A model generated the notes under the pieces. It worked only from the letters and a program-made list of their open reading frames with translations, had not been told where the DNA came from and did not search any database. From NCBI GenBank assembly GCA_028277985.1, contig JANQFG010000050.1, forward strand, positions 1 to 45,494: DNA of 45,494 nt, written 5' to 3'. Positions 1-45,494 of the stretch are shown piece by piece. Within the stretch, counting starts at the first letter, position 1. Each line of letters begins with the position of its first letter. The position numbers and the translations under genes are program-made. Source of the stretch: a bacterium (GTDB lineage: Bacteria > Desulfobacterota > DSWW01).

Positions 1-105
1 ACTGGGTCTATGCTGCTTCGGCACCAAATCCAGTGCCTTAGCCAATAGGACATTTTCGCGTTGCAGTTAGTAGGACATTTTGCCTTTGCTTAAACAGGAC
101 ACCCA
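1..105. mobile_element. possible insertion-sequence terminus (spaced direct repeats)
   Basis: The 11-base motif TAGGACATTTT occurs at 46-56 and again at 71-81, and a related CAGGACAC follows at 95-102, so three copies sit about 25 bases apart. Spaced direct repeats of this kind are known at the ends of IS21-family elements, where the transposase binds. No transposase is in the window, so this would be only the outer tip of an element lying to the left. The assignment is an inference from repeat pattern alone. Confidence 0.35.
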
Positions 106-225
106 TGGACACCAACGATCGGTCACACGAACGATCCTTCCCGGTAGCCGTTAGTCAATGGAGGGGTCGTGGCTGGACGTCACCCGAAGCAAGCATTCGG
201 ACATTCACCCTCCACTGAGCGTGCA

Positions 226-255
226 TTGACACACCCCGGAGATCACTGGAATAAT
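226..255 (+). promoter_or_regulatory. sigma70-type promoter for the FakA-FakB-like gene
   Basis: A perfect -35 box TTGACA (226-231) is followed after 18 bases by AATAAT (250-255). Transcription would begin near 262, giving a leader of about 28 bases that contains a G-rich ribosome binding site at 278-282. Confidence 0.5.
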
Positions 256-289
256 TACGTTCGTATTCTGTCCTTTTGGGGGAATGAAC

Positions 290-2065
290 ATGAGAGCGAG
301 CCCTTGCCCGGGCGTAGGACCGGGCAATGACGGTTTGTTTCGAGCGTTTGCGATCGGTCGCGAACGGCTGGCCGCGTGGGCTGACCTCATAGACCGGATC
401 AACGTGTTCCCGGTGGCCGATGGGGATACTGGGAGGAACCTGCTGCTGAGCCTTGCCCCGCTGTGCTACATGGGGCAAAAGGACCGGTCGGCGGTGATCC
501 GCGATCTCCTGATATCGTCCCGCGGTATGTCCGGAAACATCGCGACGCGTTTCTTCTCCGAATTCGTAAGAATTGAGGATGCGCGCAATCTGCTGGAAGC
601 GGCCATGTCGGGAAGAGAACATGCGTGGCGGGCAGTGGAAGATCCCCAGCCCGGGACGATCTTGAGCCTGTTCGATGCCCTGTGCGACGCCCTTGACGAG
701 CACCGGGGCCCGCAGGACAATTCGTGGGCGGAAAAGATCGTGGACTGCCTGGAGAAGGCTGTGATATCCACCTCCGAGCAGCTTCCCGTTCTGCGGGTGG
801 CAGGGGTCGTGGATGCCGGCGCCCTGGGGGGGTTTCTGTTTTTCGAGGGTTTCTTCAATGCGCTCGTTGGAAACGCGACCGGCTACCGAATGGTCAAGGA
901 GGTTTTCGGCTCCCGGATCATGCTGAGCGATACCTACAGCCCGGACAAGAGCCACGGGTACTGCGTCGATGTGGTTCTTGAAGGAGTGGGCGCAACCGGA
1001 GAGACGGCCCGAAGCCTCCGCGCACTGGGAGACTCTGTGGTGACCCACTCTTACGGGGACATTTTGAAAGCGCATCTGCACACCGAAGACCGGGGAAGTC
1101 TGGCGGAGAAGCTGCGTGGCCTGGGAACCGTGGTTCAGATGACCGTGGACGATTTGAGCGAGCAGACGGGTGTGTTTCAGAGGGGTGTGGTCCAGCAGGC
1201 AATTCACGTGGTGACCGACGCTGCTGCTTCGGTCACCCGGGAGGACGCGGTCAGGGAAGGGATTTCGCTACTGGATAGTTACGTCAATCTGGGCGAAGAG
1301 AGCATTCCCGAGAGTTGTCTCGACCCGGGTGTGCTCTATCGGGCGATGCGGGCGGGCGTCAAGGTCTCCACATCCCAGGCTTCCATCTTCGAGAGACACC
1401 AGCAGTATGAGAAACTCGCCAGCCTCTACCCGCGTTCGCTCTATCTTTGCGTGGGTTCAGTGTACACGGGGAATTATCAAGTGGTCCAGGCCTGGAGAAG
1501 GGCCAACGGGCTCGGGAGCCGCCTGAATGTAATCGACACGGGGCTCGCCTCGGGGAAACTGGGGCTGGTGGCTCTGGAGACGGCACGCTGCGCCACCGGG
1601 ACCGGAGACCCCGATTACGTCCTCCGTTTTGCGGAAAAGGCACTTTCCCTTTGTGAGGAATACGTCTTCCTGGACCGTCTACAGTACCTTGCCGCGGGGG
1701 GCCGGATGTCGAAGGCCGGGTCCTTTTTCGGGGATCTTTTGCACATGAAACCCGGTATAACCCCTACGCGGAAAGGCGCCAAAAAGGTCGCGATGCACCG
1801 GAATCGCAGCGAACAGCTGGCTTTTCTTCTGGAGAGGGTGGAGGAAGCTCTCCGCCGAGGGTTGTCTTTGACCCGGTTCCTGCTGGAATACACGGACACC
1901 CGTGCATTCTTGGAAGATATCGTATGGCCCAGACTTCGGGCACTCTGTCCGGAAGCCGAGTTCCGGGTCCGGCCGATATCCAATACCTCCGGCGCTCACA
2001 TGGGGCCCGGCACCTGGGGTGCGGCCTTTCTGCCGGCCGTCCAGGAGGTTCGTGCCGGCTGCTGA
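290..2065 (+). CDS. FakA-FakB-like fusion (DhaL/DAK2 domain + DegV domain)
   Basis: Seen: the N-terminal third carries a DhaL-type nucleotide/metal site (NVFPVADGDTGRN, then SSRGMSGN and GVVDAGALGG). A middle segment resembles the central FakA domain (SPDKSHGYCVDVV ... LGDSVV ... KAHLHT). The C-terminal half is a DegV fold with STSQAS and GSVYTGNY motifs and a LQYLAAGGRMS stretch. Known: FakA phosphorylates fatty acids that are bound by separate DegV-type FakB proteins. Inferred: this single chain of about 590 residues could hold and phosphorylate its own fatty acid, feeding acyl-phosphate to lipid synthesis. ATG 284 is also possible, but the GGGGG at 278-282 is correctly spaced only for ATG 290. 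The gene lies just upstream of the deacetylase-methyltransferase fusion, same strand. The start of the C-terminal domain is approximate. Confidence 0.82.
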   Translation: MRASPCPGVGPGNDGLFRAFAIGRERLAAWADLIDRINVFPVADGDTGRNLLLSLAPLCYMGQKDRSAVIRDLLISSRGMSGNIATRFFSEFVRIEDARNLLEAAMSGREHAWRAVEDPQPGTILSLFDALCDALDEHRGPQDNSWAEKIVDCLEKAVISTSEQLPVLRVAGVVDAGALGGFLFFEGFFNALVGNATGYRMVKEVFGSRIMLSDTYSPDKSHGYCVDVVLEGVGATGETARSLRALGDSVVTHSYGDILKAHLHTEDRGSLAEKLRGLGTVVQMTVDDLSEQTGVFQRGVVQQAIHVVTDAAASVTREDAVREGISLLDSYVNLGEESIPESCLDPGVLYRAMRAGVKVSTSQASIFERHQQYEKLASLYPRSLYLCVGSVYTGNYQVVQAWRRANGLGSRLNVIDTGLASGKLGLVALETARCATGTGDPDYVLRFAEKALSLCEEYVFLDRLQYLAAGGRMSKAGSFFGDLLHMKPGITPTRKGAKKVAMHRNRSEQLAFLLERVEEALRRGLSLTRFLLEYTDTRAFLEDIVWPRLRALCPEAEFRVRPISNTSGAHMGPGTWGAAFLPAVQEVRAGC

Positions 2066-2134
2066 CCTGCTTTGCTCGTCTTCCGTCCCAGGGAGCAGCC
2101 CCAGCCAGATGTCAGCGAATGGATCGGCCAAATC

Positions 2135-3691
2135 ATGCGCAGAATCAGATTCATGACGGACTCCCGCTCCCAATCCAAAGAAGCGGCAGGCGCAACCCTT
2201 TTTCCTCTTGCTCCGGTCCATCTGATCGGAATCGGGGCGATACAGCTCGCCATGGCACTCTGGTTGTTTGTCTCCCCCCTCTGGGCTCTCCTCCCGCTGG
2301 GGACCTTCTTGCTCCTCTGTATAGTTGCCCCTTTTGTGCAGCGATGGCAGTTTTTTCTTCCCATCGTGACGCGGGGGAACCACCGCTCTGGGGCCGTGGC
2401 CTTCACCTTTGACGACGGCCCCGACCCACTAACCACGCCTCACCTTCTAGATCTGCTCGAGGAGAGAGACCTGAGAGTCACTTTCTTCGTAGTGGGCCGA
2501 AACGTACGGGCTCATCCCGATCTGCTACGGATGATTCTCGACCGTGGCCACGAGATCGGCAGTCATTCCGACTCCCACGATTTGCTGCTCATGTTTCGAG
2601 GAAGCGGAGGACTCCGAAGGGAGGTACAGGAGTGCCAGAAAACCCTGGAAATGTTCGGTGTCCGGCCGGTTGCCTTTCGCCCGCCGGTGGGCGTGACGAA
2701 CCCCCGCCTATGGCGCGTCCTTCTGGAATCGGGCATGTACTGCGTGGGTTTCTGCCGTCGTGCCCGCGACCTGGGCAACCTCCGGGTGCTGGGAATCGCA
2801 GGGCGTATCCTCAAGCGGCTCAGGGCGGGGGATGTGGTCCTCCTTCACGACTGCAGGCCCTGGAAGGAGGGGGATGTTGGGAGGTGGTTGGGTGAAATCC
2901 GAGAACTCGTGGACGGGATTGCTATGCGGGGGCTCGAAATCCAGCCGCTGTCCCGGGTGATCAGTCGTCCCGTAATGGAGCCCCACTCCGATAGCATCCC
3001 TGCGAATCCCGTGAGAATATTCTACGACAGCAGCGCTTGGGCCGGTGAGCCCGATAATCTGTCCGCAAGTGCTCGGGCCGAGCAAGCTTGGTATCTTTCG
3101 GTGGAAGAGTCAATCGACCCGGAAGCCCGGATCCTGGAGGTAGGCGCCGGCACGGGCCGATATACACTCCGGCTGGCCCGAAGGGCGCGTGAGGTCCTTG
3201 CCGTGGACGTTTCCGCGGGCGCCCTGGGAACACTGCGGAGCAGGGCCCTGGAGCGTGGCCTCGGAAGAATTCGGACGGTCCATGGGGACATCCGGGACCT
3301 GCCGGTCTCGGGCCCCTTCGATGTCGTGTGTTCCTTTTCGGTTTTCGAATACGTTGCCGACCTCCGGTCGCTGCTGGAAGCCCTCGTGAAGCACCTCGAA
3401 CCTGGAGGCCGGCTGATTTTCTCTACCGCCCACCGTTCGTTCTTCAGGTTCTTTGCACAAGTCGGGAACGCCATGCGGCAGGGGGTGTGGCTGCACGCGC
3501 GAACGACCAGGCAGGTGGAGCGCATACTGCGCGCACTTGACATGGAGGACATCTCCCTGTCCACGGTGGGGATGAAATCTCCGGTGAACGGGGGGCTGCT
3601 CCTCACGGCCTCCGCCCGGAAGAAGAAACTTCCCTCCCCTTCTCCGCGGGGGGGCGTTGCCCCGGGGTCCCGGTCCGTATTGGCTGAATAG
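2135..3691 (+). CDS. polysaccharide deacetylase (NodB) - SAM methyltransferase fusion
   Basis: Seen: two hydrophobic segments near the N-terminus come first. A NodB homology domain follows, with TFDDGP (metal-binding Asp pair), HEIGSHSDSH (the two metal His), FRPPVG and LLHD. After roughly 100 residues of linker comes a class I methyltransferase with ILEVGAGTGRYTL, an acidic VDVS turn and FDVVCSFSVFEY. Known: NodB-family enzymes remove N- or O-acetyl groups from sugars; the second domain uses S-adenosylmethionine. Inferred: a membrane-anchored two-step tailoring enzyme for a glycosylated lipid, though the two domains would seem to prefer opposite sides of the membrane. A TTG start at 2072 is open in frame; ATG 2135 and ATG 2153 are likelier. 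The gene starts about 70 bases after the FakA-FakB gene and probably shares its transcript. Confidence 0.85.
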   Translation: MRRIRFMTDSRSQSKEAAGATLFPLAPVHLIGIGAIQLAMALWLFVSPLWALLPLGTFLLLCIVAPFVQRWQFFLPIVTRGNHRSGAVAFTFDDGPDPLTTPHLLDLLEERDLRVTFFVVGRNVRAHPDLLRMILDRGHEIGSHSDSHDLLLMFRGSGGLRREVQECQKTLEMFGVRPVAFRPPVGVTNPRLWRVLLESGMYCVGFCRRARDLGNLRVLGIAGRILKRLRAGDVVLLHDCRPWKEGDVGRWLGEIRELVDGIAMRGLEIQPLSRVISRPVMEPHSDSIPANPVRIFYDSSAWAGEPDNLSASARAEQAWYLSVEESIDPEARILEVGAGTGRYTLRLARRAREVLAVDVSAGALGTLRSRALERGLGRIRTVHGDIRDLPVSGPFDVVCSFSVFEYVADLRSLLEALVKHLEPGGRLIFSTAHRSFFRFFAQVGNAMRQGVWLHARTTRQVERILRALDMEDISLSTVGMKSPVNGGLLLTASARKKKLPSPSPRGGVAPGSRSVLAE

Positions 3692-3861
3692 CCCGGTCGA
3701 GATTGGGAATGACTCCGCAGGAAACCAGCCCTAGAGGATTTGGCGAAATCCGACCGGCGAGGGGCAGGCGCGGCCTATTGTCCCATCCATATTACTGCTT
3801 GCGCGGCGGTAGCGATTATTGGCACTGCATACATTGTGAAGAAGCGTCAAACGCACCAGGC

Positions 3862-4551
3862 CTAAGGAGAAAACAGCCCCTCGCATTCCGTGAGGGATTC
3901 GGTCCCCAAGAGCCCCAGATCCAGGGAGTAGCCTGCCACCCCCCGGCATGAGAAACGAATCCGCACGGCCAGAGGTTCCCCCGGGAGGGCTTCTGCTTCC
4001 AGCTCGCGCCTGACTGCGTGGTCGTTGTCGTACCGCAGGATCCGCCATTCGTCCGGCCCATCGAAGATCAGGTCCGTCGTGCCGGAAGGGCCTTCCCTCC
4101 ACCGGCAGACCTGACGTCCCTCATCGTTTCGACCGGTTTGTGAAAGAATCCCCTGAGGCACCAGGAAAATCAGGCTCACGTCGTGCATCAGGCCCTCTGG
4201 AAATCCTTCCCGATCCATAGGTGGAACCGCCCGATGCACGGTGATCTCCTCGGCCCGCGATGAGGCATCGAACAAAGTGATCCCCTCGAGGGACAGGATC
4301 ACGGCCCGGATGCTGCGCGACGAAGGGTCCACCACCGTGACGCCGATAACGGCACTCTCATGGCCGAAGGGACCGGAAATGTGGATTGTGTGCACGGCGC
4401 GCCATGGCCTGGTGGGAAACGGCCGCAGGCAGAACCCCGTTGCTTCGGTGCGAAGCGCACCGGAGGGGGGGGTGAGTTCCGGCAGGCGGCTGCAGCCGCA
4501 GAGAGACAGAGCCAGGGCACAGATGAGCGGTAGGCGGCGGACAGCCTCCAT
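3862..4551 (-). CDS. DUF3261-type outer-membrane lipoprotein of aryl-polyene loci
   Basis: Seen: a short signal segment MEAVRRLPLICALALSLCGC ends in a lipobox (LCGC), followed by about 205 residues of beta-rich sequence with a conserved-looking VHTIHISGPFGHES stretch. Known: aryl-polyene clusters usually encode a DUF3261 lipoprotein next to a LolA-like carrier, and that is its position here. Inferred: it receives or anchors the lipid product at the outer membrane, in the way LolB receives lipoproteins. The frame stays open to a TTG at 4650, 6 bases after the LolA stop, but the start at 4551 places the signal peptide properly at the N-terminus. Family assignment rests on lipobox, size and context rather than on a decisive motif. 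Confidence 0.7.
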   Translation of the reverse strand: MEAVRRLPLICALALSLCGCSRLPELTPPSGALRTEATGFCLRPFPTRPWRAVHTIHISGPFGHESAVIGVTVVDPSSRSIRAVILSLEGITLFDASSRAEEITVHRAVPPMDREGFPEGLMHDVSLIFLVPQGILSQTGRNDEGRQVCRWREGPSGTTDLIFDGPDEWRILRYDNDHAVRRELEAEALPGEPLAVRIRFSCRGVAGYSLDLGLLGTESLTECEGLFSP

Positions 4552-4656
4552 CGCAGCTTTCACAGATCTTAGCAATGAACCGCGTTGGCTGTTGCCTTCG
4601 GTCCGGCAAGGGTCGCCGCCGGGAGGATCGATGGTGTCAGGATATTTCAAGGCGTC

Positions 4657-5295
4657 TCACCCTGATATTTCTTCGAAGATATCGTTTCCCAGCGGAACGT
4701 TGATCTCCGTGCTTCGGAATTCGATAAGGGTGGAATTGCCCGGGCTTTCCACGATTTCCACCGAATCCAAAACGCCCGGTCTGTGGGACAGGGTCAGTAT
4801 GACCCTCTCGATGAAGGAGGAGACCGAGTCCTCCCGGGGGAGGAGGATCACCCGGACAGGCTGGCCGGGCACGAGTTCAGCGCGGAAATGGGGGCTGGAT
4901 TCGAAGTCCCCGGTGAGCCAACCACTCATGTTCTGGAGGACTTGACCCATGGCCTCCAGGCCGGGATCCGTCTCTCGAATCCAGGAGGCTTCCCTCTTCA
5001 CGAATCGTTTCACGTCCCCACCTTCGACCAGCAGGATACTTTCGATGGGGGATGTGTACTCCCAGCGGAAATCGCCTGGCGCCCGGAAGAAGAAGCGCCC
5101 TTCCGAGACGAGGGGTTTCCTGAGTATCTTCAGCTCCTTCTTTTGGGAGAACTCGGTCCGGATGGACGCGACGGAAGCGAAGTGTCTGCGTACCTGGAGC
5201 CACAGGTTTGACCCGGTTTCCGCCGGCGACGGTGGGGCCAGGACCAGAAAACCGAGGAGTATCGTCAAACCGGACAACCCCGCTCCTTTCTTCAT
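4657..5295 (-). CDS. LolA-family periplasmic lipid/lipoprotein carrier
   Basis: Seen: 212 residues with a Sec signal peptide (MKKGAGLSGLTILLGFLVL, cleavage likely after SPA). The LolA pattern follows: FASVASIRTEFSQKKEL, then GRFFFRAPGDFRWEY, ESILLVEGGDV and a hydrophobic beta-sheet core. Known: APE loci carry a LolA-like protein proposed to ferry the product across the periplasm. Inferred: it works with the MMPL exporter and the DUF3261 lipoprotein as the export route. The start at 5295 has a good GGAGAG ribosome site 5 bases upstream. The 288 bases between it and the next upstream gene hold no convincing gene. Confidence 0.85.
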   Translation of the reverse strand: MKKGAGLSGLTILLGFLVLAPPSPAETGSNLWLQVRRHFASVASIRTEFSQKKELKILRKPLVSEGRFFFRAPGDFRWEYTSPIESILLVEGGDVKRFVKREASWIRETDPGLEAMGQVLQNMSGWLTGDFESSPHFRAELVPGQPVRVILLPREDSVSSFIERVILTLSHRPGVLDSVEIVESPGNSTLIEFRSTEINVPLGNDIFEEISG

Positions 5296-5583
5296 AAACT
5301 CTCCGTCTTCACTGGTGTCTGGAATCCTTCGTTGGAACCGCCCATCGTGCCCCCCGGATCCTAACATAAGTTCGGATAGAGGATAAAGCAGACCGGGGCA
5401 GCCGATTGCATGCACATCGGGCGTTTTGTGAACCTTTCGCGTGTTCTTGTGCGACCCGCTTCTTTGTCATCAGGGGCGCGCAGTGCTCGGCGCCGGCTTG
5501 GAAACGCGGCGTAAGAAATACCTGGCCGTGACAAGACTGCTTTTCGACAGGAGGGATCTTCCCCAAGGGGACCACGCTTTCGT

Positions 5584-6933
5584 TCAGCCGATTAGCCTGT
5601 CCCAGAGCACCCCGGTGTGACCCATCGCGTACAGCTTCCGGGTAACCCGGGCGATCCGCTCCTCGTTGCGGGGGATGACCCAGTTGCCGCGTCCTCCCGC
5701 AAAGGCCTCGAGCATCTCGTTGATTCCGGCCAGGGAGATGCCGCGAGGAGTGTAGAAGACCGACTGCAGGAGGTCCTCGCCCGGGGCGACAGAGCCTTCC
5801 CTCAAGGCAATCGAGTGAATCCGGGTCTCAGGATGCACCCGGATGCCGCAGAAGAAGAAGAACACGCTCCGGGGGAGCTGCTCGACCTGTTTCAGAGTCT
5901 CCTTAACGGTCTTCCCGGTCTCTCCAGGCCCGCCCAGCAGAAAGTAATGGGAGACGAAAAGCCCGGCATCCTGGGCCTTCCGGTGCGCATCGAAGACGTC
6001 TTCCGGGCCAAAGGGTTTCCTATACGCTCGGAGCATGGCCCCGCTCAGCGATTCCGTGCCAAACTCCACGTGAGTTAGGCCGCACTCCGCCATCCGGGAG
6101 AAATAGTCCGGACGAGAAACCCCTGGAAGGAAGAACCCTCCCCAAGGGATGGAAACCCCTGCGTCTCTAAGGCTGCTGGCCACGGCTAGGCTGTGCTCCT
6201 CGTGCGCGTTGAAGACCGAATCGGTCACGTACAGGTACCTGGCCCCTGAATCCTGCAGCGAACGGGCCATCCTGCCCACATCTTCGGGTGGGAACAGACG
6301 CAGGTTCTCCCCTTCCAGAAGGGGGTAGGCACAGTAAATGCAGCGGAACGGGCAGCCGCGTTTCGTCTGAAGATTAAGGATACCCCCATTCTCAAGGTAG
6401 AAGGAGGTGTGGAGATTCTCACCGGGAAGACGGCGGGAGGGCTGCCTTGGCCAGGGAGGGGGATGTCGGGGTGGTTGTCCGCGGAGCACGATTCCTGGCA
6501 GGACGGGCTCCGGGTTTCCACCTTCCAAGGCGGACAGAAGTTCTTCCAAGCGCTCTCCCTCTCCCACGATCCCGAAGTCCGCCTCGAGGTGCTCCAGCAG
6601 CGGGAAGGGGTAAAGAGAGAAACCGCTTCCGCCGAGTATGACGGATGCATCGCAGCAGGAGCGGACGGTCTTCACGAGGCGGTTGGCGCGTTCGATAAAG
6701 CTCTTGGTGGCCAAAGCCGTCCCACTGTCAACGTTTCGCAGAGAAATACCCACGGCATTGGGCGCGAAAGCCCGGATGTCTGCCCGGAGCCCGGCTTCTC
6801 CGTCCAGGAGGTTGGTGTCCAGGATCCTGACCTCGTGCGAGGATGAAATGGCCCCGGCCACGTAATCCAGACCCAGGGGGTACACCGGGTGCGGTTCCAG
6901 GGCAGTGTTTGCCGAGAGCAGCAGGACGCGCAC
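5584..6933 (-). CDS. B12-binding-domain / radical SAM protein, lipid-biosynthesis type
   Basis: Seen: an N-terminal Rossmann-like region starts with LLLSANTALEPHPVYPLGLDYVA, lacks a clear DxHxxG histidine and has GGSGFSLYP and FGIVGEGE. It is followed by a radical SAM core with CxxxCxxC (GCPFRCIYC, about residues 196-203) and a C-terminal helical domain. Known: B12-domain radical SAM proteins of this build occur in ladderane-type and other lipid clusters and carry out methylations or ring chemistry. Inferred: it modifies the acyl chain made by the adjacent KS-CLF and ACP. The GTG at 6933 sits 5 bases after GAGG; a GTG at 6939 overlaps that site and is less likely. The substrate cannot be read from the sequence. 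Confidence 0.8.
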   Translation of the reverse strand: MRVLLLSANTALEPHPVYPLGLDYVAGAISSSHEVRILDTNLLDGEAGLRADIRAFAPNAVGISLRNVDSGTALATKSFIERANRLVKTVRSCCDASVILGGSGFSLYPFPLLEHLEADFGIVGEGERLEELLSALEGGNPEPVLPGIVLRGQPPRHPPPWPRQPSRRLPGENLHTSFYLENGGILNLQTKRGCPFRCIYCAYPLLEGENLRLFPPEDVGRMARSLQDSGARYLYVTDSVFNAHEEHSLAVASSLRDAGVSIPWGGFFLPGVSRPDYFSRMAECGLTHVEFGTESLSGAMLRAYRKPFGPEDVFDAHRKAQDAGLFVSHYFLLGGPGETGKTVKETLKQVEQLPRSVFFFFCGIRVHPETRIHSIALREGSVAPGEDLLQSVFYTPRGISLAGINEMLEAFAGGRGNWVIPRNEERIARVTRKLYAMGHTGVLWDRLIG

Positions 6934-7090
6934 GATCACCTCAGCAGGAAGTGCATGGGACGCGATCTGGTCGCGGGGCCGGGTTCGTAGCCATGGACAA
7001 TGTCTTTCGAGAGTCTATTCCTTTTGTTCTCCGCGAGTCCAGCAGGGGTAGGAAAGCTCGTGTTTCATGAATTCGCTGCCCGGGAGGTGT

Positions 7091-9259
7091 CTACCGGCGA
7101 ACGGCGACGGCAGAGACTTTGGTTCCCAGGCCGAGCAAGAGAAGATCTTTGCCCCCCAAGGAGTTCTCGGCGCCGCCTCCGAACACAGCGGGAATTCGCC
7201 CATTCCTCACGAAATGCAGGGCCAGCACGCAGGCCGTAGCAGAAACCGCCCCATACTGCCCCAGCACCCGCCGATACTCCACCACGGGTCCGTGAAAACC
7301 GGTCTGGTCAAGAAGACAGGAGAGCTGTTCATTCGCCGTGTCCTGCACCGCCCAGGGGATTCCGACCATGACACCCCCGAACTGCTCGCAGATCTTCTCT
7401 GCCCCCCCCAGGGCGCGGACCAGGTGCTGGATCACCTCTAGGCCCTGCGATGGAAATCCCAGGAATGCCGGAAAGAGATGAGCCCGGTCGGTGTCGTCTA
7501 CGGACTCGATGAGCAGGGCGCCACCGCCGTCAGAGAGGGCTGGCTCGTCTCCTTGGGTGGAGCGGTCTATCCGGGGGCTAAGCACTGCGTGGGCCTCGTC
7601 TGCAGCCAGACACAGGATCGGCTCGTCTTCCTGCCGGGACAGATGGCCCGCGCAGTAGAGCGCCTCCTCGAAGGAATCGTCCGTTCCCGTAGCCGTCACG
7701 TTGGCCCCCCTGCTCTCGAAGTGAAGGGCCGCCTGCCCGGCTGGGGCATTGTGCAGGGAGCCCACGAAATCCGAAGGGCTGCTGAACTTGTTCCCCGTCT
7801 TGAACAGCCTGGCCAGAAAGTCATAGGTCTCGGACAGGGCTCCGAGTCCGGTGCCAAAGTACACCGAGTGTGGGGAGCTTGTCGTTTCCCCGCCATCCTC
7901 ACGTGCGGAGATCGCCAGTGCGAGGGCCAATCGGGGCAGTCTCTTCATGCGCCGTGTGGCGGCAGCATCCAACCTGCACGAAACCGCCGTGTCCGGCACG
8001 GCACCTCGGCAATCGTCGCCTCTTTCCAGGGCGGTCATCGTCTCGTGCAGCGGACCGGCTCCCGTGAGGCAGGCACTTCCCAGTACCCGAAATCCCCTCA
8101 GGGAAGCCGAACCCACGCTGGGTCTGTCCGCAGTCGGTCCGGAAACAACTAGGCACGCATTGTTTCCCCCGAAGCCGAAAGAGTTGGACAGAACTACGTC
8201 CAGCGGGCGACTCTTCATCTCCAGAAGAGGGGAGATCCCCAAGTCCGGATCCGGATTCACACAGCCTACATTCGCAGGAACAAAGCCATGTCGGATGCCT
8301 AGGACACCTGTGACCGCCTCCACCGCGCCCGACCCGGCCAGGGGGTGCCCGTAAATCCCCTTGGTGGAGGACAAGAGCGGCGTGTTGCTCCCAAAAACCT
8401 CCCGCACTGCCCTGGCCTCGGCTATATCGTTGTCCGACGTACCCGTACCGTGCAGGTTGATGTACTCCACCCGGTCGACCCCCGTCCCCGCATCCTCCAG
8501 TGCTCTCTTCATTGCTGCCGCAGCCCCTCTTCCCTCGCTGTCCGGGGCGGTCACGTGGTATGCGTCGCACGAAAGCCCCCCCCCACGAAGTTCGCACAGG
8601 GCTCCGGCCGGCGCTTCGTGACCGGCCTCCAGGAGCAGGGCGGCTGCGGCCTCGCCTACGCTCATCCCGCCACGGTCACGGTCCAGAGGCCTGGCACCCG
8701 CAGGATCAACCAACTTCAGCAGTGAGAAGCCAAAATAGGTTAGGCGGCAGAGCGAGTCAGCGCCCAGGGCCAAGACCCTGCGGGCACTTCCTGTGCGGAT
8801 GAGTCGCATGGCGATCACCATCACGGTGGTGCCGCTGGCGCAGGCAGTGGAAATGGTGAGCACTGGTCCCTGGCAGCCCGCGGTTCGGGCGATGTGCTCC
8901 CCCACGCTGCCGGGCGTGTGCCACAGGTAGCGTGCGGGATCCCGGATGTCCGCTGCTAGTAACGATTCTGTGGTGTGGATGCCCCCGGTAGTGGTTCCCA
9001 CCACCACGGCATCTGGGGGCTCCGGGCACCCTTGCAGAGCCTGTTTCGCAGCGACCTCGGCCAGAGCGTGGGTCCGGGGTACGCTGTTACGGGGTTGAAA
9101 GGACGGAACCTGGCCCACGGGCAGGGGGGGGCTTCCCGCCACGGGAAAGAGATTCAGCGGTGTGATCAGTGGCACGGAATTCTTGAGGCTTTCCAGAAAC
9201 TCCGAAACTCCCGTACCCGCCGGGCTGGCGATGCCGATACCGGTGACAAACGCTCGCAT
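7091..9259 (-). CDS. ketosynthase - chain-length-factor-like fusion
   Basis: Seen: the N-terminal half (about residues 1-385) is a complete FabF-type ketosynthase with nucleophile Cys in STACASGT, His in NLHGTGTSDND, and Lys/His in TKGIYGHPLAG. The C-terminal half (about 390-720) repeats the thiolase fold weakly (RVLGSACLTGAGP, YFGTGLGALSETY, SDGGGALLIE) but has neither the active-site Cys nor the two His. Known: APE synthases use a KS plus a separate catalytically dead KS-like partner (ketoacyl-synthase N-terminal family) as chain length factor. Inferred: here both partners are one 720-residue chain. The ATG at 9259 has AAGG 8 bases upstream; a GTG two codons earlier is possible. It lies 33 bases after the ACP gene. 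Confidence 0.85.
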   Translation of the reverse strand: MRAFVTGIGIASPAGTGVSEFLESLKNSVPLITPLNLFPVAGSPPLPVGQVPSFQPRNSVPRTHALAEVAAKQALQGCPEPPDAVVVGTTTGGIHTTESLLAADIRDPARYLWHTPGSVGEHIARTAGCQGPVLTISTACASGTTVMVIAMRLIRTGSARRVLALGADSLCRLTYFGFSLLKLVDPAGARPLDRDRGGMSVGEAAAALLLEAGHEAPAGALCELRGGGLSCDAYHVTAPDSEGRGAAAAMKRALEDAGTGVDRVEYINLHGTGTSDNDIAEARAVREVFGSNTPLLSSTKGIYGHPLAGSGAVEAVTGVLGIRHGFVPANVGCVNPDPDLGISPLLEMKSRPLDVVLSNSFGFGGNNACLVVSGPTADRPSVGSASLRGFRVLGSACLTGAGPLHETMTALERGDDCRGAVPDTAVSCRLDAAATRRMKRLPRLALALAISAREDGGETTSSPHSVYFGTGLGALSETYDFLARLFKTGNKFSSPSDFVGSLHNAPAGQAALHFESRGANVTATGTDDSFEEALYCAGHLSRQEDEPILCLAADEAHAVLSPRIDRSTQGDEPALSDGGGALLIESVDDTDRAHLFPAFLGFPSQGLEVIQHLVRALGGAEKICEQFGGVMVGIPWAVQDTANEQLSCLLDQTGFHGPVVEYRRVLGQYGAVSATACVLALHFVRNGRIPAVFGGGAENSLGGKDLLLLGLGTKVSAVAVRR

Positions 9260-9292
9260 GCACACGCCTTGGACAAACAGGAGATGGGCGGC

Positions 9293-9544
9293 CTACAACC
9301 GGTTCTCTGCGATGTACCGGGCCAGAGTACCCAGGGTGACAAACACTTTTTCGCCCAGTTCCCTGTTTTCGATGGAAACGCCGTAGGTCTCCTCGATCAT
9401 CACCGCCAGTTCCAGGATGTCGATGGAGTCCAGGTTCAGGCCGTCATCAAAGAAAGACGAATCCTCCGTCAACCCGGCCGGGTCCACGTCGGTGAGGTTC
9501 AGCGTCTCGATAATGTTGGCTTTTAGTTCGTCTAAGAGTTCCAT
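9293..9544 (-). CDS. acyl carrier protein
   Basis: Seen: 83 residues of a four-helix carrier protein with the phosphopantetheine site LNLDSIDILEL (Ser at about residue 40), an acidic helix II and the typical YGVSIENREL turn. Inferred: it carries the growing chain for the KS-CLF fusion encoded immediately downstream. The in-frame extension upstream to 9589 has no carrier-protein character. A promoter lies about 60 bases upstream, so this is the first gene of the ACP, KS-CLF, radical SAM, LolA, DUF3261 unit. Confidence 0.9.
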   Translation of the reverse strand: MELLDELKANIIETLNLTDVDPAGLTEDSSFFDDGLNLDSIDILELAVMIEETYGVSIENRELGEKVFVTLGTLARYIAENRL

Positions 9545-9609
9545 TCTTTCAACCCGGCTCAGGCAAAGCTCTGTCGAAACCTCTCCCACGGGGATGGTGA
9601 GACCTCTTA

Positions 9610-9637
9610 ATCATAGCATCTGGTATGGCCGTTTCAA
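9610..9637 (-). promoter_or_regulatory. sigma70-type promoter for the ACP/KS-CLF operon
   Basis: On the minus strand a -35 TTGAAA (9637-9632) is followed after 16 bases by -10 TATGAT (9615-9610). Transcription would begin near 9603, about 58 bases before the ACP start. Confidence 0.5.
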
Positions 9638-9688
9638 CTCCCCCTTCTCCAGCCCACGCCCTTCTCCATCACCCTCGACACTCTCCGG

Positions 9689-10138
9689 CTAGAACACACC
9701 TTTAGAATCCAATTCAACGAAGAGATCGGCAACCACATTGTCGGGATTCGGATACGAGTGAAAGAAGCGCTGAGAATAAAGAGCGGTGGCCAGGAGCTCG
9801 CCCGTTTCGCCATCGAACGCACGAATTCGAAGTTCCCTCAAATACATCGCGATATCCCACATCCATTGGTCCTTGTAACGTAACGCGATTCCATCGCACT
9901 TTTCAAACGTCTCCGCTTTACGATCAACGACCTTGAAGCCACGCGCTTCTAACTCTTTGGTGATCGCCTTGTGGATTGACCAGTCCTGCCGATCCGGATA
10001 GTCGCATGCCAAGTGCACGACACGGTCCGTCGAAATGGTTACATCCTTTCTTAACGTTTGTGTCGCGATGCTACCCCCACACGAGTTCAACGATACCAGA
10101 GCTGCCACCAGCAAAACAATAATCGTGATCTTCTTCAT
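9689..10138 (-). CDS. small lipoprotein of unknown function
   Basis: Seen: 149 residues with signal MKKITIIVLLVAALVSLNSC, a lipobox LNSC, then about 130 soluble residues. These contain an alpha/beta segment (IHKAITKELEARGFKVVDRKAE) and a two-strand end (IRAFDGETGELLATALYSQ). The start at 10138 has a strong AGGAGG site. Downstream of another lipoprotein gene and an outer-membrane protein gene on the same strand, it probably belongs to that three-gene unit. Segments resembling AFDGETGELLATA recur in the neighbouring lipoprotein as LLDAETGEELF, so both may share a fold. I do not recognise the family. Confidence 0.7.
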   Translation of the reverse strand: MKKITIIVLLVAALVSLNSCGGSIATQTLRKDVTISTDRVVHLACDYPDRQDWSIHKAITKELEARGFKVVDRKAETFEKCDGIALRYKDQWMWDIAMYLRELRIRAFDGETGELLATALYSQRFFHSYPNPDNVVADLFVELDSKGVF

Positions 10139-10294
10139 TCCTGTCCTCCTTTTCTGGTAAGGCATTTTCTCCAGTTAATTGGGCATCTTGCCGAACTGGG
10201 CTCCACAGCCTTCGCGTCGAGCCGCATTGGAGATGTGAGAATTCTCCGAGTACTACCCAGACTGCCTACCCTAACTCAAATCGGGGAGAAGGGG

Positions 10295-10876
10295 TCATAG
10301 ATCGAGCGCACTAATTTTCTCCAGGCCCTCCACGATGTTGTTCCTGGCGGCACGTTCTCTCGCAATGGTGTTTCGGGTGACGCCATTAAATGCATCACCA
10401 ATTGAGGCAAATCCCGGAGTTCTGATGTCTTCACAGAAGAGCTCTTCTCCCGTCTCGGCATCCAACAGCCTCCACCTTGCCGTTACGGTGTACTCCAGAG
10501 CATATCCCATGACCTTGTCAACAACATTCAAGGACATGTCGTAAACCGAGGCAAGGAGTAGGTAGTCGGCCTCTTCCTGGCTTGCGATTTCAGAAAAAAG
10601 CCTGCGTTTCGATACGGATAGCCGCACAGCTTCAACAAAATCCTCCTGCCTGAGCTCCTTCCCCATGCCACGCGAGGCAAGCAATTGGATGCCTTCCTCC
10701 GATCCCACACTGAGCGTATAGGGAAACCTCACCGTCTCAGCAGAGATTTCTTCTGGAACCATTTCCACAGCGCGAGGTGTCATCGCGCATCCGGAACCTG
10801 CCATGGCCGCAACGAAGAATGCAAGTGCTAGGATTGCTGTCCGATTGCCCGTAAGATTCGCTTTTCTTTCTTTCAT
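10295..10876 (-). CDS. lipoprotein of unknown function
   Basis: Seen: 193 residues, signal peptide with AILALAFFVAAMAGSGC (lipobox GSGC) and a soluble domain rich in helices and strands (EADYLLLASVYDMSLNVVD, then ARWRLLDAETGEELFCEDI). Known: similar alternation occurs in small outer-membrane assembly lipoproteins that estimate resistance or trafficking, but no specific family signature is visible. The start at 10876 has GGAG 9 bases upstream. It sits between the beta-barrel candidate gene and the smaller lipoprotein gene, same strand. A 14-bp perfect inverted repeat lies just upstream of its start, in the gap from the barrel gene. Confidence 0.7.
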   Translation of the reverse strand: MKERKANLTGNRTAILALAFFVAAMAGSGCAMTPRAVEMVPEEISAETVRFPYTLSVGSEEGIQLLASRGMGKELRQEDFVEAVRLSVSKRRLFSEIASQEEADYLLLASVYDMSLNVVDKVMGYALEYTVTARWRLLDAETGEELFCEDIRTPGFASIGDAFNGVTRNTIARERAARNNIVEGLEKISALDL

Positions 10877-10906
10877 CACCGTTTCTCCATAGATTTTTCT
10901 GATCAT

Positions 10907-10950
10907 CTCTTCCCGGGGCCGTCGAAGAGAGCGAGAGGCCCCGGGAAGAG
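10907..10950. repeat. 14-bp perfect inverted repeat (hairpin) between two genes
   Basis: CTCTTCCCGGGGCC at 10907-10920 is the exact reverse complement of GGCCCCGGGAAGAG at 10937-10950, with a 16-base loop. It lies in the leader between the outer-membrane protein gene (ends 11016) and the lipoprotein gene (starts 10876). No T-run follows on either strand, so it is more likely an RNA-processing, stability or partial-termination element than an intrinsic terminator. Confidence 0.6.
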
Positions 10951-11015
10951 GGAGCGGGTCACACCAAAACAACCACCGGCAGAGTTTGGAACGGACCGTG
11001 CTGCCAGGACGGGCC

Positions 11016-11705
11016 TTACTGCCAGGCGTTCCTGTCGGGACCGAAATTGAAAATGGGCGCCACCTGAACGAAGAACATGTGTTCTGATCCGCTCACGGTA
11101 TCATCTTCCAGAATGTATGCCGCATAGTTGAAATGGTAACCGCCCGACACGCCAATGGATAAGCCGCTCCCGAGGTGAATATTCACGCCGACTTCCGGAC
11201 CACCACCGCCCCCCAACAAGATCGAACTGTCATCAGAGCCGCCGTAATTGACAGTGTAAGGATTGGCGGCATCGCCGAAGAAATCGCAGTAGAATCTCAC
11301 GGACGGCCCAGCCCAGACCCGCACCGCAGAGGTTCTCAAGATCCCGAACCCAAAGGTGTGTTTCATGTTGAATCCCCACCCGGTCTCATCGAGCAGATCA
11401 CCCGCGTCTACCTCGAGGCCGCCCAGCTCTATCGAGTCCAGATTCAGCTTTACGATATCCAGTCCCACAGTCAATCGATAGTTGAACAGTTTGTCCTGCG
11501 AGGTGCACGTGTCCAGAAGGAACCCAATGGTGAAATGATCTGCTTTGAAGTTGGCGTCTACGTCTGTAAGCCCCTCAATGTCATCCACCGTTGGACTGAA
11601 CGACCCACGCCCATACTCAAAGTAGGGCCCAATCCCCGTGGCCAATACCTCCGTCGCGCCGAAAAGGCAAACCGTGCACAACGCCAAAACGATGACTCTC
11701 TTCAT
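11016..11705 (-). CDS. small outer-membrane beta-barrel protein candidate
   Basis: Seen: 229 residues with a Sec signal peptide (MKRVIVLALCTVCLFGATEVLA), then alternating amphipathic strands (HFTIGFLLDTC, FNYRLTVGLDIVKLNLDS, SIGVSGGYHFNYAAYI, FFVQVAPIFNFG) separated by Gly/Asp loops. This is the pattern of an eight- to ten-strand OmpA/OmpW-like barrel. It does not end in the usual C-terminal Phe, so the assignment is not certain. A GGAG site precedes the ATG and a promoter lies about 250 bases upstream. It leads a unit with two lipoprotein genes in the middle of the biosynthetic locus. Role unknown. Confidence 0.7.
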   Translation of the reverse strand: MKRVIVLALCTVCLFGATEVLATGIGPYFEYGRGSFSPTVDDIEGLTDVDANFKADHFTIGFLLDTCTSQDKLFNYRLTVGLDIVKLNLDSIELGGLEVDAGDLLDETGWGFNMKHTFGFGILRTSAVRVWAGPSVRFYCDFFGDAANPYTVNYGGSDDSSILLGGGGGPEVGVNIHLGSGLSIGVSGGYHFNYAAYILEDDTVSGSEHMFFVQVAPIFNFGPDRNAWQ

Positions 11706-12187
11706 GTTCTTCGCTCCTCTCTGTACATGGGTTGGAAGAAACCCCCGACGAGACTACCCTCTTTGAAACCCTAGCGGCCAACACCTCGGGGGAACGGAAC
11801 AACGGAAAAACCAGCGCCAGTGATCAGAAAGACGCAGGCAGCATGAGTTTCTTACGCCTTCAACGCCTGTTTTTTCACCGGTCTCGGTGTTTGGCCTCAA
11901 TTCAAGCGACGCTTCCTCCTGTCCGGCCCACGGGGACACTTCGCTCGGCGCCGAAATAATAGAGAGAACATAATCATGTGTCAAGATGGAAAACCGAAGG
12001 AAAACCGAAAGAGGTGCCCCTTCACTTCAAGGTGGAAGTCCGGGGGTATTCGCTAGCTGAATATCGGTAGGTTGCAGATATGTTGTGCATCGGATGGGCG
12101 CCGGGACCGGTCTGTTCCGGCAGGGGTCGGACTGTGTTCATCCTCCCTGCGATCCTGCGGAAAGCGGTTCGTCTCCGCGTGCCGGGC
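11706..12187. other. gene-free stretch with a long leader
   Basis: This 482-base gap separates the end of a B12/radical SAM gene from the outer-membrane protein gene. It contains a sigma70-type promoter at 11956-11984 reading left and a leader of roughly 240 bases. Short open frames in it have no coding character. I see no tRNA, no clear riboswitch and no terminator with a T-run. Confidence 0.5.
11956..11984 (-). promoter_or_regulatory. near-consensus promoter for the barrel/lipoprotein unit
   Basis: On the minus strand -35 TTGACA (11984-11979), exactly 17 bases, then -10 TATTAT (11961-11956). This is the best promoter match in the window. Transcription would begin near 11949, leaving an untranslated leader of about 240 bases before the ATG at 11705. 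Confidence 0.6.
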
Positions 12188-13681
12188 TTAGATTGTATCA
12201 AGATCCTTAAATTCATTCACCCTCGCGAGCCGGGCAAGCACACGCTGGTGTCGGCCTTCCCAACCGAGTTTTCGCAGTGTCCTATTAACAAAGAACCTTA
12301 GCACAGGCCGGAAGACATGGATCCAGAAACCGGTCCAGGCACGCCCTTGCTGTCTGCGTGCCCGCATAGAGGGGTTCCACCAGCCCAGTATCCTTTGCCG
12401 GTGATACCAGAACAGATACTGCAGCCTGTCTGTTTCAAGATGTCTGGTTCTCACATTCGCCCACAACCCCGTGTAGCGTTCAAAGTTTTCCTTGTTGGTA
12501 ACGAGACCCTCGCTGATCAGGGCTGTTCGTATCTCGGTCTTGGGATATGGCGTCAGAATCTGGCAGATAGCCCCATCCGCGCCTACGTCTTTCAAGAACT
12601 GATAGTTGTCCACGATGTCCTGCTCGTCGTCGTCCGGGAAGCCAAAAATGAGCCCGCCGATCACCATCATTCCGTGTTTCTGGCAGATCTGCACCGCCCT
12701 CCTCGATGCTTCAACCGTATTGCCCTTGTGTGCAAGATCAAGGTTCTTCCTGGAGGCATTCTCTATCCCGAGAAAGATCGTTCGGAATCCTGCGAGGGCC
12801 ATCTTTTCAACCATTTCCTCGCTCTTGGCGACGGAAATACAATCTGCCTGAACGATGAGGTTCAGGTTCTTGTATTTCCTCTCGGCAATGGCGTCGCAGA
12901 GGGCCATGACACGTTTCGGGCTGAGCACAAAGTTGTCATCAACAATGAACACCCCCCGGGTTCTTCGCTTGTAGTAAATGTCATCCAAGTCCGACAGGAC
13001 TCGCTCGATCGGAAAGGTCCGGAAGGTTCTCCCGTACATGTGCTTCATGCTGCAAAAGTTGCATGATCGCGTGCAGCCCCTGGACGTTTCCATGACTTCG
13101 ACCTTGCTCGCGACAATATGGTAGCCCCATGTCAATCGCCTTCGGTCGCGGATGGGCAGCTTGAGAGTAGACAGATCCAGAGGTTCCGCTCTCTTGTTGT
13201 GTACGAACTCTTCGCCTTGCCTGTACGAGAGGGAAGGGATGTCCTCAAACCTGTCCCTGCCAGCCAGCGCATTCACGAGGCGGCGGCTCGCCTCTTCGCC
13301 TTCGCCCCGAATCAGGAAGTCGAACCATTTGGCCTCCGGAGAGGCCGCGATTTCCTCACCCATCAACGTGGGGTGATAGCCCCCGACAACGACCTTCGTA
13401 TCGGGTAGAATCTGCTTGATCAGCTTGGCCACTCTGGTACAGGTATGGTACTGCCAGGCCATGGAGGACAAACCGACAAGGTCCGGGTTGATCTTCTTCA
13501 GCGTGCTTGTCAAGTAGCTTCGGATTCGGCGCCGTTTTCTGACGAGATCGATGAGAAAGACGGCGTGCTCGGGATCGATATTCCCTCCCACGCTCGCAAT
13601 TCCCAGGTTGGGCATGTGAACAGCAGCCTCATGGATGACGATGGGCGTCACATCCGGCATGGAAATCAATACGACCTTCAA
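12188..13681 (-). CDS. B12-binding-domain / radical SAM protein
   Basis: Seen: 497 residues; the N-terminal Rossmann part includes DLVGLSSMAWQYHT and VVVGGYHPTLMGEE. The radical SAM motif CTRSCNFC lies at about residues 203-210, then FIVDDNFVLSP and GLIFGFPDDDEQD. The basic C-terminal tail includes a WTGFWIHVFRPVLRFFVN stretch that could touch the membrane. Known: B12-domain radical SAM proteins of the P-methyltransferase/cyclase group act on unreactive carbons, including lipid tails. Inferred: it tailors the hydrophobic product. Translation probably starts at TTG 13681, which has AAGGGA 5 bases upstream. It is the last gene of the ammonia-lyase operon and lies 51 bases after a second protein of the same class. 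Confidence 0.8.
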   Translation of the reverse strand: MKVVLISMPDVTPIVIHEAAVHMPNLGIASVGGNIDPEHAVFLIDLVRKRRRIRSYLTSTLKKINPDLVGLSSMAWQYHTCTRVAKLIKQILPDTKVVVGGYHPTLMGEEIAASPEAKWFDFLIRGEGEEASRRLVNALAGRDRFEDIPSLSYRQGEEFVHNKRAEPLDLSTLKLPIRDRRRLTWGYHIVASKVEVMETSRGCTRSCNFCSMKHMYGRTFRTFPIERVLSDLDDIYYKRRTRGVFIVDDNFVLSPKRVMALCDAIAERKYKNLNLIVQADCISVAKSEEMVEKMALAGFRTIFLGIENASRKNLDLAHKGNTVEASRRAVQICQKHGMMVIGGLIFGFPDDDEQDIVDNYQFLKDVGADGAICQILTPYPKTEIRTALISEGLVTNKENFERYTGLWANVRTRHLETDRLQYLFWYHRQRILGWWNPSMRARRQQGRAWTGFWIHVFRPVLRFFVNRTLRKLGWEGRHQRVLARLARVNEFKDLDTI

Positions 13682-13732
13682 GGTGTCCCTTTCTGCTGGT
13701 GCGGTCTGGACCTCGAGGCGATGTTCACAGCT

Positions 13733-15040
13733 CTACGCCTGGGTCGTCTTGCGGGTTGTCCCTGTTCCCTTTTCGTCCGTCTGCTCCTGCTCTTGCTTCG
13801 CACTTCGCAGCAGGGTTCTCCGTCTACGGATGGAATCCTTGATCACGTCCATGAAAAGTTCGCTCATGCGCACGGTCTGAGATCGCTCCGCATAGAAGGA
13901 TCTCCACGCCTGCTCGTAGAGTGCCTGCAGCCTCTCCGGGCTCATGTGCCGGGGCTGAAAGACAACCTTGGCCGCGTTGTACGCCTCCCAGTTCCGGTCG
14001 AGGATGCGGCCCTTGCTTTCCAGTTGGCGCCGGATCTGCGTCTGCGGGAAGGGTGTCAGGATCGTGAACTCGGCCAGGTCCAGGCCGATTTCCAGCAGAA
14101 AGTCGATGAGCCTCAGGATGAAATCCTCGGTGTGGTCGTCCAGGCCCAGCAGGATGGTGCCTTCCACCTTGATCCCGTGATCGTGCATCATGACGATCCG
14201 GTCTCGGATCTTGTCCGAGATGGTGTAAATCGCGTGGTACACGTACCAGCAGCCGGCGTCCCGGGCCGCCCTGAGCACATCCGGCCTGCAGGTAAGGGGG
14301 TGGGAGATCCACTTGCGGCCGGCTTTCTCGAACCCGTAGTCCCTGAGCGCTTCGAACAGCTCCAGCTGAGCCTTGATGCTCTGCTCCATGGAGTTGTCCA
14401 CGAAAAAAACGAGCTCTCCGCATCGGTCCAGGTCACGGAGCACCAGGTCCAGGGGGCGTATCCGGTGCCGGCGGCCGCCCAGGAAGGAGACGCAGCAGGG
14501 GGGACAGTTGAAGCGGCAGCCCCGGGAAGTCTGCACCAGGTCAGGCAGTTCCCAGCCCTTGTACGCGTAAAGCTCTTGCTTGCGGTAGAGATCCCGCCTA
14601 GGGTCGGGCAGGCGGCGGATGTCCGGGAACTCGCCTTCAGGGTGGCGGTAGATCTTCTGGAGGCGCCCGGCCTGGAAGTCCTTGATCATCTCCTCGACCA
14701 GGCCTTCGCCTTCCCCCACGCAGAGAGCATCCACGTGTCCCGTCGCCTCTTCCGGACAGAGGGTGGGGTGCAGTCCGCCCATGATCACGGTCCTGCCCCG
14801 GCGCCGGAATGCATGGGCCAGATCGTAGGCCCGGGGCGCCTGACAGGAGAGCAGGGTGGAAAGAGCAATTACGTCAGCGTCCGTTTCCAGATCAACGGGC
14901 TCCACGTTCTCGTTCAGCACCGCGACCTCCACGCCGTCCGGCACGCAGGCCGCGGCCTGGATCATGCCGAGCGGAGGGAGGTTGAATTCGGTCTGCTCCG
15001 GGATCTTGGGCCACCGAGGGTGGATGAAAAGGACCTTCAT
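13733..15040 (-). CDS. B12-binding-domain / radical SAM protein
   Basis: Seen: 435 residues; N-terminal domain with MKVLFIHPRWPKIPEQTEF, NLPPLGM and VIMGGLHPTLCPEE. A radical SAM cluster motif CRFNCPPC sits at about residues 175-182, followed by FFVDNSMEQS and GTILLGLDDHTEDF. The end is Lys/Arg/Gln-rich and looks disordered. Known: the LPPLGM entry is typical of class B/C B12-type radical SAM enzymes. Inferred: together with the next gene it forms a tandem pair with successive modifying steps, because the two are only distantly alike. The ATG at 15040 has an AGG-containing site just upstream; an earlier in-frame start at 15085 is weaker. Confidence 0.8.
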   Translation of the reverse strand: MKVLFIHPRWPKIPEQTEFNLPPLGMIQAAACVPDGVEVAVLNENVEPVDLETDADVIALSTLLSCQAPRAYDLAHAFRRRGRTVIMGGLHPTLCPEEATGHVDALCVGEGEGLVEEMIKDFQAGRLQKIYRHPEGEFPDIRRLPDPRRDLYRKQELYAYKGWELPDLVQTSRGCRFNCPPCCVSFLGGRRHRIRPLDLVLRDLDRCGELVFFVDNSMEQSIKAQLELFEALRDYGFEKAGRKWISHPLTCRPDVLRAARDAGCWYVYHAIYTISDKIRDRIVMMHDHGIKVEGTILLGLDDHTEDFILRLIDFLLEIGLDLAEFTILTPFPQTQIRRQLESKGRILDRNWEAYNAAKVVFQPRHMSPERLQALYEQAWRSFYAERSQTVRMSELFMDVIKDSIRRRRTLLRSAKQEQEQTDEKGTGTTRKTTQA

Positions 15041-15172
15041 GGCACCTGCCTTGTGGATGAACCGCCACGGAAGACCACTTGTCAATGGGTCCCCTGGTGA
15101 TGCCTGCCGAAAAACCTTTGTTCCTGCGCTATGCGACAGTGTATAGTACCCGGGCAGCCGGGTCGAGTAGGA

Positions 15173-16036
15173 TCAGGCGTCGAAGCGGTACCAGTGCTCC
15201 GGGTGTTTCCTCACCATTTCCTCCAACTCTCCGAGGTAGTGGGCCACGGACTGACGCAAAGCTTCCTCCCGGGTGATGTGGGCGTCGGGCCGAGGTACGA
15301 AATACGGCTCCCCCAGCCGGATCCGGTACCTGAGCGGGTGCAGACGGACCGTAAAGAGCGTGAAGATCGGTACCCCTGCTTTCATAGCGAGAAGGTGCGG
15401 GGTCATGGGTACGTCCAGCCTGCTTCCGAAGAAGGAGGCTACCATCCGACGCTGGTCCTCGCTCTGGATCCGGTCTCCGGCGATGGACACGAACCCTCCC
15501 TCGCGCAGAATCCGGACGCTTTCCAGCAGGTCGAACGGGGACCCGCCATCGTCGGAGGCCGAAACGACCCCGACCCCGTCCTGGGCGATGTCGTGCTTCT
15601 GCTTCCGCTCAATCTGTTCCTTCTGCTTTTCCCCTAGATGCAGCATCAGGGGGAGGCCCTTGCGGGCGAAAAGACGTGCTGCGATTTCCCAGTTCCCGAA
15701 GTGTGACATGAGGAAGATTCCCCCGAGGCCGCGGGAGCGGTTCTTGTCGAATCCATCCATTCCCTCCACTTCCCAGGTAAAGCTCTCGTTCCGGGCCAGC
15801 CGAACACGGTCCGCGAAGACCGTGGCGAAGTGGTGAAACTGCCTCCAGACAATGCCGACAAGGGCCCACGAGCTTTTTTCAGGGAACACGGAGCGGAAGA
15901 ACGAGACGTTCCTTGCCACCATGCCGGGCCGGACGACAAAGAAACCCGAGGAGACGAGCCATGCAAATAGCGCGACGAACCAGGGCCCTGTCAACCGGGA
16001 CATCCGGACGAGGAATTCGTAGAAGAGGCCCTTCAT
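15173..16036 (-). CDS. LpxL/HtrB-like lauroyl-type acyltransferase
   Basis: Seen: 287 residues, an N-terminal hydrophobic segment (WFVALFAWLVSSGFFVV), the HX4E catalytic motif SHFGNWE (His about 112, Glu about 117) and GDRIQ. Known: this family adds secondary acyl chains to lipid A; APE clusters carry one, thought to attach the polyene or acyl chain to a lipid anchor. Inferred: it transfers the ACP-bound product to the membrane acceptor on the inner leaflet. Its ATG overlaps the stop of the upstream exporter gene (ATGA), indicating translational coupling. Confidence 0.88.
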   Translation of the reverse strand: MKGLFYEFLVRMSRLTGPWFVALFAWLVSSGFFVVRPGMVARNVSFFRSVFPEKSSWALVGIVWRQFHHFATVFADRVRLARNESFTWEVEGMDGFDKNRSRGLGGIFLMSHFGNWEIAARLFARKGLPLMLHLGEKQKEQIERKQKHDIAQDGVGVVSASDDGGSPFDLLESVRILREGGFVSIAGDRIQSEDQRRMVASFFGSRLDVPMTPHLLAMKAGVPIFTLFTVRLHPLRYRIRLGEPYFVPRPDAHITREEALRQSVAHYLGELEEMVRKHPEHWYRFDA

Positions 16037-19000
16037 GTCGCCGATTCCTTGCCCGTTGCGGGGACGGCCACGAACCAGCAGACATCGCGCCCCTCGTCCT
16101 CGACGACCTTGAGCCGGAAACCGTTCTGTTCCAGCATGGCTCTGAGTCGCGAGGGCGGGCGGAGAACGTGGCGTGGCCTGGCCAGCCTGAGTCGGAGGGC
16201 CTCTTTCAGCCTTCGCCAGGGGCGGGACCGGTCGGCGGGAATGGTGATCCGCATCACCAGGGGACCTCCAGAGGTCGCCAGCCGCAGCCGCAGTTCCCCC
16301 AGCAGCCGGTCCAGATCCACGTCGGGAAGGTAATGCCCCACGTCCAGGAGCAGGACGGCGTTCACTTCCCTGGGGTCGGCGGGCAGGTCCTGTGCGCTGC
16401 CATGCAGGACCCGGCAGTCCTCCCCGAGGGCGCGCGCCGCAAGGTGCGTCTTCTCCTTGTCGGGGTCCAGACCCACGAAGCGAAGCCGGGGATTCAGCGT
16501 GAGCAGCCAGGCGGCGGGAACGCCGTAACCGCAGCCCACATCCAGAACGGTTCCGTCGGGAGGAACGAACTCCGCAAGCCTCGGGAACATGGGGTCAATC
16601 TTCATTTTGAAGCGGGCGAAAAACCGGGGATACGGTTCCAGGAGGGCAAACCTCGACATTACTGCCCGGCGGTGTCGGGAAGACCCCGGGGTCACCGGCT
16701 CATGGAGAGCGAAGGCCCGGGGCCGGTAGAGCCGGGCCAGGCAGGGGGGAAGCAGGAGGAAGGCCCCCAGTGCGCTGTACCCGATTCCCAGAAACGAGAC
16801 AATGCCCGCAGAGCGGAGAACCGCGTGGCTGGAAAGGGCCAGTGCTCCCATGCCGAGCATGGTCGAGGCCGAGGCCAGAAACACGGCCACCCGAACCGGG
16901 TCCTGGGAGGGGTGCTTCTCGTTCAGGCACCTCTGCTGGGAACGCACAAGAAGCAGGCTGTAGTCCACCCCCATACCGAAGATGACGATGGCCAGCATGA
17001 GACTGGGGATGTCCAGCGGTCTGCCGAGGATCTTCAGGGTGGCCAGGGTCAGGATCATGGAGAAGACGAGTGGCGCGAACGTGAGGATCACCAGCCGGAT
17101 ATCGAAGAAGAGGATCCAGACCAGGAACAGGGTGCCGGCGGCGATGATGACGAACATTCGCAGGAAGGTCTGAGAAAGGAGAGCCGCCAGGCGGTCGGAA
17201 TACAGGTTCGGGTCGAACACGTGCACTGAGGGCTGCCGGTGGGCCTGAAAGAAGACGCCCCCGTCGTAGGCTTCCCCCGGGGTGGCCGAAGCCAGCAGAA
17301 CCCACCCGGTTCCGTCCTTCTTTGGGGAGATGCCGAAGAGATCGTACAGGTCTTCCGGAATCTCCAGGTCCCGGTACCGGGGGGATTCCACCTGCTCCAG
17401 GAAGGGGTCGAAGGCGCCGGCGGAAAAACCGTTCTTCCCCCCGGCCTCGGCAAGGTGGGCGCGCAACCGCTTCACCCGGTCCGGGTTCCAGAAATTGAGC
17501 CAGGCTTCCAGGTTTCGTCTCGCGCGCTCCGCGCCGGGCAGGATCATGGAGGGAGTGAACCCGGAGCGCAGCAAACCCGTCCGCAGTTCTTCTTCCCACC
17601 GGCTGCTCAACGGATCGCTGAGCCGTTGCAGCTCCCGGACATCCTCTCCCTGCAGCATGACGTAGACTTTTTCCGTGACGTTCCCCCACACCCGGCTGAC
17701 GACGTTCTCGGCCTTCAGGGTCTCGGGCGATACGGTGTTCATGGTCCGGAGATCCACTCGGAATTCTGGCGTTGCCAGGAAGACCCCGCAGACCGCCAGC
17801 GCGACGGCGACTCCGAAGGCCCCCCAGCCTCGGGAGGTAGTGAGTCGTTTCAGCAAGCCCTCGAGGGGAAGGAGCGCAGGCCGCCGGGCCGCCGGCAGCC
17901 CCGGGATGAACAGGGGGAACACCAGGTGGAGAAAGAGAAATGAGAACACCACGCCCATTGCCGCGACGATCCCAACCTGCGCCATCAGGAGGAAGCCGCT
18001 CCACAGCAGGATGGAGAAGGCCCCCGCCGTGGTGAGCACTGCGAAGAGTGCCACTGCCCAGACTTGTCTGGAGGCGCGGGAGGCGTGGGTTTCTTCCCTC
18101 CGGTCCAGGAACATCAGGTAGGCGATGCTGTGGTCGACGCTGATGGAGATAAGCGCCCCGGCGAATCCCAGGGCCAGGGCTGAGATGTGGGAGGAAAAGA
18201 GCGAGTAGACGATGAGGGCGAGCATAGCCCCGGCCACGGCGGGAACCAGGGCCAGGATGCCGATCCAGGGTCTGGGGAAGGTCATCAGGAGCAAGGCGGT
18301 AATGCCCAGGGTGATGATCAGGACGGCCCTGGCCGCATCCCGCCGCACGATCTCTTCGTTGTCCAGGGCGTAGCGGAAGGAGCCCAGGGCCAGGATTTCC
18401 ACGGAGGCCTTCCCGGGTCCTGCGTCCGCTCCCAGGCTTGCCGAGAGTTCCTCCAGAATACGGGTCAACTCCCGGGAGAAGGTCGTGTCGGTGGGGGGCC
18501 TGGACGGCTCGCACACGAGAAGAAGGTGCTTCCCGTCGCCGGAAAGGAGATTGTCTCGGTAAACCTCAACGTTCTGGAAGAAGGCCATGCGCATCATCCG
18601 CGCCAGAACCCGGAAACGCAACTCAAGCGGGTCCCTGGAGACCCCGTCTGCCTGGCCGATGCCTTCCAGGCCCAGTAGACGCTCGCGGGCTCTTCCAACG
18701 GCGTCCAAGACGTTTTGCCGGGAAAGCACGCCGGCATCCCACTCCGCAAGGTCGTCTTCATCGAAGAGCAGGGGCAGGTTGTTGGTCACGGTCCCGAGAA
18801 GATTCGTCATGCCTTGGCCGAACCGGTTTACCCCCACGGACCGGAACAGGCCGCTCTGTCTGAGCCGGTCGGCCACGGTCTCGGCCGCTTCTATGAGGCG
18901 GTCCCTGTCCGGTAGGCGGTCGGACCGGCTCAGATCGATGAGAACCCGGTCCATCGCCGGATTCTGCTTCATGACTTCGCGCGCATCATGGGTCACGTCG

Positions 19001-19134
19001 TCCGTGCAGGGCAGGACATTCAGGATGTCAAAGTCGATGTGGATGCGCGCCAGAGCCTGGAGGAAAGCTGCCACGATACCTGCGCAGATGAGCAGGCCCA
19101 GGACGAGCTTCGCCTGTCTTCGCTTGAGGCGCAT
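16033..19134 (-). CDS. MMPL/RND-type exporter fused to a C-terminal methyltransferase
   Basis: Seen: about 800 residues of an MMPL-type transporter with two repeats of a periplasmic loop plus helical bundle. The first TM segment is at residues 8-25, the first bundle is around residues 260-420 and the second around 660-800. About 200 residues follow that form a class I SAM methyltransferase: TVLDVGCGYGVPAAWLL, then FVGLDPDKEK and NAVLLLDVGHYLPD. Known: APE loci encode both a COG4258-type exporter and a separate methyltransferase. Inferred: here they are one protein, so methylation may occur on the cytosolic face as the product is handed to the exporter. An AAGGAG site lies 11 bases before the ATG. 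Confidence 0.85.
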   Translation of the reverse strand: MRLKRRQAKLVLGLLICAGIVAAFLQALARIHIDFDILNVLPCTDDVTHDAREVMKQNPAMDRVLIDLSRSDRLPDRDRLIEAAETVADRLRQSGLFRSVGVNRFGQGMTNLLGTVTNNLPLLFDEDDLAEWDAGVLSRQNVLDAVGRARERLLGLEGIGQADGVSRDPLELRFRVLARMMRMAFFQNVEVYRDNLLSGDGKHLLLVCEPSRPPTDTTFSRELTRILEELSASLGADAGPGKASVEILALGSFRYALDNEEIVRRDAARAVLIITLGITALLLMTFPRPWIGILALVPAVAGAMLALIVYSLFSSHISALALGFAGALISISVDHSIAYLMFLDRREETHASRASRQVWAVALFAVLTTAGAFSILLWSGFLLMAQVGIVAAMGVVFSFLFLHLVFPLFIPGLPAARRPALLPLEGLLKRLTTSRGWGAFGVAVALAVCGVFLATPEFRVDLRTMNTVSPETLKAENVVSRVWGNVTEKVYVMLQGEDVRELQRLSDPLSSRWEEELRTGLLRSGFTPSMILPGAERARRNLEAWLNFWNPDRVKRLRAHLAEAGGKNGFSAGAFDPFLEQVESPRYRDLEIPEDLYDLFGISPKKDGTGWVLLASATPGEAYDGGVFFQAHRQPSVHVFDPNLYSDRLAALLSQTFLRMFVIIAAGTLFLVWILFFDIRLVILTFAPLVFSMILTLATLKILGRPLDIPSLMLAIVIFGMGVDYSLLLVRSQQRCLNEKHPSQDPVRVAVFLASASTMLGMGALALSSHAVLRSAGIVSFLGIGYSALGAFLLLPPCLARLYRPRAFALHEPVTPGSSRHRRAVMSRFALLEPYPRFFARFKMKIDPMFPRLAEFVPPDGTVLDVGCGYGVPAAWLLTLNPRLRFVGLDPDKEKTHLAARALGEDCRVLHGSAQDLPADPREVNAVLLLDVGHYLPDVDLDRLLGELRLRLATSGGPLVMRITIPADRSRPWRRLKEALRLRLARPRHVLRPPSRLRAMLEQNGFRLKVVEDEGRDVCWFVAVPATGKESAT

Positions 19135-19208
19135 GTGCTACCCGCTCCTTGGACGGCGCAGGAGAGGAAGGCGCGGAGCAAACGACCCGGACATTCCGCG
19201 ACAGCTCC

Positions 19209-20003
19209 TCAACCAGGTTTCAGATAGCGGGACAGGAAGTGCACCGGCCGGGTCAGGAAAAGGCGCGTGAATGTTCCCGTGTTTCGCCAGAAATCCACGA
19301 ACGGCCGGAAATGGGAAATGCGCTTCCCCCCGGGCCTGTAGTCCACGCTCACCGGGACCTCCCGGACCGGGACCCCTTTTCGGGTGGCCAGAACGAGAAT
19401 CTCGACCTCGAAGGCAAAGCGCCGTGCCCGTGCTTTCCACTGCAGGACTTCGGGGATCGGGTAGAGGCGAAAACCGGACTGGCTGTCGGAAATCCAGGGA
19501 CCACCTGTGACCCGAACCCAGAAATTGCTGAATTTCCGCCCGAAGCGGCTGGTCCAGGGGATGGAGGGCTCATCCATGCCCTCCCGACAGCCCACGATCA
19601 TCACCCGCTCGCCGGGCCCGACGGCTTCCATGAGTCGCAGTGCGTGCGCTGAATCGTGCTGCCCGTCAGCGTCGAGGGTGATGGCGTAGTCCGCACCTGA
19701 AGCAGCGGCCGCGGTAACCCCTGTGAGAAGGGCTGCACCCTTCCCACGGTTTACGGAGTGGGATAGGACCGTGATCCCCTCAACTTCCCGAATCCCCTCC
19801 CCGGTGCGATCCGTGGAACCGTCGTTCACTACGAATACCGGAAGGCCCAGCGCCCGAGCGTCGCGAAGAACCTTCCCCACGGTGTTGGGGTGATTGTACA
19901 CCGGAATGACCAGGGCAAATCGCGAGGGCCGCGTTTCATGGCAGGCTTCTCCGGGAATTCCTGGACGCGAGCAACTGGGCTTTCCGGACGGAAACGGCTT
20001 CAT
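19209..20003 (-). CDS. family 2 glycosyltransferase
   Basis: Seen: GT-A fold motifs FALVIPVYNH, VVNDGSTDRTGE, SVNRGKGAALLTG, DADGQHD, then SDSQSGFRLY and the C-terminal basic VDYRPGGKRISHFRPF. Known: APE and related loci have a GT2, often joined to the acyltransferase. Inferred: it glycosylates the lipid or its carrier at the inner membrane. The start is uncertain: ATG 20003 keeps the frame but adds about 30 atypical residues before the fold, while a nearby ATG in CCATGAAACG is out of frame by one base. A one-base error or shift here would give a more normal N-terminus. Confidence 0.82.
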   Translation of the reverse strand: MKPFPSGKPSCSRPGIPGEACHETRPSRFALVIPVYNHPNTVGKVLRDARALGLPVFVVNDGSTDRTGEGIREVEGITVLSHSVNRGKGAALLTGVTAAAASGADYAITLDADGQHDSAHALRLMEAVGPGERVMIVGCREGMDEPSIPWTSRFGRKFSNFWVRVTGGPWISDSQSGFRLYPIPEVLQWKARARRFAFEVEILVLATRKGVPVREVPVSVDYRPGGKRISHFRPFVDFWRNTGTFTRLFLTRPVHFLSRYLKPG

Positions 20004-20169
20004 CGATCCGTGCCAGCCCCCCCATTTCCCCCGCGGACGGGAACACGATCCTCTCAAACAGGCCATCCACACCTCTCTGAGATTCCTTCCTCTCGCGATA
20101 TTCCCGTTCTATCACAGATGGTGGAAGAAGATCCACTCGGCAGGAGAAACCGCTTGCGTTCCGCAGCAT
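19936..20169 (-). CDS. short unexplained reading frame before the glycosyltransferase
   Basis: A 77-codon frame, open further upstream to about 20223, sits in the otherwise empty 256 bases between the thioesterase and glycosyltransferase genes. Its TGA stop overlaps an ATG (in CCATGAAACG) in the coupling style seen for neighbouring genes, but that ATG is out of frame with the glycosyltransferase. The sequence is charged and shows no recognised motif. In APE loci a small hot-dog dehydratase often occupies this position, but its motifs are not seen here. It could be a decayed or frameshifted gene, or just spacer. Confidence 0.2.
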   Translation of the reverse strand: MLRNASGFSCRVDLLPPSVIEREYRERKESQRGVDGLFERIVFPSAGEMGGLARIDEAVSVRKAQLLASRNSRRSLP

Positions 20170-20259
20170 TCCGTGCCCTCTCCGGAGGCCGCCGGCGTAA
20201 AGGACCTGCTTCCACCAGGCGCACTACCGAAGATCAGGTCAAGAACCTGAAAGCAGCGA

Positions 20260-20694
20260 TCACCGAGCCTGAAGGAGCACCCGCTGCCGGAAAATTTCCG
20301 GGACCTCGAAGCAGAGTTCGACCCCGGGATGCTTGACGGCCGCCTGCTCGCATCTCCCCTTTGTGCAGAAAGCGTGGGTGCCAGTCCGATGTATCTCGAA
20401 ATCCACTACCAGCTTGTGGGTCATCTCTGTCAGGGTCGCACTACATATGAATTCATCATTGTATCGTAGAGGCTCTATGTACTTCACCGTGGACCGAATG
20501 ACCGGGAACAGGTAGCCCGTTTCCAAGAAGAAATCGTACAGGTCCACCCCGAGGCTGCGAAACAGGCCCTCCCGAGCGGCGTCGAAGTACTTCAGGTAGT
20601 TTCCGTGCCAGACGATCTGCATTGGATCGAGGTCGTGGAAAGGAACTTGCATCCGGATTTCGTGCGAGGGAAGGCACAGTCCCTTGGTTTTCAC
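20260..20694 (-). CDS. 4-hydroxybenzoyl-CoA-type (hot-dog) thioesterase
   Basis: Seen: 144 residues; the hot-dog signature VPFHDLDPMQIVWHGNYLKY holds the catalytic Asp, then RSTVKYIEPLRYND and DFEIHRTG. Known: APE loci carry a thioesterase of this family that edits or releases acyl-ACP intermediates. Inferred: it hydrolyses stalled thioesters or releases the aryl/acyl product. Its GTG start overlaps the TGA of the ammonia-lyase gene (GTGA), so the two are translationally coupled. A longer in-frame extension from 20748 runs inside the ammonia-lyase gene and is not needed. Confidence 0.85.
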   Translation of the reverse strand: MKTKGLCLPSHEIRMQVPFHDLDPMQIVWHGNYLKYFDAAREGLFRSLGVDLYDFFLETGYLFPVIRSTVKYIEPLRYNDEFICSATLTEMTHKLVVDFEIHRTGTHAFCTKGRCEQAAVKHPGVELCFEVPEIFRQRVLLQAR

Positions 20695-22226
20695 GATTCC
20701 CCCAGGCTCCCGCTGCCAATGGCCTCGGCAAGCGTTTCGATTTCGCAATCCATGGGACGATCTTTCTCCAGGGGTGGGGAAAAAGCCTCTACCCGCCGGA
20801 GGACGGTCGCCAGCTCAGGCCTGGCGTCCACATCGCCCCTGTACCGGCAAGCCTGTGCCGCGGCCAGGAGGTGGATGGCCACGGTGCGCTGGGCCAACAG
20901 GCAGATCGTGTCCGCATCCCTCGCCGCCATGGTTCCCAGGCTCACTTTGTCTTGGTTGTGTGACTCGGTGGAGCGTGAGAAAACCCCCGCGGGCATGGCT
21001 TGTTTCTGTGCCTCCGCGGTCAGAGCCGAGGCCGTGATCTGCATGCCCTTGAATCCGTGGTGCAGTCCTACTTCCCGTTTCCGTGGGAAGGCGAGATTGA
21101 GCGGCAGGCCCCTGGAAAAGCGTGGGTCCACGAGCAGCGCGAGCTGGCGGTCGCTGAGATCACACACGCCGGCCAGTGCGGTCTTCAGCGCATCCATGGC
21201 AAAGGTGATGTGGCCGCCGTAGAAGTTTCCCCCCATGAGGATTTCCCGGGAGGGGAGATGCGTGATGGGGTTATCGTTCACACTGTTAACCTCGGTTTCC
21301 ACCCAGGCGGTGATCCACTTCAGCCCGTCGGCCAGGACGCCGAGCACGTGGGGCGCGCATCGCACGGAGTATGGATCCTGGAGGTGATCAGGATGGACGC
21401 TCTCCGGGACCTCCCTTGAGGAGGCGAGCAGCGCCCGAAGCCCGGCGGCCACCTCTGCCTGTCCCCTGAAAGGCTTGGCCTCAAAGATTCCGGGGTGAAA
21501 GTGGTGATCGTGTCCGCGCAGGCCGTGAACGGTAAGAGCGGTGGCTGCCTGGGAGGCCTCCAGGATGCGTCCCGCTCGTGCAACGGCGAGCACCCCGATG
21601 CCAGTCATGACGGATGTCCCGTTCATGATGGCCAGAGGCTCCTTGGGTCGGAACCGGTAAGGGGCCAGTCCCGCCTCCCGGATGGCACGGCTTGCGGGCA
21701 CGGTGCGGCCCCTGTACATCACTTTCCGACGGCCTTCCAGACAGGCGGCGACGTAAGACAAGGGAGTCAGGTCTCCCGAGGCCCCCACGGATCCCTGGGA
21801 GGGGATGATGGGAGTGATGCCGTGGTTGAGAAAGTCCGAGAAACGAACCAGCAGCTCATGCGAAACGCCGGAAAGGCCTTTAGCCAGGGAGATCATGCGG
21901 CAGAACAGGGTCGCGCGGCTCTGGGAGACGGACAGGGGGATACCCGTGCCGCAGCCATGGAATCGGATGAGGTTCTCTCCCAGCTTCTCCATGTCCCGGG
22001 CGCTGGGCCGGTTACCGCAGGAGTTCCCGAAGCCCGTGGTCACGCCGTACACGGGACGGCCGCAGGCGATCTCCTCGTCTAGGAGATCGATGGAGCGCAG
22101 GAGCTGCTCCCTGTACCGGGGGTCATTGCTCACCTCCACCGGCAAAGACGTTTCGGCGACCTCCGTGATCTGGTTCAGCGTGACGGGTTGGTCCGACACG
22201 TGCAGTGCGGATTGATTTCGTTTCAT
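20691..22226 (-). CDS. aromatic amino acid ammonia-lyase (HAL/PAL/TAL family)
   Basis: Seen: 511 residues with the MIO-forming Ala-Ser-Gly (GSVGASGDLTPLSY, residues 149-151), the catalytic Tyr 60 in PVYGVTTGFG, VNSVNDNP and ESHNQDKVSLG. The HNQD form is that of PAL/TAL rather than the NQEDH of histidine-utilising HAL. The specificity pair is Phe89-His90 (LIRFHGCGTG), not the Ser-His of standard HAL. Known: in aryl-polyene and related loci this enzyme makes the cinnamate or 4-hydroxycinnamate-type starter. Inferred: it makes the aryl primer loaded by the AMP-ligase. It is the first gene of the leftward operon. Substrate (Tyr or Phe) not decided. Confidence 0.9.
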   Translation of the reverse strand: MKRNQSALHVSDQPVTLNQITEVAETSLPVEVSNDPRYREQLLRSIDLLDEEIACGRPVYGVTTGFGNSCGNRPSARDMEKLGENLIRFHGCGTGIPLSVSQSRATLFCRMISLAKGLSGVSHELLVRFSDFLNHGITPIIPSQGSVGASGDLTPLSYVAACLEGRRKVMYRGRTVPASRAIREAGLAPYRFRPKEPLAIMNGTSVMTGIGVLAVARAGRILEASQAATALTVHGLRGHDHHFHPGIFEAKPFRGQAEVAAGLRALLASSREVPESVHPDHLQDPYSVRCAPHVLGVLADGLKWITAWVETEVNSVNDNPITHLPSREILMGGNFYGGHITFAMDALKTALAGVCDLSDRQLALLVDPRFSRGLPLNLAFPRKREVGLHHGFKGMQITASALTAEAQKQAMPAGVFSRSTESHNQDKVSLGTMAARDADTICLLAQRTVAIHLLAAAQACRYRGDVDARPELATVLRRVEAFSPPLEKDRPMDCEIETLAEAIGSGSLGES

Positions 22227-22323
22227 GGGATCAAGTATTCATCCTGAATCCGGCGCGGCCCGATCTTGAGTATCGGGTTTCTAGAGGCATTCTGACCGGA
22301 GAAGACTTCGTTTTGCTGTGATC

Positions 22324-22352
22324 TTGATGGAAGATCATTAATGTCATATGGT
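22324..22352 (+). promoter_or_regulatory. weak promoter candidate for the AMP-ligase gene
   Basis: TTGATG (22324-22329), 17 bases, TATGGT (22347-22352) on the plus strand. It overlaps the leftward promoter, so the two directions could compete. Confidence 0.3.
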
Positions 22353-22366
22353 CAGGGAAACGTCAA
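22337..22366 (-). promoter_or_regulatory. promoter candidate for the ammonia-lyase operon
   Basis: On the minus strand TTGACG (22366-22361), then after 18 bases ATTAAT (22342-22337). Transcription would begin near 22330, about 100 bases before the ATG at 22226. Confidence 0.4.
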
Positions 22367-22523
22367 CGGGTCGGATGAAGAACAGGGGAGGTTCGGTTCG
22401 CGTCCACGCAGACTCCCACTGCGGCTGCTTGGGTTTCGCGACCCATCCGCAGGGTGGGGTCGCCGAGCGTAGCCTGGTTGAAGCCCAGCTGCGGCACACT
22501 TGCCCTTGGTCGCTAGGACGACG

Positions 22524-22583
22524 ATGAGCAAAAAGATGGAGACGGGTGCTTTCCGGCAACCGGGAAAGGAGAGTTCCTTTTGA
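22524..22583 (+). CDS. possible 19-codon leader peptide coupled to the AMP-ligase
   Basis: An ATG at 22524 has AGGA 6 bases upstream and encodes 19 residues (MSKKMETGAFRQPGKESSF). Its TGA at 22581-22583 overlaps the TTG start of the AMP-ligase (22580). Inferred: translation of the short frame could set ligase expression by coupling. A chance frame cannot be excluded. Confidence 0.25.
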   Translation: MSKKMETGAFRQPGKESSF

Positions 22584-23977
22584 TCCCCTCGTTGGAACCA
22601 TCCCTGCAAGCGCTGCTAGAGCGCCTCGTGAGCCCGCCCGCCGCGGAAGCCGGCCGGCCGTTCGTCGTGGGGGAGACGTGTGCAGGCGATCTGTGCAAGC
22701 TACAGCAGGTTATCCTCACGGCCATGAAGAAGAACCTGGAAGAAGAAGAGCCCCTGCTCGTGGCGGTTGAGGACCGGAGCCTGATCGCCGCTGCGGTGCT
22801 GGCAACCCTCAGCGGTGGCAACGAACTCATCCTCCCTCACGCAAGGTCCACCGCGGTCCTCCAGGATCTGCGAGACAACCACCGGGTTCGGTTCGTGCTC
22901 GCTGAAGACGCGGATTCTCTGCCTGAAGGCCTGGAGGTGTTTCCATTCGAGGAGTCAACGGTGCCTGAGGCGCCTGTCGAGTTCCGGGTGCGGGACGAGG
23001 GAGAAAACACCGTGAGGCTTTTCACGGGTGGGTCCACCGGGCAAGCCCGTATGTGGCGAAAAACCGCTACGAATCTGGTGGGTGAAGCCGCGTTTTTGGC
23101 CAGGAAATTCGGGATCGGTCCCCAAGACGTCATCGTGGCCGCCGTCGCACCGCAGCACATCTACGGCCTTCTGTTTTCTGTGCTGTTGCCGCTGGTTTCG
23201 GGTGCTTCTGTGGCGCCTGAGACCCCCCGGTTCCAGGGAGAGATCGAGGCAGCGCTGCTGGAACGTAGGGCAACGGTGCTCGCCGCTGCCCCTGCCCACT
23301 ACCGGGCCATGCGGGGAAAAGGGATCCCCGGGCATTGCCTGAAACTGGCCGTCAGTTCCGGAGGCTTCCTTCCCGAGGAGGATTCGCTGGGTTTTTCCAC
23401 GGTGACAGGGGTCTGTGTGACGGAGGTTTACGGCAGCACCGAGACCGGCGGAGTCGCCACCCGGGAACGTGCCCAAGGGGAACAAACCTGGACCCCGTTC
23501 GCGTGTATCCGGTGGAGAACCCGCGGGGAGCGGTTGTGCGTGAAATCCCCGTTTCTCTCACCCGGTCTTCCGCAGGATGTCGAGGGCTTTTTTGTCACCG
23601 GGGACCGGGTGCGCCCGGAGCCGGGTGGGACCTTCACCCTGCTGGGTCGGATCGACGGGATCGTGAAGGTAGCTGGTAAACGCGTGGCCCTGGACGGGGT
23701 CGAAGCCCGTGTCAAGGCTATGCCCAGCGTGCGGGATGCCTACGTGTTGGCCCTGTCGGCGGACACCATGCGAGAGGCCGAGATCGTGTGCCTCGCGGTT
23801 CCGGAGCGGGAGGTGCCCGACGAGGAGGACTTTCGGGAATCGTTGCGCTTATTGCTGGAACCCAGCGCCCTGCCTCGGCGGGTGAGATGGGTCGAGGAGA
23901 TTCCGCTCACCCCCGCAGGCAAGAGAGATCGGGAGAGGGTAAGGAAGTTCTTCTCCGATCTGCCACCGAAAGAGTGA
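22580..23977 (+). CDS. acyl/aryl-ACP AMP-ligase (ANL superfamily)
   Basis: Seen: 465 residues; the phosphate-binding loop LFTGGSTGQARMWRKT (about 147-162), VYGSTETGG with the adenine-site Thr/Glu, GDRVRPEPGGTFTLLGR with the hinge region, and Lys in LTPAGKRDR. Known: APE loci use a ligase of this size to activate the aryl acid and load it on an ACP. Inferred: it activates cinnamate-type acids made by the divergent ammonia-lyase. The start is TTG at 22580 with an AAGGAG site 7-8 bases upstream; the first Met would truncate the fold. The gene converges with the dehydratase gene, with about 105 bases between. Confidence 0.85.
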   Translation: MIPSLEPSLQALLERLVSPPAAEAGRPFVVGETCAGDLCKLQQVILTAMKKNLEEEEPLLVAVEDRSLIAAAVLATLSGGNELILPHARSTAVLQDLRDNHRVRFVLAEDADSLPEGLEVFPFEESTVPEAPVEFRVRDEGENTVRLFTGGSTGQARMWRKTATNLVGEAAFLARKFGIGPQDVIVAAVAPQHIYGLLFSVLLPLVSGASVAPETPRFQGEIEAALLERRATVLAAAPAHYRAMRGKGIPGHCLKLAVSSGGFLPEEDSLGFSTVTGVCVTEVYGSTETGGVATRERAQGEQTWTPFACIRWRTRGERLCVKSPFLSPGLPQDVEGFFVTGDRVRPEPGGTFTLLGRIDGIVKVAGKRVALDGVEARVKAMPSVRDAYVLALSADTMREAEIVCLAVPEREVPDEEDFRESLRLLLEPSALPRRVRWVEEIPLTPAGKRDRERVRKFFSDLPPKE

Positions 23978-24082
23978 AAAGGGTTTCGTTCGGCGTCCCG
24001 CTCGAAGTCCCGGAAAACGCTTCGGTTATGTGCTCCCTCAAGCCCGGTATGCACCCGAATGCCGGCCACATTCTTCTCGGCT

Positions 24083-24946
24083 TCACCGGGATCCGGATGT
24101 GTCCGATTCTCTTTCGAGGATCCAGGCGGGTGGCTGGAGGCGGCCCGGAAACAGTTCGCGCATTGTTACCCCGAAAATCCCTTCCCGGACCTTGTGTTGT
24201 CGGTCAAAAATCCAGATGTCGAAGCTCTGGGTCCCTGTTGAGGCGGCGCGTGGGAATCCCCTGCAGACGTATTCCTCACCTTCCTTTGTCGGTTCCGGCA
24301 CGTACCGTTGGGCGTACCCCACGGGAAAGACGACTATTCCCCGGTACCTTTGTGTCCACACGTTGATCGCATGCAGCGCGGCGTCAAACACAAAGGGGGA
24401 CCCCAACGTATGACAGTTCGGGCGACCGCGCGGAGCGGTGATCAAGGAGGTGACCCCGTCCGGGCTTAGTTGCACGTCGCCGCTGAGATTCCGGAACGCA
24501 AGGCCGAAAGGGACCAACTCCCGGTACAGGGGCCCGGGTTCTACCCGGAATGCGGGTTCTGCAAGAGCGAGGGAGTTTGCGGACGGCGGTTGGAGGGGCT
24601 GGCCCGGGGGGGAGCAGAAGCGAACGTGAAGATGGGGCTTCAGGCGCTTAATGGTGCTCCGTTTTGAGGAGATTCTCGTGAAAAGGGAGACCAGGAACGA
24701 ACCATCCCTTTCCTCCAGCATCTCCAGAAGAGCCTCGAGAGGTCCGGGGTCCTCGGGGAGGGGGAGGAAGCTCTCGAACATCGCGTCACGGGAATGGCAG
24801 CCGCGCATGCCCGTGCGCTGCTGCACCGCCTCGGCCAGCAGGCCGAGGGCGTGCGCCGCGGACAGGACCGGCTTCTCCATGATCCGGTGATCATACAGGT
24901 GGGGGGACGCAAGAATCGGGATTGGGATACGGACAGTATCGTTCAC
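24083..24946 (-). CDS. stand-alone polyketide-synthase-type dehydratase (double hot-dog)
   Basis: Seen: 287 residues. The first hot-dog starts with SPHLYDHRIMEKPVLSAAH: it keeps the catalytic His (about 20) of the PKS dehydratase HxxxGxxxxP motif, but Gly is Glu and Pro is Ser. The second hot-dog has SPFVFDAALHAINVW, matching the DxxxQ/H motif with Asp and His. Known: PS-DH domains normally lie inside polyketide synthases and remove water from 3-hydroxyacyl chains. Inferred: it supplies the dehydration step for the polyene chain. The GTG start overlaps the thioesterase TGA (GTGA). It is the last gene of its operon. Activity with the altered motif is unproven. Confidence 0.75.
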   Translation of the reverse strand: MNDTVRIPIPILASPHLYDHRIMEKPVLSAAHALGLLAEAVQQRTGMRGCHSRDAMFESFLPLPEDPGPLEALLEMLEERDGSFLVSLFTRISSKRSTIKRLKPHLHVRFCSPPGQPLQPPSANSLALAEPAFRVEPGPLYRELVPFGLAFRNLSGDVQLSPDGVTSLITAPRGRPNCHTLGSPFVFDAALHAINVWTQRYRGIVVFPVGYAQRYVPEPTKEGEEYVCRGFPRAASTGTQSFDIWIFDRQHKVREGIFGVTMRELFPGRLQPPAWILERESDTSGSR

Positions 24947-25425
24947 TTGGGAAAAGCTTCCCAGATCCGGGCGGTTTTTGGGTCGATGGCGGTCACCGTG
25001 CCCGTGGATGCCCGCAAGGCGCAGTGCCGGGTGTGTGCCTTGCACACGACGTCGCCGGTATCCACATGTGTGATGACATAGTGAAAGGTGATTCGGACTT
25101 TTTCCATTTCTCCCGGCCGGGTGTGTATCCACATGGGGTCATCATACCCCAGCGGGTGGTGGTAGGTGACGGCGGTGTCAATGACCGGGTAGGTGAACCC
25201 GTCCTCCTCCACCTCCTTGCAGGAATAGTCGAAATCCCGCATGAGGGTGGTCCGGCCCAGTTCGAAATAGCGCAGATAGTTAGCATGATATACCCACGTG
25301 GACCGGTCCGTGTCCGCGTACAGGGTGCGGTGAAAGGACCGGTGCCAGATGGAGCCTGTCGTAGTGTCTCGCACTAGCCGCTGGTGACTGTCGTAGATCT
25401 CCGGGACGAAGGGTTTGGGCCGCAT
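24943..25425 (-). CDS. hot-dog acyl-(ACP/CoA) thioesterase
   Basis: Seen: 160 residues, with the 4HBT-type signature YADTDRSTWVYHANYLRYFELGR, then DTAVTYHHPLGYDD and ITFHYVITHVDTGDVV. The Asp of ADTD is in the catalytic position. It is distinct from the thioesterase at 20260 in sequence, so the locus carries two. Inferred: one may edit stalled chains and the other release the product, but nothing in the sequence shows which. Its ATG lies one base after the stop of the upstream ketosynthase gene, and its stop overlaps the start of the dehydratase gene, so three genes are tightly coupled. Confidence 0.85.
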   Translation of the reverse strand: MRPKPFVPEIYDSHQRLVRDTTTGSIWHRSFHRTLYADTDRSTWVYHANYLRYFELGRTTLMRDFDYSCKEVEEDGFTYPVIDTAVTYHHPLGYDDPMWIHTRPGEMEKVRITFHYVITHVDTGDVVCKAHTRHCALRASTGTVTAIDPKTARIWEAFPK

Positions 25426-25426
25426 G

Positions 25427-26695
25427 CTATGACACTCCCTTCAGCACCACGCAGCAGTTGGTTCCTCCGAAACCGAAGGCGTTGGTGAGGCAGATCTCCA
25501 CCGCCCGCTTCCGTGCCTCGTTGGGCACCACGTCCACACCATCTAGGGCCGGATCAGGAATGTAGTTGATGGTGGGAAGCAGGATGCCCCGCCGCATGCC
25601 CTCGATGGTGAGCACCGCTTCAATGGCGGCGGCGGCACCGAGTGTGTGCCCCACCTGGGATTTATTGGAGGATATGGGTAGGTTTTTCAGATTGTCACCC
25701 CAAATTTCTTTCAGACATTGCACCTCCGTGATATCCCCCCGCGGGGTGCTGGTTCCGTGCGTATTGATGTATTGGATGTCCCCGGGTTTCAGGCCGGCAT
25801 CTTCCAGGGCCTCCATCAATGCGCGGATGATGGTCGGGGGATTTGGTCGTGTGACATGGCAAGCGTCGGATGTCCAGCCTACGCCCAGAAACTCGGCCCG
25901 GGGGGAAAGGCCGTAGGCGGAGAGCATCTCCTCCGCTGCCAGAACCAAGACGGCGGCGCCCTCCGACAAGACGAACCCCTTGCGGTCCACGCTGAACGGC
26001 CTCGATGCCTGGGAAGGATCATGGAAGGCACGATCTTTTCCGCGCATCTTGATGGTGGCATTCATGTTGGCGAAGCCGTGGACGATCTCCGGGGTGATGG
26101 GCGTGTCCACCCCGCCGGCGAGTACGAAGTCACAGTCGCCGTCCCGGATCATGCGCGCGCCGATGCCCATGGCATGGTTGCCCGAGGCACAGGCCCCTCC
26201 CGGGGAAAAAATGGGACCGGTGAAGCCCAGGAGGCTGCCCGCCTTCCCGGAAGGCACGTTGGAGCAAAGGTTGGGAAGCAGATAGGGGCTGACGAGGTTG
26301 GGACCCCTCTGGGCCAAGCTCTGGACGGCGATCCCGTAAGCGTCAGACCCGTTGAGGGCCGATCCGATGAGGCAGGCCGTGCGGGGCCGGATCTCCTCCA
26401 GGTTCAGGATTCCCGCATCAGCCATCGCGTCCCGGCAGACAGCCATACTGAGCGGGACGAAGCCCGCATTCCAGAAAGATGCCTCCCGGGCGTTGAAGAA
26501 ATCCAGGTCTGCCTGATCCCAGTCCGAGATCTCGCCCACGATCCTGCAGGGGGTATCCACACGGCAGCGCGTGATCGGGCCAAACCCCGCCTCTCCGTTC
26601 ACCGCCCGTCTCCACGTCTCTTCGAGGGTTTTTCCCAGGGGAGTGGCGGCCGCATAGCCCACAATGTAGACCCGTCTGTTTTTCGGTGCTTTCAT
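25427..26695 (-). CDS. FabF-type beta-ketoacyl-ACP synthase
   Basis: Seen: 422 residues with nucleophile Cys 169 (GGACASGNHA), His 313 (NTHGTSTPRGD) and Lys345/His350 (NKSQVGHTLGA); ends with NAFGFGGTNCCVVL. Known: FabF-type enzymes condense malonyl-ACP with acyl chains. Inferred: it extends the chain in the aryl-polyene-type pathway, with the dedicated thioesterase and dehydratase encoded immediately downstream. It is 56 bases downstream of a radical SAM gene, giving a radical SAM-KS pair that is repeated at 28764-31151. Confidence 0.9.
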   Translation of the reverse strand: MKAPKNRRVYIVGYAAATPLGKTLEETWRRAVNGEAGFGPITRCRVDTPCRIVGEISDWDQADLDFFNAREASFWNAGFVPLSMAVCRDAMADAGILNLEEIRPRTACLIGSALNGSDAYGIAVQSLAQRGPNLVSPYLLPNLCSNVPSGKAGSLLGFTGPIFSPGGACASGNHAMGIGARMIRDGDCDFVLAGGVDTPITPEIVHGFANMNATIKMRGKDRAFHDPSQASRPFSVDRKGFVLSEGAAVLVLAAEEMLSAYGLSPRAEFLGVGWTSDACHVTRPNPPTIIRALMEALEDAGLKPGDIQYINTHGTSTPRGDITEVQCLKEIWGDNLKNLPISSNKSQVGHTLGAAAAIEAVLTIEGMRRGILLPTINYIPDPALDGVDVVPNEARKRAVEICLTNAFGFGGTNCCVVLKGVS

Positions 26696-26751
26696 GGGCT
26701 CCCATTATCGAGCAGTCCGCAGCGGGAGGGCGTGTGGTGAACGATGTCCTT

Positions 26752-27747
26752 TCACCAGGGTATGTACTTGTAGAGCTTGGCGAACATTTCGTAGACCTCG
26801 ATCCAGTTCTTGAGGTCCCTGGCCGTCCGTATATGAGCGCGCTTGTTCACCATGATCCAGCTCATGTGCGCGGCGCCGTCCTTGCATGTGGTGCAGTCAC
26901 GGGTCGCGGACGTGCAGCACCGGTGCATGGTCTTCAGATCCGCTCCCCAGCGGATGAAACGGATGAGACGCTTGGGCTGCGGGTTTCTCTTGTCCAAGGG
27001 TTCGGTGACCGAGGGGCACTCCGAGAAGCCCCACCTGCGGCCGAGCAACATGCCGGTGGTGATCACTTCGTGATAGTAATGACTCGAGATCACCGTTTTC
27101 GGGAACTTGTCTAGAAGAGAGTCCATTTCCACTCGCGCGCGGGTCAACTGCTCGGGGGTCCACGAGAAGCCGGCGGCTCCCTCGTCGTTGCTCAGGAGTT
27201 GCAGGTGGACCTTCAGCCCGCAATCCTCAATCTTCATGACGACATCTTCGGCGCGTCCAAGCTGTTTTGGAGTTAGGGTGTAAAGGTAATAGGCATTGGG
27301 ATCCCCGGCGTAGTTCTTGCGGGAGATGGAGAAAACGTCACGGCCCCGCAGGGAGATCTCGTCCTCGGAACTTCCCCATAGGGAGATTCCCACTATCATG
27401 TCCGGAAACCGGTCCCGGGGGATCTTGATGATGCCGTTGGTGGCACAGTAGGAGGGTATACGATCGTGGAATGCTTCCACCCGGTCCAGAAACAAGGTCG
27501 GCTCCCCTCCGATGAGGATAGCGAGGTTGACCCCTCGGTCCTTCTCGCGGTCCACAAACGCTTCCCATTTCCGGATGTCGGTTTCTTCTGTCACATGCTG
27601 TTCACCTGAAGAGAAGAAGAAGCAACCCCGGCATCGCAGGTTACATTGGTTGGTTACGTCGTAGATCGAGCTCCGGATGTTTAGACGGGAGATGCGGTCG
27701 TAGCGCTCTCGCCAGTCCTTGTCAAGAAGCGAACTCACGGTAATCAT
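26752..27747 (-). CDS. radical SAM protein with C-terminal CC-Cys-Cys cluster
   Basis: Seen: 331 residues; radical SAM motif CNLRCRGC (Cys 35, 39, 42) with DVTNQ before it, GGEPTLF for SAM binding, VGISLWGSS in the barrel. A C-terminal CCTSATRDCTTC group (Cys 277, 278, 285, 288) may bind an auxiliary FeS cluster. Known: proteins of this build with an extra cluster use a radical to modify small molecules, peptides or lipid intermediates. It is a clear paralogue of the protein at 30084-31151. Each lies just upstream of a ketosynthase gene in the same operon. Inferred: acts on the carrier-bound chain. Substrate not predictable from sequence. Confidence 0.8.
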   Translation of the reverse strand: MITVSSLLDKDWRERYDRISRLNIRSSIYDVTNQCNLRCRGCFFFSSGEQHVTEETDIRKWEAFVDREKDRGVNLAILIGGEPTLFLDRVEAFHDRIPSYCATNGIIKIPRDRFPDMIVGISLWGSSEDEISLRGRDVFSISRKNYAGDPNAYYLYTLTPKQLGRAEDVVMKIEDCGLKVHLQLLSNDEGAAGFSWTPEQLTRARVEMDSLLDKFPKTVISSHYYHEVITTGMLLGRRWGFSECPSVTEPLDKRNPQPKRLIRFIRWGADLKTMHRCCTSATRDCTTCKDGAAHMSWIMVNKRAHIRTARDLKNWIEVYEMFAKLYKYIPW

Positions 27748-27812
27748 GAAAGCATCCCTTTCCCCAAGCCATCTATTTTCCCGAAACAGGTAAAAAGGTC
27801 AAGGGTTTCATG

Positions 27813-28748
27813 CTACCTGAAACGGTACCCGACGCCCAGCATGCCGAAGGTTTCCCGGACGTCGTAGAATTGTCCCATGCTGGAGAACCCATTAAAGAAT
27901 GAGAGAAAAGCCCACTGGCGGTTCTTGACTTTGCGGGGATTGCCTAGCCACACCCCCCACTTGGCCGCAACGTTAGGGGTCCAGTCGTTTTCTTGTCGGG
28001 ATTGCAGGTCCAGGGCTGCAAACATGTTGAGTTTCCAAACCTGGAATGTGTCTTCTACACCACCCTGCAGCGTGAAAGAGTGTTCGATGTCCTCGGGCAG
28101 GGCGTGAAGCGTGAAGGAAAGCCCGCCGTAGATCCGGCCGCCCCTCCAGGCCCGGGCATACATGAATCGTGCCTCCTCCTTTCCGTAATCGATCCGGGTA
28201 TCGAGATGGTGATCGAGTCTCTCGTCGCCCAGGTGAGAACTCTGGTGGAAAACCAGAAGCTCGAAGCTGTTTGGCGCTTGGTCGTATCCCAAGGCCAGCC
28301 CGCCCAGAAAATCGATGTTCAACAGGTTGAAAGACTCGGAAAAGACGTCGAAACGGGATGAGACCAACCCGCGCACGGAGAGTGACAAGCTATTGTTTGA
28401 CGGGAAGCGCGCCCACAAAAGGCCCAGGTCCCCACCAAAGGTAATGTCCGCATCCCACCTCTGGTCTTGCCCCTCATAAAGGAACCCCAACCGAAAGAGG
28501 GCCTCCATGGGATCCGCCAGCAGAGGCTGGAAAACCCTGCCTCTACTAGAGAACCAGATCCATTCCGTGTCGGGGACTATCTCCGGAGAGTGCGGAGGAA
28601 CGGGATTTTCGATCCGTTGGAAGGAGGTGCCGGTTTCCGCCGGGGGTAAGGGGCTGTGGTCAGCAAAGACCGGGGAGCATGCGCCTTGGACGAAGAGCAG
28701 TAGGCCCGGCAGGATCTTTCGGAGAAGGGAGGACACAACGTTGGCCAT
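27813..28748 (-). CDS. DUF1207-family outer-membrane protein
   Basis: Seen: 311 residues, with a Sec signal segment (RKILPGLLLFVQGACSPVFA), then FQPLLADPMEALFRLGFLY, LVFHQSSHLGDE and strands such as IYGGLSFTLHAL and the C-terminal FGMLGVGYRFR with an aromatic-basic end. Known: DUF1207 proteins are beta-rich exported proteins of unknown function with the LADPMEALF and HQSSHLGDE features. Inferred: an outer-membrane component of the product pathway, because it is inside the ACP-rSAM-KS operon, 15 bases after the upstream ketosynthase gene. Not seen in standard APE loci. Confidence 0.75.
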   Translation of the reverse strand: MANVVSSLLRKILPGLLLFVQGACSPVFADHSPLPPAETGTSFQRIENPVPPHSPEIVPDTEWIWFSSRGRVFQPLLADPMEALFRLGFLYEGQDQRWDADITFGGDLGLLWARFPSNNSLSLSVRGLVSSRFDVFSESFNLLNIDFLGGLALGYDQAPNSFELLVFHQSSHLGDERLDHHLDTRIDYGKEEARFMYARAWRGGRIYGGLSFTLHALPEDIEHSFTLQGGVEDTFQVWKLNMFAALDLQSRQENDWTPNVAAKWGVWLGNPRKVKNRQWAFLSFFNGFSSMGQFYDVRETFGMLGVGYRFR

Positions 28749-28763
28749 GAGTTTCGCTCGCTT

Positions 28764-30014
28764 TCAGGAAACCCGGTGAAGAACGATGCACGAATTGCAC
28801 CCCCCGAAGCCGAAGGCGTTCTTCAGCACGAAATCCTGGTGGACGTGCCTTTTCCCTTCCGGGACCACATCCAGTTCCAGTTCCGGGTCCGGGGTGTAGT
28901 TGATGGTGGGGGGCAGCAGCCCGTCCCTCATCCCGAGGACGGCGAAAATGGTTTCCAGGGCGCTCGATGCACCCATGGCGTGACCGAGAAGCGATTTGTT
29001 GGCGGTCACAGGCGGTATTCCTTGGTCGAAGATCTCCTGCAGAGCCTCGTGCTCTACCCGATCCCCCACCTTCGTGGACGCAGCATGGGCATTGACGGCC
29101 TGGATATCCCCCGGCCGGATTCCTGCGTCACCAAGGCTTTCTGCGATGCATCGGCTGACGGTCTTCAGGTTGGGGGCAACGAAGTGATGGGCATCCGACG
29201 TCATGCCACAGCCGGCAACCTCCACGGAGAAAGCAAGTCCGTGTGTCCTGGCGAAGTCCCGGGTAGCAAGGAGAATGCAACCGGCCCCCTCGGAAACCAC
29301 AAAACCCCGGCGGTCAATCGAGAAGGGGCGGCTGGCTCTTGAGGGGGGCTCCTCCGGCATGGCCGGAGAAGAGCGGAAGGCGCCGTTCATTGTGGCGAAA
29401 CCGGCAACGACTGGCTCAACCAATGCGAAGTCCACCGCCCCGCAAAGGACCAGATCGGCCATTCCCCGATCGAGGAACATGGTTCCCAGGATGAGAGAGG
29501 TGACGCCCGTAGCGCACGCTGTAATCGTTGCCGCGATGGGGCCCGTGGCATTCGTGAGGATGGATACTTTTCCCCCGATCATGTTGATACAGCTATTGGG
29601 ATTGGTGAATGGATGCGGGAGCTTCCCCTCTCGTATCATGCGGCGGTCCGCGTGCAACACCGCATCCTGACCCCCCACTGCGGAACTGAAAGTGATGGCG
29701 ACCCGGGGGGAAAGACTCGGCGTGATCTGGATGCCGCTCTTCTCAAGTGCCCTGTGAACCACCACCATGCCGTGCTTGAAGATGGGAGAGGTCCAGTGAG
29801 CGAGCTGACGGGGAGACAAGAAAGGGTAAGGGCTCACATCGAACTCCGGCACTTGGCCGGCGACTCGGACGGGAAAATCATCGGGGATGGGAAAGCGGGT
29901 CAGGCCATCGATGCCACTGTCTCCCCGGAGAGCGCATTCCCACTGGGTTTCCAGGTCTACGCCCAGGGGCGAGACCATGTCGTATCCTACAATAACCGCT
30001 TTTTTCAGACCCAT
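28764..30014 (-). CDS. FabF-type beta-ketoacyl-ACP synthase
   Basis: Seen: about 416 residues with nucleophile Cys (TITACATGVTS, about residue 167), His in NAHAASTKVGD, and Lys/His in NKSLLGHAMGAS. The His motif reads HAAST rather than the usual HGTGT, but the catalytic His is kept. The end NAFGFGGCNSCIVL is typical. It is the second condensing enzyme of this operon and sits 69 bases after a radical SAM gene, repeating the arrangement at 25427-27747. Start: ATG 30014 has an AGGG-containing site; GTG 30020 is also possible. Confidence 0.88.
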   Translation of the reverse strand: MGLKKAVIVGYDMVSPLGVDLETQWECALRGDSGIDGLTRFPIPDDFPVRVAGQVPEFDVSPYPFLSPRQLAHWTSPIFKHGMVVVHRALEKSGIQITPSLSPRVAITFSSAVGGQDAVLHADRRMIREGKLPHPFTNPNSCINMIGGKVSILTNATGPIAATITACATGVTSLILGTMFLDRGMADLVLCGAVDFALVEPVVAGFATMNGAFRSSPAMPEEPPSRASRPFSIDRRGFVVSEGAGCILLATRDFARTHGLAFSVEVAGCGMTSDAHHFVAPNLKTVSRCIAESLGDAGIRPGDIQAVNAHAASTKVGDRVEHEALQEIFDQGIPPVTANKSLLGHAMGASSALETIFAVLGMRDGLLPPTINYTPDPELELDVVPEGKRHVHQDFVLKNAFGFGGCNSCIVLHRVS

Positions 30015-30083
30015 GAGCACCCTAAGGGTTCGTGATGCCTGGAGCCTTCAGCCGACTGCAGTCATGATGGGAATCGTCCGCTT

Positions 30084-31151
30084 TCAGTAGATTTCGTGGC
30101 GGGGTGGCGGCACCAGGTCCTCGGAAAGATTTTCGCCCTTTTCGTATCCCATAACCCACACGGCCAGATATGTATCCACGTAATCGAGCCAGGATTTGAA
30201 GGTGGCCGGATCTGTCGAGTGTCTGTAAAGGCGCGCCGTGACCACGGCGCTTCCCGAAGCATAGTGCCGGCAGTCGGCACAGTCCGTGTCCGGTACGCAG
30301 CAGGCTGCACGACGGTCCCAGCTCAGATCCGCCCGGTATTGTCGGAAGGATCGACCCAGACCGATGTCCCGGGAGGGGTTCATCCGGGGGTAAGAACAGG
30401 CATACAGATCGTGCAGACCGAGACGATGCGTGTGCGCCACGGCGTTGTACCGGGAAAAGAGCGTGTGTTCAGGAAAACGGGAAAGCAGGTCTTGCATCAC
30501 CTCCCTTGTCCGCCGGAGGGATCCCGGCGTATGGCGGAGGGATCCCCGGTAGCCTACCGGGGCGGAAAAGACGTTGAAGGTGGCTTTGCAGCCGCTTCGG
30601 GAAATCTGTTCCATCACCCCGTACACTTCATCGATGTTCTCCCGGGTGAAGGTGTACACGAAAACGGCGCGAGGGTCGCCCTCGTAGTTGTGTATCTGTC
30701 TCCGCAACATGTCCCGAGCGCCCCGGGTCTTCTGGCTCGTGTGGTCGTTTCCCCACACGGAAATGTGGATACTGTAGCCGACGGATTCGGAAATACGATT
30801 CAGCCCGTTGGTGGCAATACTGCCCAGGGGCATCTCCTGGTGACAGACCTCGAGCAAATCGGGGACAAGGGAGGGCTCGGCCCCGGCGAGCACTACGTAG
30901 GTGATGCCTCTTTCTTTCTCTTCTTGCATAAGCCTGCGCCAAGCTTCTGGATCGCGGTTTTCCTCCAAGAACTGCTTGTCACCCTGATAATAATAGCAGC
31001 CGTCGCAGCGGATGTTGCAGCGGTTCGTCATATCGTAGGTGGATTCCCGGAGAAAGAAGTAGTTGCGGACCTTCTGCCACCTCTCCCGGACCCGGGGTTC
31101 CGCCAGGATATCGGAAAACCTCCACGCTTGAATTTGAACTGCCTGCGACAC
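30084..31151 (-). CDS. radical SAM protein with C-terminal CC-Cys-Cys cluster
   Basis: Seen: 355 residues; DMTNRCNIRCDGCYYY carries the CxxxCxxC motif (Cys 45, 49, 52), AGAEPSLV takes the GGEP position, then IHISVWGND and ATNGLNRI. CCVPDTDCADC (Cys 284, 285, 291, 294) is the probable auxiliary cluster site. It shares a block plan and many identical positions with the protein at 26752-27747, so the two arose by duplication. It is the second gene of the operon, 149 bases after an ACP gene and directly upstream of a ketosynthase gene. Inferred: modifies an ACP-bound intermediate. The GAEP in place of GGEP is unusual. Confidence 0.8.
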   Translation of the reverse strand: MSQAVQIQAWRFSDILAEPRVRERWQKVRNYFFLRESTYDMTNRCNIRCDGCYYYQGDKQFLEENRDPEAWRRLMQEEKERGITYVVLAGAEPSLVPDLLEVCHQEMPLGSIATNGLNRISESVGYSIHISVWGNDHTSQKTRGARDMLRRQIHNYEGDPRAVFVYTFTRENIDEVYGVMEQISRSGCKATFNVFSAPVGYRGSLRHTPGSLRRTREVMQDLLSRFPEHTLFSRYNAVAHTHRLGLHDLYACSYPRMNPSRDIGLGRSFRQYRADLSWDRRAACCVPDTDCADCRHYASGSAVVTARLYRHSTDPATFKSWLDYVDTYLAVWVMGYEKGENLSEDLVPPPRHEIY

Positions 31152-31300
31152 GATGCCTTCTCCTTACTATGGGCACACCTGAAATACTGGATAGTTCAGG
31201 AATGTAGTCTTGAACGTAAGAAGACCCAAGGATTGAGTGCGAATGGTCAACATTGACAACGGAGCCCTCTCCTCCTCTCGTTTCAAGTGCATACTCCAGG

Positions 31301-31561
31301 TCAGAGTCTGTCCCGGATGTAGTCGGCGATGAGACGGATGCTTGAAAGCTTCGGGTAGTCGTCCTCGTCGATTATGATTTCGTATTCGTCCTGGAGGTGG
31401 AGGGCCACCGTGGCCAGTTCCATGCTGTCGATACCCAGTTCGTCTACCAGATCGAGGTCCAGATCGAACGTTTCCGGAGTTACATCCTCCAGCTTCAGTT
31501 CCTTGATCATGATCTCGACCACGCGAAGAATGAGGTCGTCCATCGAGATGTCTTTCGGCAT
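31301..31561 (-). CDS. acyl carrier protein
   Basis: Seen: 86 residues with phosphopantetheine site ELGIDSMELATV (Ser 46), a long acidic helix 1 and 2 region (DVTPETFDLDLDLVD) and LSSIRLIADYIRDRL at the end. Inferred: carries intermediates for the two ketosynthases and radical SAM proteins of this operon. It is the first gene of the unit. The nearest promoter on the same strand is about 350 bases upstream. Confidence 0.9.
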   Translation of the reverse strand: MPKDISMDDLILRVVEIMIKELKLEDVTPETFDLDLDLVDELGIDSMELATVALHLQDEYEIIIDEDDYPKLSSIRLIADYIRDRL

Positions 31562-32160
31562 GTTGGCTCCTCCATGCGAGTATTGCTTACAGAAAGCCGC
31601 CGGAGATGGTCAGGAGTCTCTGCCGTCGCGCGCGCGAGTTTTACCGAGTTCATTCGAGGCTCGCGGCAAAGGAGCGGTTCCTGGTTGAGGTTTTCTATTG
31701 AGGATGGGGTCAACGTCTCTTGGCTAGAGGCCCATTCCCTTCTCTTCGCGCTCACACCGGGCAGTTCCTCTCGTTTTTCGGTCCCGGTCGCGTCGGGACC
31801 CGACGCCTCTCGGAAGATCTATGGATCTTGTTCCCCGAGGTCGAGAGAGAAGGGGGCAAAGCCACGGACGGCACGATCTCATCCAGCTCAAGAAATCGGC
31901 ATCATGGTTCGAGAAGGATATAAAAGAGGCAAACTCGTGTCAAGACTGACGGCTTCGTCGACGGCTTCGTCGGCAGATCGAAGCACGATCGATTGCTGGA
32001 CATCTTCTGGGAGAGTACCCCCCGAGATACCGTGGGGGACACGAAACGTTCCTTGACTTCCCCCGAAGGGATTCCGTATGGTTTTCGGCGACGTAGTCGG
32101 GTCCACAGATTGCGGGCACAGGAAGGGCAGGCTATGCCATCGATTCGAGAGGGGTTGTCC
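31562..32160. other. divergent intergenic region between ACP and ketoreductase
   Basis: A 599-base gap between genes read in opposite directions. It contains a near-consensus leftward promoter at 31915-31943, leaving a long untranslated leader of about 345 bases before the ACP. No clear rightward promoter was found. Short open frames here lack coding character. No riboswitch was recognised. Confidence 0.5.
31915..31943 (-). promoter_or_regulatory. near-consensus promoter for the ACP/rSAM/KS operon
   Basis: On the minus strand TTGACA (31943-31938), exactly 17 bases, then TATCCT (31920-31915). Transcription would begin near 31908, giving a leader of about 345 bases to the ACP gene. Confidence 0.5.
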
Positions 32161-32895
32161 ATGGAAGAGAAGGAAGGGAAAGTAGCCATCGTGACGGGGG
32201 GAAGCCGAGGCATCGGTCGTGCGATCTCCCAGGAACTCGCCGGAGTGGGTTATCACGTCTTTGTGAACTACAAATCCAACCGCGCGGCTGCGGAGGAAAC
32301 CCTGGAGAGCATTCGAAGGGCGGGTGGGGACGGCGAGGCCGTGGCATTCGATGTAACGATGGGTGAGGAGACCATATCTGCGGTGAACGAAATGCACGCA
32401 CGCTTCAACCGGATCGACGTGCTGGTGAACAATGCCGGCATTACGGCGGACGGTCTGTTCGCTTTGATGCCTGAGAAGGATTGGGACTCAGTGATCACCA
32501 CCGCCCTGAAGGGGTTCTACAACGTCACGAAACCTGTCCTGGGGAAGATGCTGCGGAAGAAGCGGGGAGCGATCGTTTCCCTGTCTTCGCTGGCCGGATT
32601 GATCGGGAACCGGGGACAGGCGAACTACTCGGCGGCCAAGGCGGGGCTCATCAGCGCCAGCCGTGCCGTGGCCCGGGAGGTAGCCCGGCTGGGGGTGCGT
32701 GTCAACGTGGTGGCTCCGGGGTTGATCGAGACGGAAATGATAGCGAAGGCTCCGGTGGCAACCATCAAGGAGATGATCCCTATGGCGAGGATCGGAGAAC
32801 CGGAAGAAGTGGCCCGGGTGGTGCGATTTCTATGTTCCGAGGATGCCTCGTACATCACCGGCGAGGTTGTTTCGGTCAACGGGGGGATGTACTGA
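32161..32895 (+). CDS. FabG-type 3-ketoacyl-ACP reductase
   Basis: Seen: 244 residues, NADP-binding TGGSRGIGR (12-20), NNAGI (90-94), catalytic Ser about 142, Tyr156 and Lys160 (YSAAK) and VAPGLIETEM. The usual catalytic Asn in the TNL position reads Ala (VITTALKGFYN), so the tetrad lacks its Asn. Known: APE loci carry one ketoreductase of this type. Inferred: reduces the 3-keto group before the dehydratase acts. The ATG at 32161 has GAGAGGGG 6 bases upstream; upstream ATGs at 31993 and 32134 are in frame but less likely. It is the only biosynthetic enzyme of this block on the plus strand. Confidence 0.9.
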   Translation: MEEKEGKVAIVTGGSRGIGRAISQELAGVGYHVFVNYKSNRAAAEETLESIRRAGGDGEAVAFDVTMGEETISAVNEMHARFNRIDVLVNNAGITADGLFALMPEKDWDSVITTALKGFYNVTKPVLGKMLRKKRGAIVSLSSLAGLIGNRGQANYSAAKAGLISASRAVAREVARLGVRVNVVAPGLIETEMIAKAPVATIKEMIPMARIGEPEEVARVVRFLCSEDASYITGEVVSVNGGMY

Positions 32896-32921
32896 CCCCA
32901 CAAGGTGCGGGGAAGAGTCTC

Positions 32922-32954
32922 TGCCCGTGGCGGGGGATTCTTCACCCGCGGGCA
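32922..32954 (+). terminator. imperfect hairpin after the ketoreductase
   Basis: TGCCCG at 32922-32927 pairs with CGGGCA at 32949-32954, and CGGG (32931-32934) with CCCG (32945-32948), with a 3-base bulge and a 10-base loop. It lies in the 222-base convergent gap before the PlsC gene. No T-run follows, so terminator function is uncertain. Confidence 0.25.
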
Positions 32955-33117
32955 ACCGGCCGTATGTGGACGGATATTCGGAACGATTCTGGGCCGGTGG
33001 ATGGACTTCAGCGTGTTGAGCGACTCGAGAACCGTACCGAGAATCCAGGGGGCAACCACGCTCCGGCCAAGAAAGATGAGCTCTGGGACGAAGCATGTCG
33101 GGAATGAGTCTCCTAGG

Positions 33118-33903
33118 TCATGGGAGGTTCTCGGGGGTCCGGCCCTCGGGGAAATAGAGAGCACGCACGTTTCGGATTAATTCGGATCGGGACGAGACGC
33201 CCTCCGTGGATGCCGTGGAGATAACACCGAGGTGTTCAACGTGGAGCGTGATCTTTTCCAACGCTCGGAACGCAAACTTTCCCGGGGGGAACAAGCGTTG
33301 TGTATTCCGGATGCGAAGCACGTGGATCGGTGCGTGGAATTTCCTTGCCAGGGTGAACGCGCCCTTCCCAAAAGGGGCAAGTGTGCCGTCACGGCTCCTG
33401 GTTCCTTCCGGGAAGATGAACAAGTTTCCCCCGGAACTGAAGAACGTCTGCATCGAATCCATATTCCGGATCATGATAGGTGCGCACTTTCCGGAACCGG
33501 AAGACGGGAGATACCCGGATGTGCGCAGAATCCATGAGAAAAACGGATAGTCGAAGAACTTGCTCTTGACAATGGTCCTTTGTCTGGGAAATAGGGAGAT
33601 GAGCAGAATCGGATCCAGGAAGGACAGATGGTTGCTCACGATCACGGATGACCGAATGGAGAGGACGTCCTCATCGACCCGGATTCGAAGCCCCAAGATG
33701 ACGGTGCGGGCCAGGAGCAGGAATCCCCGGTAGAAGCAGTGGTTGAGCTTTTGAAACGCCGTTTCTCTGTCACGCAAAAAGAGAAAACTGAGCAGGTAGA
33801 ACCAGACAAAGAAGAGCAGAAATCCGACGGTGAAGTATATGTACAGGATCGTCGAAACGGCGACCTCGAGGAAGCGTCGGAAAGGCGTCGGAAAGGCCGT
33901 CAT
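33118..33903 (-). CDS. PlsC-type lysophospholipid acyltransferase
   Basis: Seen: 261 residues, two N-terminal hydrophobic segments (STILYIYFTVGFLLFFVWFY), the NHX4D catalytic motif SNHLSFLDP (His 92, Asp 97) and the FPEGTRS glycerophosphate-binding motif (164-170). Known: PlsC-like enzymes move an acyl chain from ACP or CoA onto a lysolipid. Inferred: attaches the fatty or aryl-polyene chain to a glycerol-type lipid in the inner membrane, complementing the LpxL-like enzyme at 15173. It starts 10 bases after the stop of the upstream ketosynthase gene, same operon. Confidence 0.88.
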   Translation of the reverse strand: MTAFPTPFRRFLEVAVSTILYIYFTVGFLLFFVWFYLLSFLFLRDRETAFQKLNHCFYRGFLLLARTVILGLRIRVDEDVLSIRSSVIVSNHLSFLDPILLISLFPRQRTIVKSKFFDYPFFSWILRTSGYLPSSGSGKCAPIMIRNMDSMQTFFSSGGNLFIFPEGTRSRDGTLAPFGKGAFTLARKFHAPIHVLRIRNTQRLFPPGKFAFRALEKITLHVEHLGVISTASTEGVSSRSELIRNVRALYFPEGRTPENLP

Positions 33904-33913
33904 GAGGTCCTCG

Positions 33914-35146
33914 TCAGGCTCGTTTGAGAATCAGGATCGTGTTGACTCCTCCGAAAGCGAAATTCTGGATGGCGGCAATGGACAAGGGAACTCTCTCCAG
34001 ATTTCTTACGTGCCGGATCATGGCGCACCGCTCGTCCACATGGTCCAGGTTCAGCGTGGGGGCTAGAACTCCTTCCTTCAGCATGTACAAGGTGAGAACG
34101 GTCTCGATGACTCCGCAGGCGCCCATGGTGTGCCCCATGTAGCTCTTAAGAGCGGTCACATGTGGCCCGTAACCATAAACGGCATGGATGGCTTTGGCTT
34201 CGACGATGTCACCCATCGTGGTTGCCGTGGCGTGAGCGCTGACGACGTCCACGTCCTCGGGGCGGATGCCGGCGTTCCCGAGGGCCAGCTTGATGGTCTG
34301 GATGATCCCGTCTTTGTTTGGCAGGATCAGGTCGCCACCGTTGTTGTTACAAGAGAAACCGACAATTTCTGCAAGAATATTCGCCCCCCGCTTCTTGGCG
34401 GACTCGAATTCCTCAAGCAGGACGGCACCCGCGCCTTCCCCCACCACAAGACCGTCCCGGGCCGCGTCAAAGGGGCGCGGGGTCAGTTGCGGGGTTTCAT
34501 TATAGGCGTTGGAACACGCCAGCAGGTTGTCAAAAACCGCCACAGTGGTCGTGTCGTACTCGTCCGCGCCGCCGCAAAGCATGGCGTCCTGCATGCCGAA
34601 CTTGATCGCTTCGTAGCCGTATCCGATGGACTGGCTGCTGGTGGTACAAGCAGTGCATGAGGAAATGATGCGGCCCGTGATGCCGAACATTTTAGCGATG
34701 TTCACGGCCGTGGTGTGCACCATGGATTTCAGGTAGTCAACAGCTCCGATGGAGGAGAAGTTACCGGGAGAATCGCTGAAGAAGACCTTGTATATGTCCC
34801 TCTGTACCGTAGGGCTCCCGTGAGTGGAACCGAAGGCGATCCCCAGGCGGCCAGATGTCACAAATTCTCGGTCCAGGTCCGCCACTTCCAGGACTTCCTT
34901 TGCCACCTGGCAGGCGTAGAAGGACACAGGGCCCATCGTTTTCCGGTATCGGCGTTCAAAGTCGAAAGGGATATCGTAGTCGACGGTACCGAAGACCCCG
35001 CAGTGGATATGGCGTGCCAGCAGGTCATCCTTGCGCAGCGGCTTGACGCCAGAGACTCCCTGGAGCAGACTCGAGACGATTTCTTTCTCGGAATGTCCGA
35101 TGGGGGTGATGGCGGATGCCGCCGTGATAACGACTCTTCGTTCCAT
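33914..35146 (-). CDS. FabF-type beta-ketoacyl-ACP synthase
   Basis: Seen: 410 residues with nucleophile Cys167 (SSCTACTTSSQ), His305 (SAHATATTMGD) and Lys334/His339 (LKSYMGHTMGA); C-terminal NFAFGGVNTILIL. The His motif HATATT differs from HGTGT but keeps His and the following Thr. Inferred: the initiating or elongating condensing enzyme of the ACP-KS-PlsC unit. It is the fourth KS in the window and is distinct from the two in the 24-31 kb operon. Start ATG at 35146. Confidence 0.9.
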   Translation of the reverse strand: MERRVVITAASAITPIGHSEKEIVSSLLQGVSGVKPLRKDDLLARHIHCGVFGTVDYDIPFDFERRYRKTMGPVSFYACQVAKEVLEVADLDREFVTSGRLGIAFGSTHGSPTVQRDIYKVFFSDSPGNFSSIGAVDYLKSMVHTTAVNIAKMFGITGRIISSCTACTTSSQSIGYGYEAIKFGMQDAMLCGGADEYDTTTVAVFDNLLACSNAYNETPQLTPRPFDAARDGLVVGEGAGAVLLEEFESAKKRGANILAEIVGFSCNNNGGDLILPNKDGIIQTIKLALGNAGIRPEDVDVVSAHATATTMGDIVEAKAIHAVYGYGPHVTALKSYMGHTMGACGVIETVLTLYMLKEGVLAPTLNLDHVDERCAMIRHVRNLERVPLSIAAIQNFAFGGVNTILILKRA

Positions 35147-35198
35147 GTTGCTCTCGGGACAGAACTTCGCGTGACAACTCTTTTTCAGGGACGCGGGA

Positions 35199-35456
35199 TC
35201 AGCACTCTTGCGCTCGGGAAATGGATTCGATGTAATCCAGGATCTGGTTGGTGGTCCGGATTTCCATCGCGCTCTTCTTCTCCTCCTGGGTGAGTTCGAA
35301 GTTCAACAGAATCTCGATTTCACCGAGCAACTCGATGGCATCGATGCTGTCGAACCCGTGGAGTTCTCTCAGGTCGTCATCCAGCCCCGGGTTCTCGATT
35401 TCGTAAAGGTCCTCAAAGATCTTCAGAAGAAAATCCTTGTGTTCATCCCGTGTCAT
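35199..35456 (-). CDS. acyl carrier protein
   Basis: Seen: 85 residues with the phosphopantetheine site HGFDSIDAIELL (Ser 37), preceded by an acidic loop DDDLREL. The preceding in-frame extension to 35588 looks non-coding. It is the third carrier protein of the window and lies 52 bases upstream of the ketosynthase gene, probably first in the ACP-KS-PlsC unit. Three ACPs suggest separate carriers for starter, chain and modified intermediates. Confidence 0.88.
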   Translation of the reverse strand: MTRDEHKDFLLKIFEDLYEIENPGLDDDLRELHGFDSIDAIELLGEIEILLNFELTQEEKKSAMEIRTTNQILDYIESISRAQEC

Positions 35457-35651
35457 CAGCCTGGCCCCTTGCGGTTTTCCAGTAACGGATTTCGGGAAGG
35501 ATCCTAAACGAGTGGGGGAGAAAAAGGCGAGGTACCCCTCACCACTCTGATCAGGACGAAGTATAGGTGGGGGGGGGTACCGTGTCAAACGGAGATGAAT
35601 CCGCCCATGCAGGGCGTTTCGTCGAAAAACGAAGCGAGGGGCTGATCCGAC

Positions 35652-36650
35652 CTACCTTGCGTGTTTCTTGAAGAATTGCCAGGTGATTTCCGCTGCGTCG
35701 AACTCGAGAAAAGGGTCTCCCGGTTCCAATGCCTCTGTGGTGAATGGCCTTCCCGGCCAGACGTGTCCCCATTCCTTGAGCGTGTAGAGTACTACTTCCG
35801 TGTTGTTGCAGCAGTTCTTCCAGGTGCGCAGGGTCACGGCGCCTTTCATGATTTCCCGGGTTTCCGGGGGGGCCTCGCACCCATCGCTCCGTGCCCAGAA
35901 CCTGGCCGATTCTTCTGCTGAAAGGTATTCTCTGGTCCCGGGTTTCCCGCCGACACTGCCGCCCATGTACGGGATCTGCTCGTCCAGCATACCGTGCATC
36001 AAGAGGACCGAAACAGGAACGGCTGGGTCGGGAATACGCCAGAGGGGGTGCTTCGCGTCTTTCCTTCCCCCAACCGATCCGGCCAGAGGTGCAACGGCGG
36101 CCCACACCTCGGGCTTTTCGGCGGCCAGGCGGTGGACCAGCATCCCTCCGTTGGAGAATCCGACGGCATAGATGCGTCGTGGGTCCACGTTCAGCAGCTT
36201 CCGGACTTCGTCCAACGCGGCTATCACAAAACCCACGTCATCGACCTGGTCCCTGGCGGCCTTACCGCAGCAGTGGCCCGCGTTCCAGTGCTGGAGAATT
36301 CCGAAAATGCCCATGCCATTCGGGTAGAGGGCGATGAATCCCTCTCGGTCGGCCAGTTCGCTGAACCTGGAATGCTTTTCCATCTCCCGGGCCGTGCTGA
36401 AGGCGCCGTGCAGGATCACCACAAGGGGCCAGTGCCTGTCCGGGGTGTAGGCTTGGGGTACGTGAACCCGGTAGCTTCGGCGGAATCCGCCGGCACGAAT
36501 ATCCATCTTCCGGTCCAGGGTGGCGCCGGGGTGCAAGTTACCCTTCTTCGAGGTTGTGGCACAACCGGCCAAGTCCATGACCAGAAGCACAAGAACAGCT
36601 ATCCAGGCGCATCTTGGTCGTGGGAAACAGGAGAGGGCGGTCCTGTCCAC
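35652..36650 (-). CDS. secreted lipoprotein esterase (PHB depolymerase / feruloyl-esterase-like)
   Basis: Seen: 332 residues; N-terminal signal VLVLLVMDLAGC with lipobox (LAGC), alpha/beta-hydrolase oxyanion VILHGAFS, nucleophile motif GFSNGG, DDVGF and a late LMHGMLDEQIPY with the catalytic Asp region; terminal KEWGHVWPG with His. Known: members of the LpqC/PHB-depolymerase family hydrolyse polyesters or aryl esters. Inferred: trims an ester of the exported lipid at the envelope, or is simply a neighbour. The start is GTG 36650. It is upstream of the ACP gene by 195 bases, same strand, so co-transcription is possible. Confidence 0.78.
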   Translation of the reverse strand: MDRTALSCFPRPRCAWIAVLVLLVMDLAGCATTSKKGNLHPGATLDRKMDIRAGGFRRSYRVHVPQAYTPDRHWPLVVILHGAFSTAREMEKHSRFSELADREGFIALYPNGMGIFGILQHWNAGHCCGKAARDQVDDVGFVIAALDEVRKLLNVDPRRIYAVGFSNGGMLVHRLAAEKPEVWAAVAPLAGSVGGRKDAKHPLWRIPDPAVPVSVLLMHGMLDEQIPYMGGSVGGKPGTREYLSAEESARFWARSDGCEAPPETREIMKGAVTLRTWKNCCNNTEVVLYTLKEWGHVWPGRPFTTEALEPGDPFLEFDAAEITWQFFKKHAR

Positions 36651-37057
36651 GATCTCTGGCTCCCTTAGGATTCGTGATTCTTCGAGTTGAGAAGGATATT
36701 CTTTTCGGGTGAGGAGAGCGTACAGCAGAGCATAATCGTCTGTCCAGGAAAAAGTGTCCTGTATGCAACCCTCCAGTCAGGGGGTGCTGGTCAAGGCCGT
36801 TTTCTGACTTGGCGGCCTTCGTTCCGCCACTTCGTATTCTTCGTTCTCCAACGGTTGACCGCGGGGTTAGCCTCGTGGTACCAGAGGAGTATAAAGGGTA
36901 GAGTGGCTTCGATTCGTTGAGCGAGGTCGTCCTTCTTGGTATATGATTCCCGGGTTCTCTCCAGGGGACTCTGTTCTCTGGGTGAACCTCTGCACAGCTT
37001 GGAATCGAGCGAAGCCCTCTGTTGGGAACACAACCATACCTTGAAAGGAGCGGTCCA
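36651..37057. other. intergenic stretch with rightward promoter
   Basis: A gap of 407 bases between the divergent esterase and ankyrin genes. It contains a promoter candidate at 36917-36945. No gene, tRNA or CRISPR was seen. The leftward promoter of the esterase was not resolved. Confidence 0.4.
36917..36945 (+). promoter_or_regulatory. promoter candidate for the ankyrin lipoprotein
   Basis: TTGAGC (36917-36922), 17 bases, TATATG (36940-36945). Transcription would start near 36952, about 105 bases before the ATG. Confidence 0.4.
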
Positions 37058-37528
37058 ATGTGCGCGAATCCCGTCTTTGGAACAGTCGTAGCTCTGTTGG
37101 CAGTTGTCGGCGTGGGCCTTGCCGGTTGCAGTTCTTCATCGATGATGGATGCTGCGGCGCGGGGAGAGATCAATAAGATCCAGGAGTTTACCGACAAGGG
37201 GGAGGATATCAACCAGAGGGACGGGAACAACTGGACCCCGCTCATGTGGGCTGCCTATTATAACCAGGTTCGCACTCTGGAGTACCTGCTCGAAAGGGGA
37301 GCGGAAATTGACGCTCGCGACCGGAATGGCCAGAGTGCTCTGATAGTCGCGACCAACTACAACTTCGAGAAGACGGTCCGATTCTTGCTGGACAAAGGTG
37401 CTGACAAGAGCTTGGCCGACAAATGGAACAAGACAGCCCTGGATTATGCGAAGAAGCACAAGTATCAAGGCCTCGTCATCCTGCTCTCCGAAGGTGTTGA
37501 GGAAGGAGCGGCTGAAGCCAGTCCGTGA
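37058..37528 (+). CDS. ankyrin-repeat lipoprotein
   Basis: Seen: 156 residues with signal GTVVALLAVVGVGLAGC (lipobox LAGC), then about three ankyrin repeats (DKGEDINQRDGNNWTPLMWA; ERGAEIDARDRNGQSALIVA; DKGADKSLADKWNKTALDYA). Known: ankyrin repeats mediate protein contacts. Inferred: envelope-located binding protein. It stands alone between divergent units; the gene start ATG 37058 has GGAG 8 bases upstream, and an earlier TTG frame at 37022 is unlikely. Function unknown. Confidence 0.8.
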   Translation: MCANPVFGTVVALLAVVGVGLAGCSSSSMMDAAARGEINKIQEFTDKGEDINQRDGNNWTPLMWAAYYNQVRTLEYLLERGAEIDARDRNGQSALIVATNYNFEKTVRFLLDKGADKSLADKWNKTALDYAKKHKYQGLVILLSEGVEEGAAEASP

Positions 37529-37727
37529 TCGCTTACCGCAGCAGCTTCGTCATCGAGTGAAGCAGCCAGGATGAGGGCTTGAGGTTCCCTCGCTTACGAT
37601 CCCACCCTGGCGGAAGTCTCCCGTAACGGCGCTATCCCCGATACTCCGGACTGCCCGGATACATCCCTACGGGGAGGAAGCACAATCCCGACGCGAGCGA
37701 TGACTCGACGGGACGGAGTATGTGGGA

Positions 37728-37997
37728 TTATCCTCCCTCGATCATGGGGAAGATATCGATACGATCTTCGGCCGAAAGGGGCGTGGAGCACCCCTGGATC
37801 TTGTGGATGTTGACGCCGTTCACCATGACGACCACGCCGGAGATGAGATCCTCGCCGTCGAAGACCCGCTCTTTCCACTTTCTGCCGTAGATCTCGAGCA
37901 GCGAAGAAAGGAGCGCCTCCACCGTGGGGGCCGTGAGGTCCTCCTGCTCCGGTACTCCGGTGATCTGGCGAAGAGCGCCCAAGAAACCTACGGTCAT
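37728..37997 (-). CDS. MoaD/ThiS-like sulfur carrier, tungsten/molybdenum cofactor
   Basis: Seen: 89 residues, ubiquitin-like fold with a hydrophobic pattern (TVEALLSSLLEIYG, GVVVMVNGVNIHKI), ending in the diagnostic Gly-Gly (MIEGG). Known: MoaD-type proteins carry sulfur on the C-terminal Gly for molybdopterin; many AOR genes have a dedicated copy next to them. Inferred: serves the tungstopterin of the divergent AOR. The start ATG at 37997 has GAGAGG 8 bases upstream. About 120 bases separate it from the AOR start. Confidence 0.8.
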   Translation of the reverse strand: MTVGFLGALRQITGVPEQEDLTAPTVEALLSSLLEIYGRKWKERVFDGEDLISGVVVMVNGVNIHKIQGCSTPLSAEDRIDIFPMIEGG

Positions 37998-38039
37998 CGT
38001 TCTGCCTCTCCCTGGGGTGGCTCAGGTGTCTCTAAACCA

Positions 38040-38068
38040 TTGCGGAACAAAGTCTATCATTATACAAT
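38040..38068 (+). promoter_or_regulatory. promoter candidate for the AOR gene
   Basis: TTGCGG (38040-38045), 17 bases, TACAAT (38063-38068). Transcription would begin near 38075, about 43 bases before ATG 38118. Confidence 0.4.
38059..38064 (-). promoter_or_regulatory. perfect -10 box for the MoaD-like gene
   Basis: The minus strand reads TATAAT at 38064-38059. An 18-base spacer back to TGGAAA gives a poor -35. The box overlaps the rightward AOR -10 by two bases, so a shared control region is likely. Confidence 0.35.
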
Positions 38069-38117
38069 AAGGGATTACGCTTTTTCCAGACCCGAAACGG
38101 AAGGAAACGAGGGCGCC

Positions 38118-40316
38118 ATGAAGGTCTACGGCGAGCTGGGGTACACACCCGCCAAGGTAGAAAAGGGATACGCGGATCGCATCCTCAGAATCGATCTGAC
38201 GAGCCATACGATAACGATCGAGGAAGTCCCGGCGGAGATGAAGCAAAGGCTCGTGGGCGGGCGTGGCTACTGCCTGCAGCTCGTCTTCGACGGAACCACG
38301 GCAGAGACGCGATTCGACAGCCCGGAGAACGTGCTGGCCCTGGCCGGGGGGCCCTTCTGCGGCGAGACCGCCTTCGTGGGCACAGGCAAGTTCATCGCCG
38401 GAACGATTTCCCCGCTGACCGACAGCTTTTGTGACTCGAACGTGGGGGGCCATTTCTTCCCCCTGGTAAAGCTCTCCGGGTTCGATGCGATTGCCATCAC
38501 CGGGAATTCGGACAAGAATGTGATGGTGCTGATCGACGGGGACAAGGGCGAGATAAGCCTCCGGGAGGCCCCGTCCGCCCATGGGTCCCTGCTCGAGGCG
38601 GATGGTCTGCTCGAGGACTGGAAAGGGGACGGCCAGGTTCGAAACGTGGCCATTCTGACCACGGGCAAGGGGGCCGAGCACACCTGGTTCGGCTGCCTCA
38701 ACAGCATATACTACGATGCAAAGCGCAAAAGGGGCCGAGCAAAGCAGGCCGGCCGGGGCGGCACCGGAACCGTGATGCAGGCCAAGGGCCTGTGGGGAAT
38801 TGCGGTGCGGAACAATCGCTCCAAGAGCCTTGCCAACCTGCCGGTGGACGTGGAGCGCCTCCGCAAGGTCGGCAACCAGCTACGGGGCGTGATTCGAGAG
38901 GTGGACCCCAAGGCGCTGAGGATGGCCTGGCAGGGAACGACCTCGCTCATCGACATGATGAATGCCGCACACATCCTGCCCATCAACAACTATCAGTACA
39001 ACCAGTCCGAAAAGACGTCGAGGATATCCGGCGACGTGTTCGAGCACAAATACTTCGAGCAGGGCGTGCCGGACGGCTGCTTCCCGGGCTGCAATCTGGC
39101 CTGCACCAAGGGATGCGACGCCCACGTCCTCGGGACCGGGCCTTGCGCGGGCAAGCAGGTGGCCGTGGATGGACCCGAGTACGAGACTGCCGCCGCAGTG
39201 ACCAATCTCGGGATCTTCGACCCGGACTACATCATGGACTATGCCTGGTACTGCGACGAATACGGTGTGGACACCATCAGCGCCGGCGTGACCCTCTCCT
39301 TCCTGTTCGAGGCCTTCGAGCAGGGCCTCGTGACCGAGGAGGACACGGGAGGGATTCCCCTTCGCTGGGGGAAAGAGGAAGATGTGTCGGCCATATTCCA
39401 CGCCATGTGTGAAGGTGATGGGTTCGGGGCCGTGGCCGGCCGTGGCATTCGCTACTTGAAAGCCTGGATCGCCAAGAGGGCCTCCGAACGGACCGGCCGG
39501 GAGCCGGACGAGATCTTTGAAGAGCTCTCCAAATTCGGGATGGAGTGCAAAGGGCTCGAGTTCTCCATGTACGGCACCAAGGAGTCGCTGGCACAGCAGG
39601 GCGGCTACGGTTTTTCCTTGAAGGGGCCACAGCACGACGAGGCCTGGCTCATCGCCCTGGATCAGGTAAAGAACGAAATGCCCACCTTCAAGCAAAAGGC
39701 CCGGGCCCTGAACTGGTTCCCCCTGTTCCGGACCTGGTTCAACCTCGTGGGCCTGTGCAAGCTCCCCTGGATCGACGTAAGGCATCCGGATGCCCAGTAT
39801 ACGGAGATACCGGCCAGGAACATGCCGACCGCAGAGTACTATGTGGAGCTGGTCAATGCCACGCTCGGCACGGACAAGACCATCGAGGACCTCATCTTCG
39901 ACTCCGAGGTGTCCTACACCCTCCACAAGCTCATCAACCTCCGGCAGGGCTTCGGGATCCGGGAGGATGACGCGATCCCGCTGCGGGCCATGGCGCCCGT
40001 CTACATGAACGAGTTCCTCGACCGGAAGGACCACTACGAGAAGTATCTCACCGAATCAGCGAGCATGGTGATCGAGGGCAAATCGGACGAGGAGAAGCTC
40101 GATATGCTCCAGGAGTACCGGCGCCTCCAGTACGAGAAGCTCTGCGATGCCGTGTACGATGCGAAGGGCTGGGATCCGGAAGGAATCCCCCGCAAGGGTA
40201 CGCTCATGCGGCTCGGGTTCAACGACCCGAAGTACCTTTCCATTGTCGATGGGGCACGGGAGAACGCGACCAAGCGGGCAGAGCTCAGAAAATCGGGAAA
40301 GAAGCTGGCGAACTGA
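38118..40316 (+). CDS. tungsten-type aldehyde ferredoxin oxidoreductase
   Basis: Seen: 732 residues, longer than the usual 600-650. N-terminal RILRIDLTSHTITIEEVP and GGRGYCLQLVF open the pterin-binding domain. A Cys-rich segment CFPGCNLACTKGC (Cys 321, 325, 329, 333) with a later Cys near 547 could bind the 4Fe-4S cluster; its CxxxC spacing differs from the classical CxxC. GPEYETAAAVTNLGI is family-typical. Known: AORs oxidise aldehydes to acids with ferredoxin, using tungstopterin; the family includes relatives acting on benzoyl-CoA. Inferred: anaerobic aldehyde or aryl-aldehyde metabolism. The divergent MoaD-like gene supports the cofactor. An in-frame extension from 37722 would read through the intergenic region and is rejected. 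Confidence 0.88.
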   Translation: MKVYGELGYTPAKVEKGYADRILRIDLTSHTITIEEVPAEMKQRLVGGRGYCLQLVFDGTTAETRFDSPENVLALAGGPFCGETAFVGTGKFIAGTISPLTDSFCDSNVGGHFFPLVKLSGFDAIAITGNSDKNVMVLIDGDKGEISLREAPSAHGSLLEADGLLEDWKGDGQVRNVAILTTGKGAEHTWFGCLNSIYYDAKRKRGRAKQAGRGGTGTVMQAKGLWGIAVRNNRSKSLANLPVDVERLRKVGNQLRGVIREVDPKALRMAWQGTTSLIDMMNAAHILPINNYQYNQSEKTSRISGDVFEHKYFEQGVPDGCFPGCNLACTKGCDAHVLGTGPCAGKQVAVDGPEYETAAAVTNLGIFDPDYIMDYAWYCDEYGVDTISAGVTLSFLFEAFEQGLVTEEDTGGIPLRWGKEEDVSAIFHAMCEGDGFGAVAGRGIRYLKAWIAKRASERTGREPDEIFEELSKFGMECKGLEFSMYGTKESLAQQGGYGFSLKGPQHDEAWLIALDQVKNEMPTFKQKARALNWFPLFRTWFNLVGLCKLPWIDVRHPDAQYTEIPARNMPTAEYYVELVNATLGTDKTIEDLIFDSEVSYTLHKLINLRQGFGIREDDAIPLRAMAPVYMNEFLDRKDHYEKYLTESASMVIEGKSDEEKLDMLQEYRRLQYEKLCDAVYDAKGWDPEGIPRKGTLMRLGFNDPKYLSIVDGARENATKRAELRKSGKKLAN

Positions 40317-40413
40317 CCACGACACCCCCCTTCCGAACGAACTTTGCGCACGCAGGGAAGCAACCCCCCGGCACAGGAGCCAACCATCCATGCAAACAGC
40401 GAGCAACCCCTGA

Positions 40414-41253
40414 ATGTTCGGAGAACTGGAAAAGCTGCGCCACCGGCCCCGGCCGTTCGAATTCTACACCGCACAAGAGCTATGGAACGACGCTTACGTC
40501 TCCGGCAAGATGCTCGAATCGCATCTGGATGACGCGGCGGATCGCGCATCCAGGAGAGGTTCCTTTGTCCGTCGATCGATCGAGTGGATTGCTGCACGGT
40601 TCAACATCGGAGCGGAAACCCGAATCTGTGATTTCGGCTGCGGCCCGGGCCTATACAGCTCTCCGTTCGCGGAAATGGGCGCAGACGTAACCGGCATCGA
40701 CTTTTCCGAGCGCTCCATCCGGCATGCCCGCGAAACGGCACAGCAGAAGCAGCTCGCCGTGGAGTACATCCTGCAGAACTACCTCGAGTTCTCCCCCCGC
40801 AAGAAGTTCCATCTTCTCACCATGATCTTCGTGGATTTCTGTGTGCTGAGCCCGGTGCAAAGGAAGAGGCTTCTCGAGGTGTTCGAAGCATGCCTCGAGA
40901 AGGACGGGAAGATACTGCTGGATGCCCTTTCTCTCAACTACTTTAATCAGGTGAGCGAAGAGAGCACCTACGAGTACTCGGCGGCCGACGGTTTCTGGAC
41001 CGCCGAGCCCTATTACGCCTTCGTCGACACATTCAAATACGAAGACGAGAAGGTGGTCCTCGACCGGCATACGATCTTCGAGGAAACCCGCACCCGCGAG
41101 GTCTACAACTGGCTCCAGTGCTACAGTCTTGAATCGCTCGGGCAAGAGCTCGATGAGAACGGATTCCGGATCCTGGAACACTACTCGGATGTGGCCGGAA
41201 CCCCCTTCGACACCCAGTCTACCGAATTCGCGGTCGTCCTGGAACGCAAATAG
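40414..41253 (+). CDS. SAM-dependent methyltransferase
   Basis: Seen: 279 residues; motif I ICDFGCGPGLYSS, the acidic loop GADVTGIDFSERSI, then FHLLTMIFVDFCVLSP and LLDALSLNYF. Class I Rossmann fold. It follows the AOR gene by 97 bases, same strand. No convincing ribosome site precedes the ATG, so the start is tentative. Substrate unknown; a small-molecule O-, N- or C-methylation is possible. Not clearly linked to the biosynthetic locus. Confidence 0.75.
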   Translation: MFGELEKLRHRPRPFEFYTAQELWNDAYVSGKMLESHLDDAADRASRRGSFVRRSIEWIAARFNIGAETRICDFGCGPGLYSSPFAEMGADVTGIDFSERSIRHARETAQQKQLAVEYILQNYLEFSPRKKFHLLTMIFVDFCVLSPVQRKRLLEVFEACLEKDGKILLDALSLNYFNQVSEESTYEYSAADGFWTAEPYYAFVDTFKYEDEKVVLDRHTIFEETRTREVYNWLQCYSLESLGQELDENGFRILEHYSDVAGTPFDTQSTEFAVVLERK

Positions 41254-41398
41254 CCTCCGGGCTCCCCATATCTGCAGATCTCACCTACGCATTTACCTGA
41301 CCAAGAATCACGGTCCTGTTCTTCGCCGCCTATCCCGGCGAGGAGATAGACCGCCCTACTGGCGGCCTATGCCCTTGCAGATTGTGCTCGATCCATTC

Positions 41399-41476
41399 GG
41401 CCTAACCGGGGGAGTTTCTTGTATGAATTTCCTTCGATTGACAAACTAGGCCTACTGTGCAAAGCTGCGTTATGAA
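41399..41476 (+). repeat. attC-like repeat, copy 1
   Basis: GGCCTAACC at 41399-41407 and GGCCTACTGTGCAAAG at 41449-41464 precede CGTTATGAA at 41468-41476. The same three blocks with almost identical spacing recur at 45077-45151. GCCTAAC fits the R'' consensus RYYYAAC of integron attC sites, and TAAC pairs with GTTA of the last block. An attC-type site is inferred; no integrase is in view. Confidence 0.4.
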
Positions 41477-41533
41477 ACGGCCATCACACAGGAATTAATC
41501 CGTATAGGTATATTCACTGTCAAGGCAGAAACG

Positions 41534-42310
41534 ATGCCCATTGACATACGATCGGATGCTGCCCGGTACTATGACTTGAATCCGGAGATGCTTGACGATA
41601 TCGGATTCTACCGCGATCGAATTCCCTCCCCCGAGGCGAGCATCCTGGAACTCGGCTGTGGTACAGGCCGCGTGCTCCTTCCCCTACTGAGGAACTGCGG
41701 CTATATTCATGGTGTCGATGCTTCAGAGGCGATGATCTCGATCTGTATGGAAAAACTGTCGCGTGCCTCCATTTCTTCCAGCAGGGCAACCGTTCAGACC
41801 GGGGACATCACGGACATTGACTTGGGCAGACCCTTCGACCTGATCATTGCGCCGTACCGGGTCTTCCAGAATCTCGAAACAGATTCCGAGTGCGAGGCCC
41901 TTTTCAAAACCGTCCGAAAACACTTGGCACCGGCGGGGAAGTGCGTCCTCAATGTGTTTAAACCGAATAGCGACCCGGAAGCTCTGCGTCGGGAGTGGGT
42001 GCAGGAAGAAGAGTATCCTTGCTGGGAAGTCCCGATCGAAGACGGGCGAATCACGTGCCATGGCAGGAATGCCCGCATGGATCCGGAGAGGATGGTTCTC
42101 TATCCGGAGATCATCTATCGCACCTACTTTAGAGAGCATCTGACGGAGGAAGTGGTCCTGAAGGTCCTCATGCGCTGTTACTATCCCGAAGAGTTCACGG
42201 CGACCATCCTGAATCACGGCTTCGATATATTGAAATGCTGGGGAGGTTACCTGGGCGAGCCGTATGGCGAGGGCCCGGAATTGGTCGTAGAGTTCCGAAA
42301 TCCAAGTTAA
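41534..42310 (+). CDS. SAM-dependent methyltransferase
   Basis: Seen: 258 residues, motif I ILELGCGTGRVLLPLL, GVDASEAM, then FDLIIAPYRVFQNLE and KCVLNVFKP. Class I fold, not closely like the 40414 protein. It lies between the two attC-like repeats and ends just before another attC-like segment (42305-42444), so it may be the first gene of a cassette array. Role unknown. The start ATG at 41534 has no strong ribosome site. Confidence 0.72.
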   Translation: MPIDIRSDAARYYDLNPEMLDDIGFYRDRIPSPEASILELGCGTGRVLLPLLRNCGYIHGVDASEAMISICMEKLSRASISSSRATVQTGDITDIDLGRPFDLIIAPYRVFQNLETDSECEALFKTVRKHLAPAGKCVLNVFKPNSDPEALRREWVQEEEYPCWEVPIEDGRITCHGRNARMDPERMVLYPEIIYRTYFREHLTEEVVLKVLMRCYYPEEFTATILNHGFDILKCWGGYLGEPYGEGPELVVEFRNPS

Positions 42311-42444
42311 CAATGCCACGCAGCGGTCGTGGCACCGATATGGCCTGGGATGTAGAAGGATCCAGAGATCTACGATTGATGCGCTGCCCTGACAACAGGC
42401 TACAAGCGACCGCGTATCGCGACGCCTGGGCCTTAGCGTTATGA
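42305..42444 (+). repeat. attC-like segment ending CGTTATGA
   Basis: The segment starts AGTTAACAATGCC and ends CCTTAGCGTTATGA. GCGGTCG near the left end matches CGACCGC near the right, and a second stem GTAGA/TCTAC lies inside. The ending CGTTATGA (42437-42444) equals that of the two 75-bp repeats. Length about 140 bases, like long attC sites. Inferred only. Confidence 0.35.
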
Positions 42445-42447
42445 TTT

Positions 42448-42774
42448 ATGAAAAAACGAAAACCATATAAGTCAAAACGTGAGAAACGTATAGATCTCAT
42501 CGGATCGTCCTTAGCATGGATCTTTTTACTAATTCTGTGGGTCACTTGTTTAAGTAACCTGCTAAAAGGAAATCTGTTTGGCTACAAGAATTATTATGGG
42601 CAACCCGTAGGCACACTCGTCCTGCTCTCAATTCTAATAATTGTCACGCCAATTGCTGGCTATGCTACATGGAAATCGTATAAAGGTGAGCTTCCTAAAG
42701 AGCGCAAAGGAAAAATCAAGAAAGAGAAATGTATTAACCATGGTGAAAAGAAGTGGCCCTGGGAAATAGAGTAG
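42448..42774 (+). CDS. small membrane protein, function unknown
   Basis: Seen: 108 residues; a basic N-terminus (MKKRKPYKSKREKR), two hydrophobic segments (IGSSLAWIFLLILWVTCL and TLVLLSILIIVTPIAGYA) and a Lys/Glu-rich tail. AT-rich, unlike the GC-rich genes of the biosynthetic locus. It begins 3 bases after an attC-like end, as cassette genes usually do. No family recognised. Confidence 0.6.
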   Translation: MKKRKPYKSKREKRIDLIGSSLAWIFLLILWVTCLSNLLKGNLFGYKNYYGQPVGTLVLLSILIIVTPIAGYATWKSYKGELPKERKGKIKKEKCINHGEKKWPWEIE

Positions 42775-42875
42775 CATCTTATCATCACATTCTTCTGCAC
42801 CTGATCGGTGTTCCGCTGCCGCTCGACACCGCCAGGTGACAAAGAACGTAATGAAGCACTCGGAGCAGGAAACTG

Positions 42876-43154
42876 TTGAAACAAGTCGGTGACGTCACAA
42901 TAAAGCCAATTCACAGGTCCACCTGCCATTGCGGCACGGTTGAATTGGAGATTCATCTACCTGAAGGAATTGTTGATCCCCGAAGATGTAATTGTTCAAT
43001 CTGTGGCATCTACACACATCACAAACGACGATCGAATCCAACTCAATATGCTATCAACTTGGGATGTCTGGAGGGGGTTGATCCTAACCTTATTGACGGA
43101 GTTAATCTCTATGACGGAGCAGACAATCACCCCTCTGACAAACGTGCTTCATAA
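42876..43154 (+). pseudogene. GFA (CENP-V/Gfa) family gene with internal deletion
   Basis: Seen: the N-terminal zinc motif STCHCGTVELEIHLPEG and RRCNCSIC, then at once GIYTHHKRRSNP and NLGCLEGVDPN...YDGADNHPSD. Known: GFA proteins have about 120-140 residues, with some 40-50 residues between the CxCxxC and the CGIYTHH part. Here only 92 residues remain and the middle is missing in frame. Inferred: an in-frame deletion probably joined the two Cys-rich blocks. The start is TTG 42876 with GGAGCAGG upstream. It lies before an attC-like hairpin. Activity unlikely but not excluded. Confidence 0.55.
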
Positions 43155-43229
43155 CGGAGCGCTGCAATCGGGCAAAGCAATGGAGCCGCCGACGCCTTTG
43201 CTTTGCCGCTGAGCTTGGGCGTTCAATAG
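43148..43229 (+). repeat. attC-like hairpin
   Basis: TTCATAACGG at 43148-43157 is the inverse of the CGTTATGA endings nearby. A perfect 10-bp stem GGCAAAGCAA (43171-43180) with TTGCTTTGCC (43198-43207) follows, and the segment ends GGGCGTTCAATAGG, just before the next gene. This layout (outer TAAC/GTT plus inner stem, about 80 bases) matches an attC site in form. Confidence 0.4.
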
Positions 43230-43240
43230 GAGCACTAACG

Positions 43241-43600
43241 ATGCCGATCCGAGTAACTCTGAACAGACAAATCGGTGTCATCGAGGTGAATGCGCATGGC
43301 GACCTTCTGAGAAGTGAAATGGAGGAAGCGAATGTTGAAATACTAAGGATTTATCGAGAAAAAGGGATCAACAAGATCCTGGGTGACGCGACCAAGGTTG
43401 AGAAGGCGCCCAGTACAGCGGATAGCTTCGAAGTCTGGAGTGAGTTCCCAAGGGAATTTAGGCACGCTATCGTGCTTCGTGTATCTGATCCAACAGGGGA
43501 GAATGCAAGCTTTATTGAGAATGTGGGTGTCAATCGAGGACAAAACATGAGGGTTTTCGAGACCAGAGAAGATGCTATTCGGTGGCTGCTCGAGGAATGA
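43241..43600 (+). CDS. SpoIIAA-like (STAS-fold) protein
   Basis: Seen: 119 residues of alternating strands and helices (RQIGVIEVNAHGDL, INKILGDATKVEKAP, HAIVLRVSDPTGENASFIENVGVNRG, VFETREDAIRWLLEE). Known: small stand-alone SpoIIAA-like/STAS-fold proteins have this strand-helix pattern and end with an EDAIRWL helix. Function unknown. It begins shortly after an attC-like end and has AGGAG upstream (in ATAGGAGCACTAACG). Probably a cassette gene. Confidence 0.6.
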   Translation: MPIRVTLNRQIGVIEVNAHGDLLRSEMEEANVEILRIYREKGINKILGDATKVEKAPSTADSFEVWSEFPREFRHAIVLRVSDPTGENASFIENVGVNRGQNMRVFETREDAIRWLLEE

Positions 43601-43697
43601 TTGCACAGTGCCGAACAAGACGGACGCACGCGACGGGATATAGTCGCGCGTGATCCGCGGCCCGTGTGTGCAAACGATTGATTTGAGGGGAATACAT

Positions 43698-44168
43698 ATG
43701 CCCAAAATAGAAATCCCGGTAGCTAGATCTGAAGAAGCAGAAATCCTCAAATCTATTTCAATAAGTGCTTTCGAAGAAAACTCTACAAAGTATGGACACT
43801 ATCCACCAGGACTGGAATCGGTAGATTGGCACAAAGAAAGAATAAGAAACGATATTTACCATACGATACGGTATGAGAAGGAAATCGTTGGTGGCCTGCA
43901 AATGATTTTGCATCCGAATAACGAAATGAAATTAGAGTATTTGTTCATAAGTCCGAAATATCAAGGCAAGAAAATTGGTGCCACAGTCATGACTCTCATT
44001 GAGAAAGAATATAAGGGAATAACAAAATGGTTTCTGCTAACCCCATATAGAGACTACGGAAACCACTATTTCTACGAGAAATTAGGCTACAAGAAGGTCG
44101 GTGAAATAAAACCCATTGAAAAAAGCGAATTCACTCTTTTCCAATATGAAAAAACAACAAAAACATAG
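43698..44168 (+). CDS. GNAT-family N-acetyltransferase
   Basis: Seen: 156 residues; the acetyl-CoA loop YLFISPKYQGKKIGATVMTLIE, then KWFLLTPYRDYGNHYFYEKLGYKKVGE. Known: GNAT enzymes acetylate small molecules or proteins; single small genes of this type are common gene cassettes. Strongly AT-rich compared with the rest of the window. ATG 43698 has a GAGGGG site. The 97 bases upstream of it hold a GC-rich hairpin (CACGCGAC with GTCGCGCGTG) that may be another degenerate attC. Confidence 0.8.
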   Translation: MPKIEIPVARSEEAEILKSISISAFEENSTKYGHYPPGLESVDWHKERIRNDIYHTIRYEKEIVGGLQMILHPNNEMKLEYLFISPKYQGKKIGATVMTLIEKEYKGITKWFLLTPYRDYGNHYFYEKLGYKKVGEIKPIEKSEFTLFQYEKTTKT

Positions 44169-44188
44169 AAGAGCCTGAGGAGGCGGAA

Positions 44189-44722
44189 ATGAGAATCAGG
44201 CCAGAAACCATCCTTTCTGTTTGCTCGCTCATTTCCCCGGCAATGGCTTTCGGCTGCAGAGATGTCTGCACGGAGCTTGATGAGCCTGCTGTTTCGGGGT
44301 GGCCCGAAGGCTACTTGATGGAATTCGATGTGGAGGAACCGTGCGGGCAATACACCACCTGTGTGGAGTGCCTGCCGGGACCAACGGGACAAAGTATGTG
44401 CCAATGGTGTGGAAACCCGGACGGCACAGGAGCCTGCATCAGCAAAGGTACTCAGTGCGGGGCGACCCAATCCCCTCTCGCAGACCATTGGAACGGGTAT
44501 TGCCCCGAGTTCTGTGACCGGATGGACGGTACGAGCTGCACGTCTTGTACAAACCAGATGGATCCATTCGACGAAGGTTGCAGCTGGTGCCCCGAGACAC
44601 AAGACTGCTTCAACGAGCGCGCGTCCGTGGTGGCTCTGCAACCGTCGACCTTTTGCGGTGCCACAAAGGCTGGTGACTACGGGGTGCCGTGTTCGGGAGT
44701 ACCCGCCACTTGCGCTGAATAG
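44189..44722 (+). CDS. secreted Cys-rich protein with PSI-like repeats
   Basis: Seen: 177 residues with a signal segment ending near SPAMA, and two similar Cys-rich blocks: CGQYTTCVECLPGPTG-QSMCQWCGNPDGTGAC and CTSCTNQMDPFDEGCSWCPETQDC. Known: plexin-type PSI repeats have a similar CxxCxxx...CxWC core, usually in extracellular proteins. Bacterial copies are uncommon. Inferred: disulfide-rich extracellular protein, which is odd in an anaerobe. It starts 20 bases after the GNAT gene, with GGAGG 7 bases before ATG. Function unknown. Confidence 0.65.
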   Translation: MRIRPETILSVCSLISPAMAFGCRDVCTELDEPAVSGWPEGYLMEFDVEEPCGQYTTCVECLPGPTGQSMCQWCGNPDGTGACISKGTQCGATQSPLADHWNGYCPEFCDRMDGTSCTSCTNQMDPFDEGCSWCPETQDCFNERASVVALQPSTFCGATKAGDYGVPCSGVPATCAE

Positions 44723-44731
44723 GGCTCTGCA

Positions 44732-45013
44732 ATGATTGAAACATTCAAGGTTAGCGACAGAGTCGAAATATTCCCCCAGAAAGGTGGGTGGCACTACATA
44801 AGAGTACCCAAAGCCATGACAAAGACACTGGCTCATAAGGCAGATAGAGGTGTCATTGCAATCAAGGCCACAGTCGGACAAACATCATGGGACACATCTT
44901 TGTTGCCTATGGGAGATGGCACACACTTCATTCCATTGAATGCCAGAGTCCGAAAAAGGGAGAAGATAGAGTTGGAGGATGAAATCGAGATTCTTTTTCG
45001 TCTCAGATCCTAA
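44732..45013 (+). CDS. DUF1905-family small protein
   Basis: Seen: 93 residues; GGWHYIRVPKAMTKTL, then RGVIAIKATVGQTSWDTSLLPMGDGTHFIPLNARVRKREKIELEDEIEI. Known: DUF1905 proteins have a small beta-barrel with GGW, a basic helix start, SLLP.GDG and VRK motifs; function unknown, often next to YdeI/OmdA-like proteins. It follows the Cys-rich gene by 9 bases. Probably the last intact cassette-region gene. Confidence 0.7.
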   Translation: MIETFKVSDRVEIFPQKGGWHYIRVPKAMTKTLAHKADRGVIAIKATVGQTSWDTSLLPMGDGTHFIPLNARVRKREKIELEDEIEILFRLRS

Positions 45014-45076
45014 AGACAGCAGAATCCAGACCTTCCTGCACGGCCCATCCCCCTGGATCTTTCCAGGATAATCTGA

Positions 45077-45151
45077 CCTAACCATTCGATTTTCATAGAC
45101 GAATCAGCTTTATTGACAATGCGGGCCTACTGTGCAAAGGTCCGTTATGAA
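45077..45151 (+). repeat. attC-like repeat, copy 2
   Basis: CCTAACC at 45077-45083, GGCCTACTGTGCAAAG at 45124-45139 and CGTTATGAA at 45143-45151. Spacing between the last two blocks is identical to copy 1 at 41399-41476; the first block differs by one base. An internal stem ATTCG/CGAAT is also visible. Confidence 0.45.
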
Positions 45152-45237
45152 TTTTCGTCGCGGCTGGATCTTTCCGTACAAGTAGCAGGCAGGGCTCGGC
45201 AAAGCCTTTTCGTCAACAATACTGTGGAGGGCGATCT

Positions 45238-45411
45238 ATGGCTGACTTCAAGACAGCAATTGAAGCCACTCTGAAAGCGGAAGGTGGATACGTCAACGAT
45301 CCTGACGATCCTGGTGGAGAAACCTACAAAGGGATAGCCCGTAATCGTAATTCAAAATGGTCAGGTTGGACCCATATTGATCTTCTGAAAAATAAGTGCG
45401 TATTCCGGTGA
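45238..45411 (+). pseudogene. GH108-type muramidase gene, truncated
   Basis: Seen: 57 codons with MADFKTAIEATLKAEGGY, then VNDPDDPGGETYKGIARN and SGWTHIDLLKNK, then a foreign tail and TGA. Known: the EGGYVNDPxDxGGETYKGI block is the N-terminal catalytic signature (Glu) of GH108/secretion-activator muramidases, usually about 170-200 residues. The homology stops near 45398 and the following bases are three direct repeats of an IS end, so the gene was probably cut by the insertion. GGAGGG precedes the ATG. Known role of the intact family: phage lysis or cell-wall remodelling. Confidence 0.6.
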
Positions 45412-45494
45412 AGATGGACATGCATTCCAGAGGAAGGTGGACACCTGTTCCGGATGATGGTGGACAGTAATCGGAACGAAGTGACGCTGTTGTT
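45400..45494. mobile_element. probable IS21-family terminus (three spaced repeats)
   Basis: Three imperfect copies TTCCGGTGAAGATGGACA (45403-45420), TTCCAGAGGAAGGTGGACA (45425-45443) and TTCCGGATGATGGTGGACA (45448-45466) repeat every 22-23 bases. Such arrays are known at IS21-family ends, where the transposase binds. The transposase would be outside the window. The junction with the GH108-type gene near 45398 is inferred. Confidence 0.5.

Follow-up and report, generated by a model that had tools for sequence, protein, structure and literature searches.

Gene content of the locus

The conserved cluster extends from position 284 to position 35588 of the window, by which we mean the whole 45,494-nucleotide stretch of DNA that was analysed (Table 1). 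Comparison of the window proteins with the 18 aryl polyene (APE) gene products of Escherichia coli CFT073 (apeA-R) identified relatives of 11 of them, namely ApeR, ApeO, ApeC, ApeQ, ApeH, ApeK, ApeJ, ApeD, ApeE, ApeM and ApeL, and gave no counterpart of ApeA, B, F, G, I, N or P. Beyond these relatives, the window adds to the APE gene set five radical SAM (rSAM) proteins, an aromatic ammonia-lyase, a FakA-FakB-type fusion, the ketosynthases KS1 and KS2, the carrier protein ACP2 and a PKS-type dehydratase whose assignment is weak. Gene calls and profiles confirmed four ketosynthase genes, one of them a fusion with a chain-length factor, and three carrier proteins.

These results bore out most of the preliminary description of this DNA, which had listed the lyase, a ligase, three ACPs, ketosynthases, a ketoreductase, LpxL-like and PlsC-like acyltransferases, a glycosyltransferase, an MMPL exporter and LolA together with the five rSAM proteins. 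The PKS-type dehydratase and DUF3261 lipoprotein that it named are present as candidates, but both score under the Pfam cut-offs; the dehydratase, whose true start is probably internal, reached 22.9 bits against 27 and 21.6 bits against 23.7. It had also counted more than one thioesterase. A single 4HBT thioesterase was found, and the other gene (35652-36650) encodes a PHB-esterase-like hydrolase. Counterparts of it occur in 2 of the 63 loci of relatives, which makes its membership of the cluster doubtful. The rSAM and APE-type genes do share one locus, but they do not all run in the same operon direction, since the ligase and ketoreductase genes lie on the plus strand.

Table 1. Features of the cluster in window coordinates
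Feature	Position	Strand	Evidence
FakA-FakB-type fusion (Dak2, FakA-like middle, DegV domains), predicted acyl kinase	284..2065	+	Pfam; PDB matches FakA, FakB/DegV
Polysaccharide deacetylase fused to methyltransferase domain	2072..3691	+	Pfam; counterpart in 36/63 loci
DUF3261-like lipoprotein, weak	3862..4650	-	Pfam 15.6 vs 22.3 bits, E 0.015, sub-threshold; counterpart in 13/63 loci
LolA-like carrier, ApeL-like	4657..5415	-	Pfam; ApeL 31% over part
rB12a, cobalamin-binding rSAM, family TIGR04072	5584..6939	-	370.4 vs cut-off 360 bits; tree; in 49/63 loci
Fused ketosynthase and chain-length factor, ApeO-ApeC-like	7091..9265	-	ApeO E 7e-48; ApeC by profile E 4e-11
ACP1, ApeE-like	9293..9589	-	Pfam; ApeE 43%
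rB12b, cobalamin-binding rSAM	12188..13681	-	Pfam; PDB matches TokK, OxsB
rB12c, cobalamin-binding rSAM	13733..15085	-	Pfam; adjoins lyase module in 12/16 neighbourhoods
LpxL-like acyltransferase (C-terminal half of ApeJ)	15173..16036	-	Pfam; ApeJ 28%
MMPL exporter, ApeM-like, fused to methyltransferase domain	16033..19134	-	Pfam; ApeM 22%
Glycosyltransferase family 2 (N-terminal half of ApeJ)	19209..20072	-	Pfam; ApeJ 34%
4HBT thioesterase, ApeK-like	20260..20748	-	Pfam; ApeK 35%
Aromatic ammonia-lyase, ASG cofactor motif and Phe-His selectivity pair	20691..22226	-	Pfam 512 bits
AMP-forming acyl ligase, ApeH-like	22580..23977	+	Pfam; ApeH 29%
PKS-type dehydratase, weak assignment	24083..25132	-	Below Pfam cut-offs; counterpart in 43/63 loci
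Ketosynthase KS1	25427..26695	-	Pfam; active residues 54/54
rCa, rSAM with second four-cysteine motif	26752..27747	-	Within about 2 kb of rCb in 20/20 genomes
Ketosynthase KS2	28764..30020	-	Pfam; active residues 63/63
rCb, rSAM with second four-cysteine motif	30084..31151	-	Profiles; seven cysteines kept in 84/84
ACP2	31301..31561	-	Pfam; beside rCb in 62/63 loci
Ketoreductase, ApeQ-like, start approximate	32179..32895	+	Pfam; ApeQ 45%
PlsC-like acyltransferase, ApeD-like	33118..33903	-	Pfam; ApeD 28%
Ketosynthase KS3, ApeR-like	33914..35146	-	ApeR 40%, E 2e-99
ACP3	35199..35588	-	Pfam; adjoins KS3 in relatives

The left edge of the cluster was extended to include the Fak fusion and the deacetylase-methyltransferase gene, both of which recur elsewhere with the same genes. 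No counterpart of the lipoprotein/OMP stretch at 9689-11705 was found in the 63 relatives' loci, and the DUF1207 gene at 27813-28748 has a counterpart in one of them. The active residues of the ApeO-ApeC-like fusion are intact in 26 of 26 sequences. The Phe-His pair in the selectivity loop of the lyase is present in all 17 cluster-type relatives; in tyrosine lyases the selectivity pair is His-Leu.

Three of the five rSAM proteins carry a B12-binding domain, and the other two, rCa and rCb, combine a CxxxCxxC motif with a C-terminal CC-x5-C-x2-C motif. By its profile score rB12a is a member of the named 'ladderane' family TIGR04072, so this component is already known, but no named family fitted rCa or rCb in the profile search. 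Structure models indicated no reaction; the rSAM enzymes of the cluster may catalyse ring closure or C-methylation.

Conservation and co-occurrence across genomes

The core order ACP2-rCb-rCa-KS2-KS1-dehydratase recurs in named loci from several phyla, of which 63 were retained after 17 shorter than 9 kb were removed from a set of 80, with flanks ending at 10 kb. Among them rCb was found in 63, ACP2 in 62, rCa in 60, KS2 in 52, KS1 in 49 and the dehydratase in 43. The rCa/rCb pair is conserved in many bacteria, whose groups are mostly anaerobic. In Desulfobacter vibrioformis rCa lies about 7 kb away from rCb and does not adjoin it, and the search of this isolate for a lyase gave only a relative at 31% identity.

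Within the phylum of the window, the pair was present in 20 of 297 genomes (its own genome counted), with rCa near rCb in each; in one of the genomes searched (G473) the rCa frame is interrupted by one internal TAG. An orthologue of ApeR (KS3) was found in 19 of the 20 pair-positive genomes and in none of the other 277, and the cluster-type lyase in 9 of the 20 and again in none of the 277; these counts, which carry no correction for kinship, span nine families. The rSAM genes therefore have a conserved neighbourhood in the 63 loci and co-occur with their partners across the 297 genomes. Neither of the two genomes from the same genus contained the pair, KS3 or the lyase. One genome of the phylum (G031) encodes an rCb 88-90% identical to those of Syntrophaceae, Smithella and 'Deltaproteobacteria' loci, and on this ground the phylum was assumed to be Desulfobacterota.

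Weaker matches were removed ahead of counting. One genome (G019), with an rCb match of 33% and a lyase match of 47%, was excluded from both the 20 and the 9. From 32 lyase matches, 23 at 33-47% identity were set aside, as were 9 of 28 KS3 matches at 40-44%, including that of G426, the sole pair-positive genome lacking an orthologue. Lyase neighbourhoods were taken from 19 of 31 lyase-positive genomes, detected in a search covering 49 of the 80 loci, and from G031. Sixteen of these 20 were cluster-type, and the others were L159 and L160 (43-44%) and L161 and L162 (31-33%). All 16 neighbourhoods of the cluster-type lyase contained the Fak fusion close to the lyase, and the DGD motif of the fusion is kept in 18 of 18 sequences.

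Physical linkage is looser than co-occurrence. The lyase is on the same contig as rCb in 4 of 9 genomes, is absent from 11 of the 20 pair-positive genomes, and appeared in none of the 63 named loci, whose flanks reach only 10 kb. For KS3 and rCb, the distance was below 20 kb in 6 of 19 genomes and 1.7 Mb in one, and in 12 the two genes were on different contigs.

Relation to known clusters

The locus resembles the APE cluster, for which gene functions follow the account in PMC8253772, in its ApeO-ApeC and ApeR relatives, its ApeH-like ligase and its ApeQ-like ketoreductase. For the APE export genes, the window proteins gave matches of 22% to ApeM and of 31% over part of ApeL, and ApeN (DUF3261) is matched only below threshold. 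It differs in having ApeO and ApeC fused and ApeJ split into two genes, and in that no match to the hot-dog dehydratases ApeI/ApeP was found, a sub-cut-off PKS-type dehydratase being present instead. The earlier proposal of an APE locus combined with radical tailoring is well supported by the 11 ape relatives and by the distribution of the ApeR orthologue. The ketoreductase, LolA and lyase also resemble models of the flexirubin cluster, all under the curated cut-offs (FlxA 316/700, FlxB 303/340 and LolA2 84/125 bits). The Fak fusion has the Dak2, middle and DegV domains of FakA-FakB, but it joins both subunits in one protein and lies inside a polyketide-type cluster.

Likeness to ladderane-type clusters was examined in genomes from Planctomycetota. 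Four (G195, G275, G324 and G229) appear to be anammox-like, since they carry hydrazine-synthase-alpha-like genes of some 810-830 aa in pairs, with cluster layout as further ground for G195 and G275 only; PMC12758564 cautions that relatives of hydrazine synthase alpha also occur outside anammox bacteria. In two anammox-like clusters there are relatives of the TIGR04072 rSAM, rB12c, the deacetylase, the ketosynthases, MMPL and the GT2, and in G324 and G229 rB12a alone was found in the stretches examined. The non-B12 rSAM beside TIGR04072 in the anammox-like clusters scored at most 22.8 bits against the rCa and rCb profiles, and within about 40 kb around each cluster there was no rCa/rCb pair, lyase or Fak fusion. 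A search for the pair at E 1e-15 gave matches in 5 of 294 Planctomycetota genomes and none in the anammox-like ones. The scan of window proteins turned up no phytoene-desaturase-like gene, as had been described, whereas some relatives' clusters do carry one; the best match genome-wide shares 25% identity with the copy in the cluster of a relative.

The suggestion that the cluster is undescribed is correct only in part: rB12a belongs to a named family, and in 2009 PMC2649909 described rSAM-bearing lipid clusters that Kuenenia has in common with Geobacter, Pelobacter and Desulfotalea psychrophila, in the last of which they comprise DP1853-DP1860 and DP2405-2406. 'Ladderane' clusters of unknown function have also been reported in Desulfobacterota and other phyla (PMC9902471). 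Among the papers listed, 20 of 737 for one query, no earlier description of an aryl polyene and rSAM hybrid was recognised from titles and the opening parts of abstracts, mostly outside the subscription literature.

A candidate pathway and its alternatives

We consider it likely (probability about 0.58) that the product of the cluster is a polyene lipid with an aryl or aroyl primer, predicted to be modified by rSAM enzymes and then exported to the outer membrane. This reading draws on which genes are present, on catalytic motifs that are intact, on the conservation of gene order and on the way the genes co-occur from genome to genome. The substrate of the ammonia-lyase would be an aromatic amino acid, with phenylalanine the probable one, and its deamination would yield a cinnamate-type acid, which genomes without the lyase would obtain from elsewhere. 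The ApeH-like ligase would activate this acid for a carrier protein, perhaps joined by the Fak fusion acting via an acyl phosphate. The ApeR-like and fused ApeO-ApeC ketosynthases, with the ketoreductase and the PKS-type dehydratase, would build the conjugated chain, and KS1 and KS2 with ACP2 would provide an additional set of condensations. The rCb/rCa pair is predicted to work on the chain while ACP2 carries it, and methylation or rearrangement of that chain may be the task of the three cobalamin-binding rSAM enzymes. Attachment of the acid to a lipid or a glycan would fall to the ApeD-, ApeJ- and LpxL-like enzymes, and outward transport of the product to MMPL, LolA and the DUF3261-like protein.

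Because the pair, the ApeR orthologue and the cluster-type lyase co-occur, the APE genes and the rSAM pair are best interpreted as a single pathway, in which supply of the starter by the lyase is optional and the parts are often unlinked. The separation of the modules onto different contigs, their distance in G015 (1.7 Mb) and the 11 pair-positive genomes without a lyase would also suit two products that leave by a shared export line. One would be an ordinary aryl polyene and the other a distinct rSAM-modified fatty acid made by ACP2-rCb-rCa-KS2-KS1, and the two would perhaps meet only as acyl chains in the same lipid. We think this unlikely, since the ApeR orthologue is tied to the pair and never occurs alone in the sampled genomes. 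That the rSAM genes are unrelated chance neighbours of an ordinary APE cluster is very improbable: the genome is rich in such genes (125 rSAM matches), but neither the order kept in several phyla nor the co-occurrence of 19/20 against 0/277 fits chance.

A ladderane-type pathway, with cyclobutane rings closed by the rSAM enzymes and the lyase on a side branch, agrees with the TIGR04072 assignment of rB12a and with the genes shared with the two anammox-like clusters. It is decidedly unlikely, given that the window proteins scanned include no phytoene-desaturase-like gene and that rCa and rCb match the anammox-like non-B12 rSAM only weakly; in addition, PMC2649909 reports that no ladderanes were found, under its culture conditions, in D. 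psychrophila, despite the related cluster of that organism. How ladderanes are constructed was still described as open, and anammox bacteria as not in pure culture, in PMC2649909 and PMC9821293. A bolder extension of the single aryl-polyene pathway, which we offer only tentatively and regard as improbable, is that rCb/rCa would be a new rSAM system that acts on an aryl polyene while it is bound to an ACP and gives a ladderane-like aryl lipid with fused rings. Ladderane biosynthesis would then have branched off from an aryl-polyene pathway of anaerobes, in which radical enzymes brought about the change from the pigment to a cyclised lipid of the membrane.

The cluster shares genes both with ladderane-type clusters and with the aryl polyene pathway, whose enzymes are known. 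Since the rSAM pair also occurs in named isolates such as D. vibrioformis DSM 8776 (L090), radical chemistry on acyl chains could be tested in culturable bacteria. If the proposed pathway is correct, strict anaerobes would make aryl-polyene-type lipids.

Gene content of the cluster

The window is the complete contig C233 (45,494 bases) of a draft genome of 8.85 Mb in 291 contigs, with a completeness of 95.69% and 125 radical SAM (rSAM) matches. Two genomes of the same genus measure 4.7 and 3.8 Mb, and with a contamination of 7.85% the host bin may be composite. Genes were read by gene calling and Pfam/NCBIfam scans, which bore out the gene list of the preliminary description. Besides the rSAM enzymes, there are genes for three carrier proteins (ACP1-3), four ketosynthase genes (KS1, KS2, KS3 and a ketosynthase/chain-length-factor fusion, KS-CLF), a ketoreductase (KR), a weakly assigned PKS-type dehydratase (DH), an aromatic ammonia-lyase, an AMP ligase and a 4HBT thioesterase (TE). 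Transfer and export genes encode LpxL-like and PlsC-like acyltransferases, a GT2 protein, an MMPL protein and LolA. The ligase and KR genes lie on the + strand, opposite to most other window genes. Within the cluster, the stretch 9689-11705 encodes a pair of lipoprotein-like products and one resembling an outer-membrane protein, with counterparts in 0 of 63 relatives' loci; at 37722-42310, apparently outside the cluster, a gene for an aldehyde ferredoxin oxidoreductase precedes two for methyltransferases.

Coordinates of selected genes in the window
Gene	Position	Description
DegV/FakA fusion	284-2065	FakA-FakB-type predicted acyl kinase
Deacetylase	2072-3691	
rB12a	5584-6939	cobalamin-binding rSAM
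rB12b	12188-13681	cobalamin-binding rSAM
rB12c	13733-15085	cobalamin-binding rSAM
MMPL	16033-19134	MMPL-type exporter, methyltransferase domain fused at C-terminus
rCa	26752-27747	rSAM with second four-cysteine motif CC-x5-C-x2-C
rCb	30084-31151	rSAM with second four-cysteine motif CC-x5-C-x2-C

A separate host locus, contig C72:1-60000 (L208-L210), carries 19 radical SAM matches in about 54 kb, including 11 rB12b-like open frames; six other neighbours were scanned, giving three glycosyltransferases and one O-antigen ligase. It looks like a saccharide cluster dense in rSAM enzymes.

Conservation and predicted roles of the rSAM core

Named genome contigs were scanned with rCb, yielding 287 relatives, and the best 80 (69-76% identity) were labelled Syntrophaceae, Smithella, Desulfobacteraceae, "Deltaproteobacteria", Spirochaetes and, in one case, Planctomycetota. 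The 63 loci of at least 9 kb from these 80 were aligned to the window genes; since the flanks of a locus reach no further than 10 kb or the end of its contig, all counts are lower bounds. The core comprised rCb (63), ACP2 (62), rCa (60), KS2 (52), KS1 (49) and DH (43), followed by rB12a (49), ACP1 (47), deacetylase (36), KS-CLF (26) and TE (25), and least frequently KR (20), rB12c (14), LolA (14) and rB12b (13); the lyase was found in 0 of the 63 within these flanks. Catalytic residues were intact in KS1 (54/54), KS2 (63/63), KS3 (8/8), KS-CLF (26/26), rB12a (56/56), rB12b (6/6) and rB12c (26/26), as were the cysteines of rCb (84/84) and of rCa (71-72/73, the remainder outside alignment coverage). 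Loci L060, L062 and L110 carry paired adjacent rB12a-like genes (46-48% and 38-39% to window rB12a) by the rSAM core.

The nearest relatives of rCb were SkfB and PqqE by sequence and BlsE and SkfB by predicted fold, and those of rCa by predicted fold were SkfB, SuiB and BlsE; these matches support an rSAM fold for both predicted proteins, and no particular reaction. Their conserved cysteines point to a second iron-sulfur cluster. rB12b resembles TokK, OxsB and an apramycin oxidoreductase, which makes methyl transfer or rearrangement a plausible predicted role. Flanked by an ACP and two ketosynthases, the rSAM enzymes would probably act on an ACP-bound chain.

Co-occurrence across the phylum and the lyase module

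Among 297 genomes from the phylum, the host included, an rCb orthologue (63-74% identity apart from its own) was present in 20, spread over 9 families, with rCa within about 2 kb in all 20; one of these (G473) has an internal stop in the rCa frame. KS3 orthologues (68-76%) in 19 genomes and a close relative of the window lyase ("cluster-type", 52-55% apart from its own) in 9 were all confined to these 20 (one-sided Fisher p of 5e-29 and 4e-12, respectively, ignoring kinship). KS3 was under 20 kb from rCb in 6 of the 19 genomes, on a separate contig in 12, and 1.7 Mb away in single-contig genome G015, while lyase and rCb shared a contig in 4 of 9. Linkage alone thus does not account for the co-occurrence, and the compact arrangement seen in the window is one of several layouts. 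The lyase was absent from 11 of the 20 genomes and is therefore an optional branch; in G015 a ligase adjoins rB12c, at the place of the lyase in other genomes. Searches for the pair, KS3 and the lyase in the two same-genus genomes (93% and 85% complete) found none. Genome G019 holds a distant rCb relative (33%, C23:105921-106919) and a 47% lyase (C30:242676-244094), with no KS3 orthologue found, and may represent a divergent version.

An aromatic-lyase family member, HutH-like included, occurred in 31 of 49 rCb-positive genomes searched. Cluster-type lyases (51-56% to the window lyase) were found in 16 of 20 fetched lyase neighbourhoods, accompanied by the DegV/FakA fusion in 16, GT2 in 14 and rB12c in 12; the window fusion gene is therefore a member of the set, as is the deacetylase gene. 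All 17 cluster-type relatives carry Phe-His as the selectivity pair, whereas it is Ser-His in a tyrosine aminomutase and Phe-Leu in lyase structure 2o78, a mutant of a tyrosine lyase with a His-Leu pair. This residue pair suggests phenylalanine as the predicted substrate. At L159 and L160, in genomes (G107 and G106) that also hold the rSAM pair, another aromatic lyase (43-44%, Gln-His loop) adjoins ketosynthase genes, maybe a second aryl cluster type.

Relation to aryl-polyene and ladderane clusters

Comparing 33 window proteins with apeA-R of the E. coli CFT073 aryl-polyene (APE) cluster, with functions taken from PMC8253772, gave matches to 11 of 18 ape genes. KS3 resembles ApeR (40%, E 2e-99), and the 724-residue KS protein corresponds to ApeO (E 7e-48) fused to an ApeC-like chain-length factor (profile E 4e-11). 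Further matches were KR to ApeQ (45%), ACP1 to ApeE (43%), thioesterase to ApeK (35%), LolA to ApeL (31% over part), ligase to ApeH (29%), the PlsC-like protein to ApeD (28%) and MMPL to ApeM (22%), while the halves of ApeJ are matched by two proteins, GT2 and LpxL-like. KS1 and KS2 reach just 29-33% to ApeR/ApeO. ApeA, B, F, G, I, N and P were without a match among the 33 proteins, and the rSAMs, lyase, dehydratase and DegV/FakA fusion had none among apeA-R. The best solved structures for KS3 were 7f27 and 4ewg; PMC8358021 reports 7F27 and names 4EWG an ApeR homologue.

rB12a scored above the threshold set for TIGR04072, a family named "lipid biosynthesis B12-binding/radical SAM protein". Rattray et al. 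2009 (PMC2649909) described clusters of rSAM and phytoene-dehydrogenase-like genes in Kuenenia, Desulfotalea psychrophila, Geobacter and Pelobacter; ladderanes were looked for in D. psychrophila and not found. Likely anammox genomes were chosen by hydrazine-synthase-like genes, and TIGR04072 loci from four were examined. Two of these clusters (G195, G275) contain relatives of rB12a, rB12c, the ketosynthases, MMPL, GT2 and, weakly, the deacetylase, and a CrtI-like gene, which the window is without; KR was seen in G195 but not in G275. No lyase or DegV/FakA fusion was found in either, and their non-B12 rSAM matches rCa/rCb weakly (at most 22.8 bits). In a tree carrying a long-branch warning, window rB12a falls inside a 57-row clade (100/100), separate from four anammox-like rows. 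A CrtI-like gene occurs in relatives G040, where it lies between KS-CLF and rB12a, and G047, and in 7 of the best 80 of 287 named loci.

The gene set is real and conserved. The preliminary description had proposed an undescribed hybrid of an APE-type locus with five rSAMs; the cluster proved wider in genes than then noted, but TIGR04072 and rSAM lipid clusters were already known. The cluster is a new APE variant that overlaps ladderane-type clusters.
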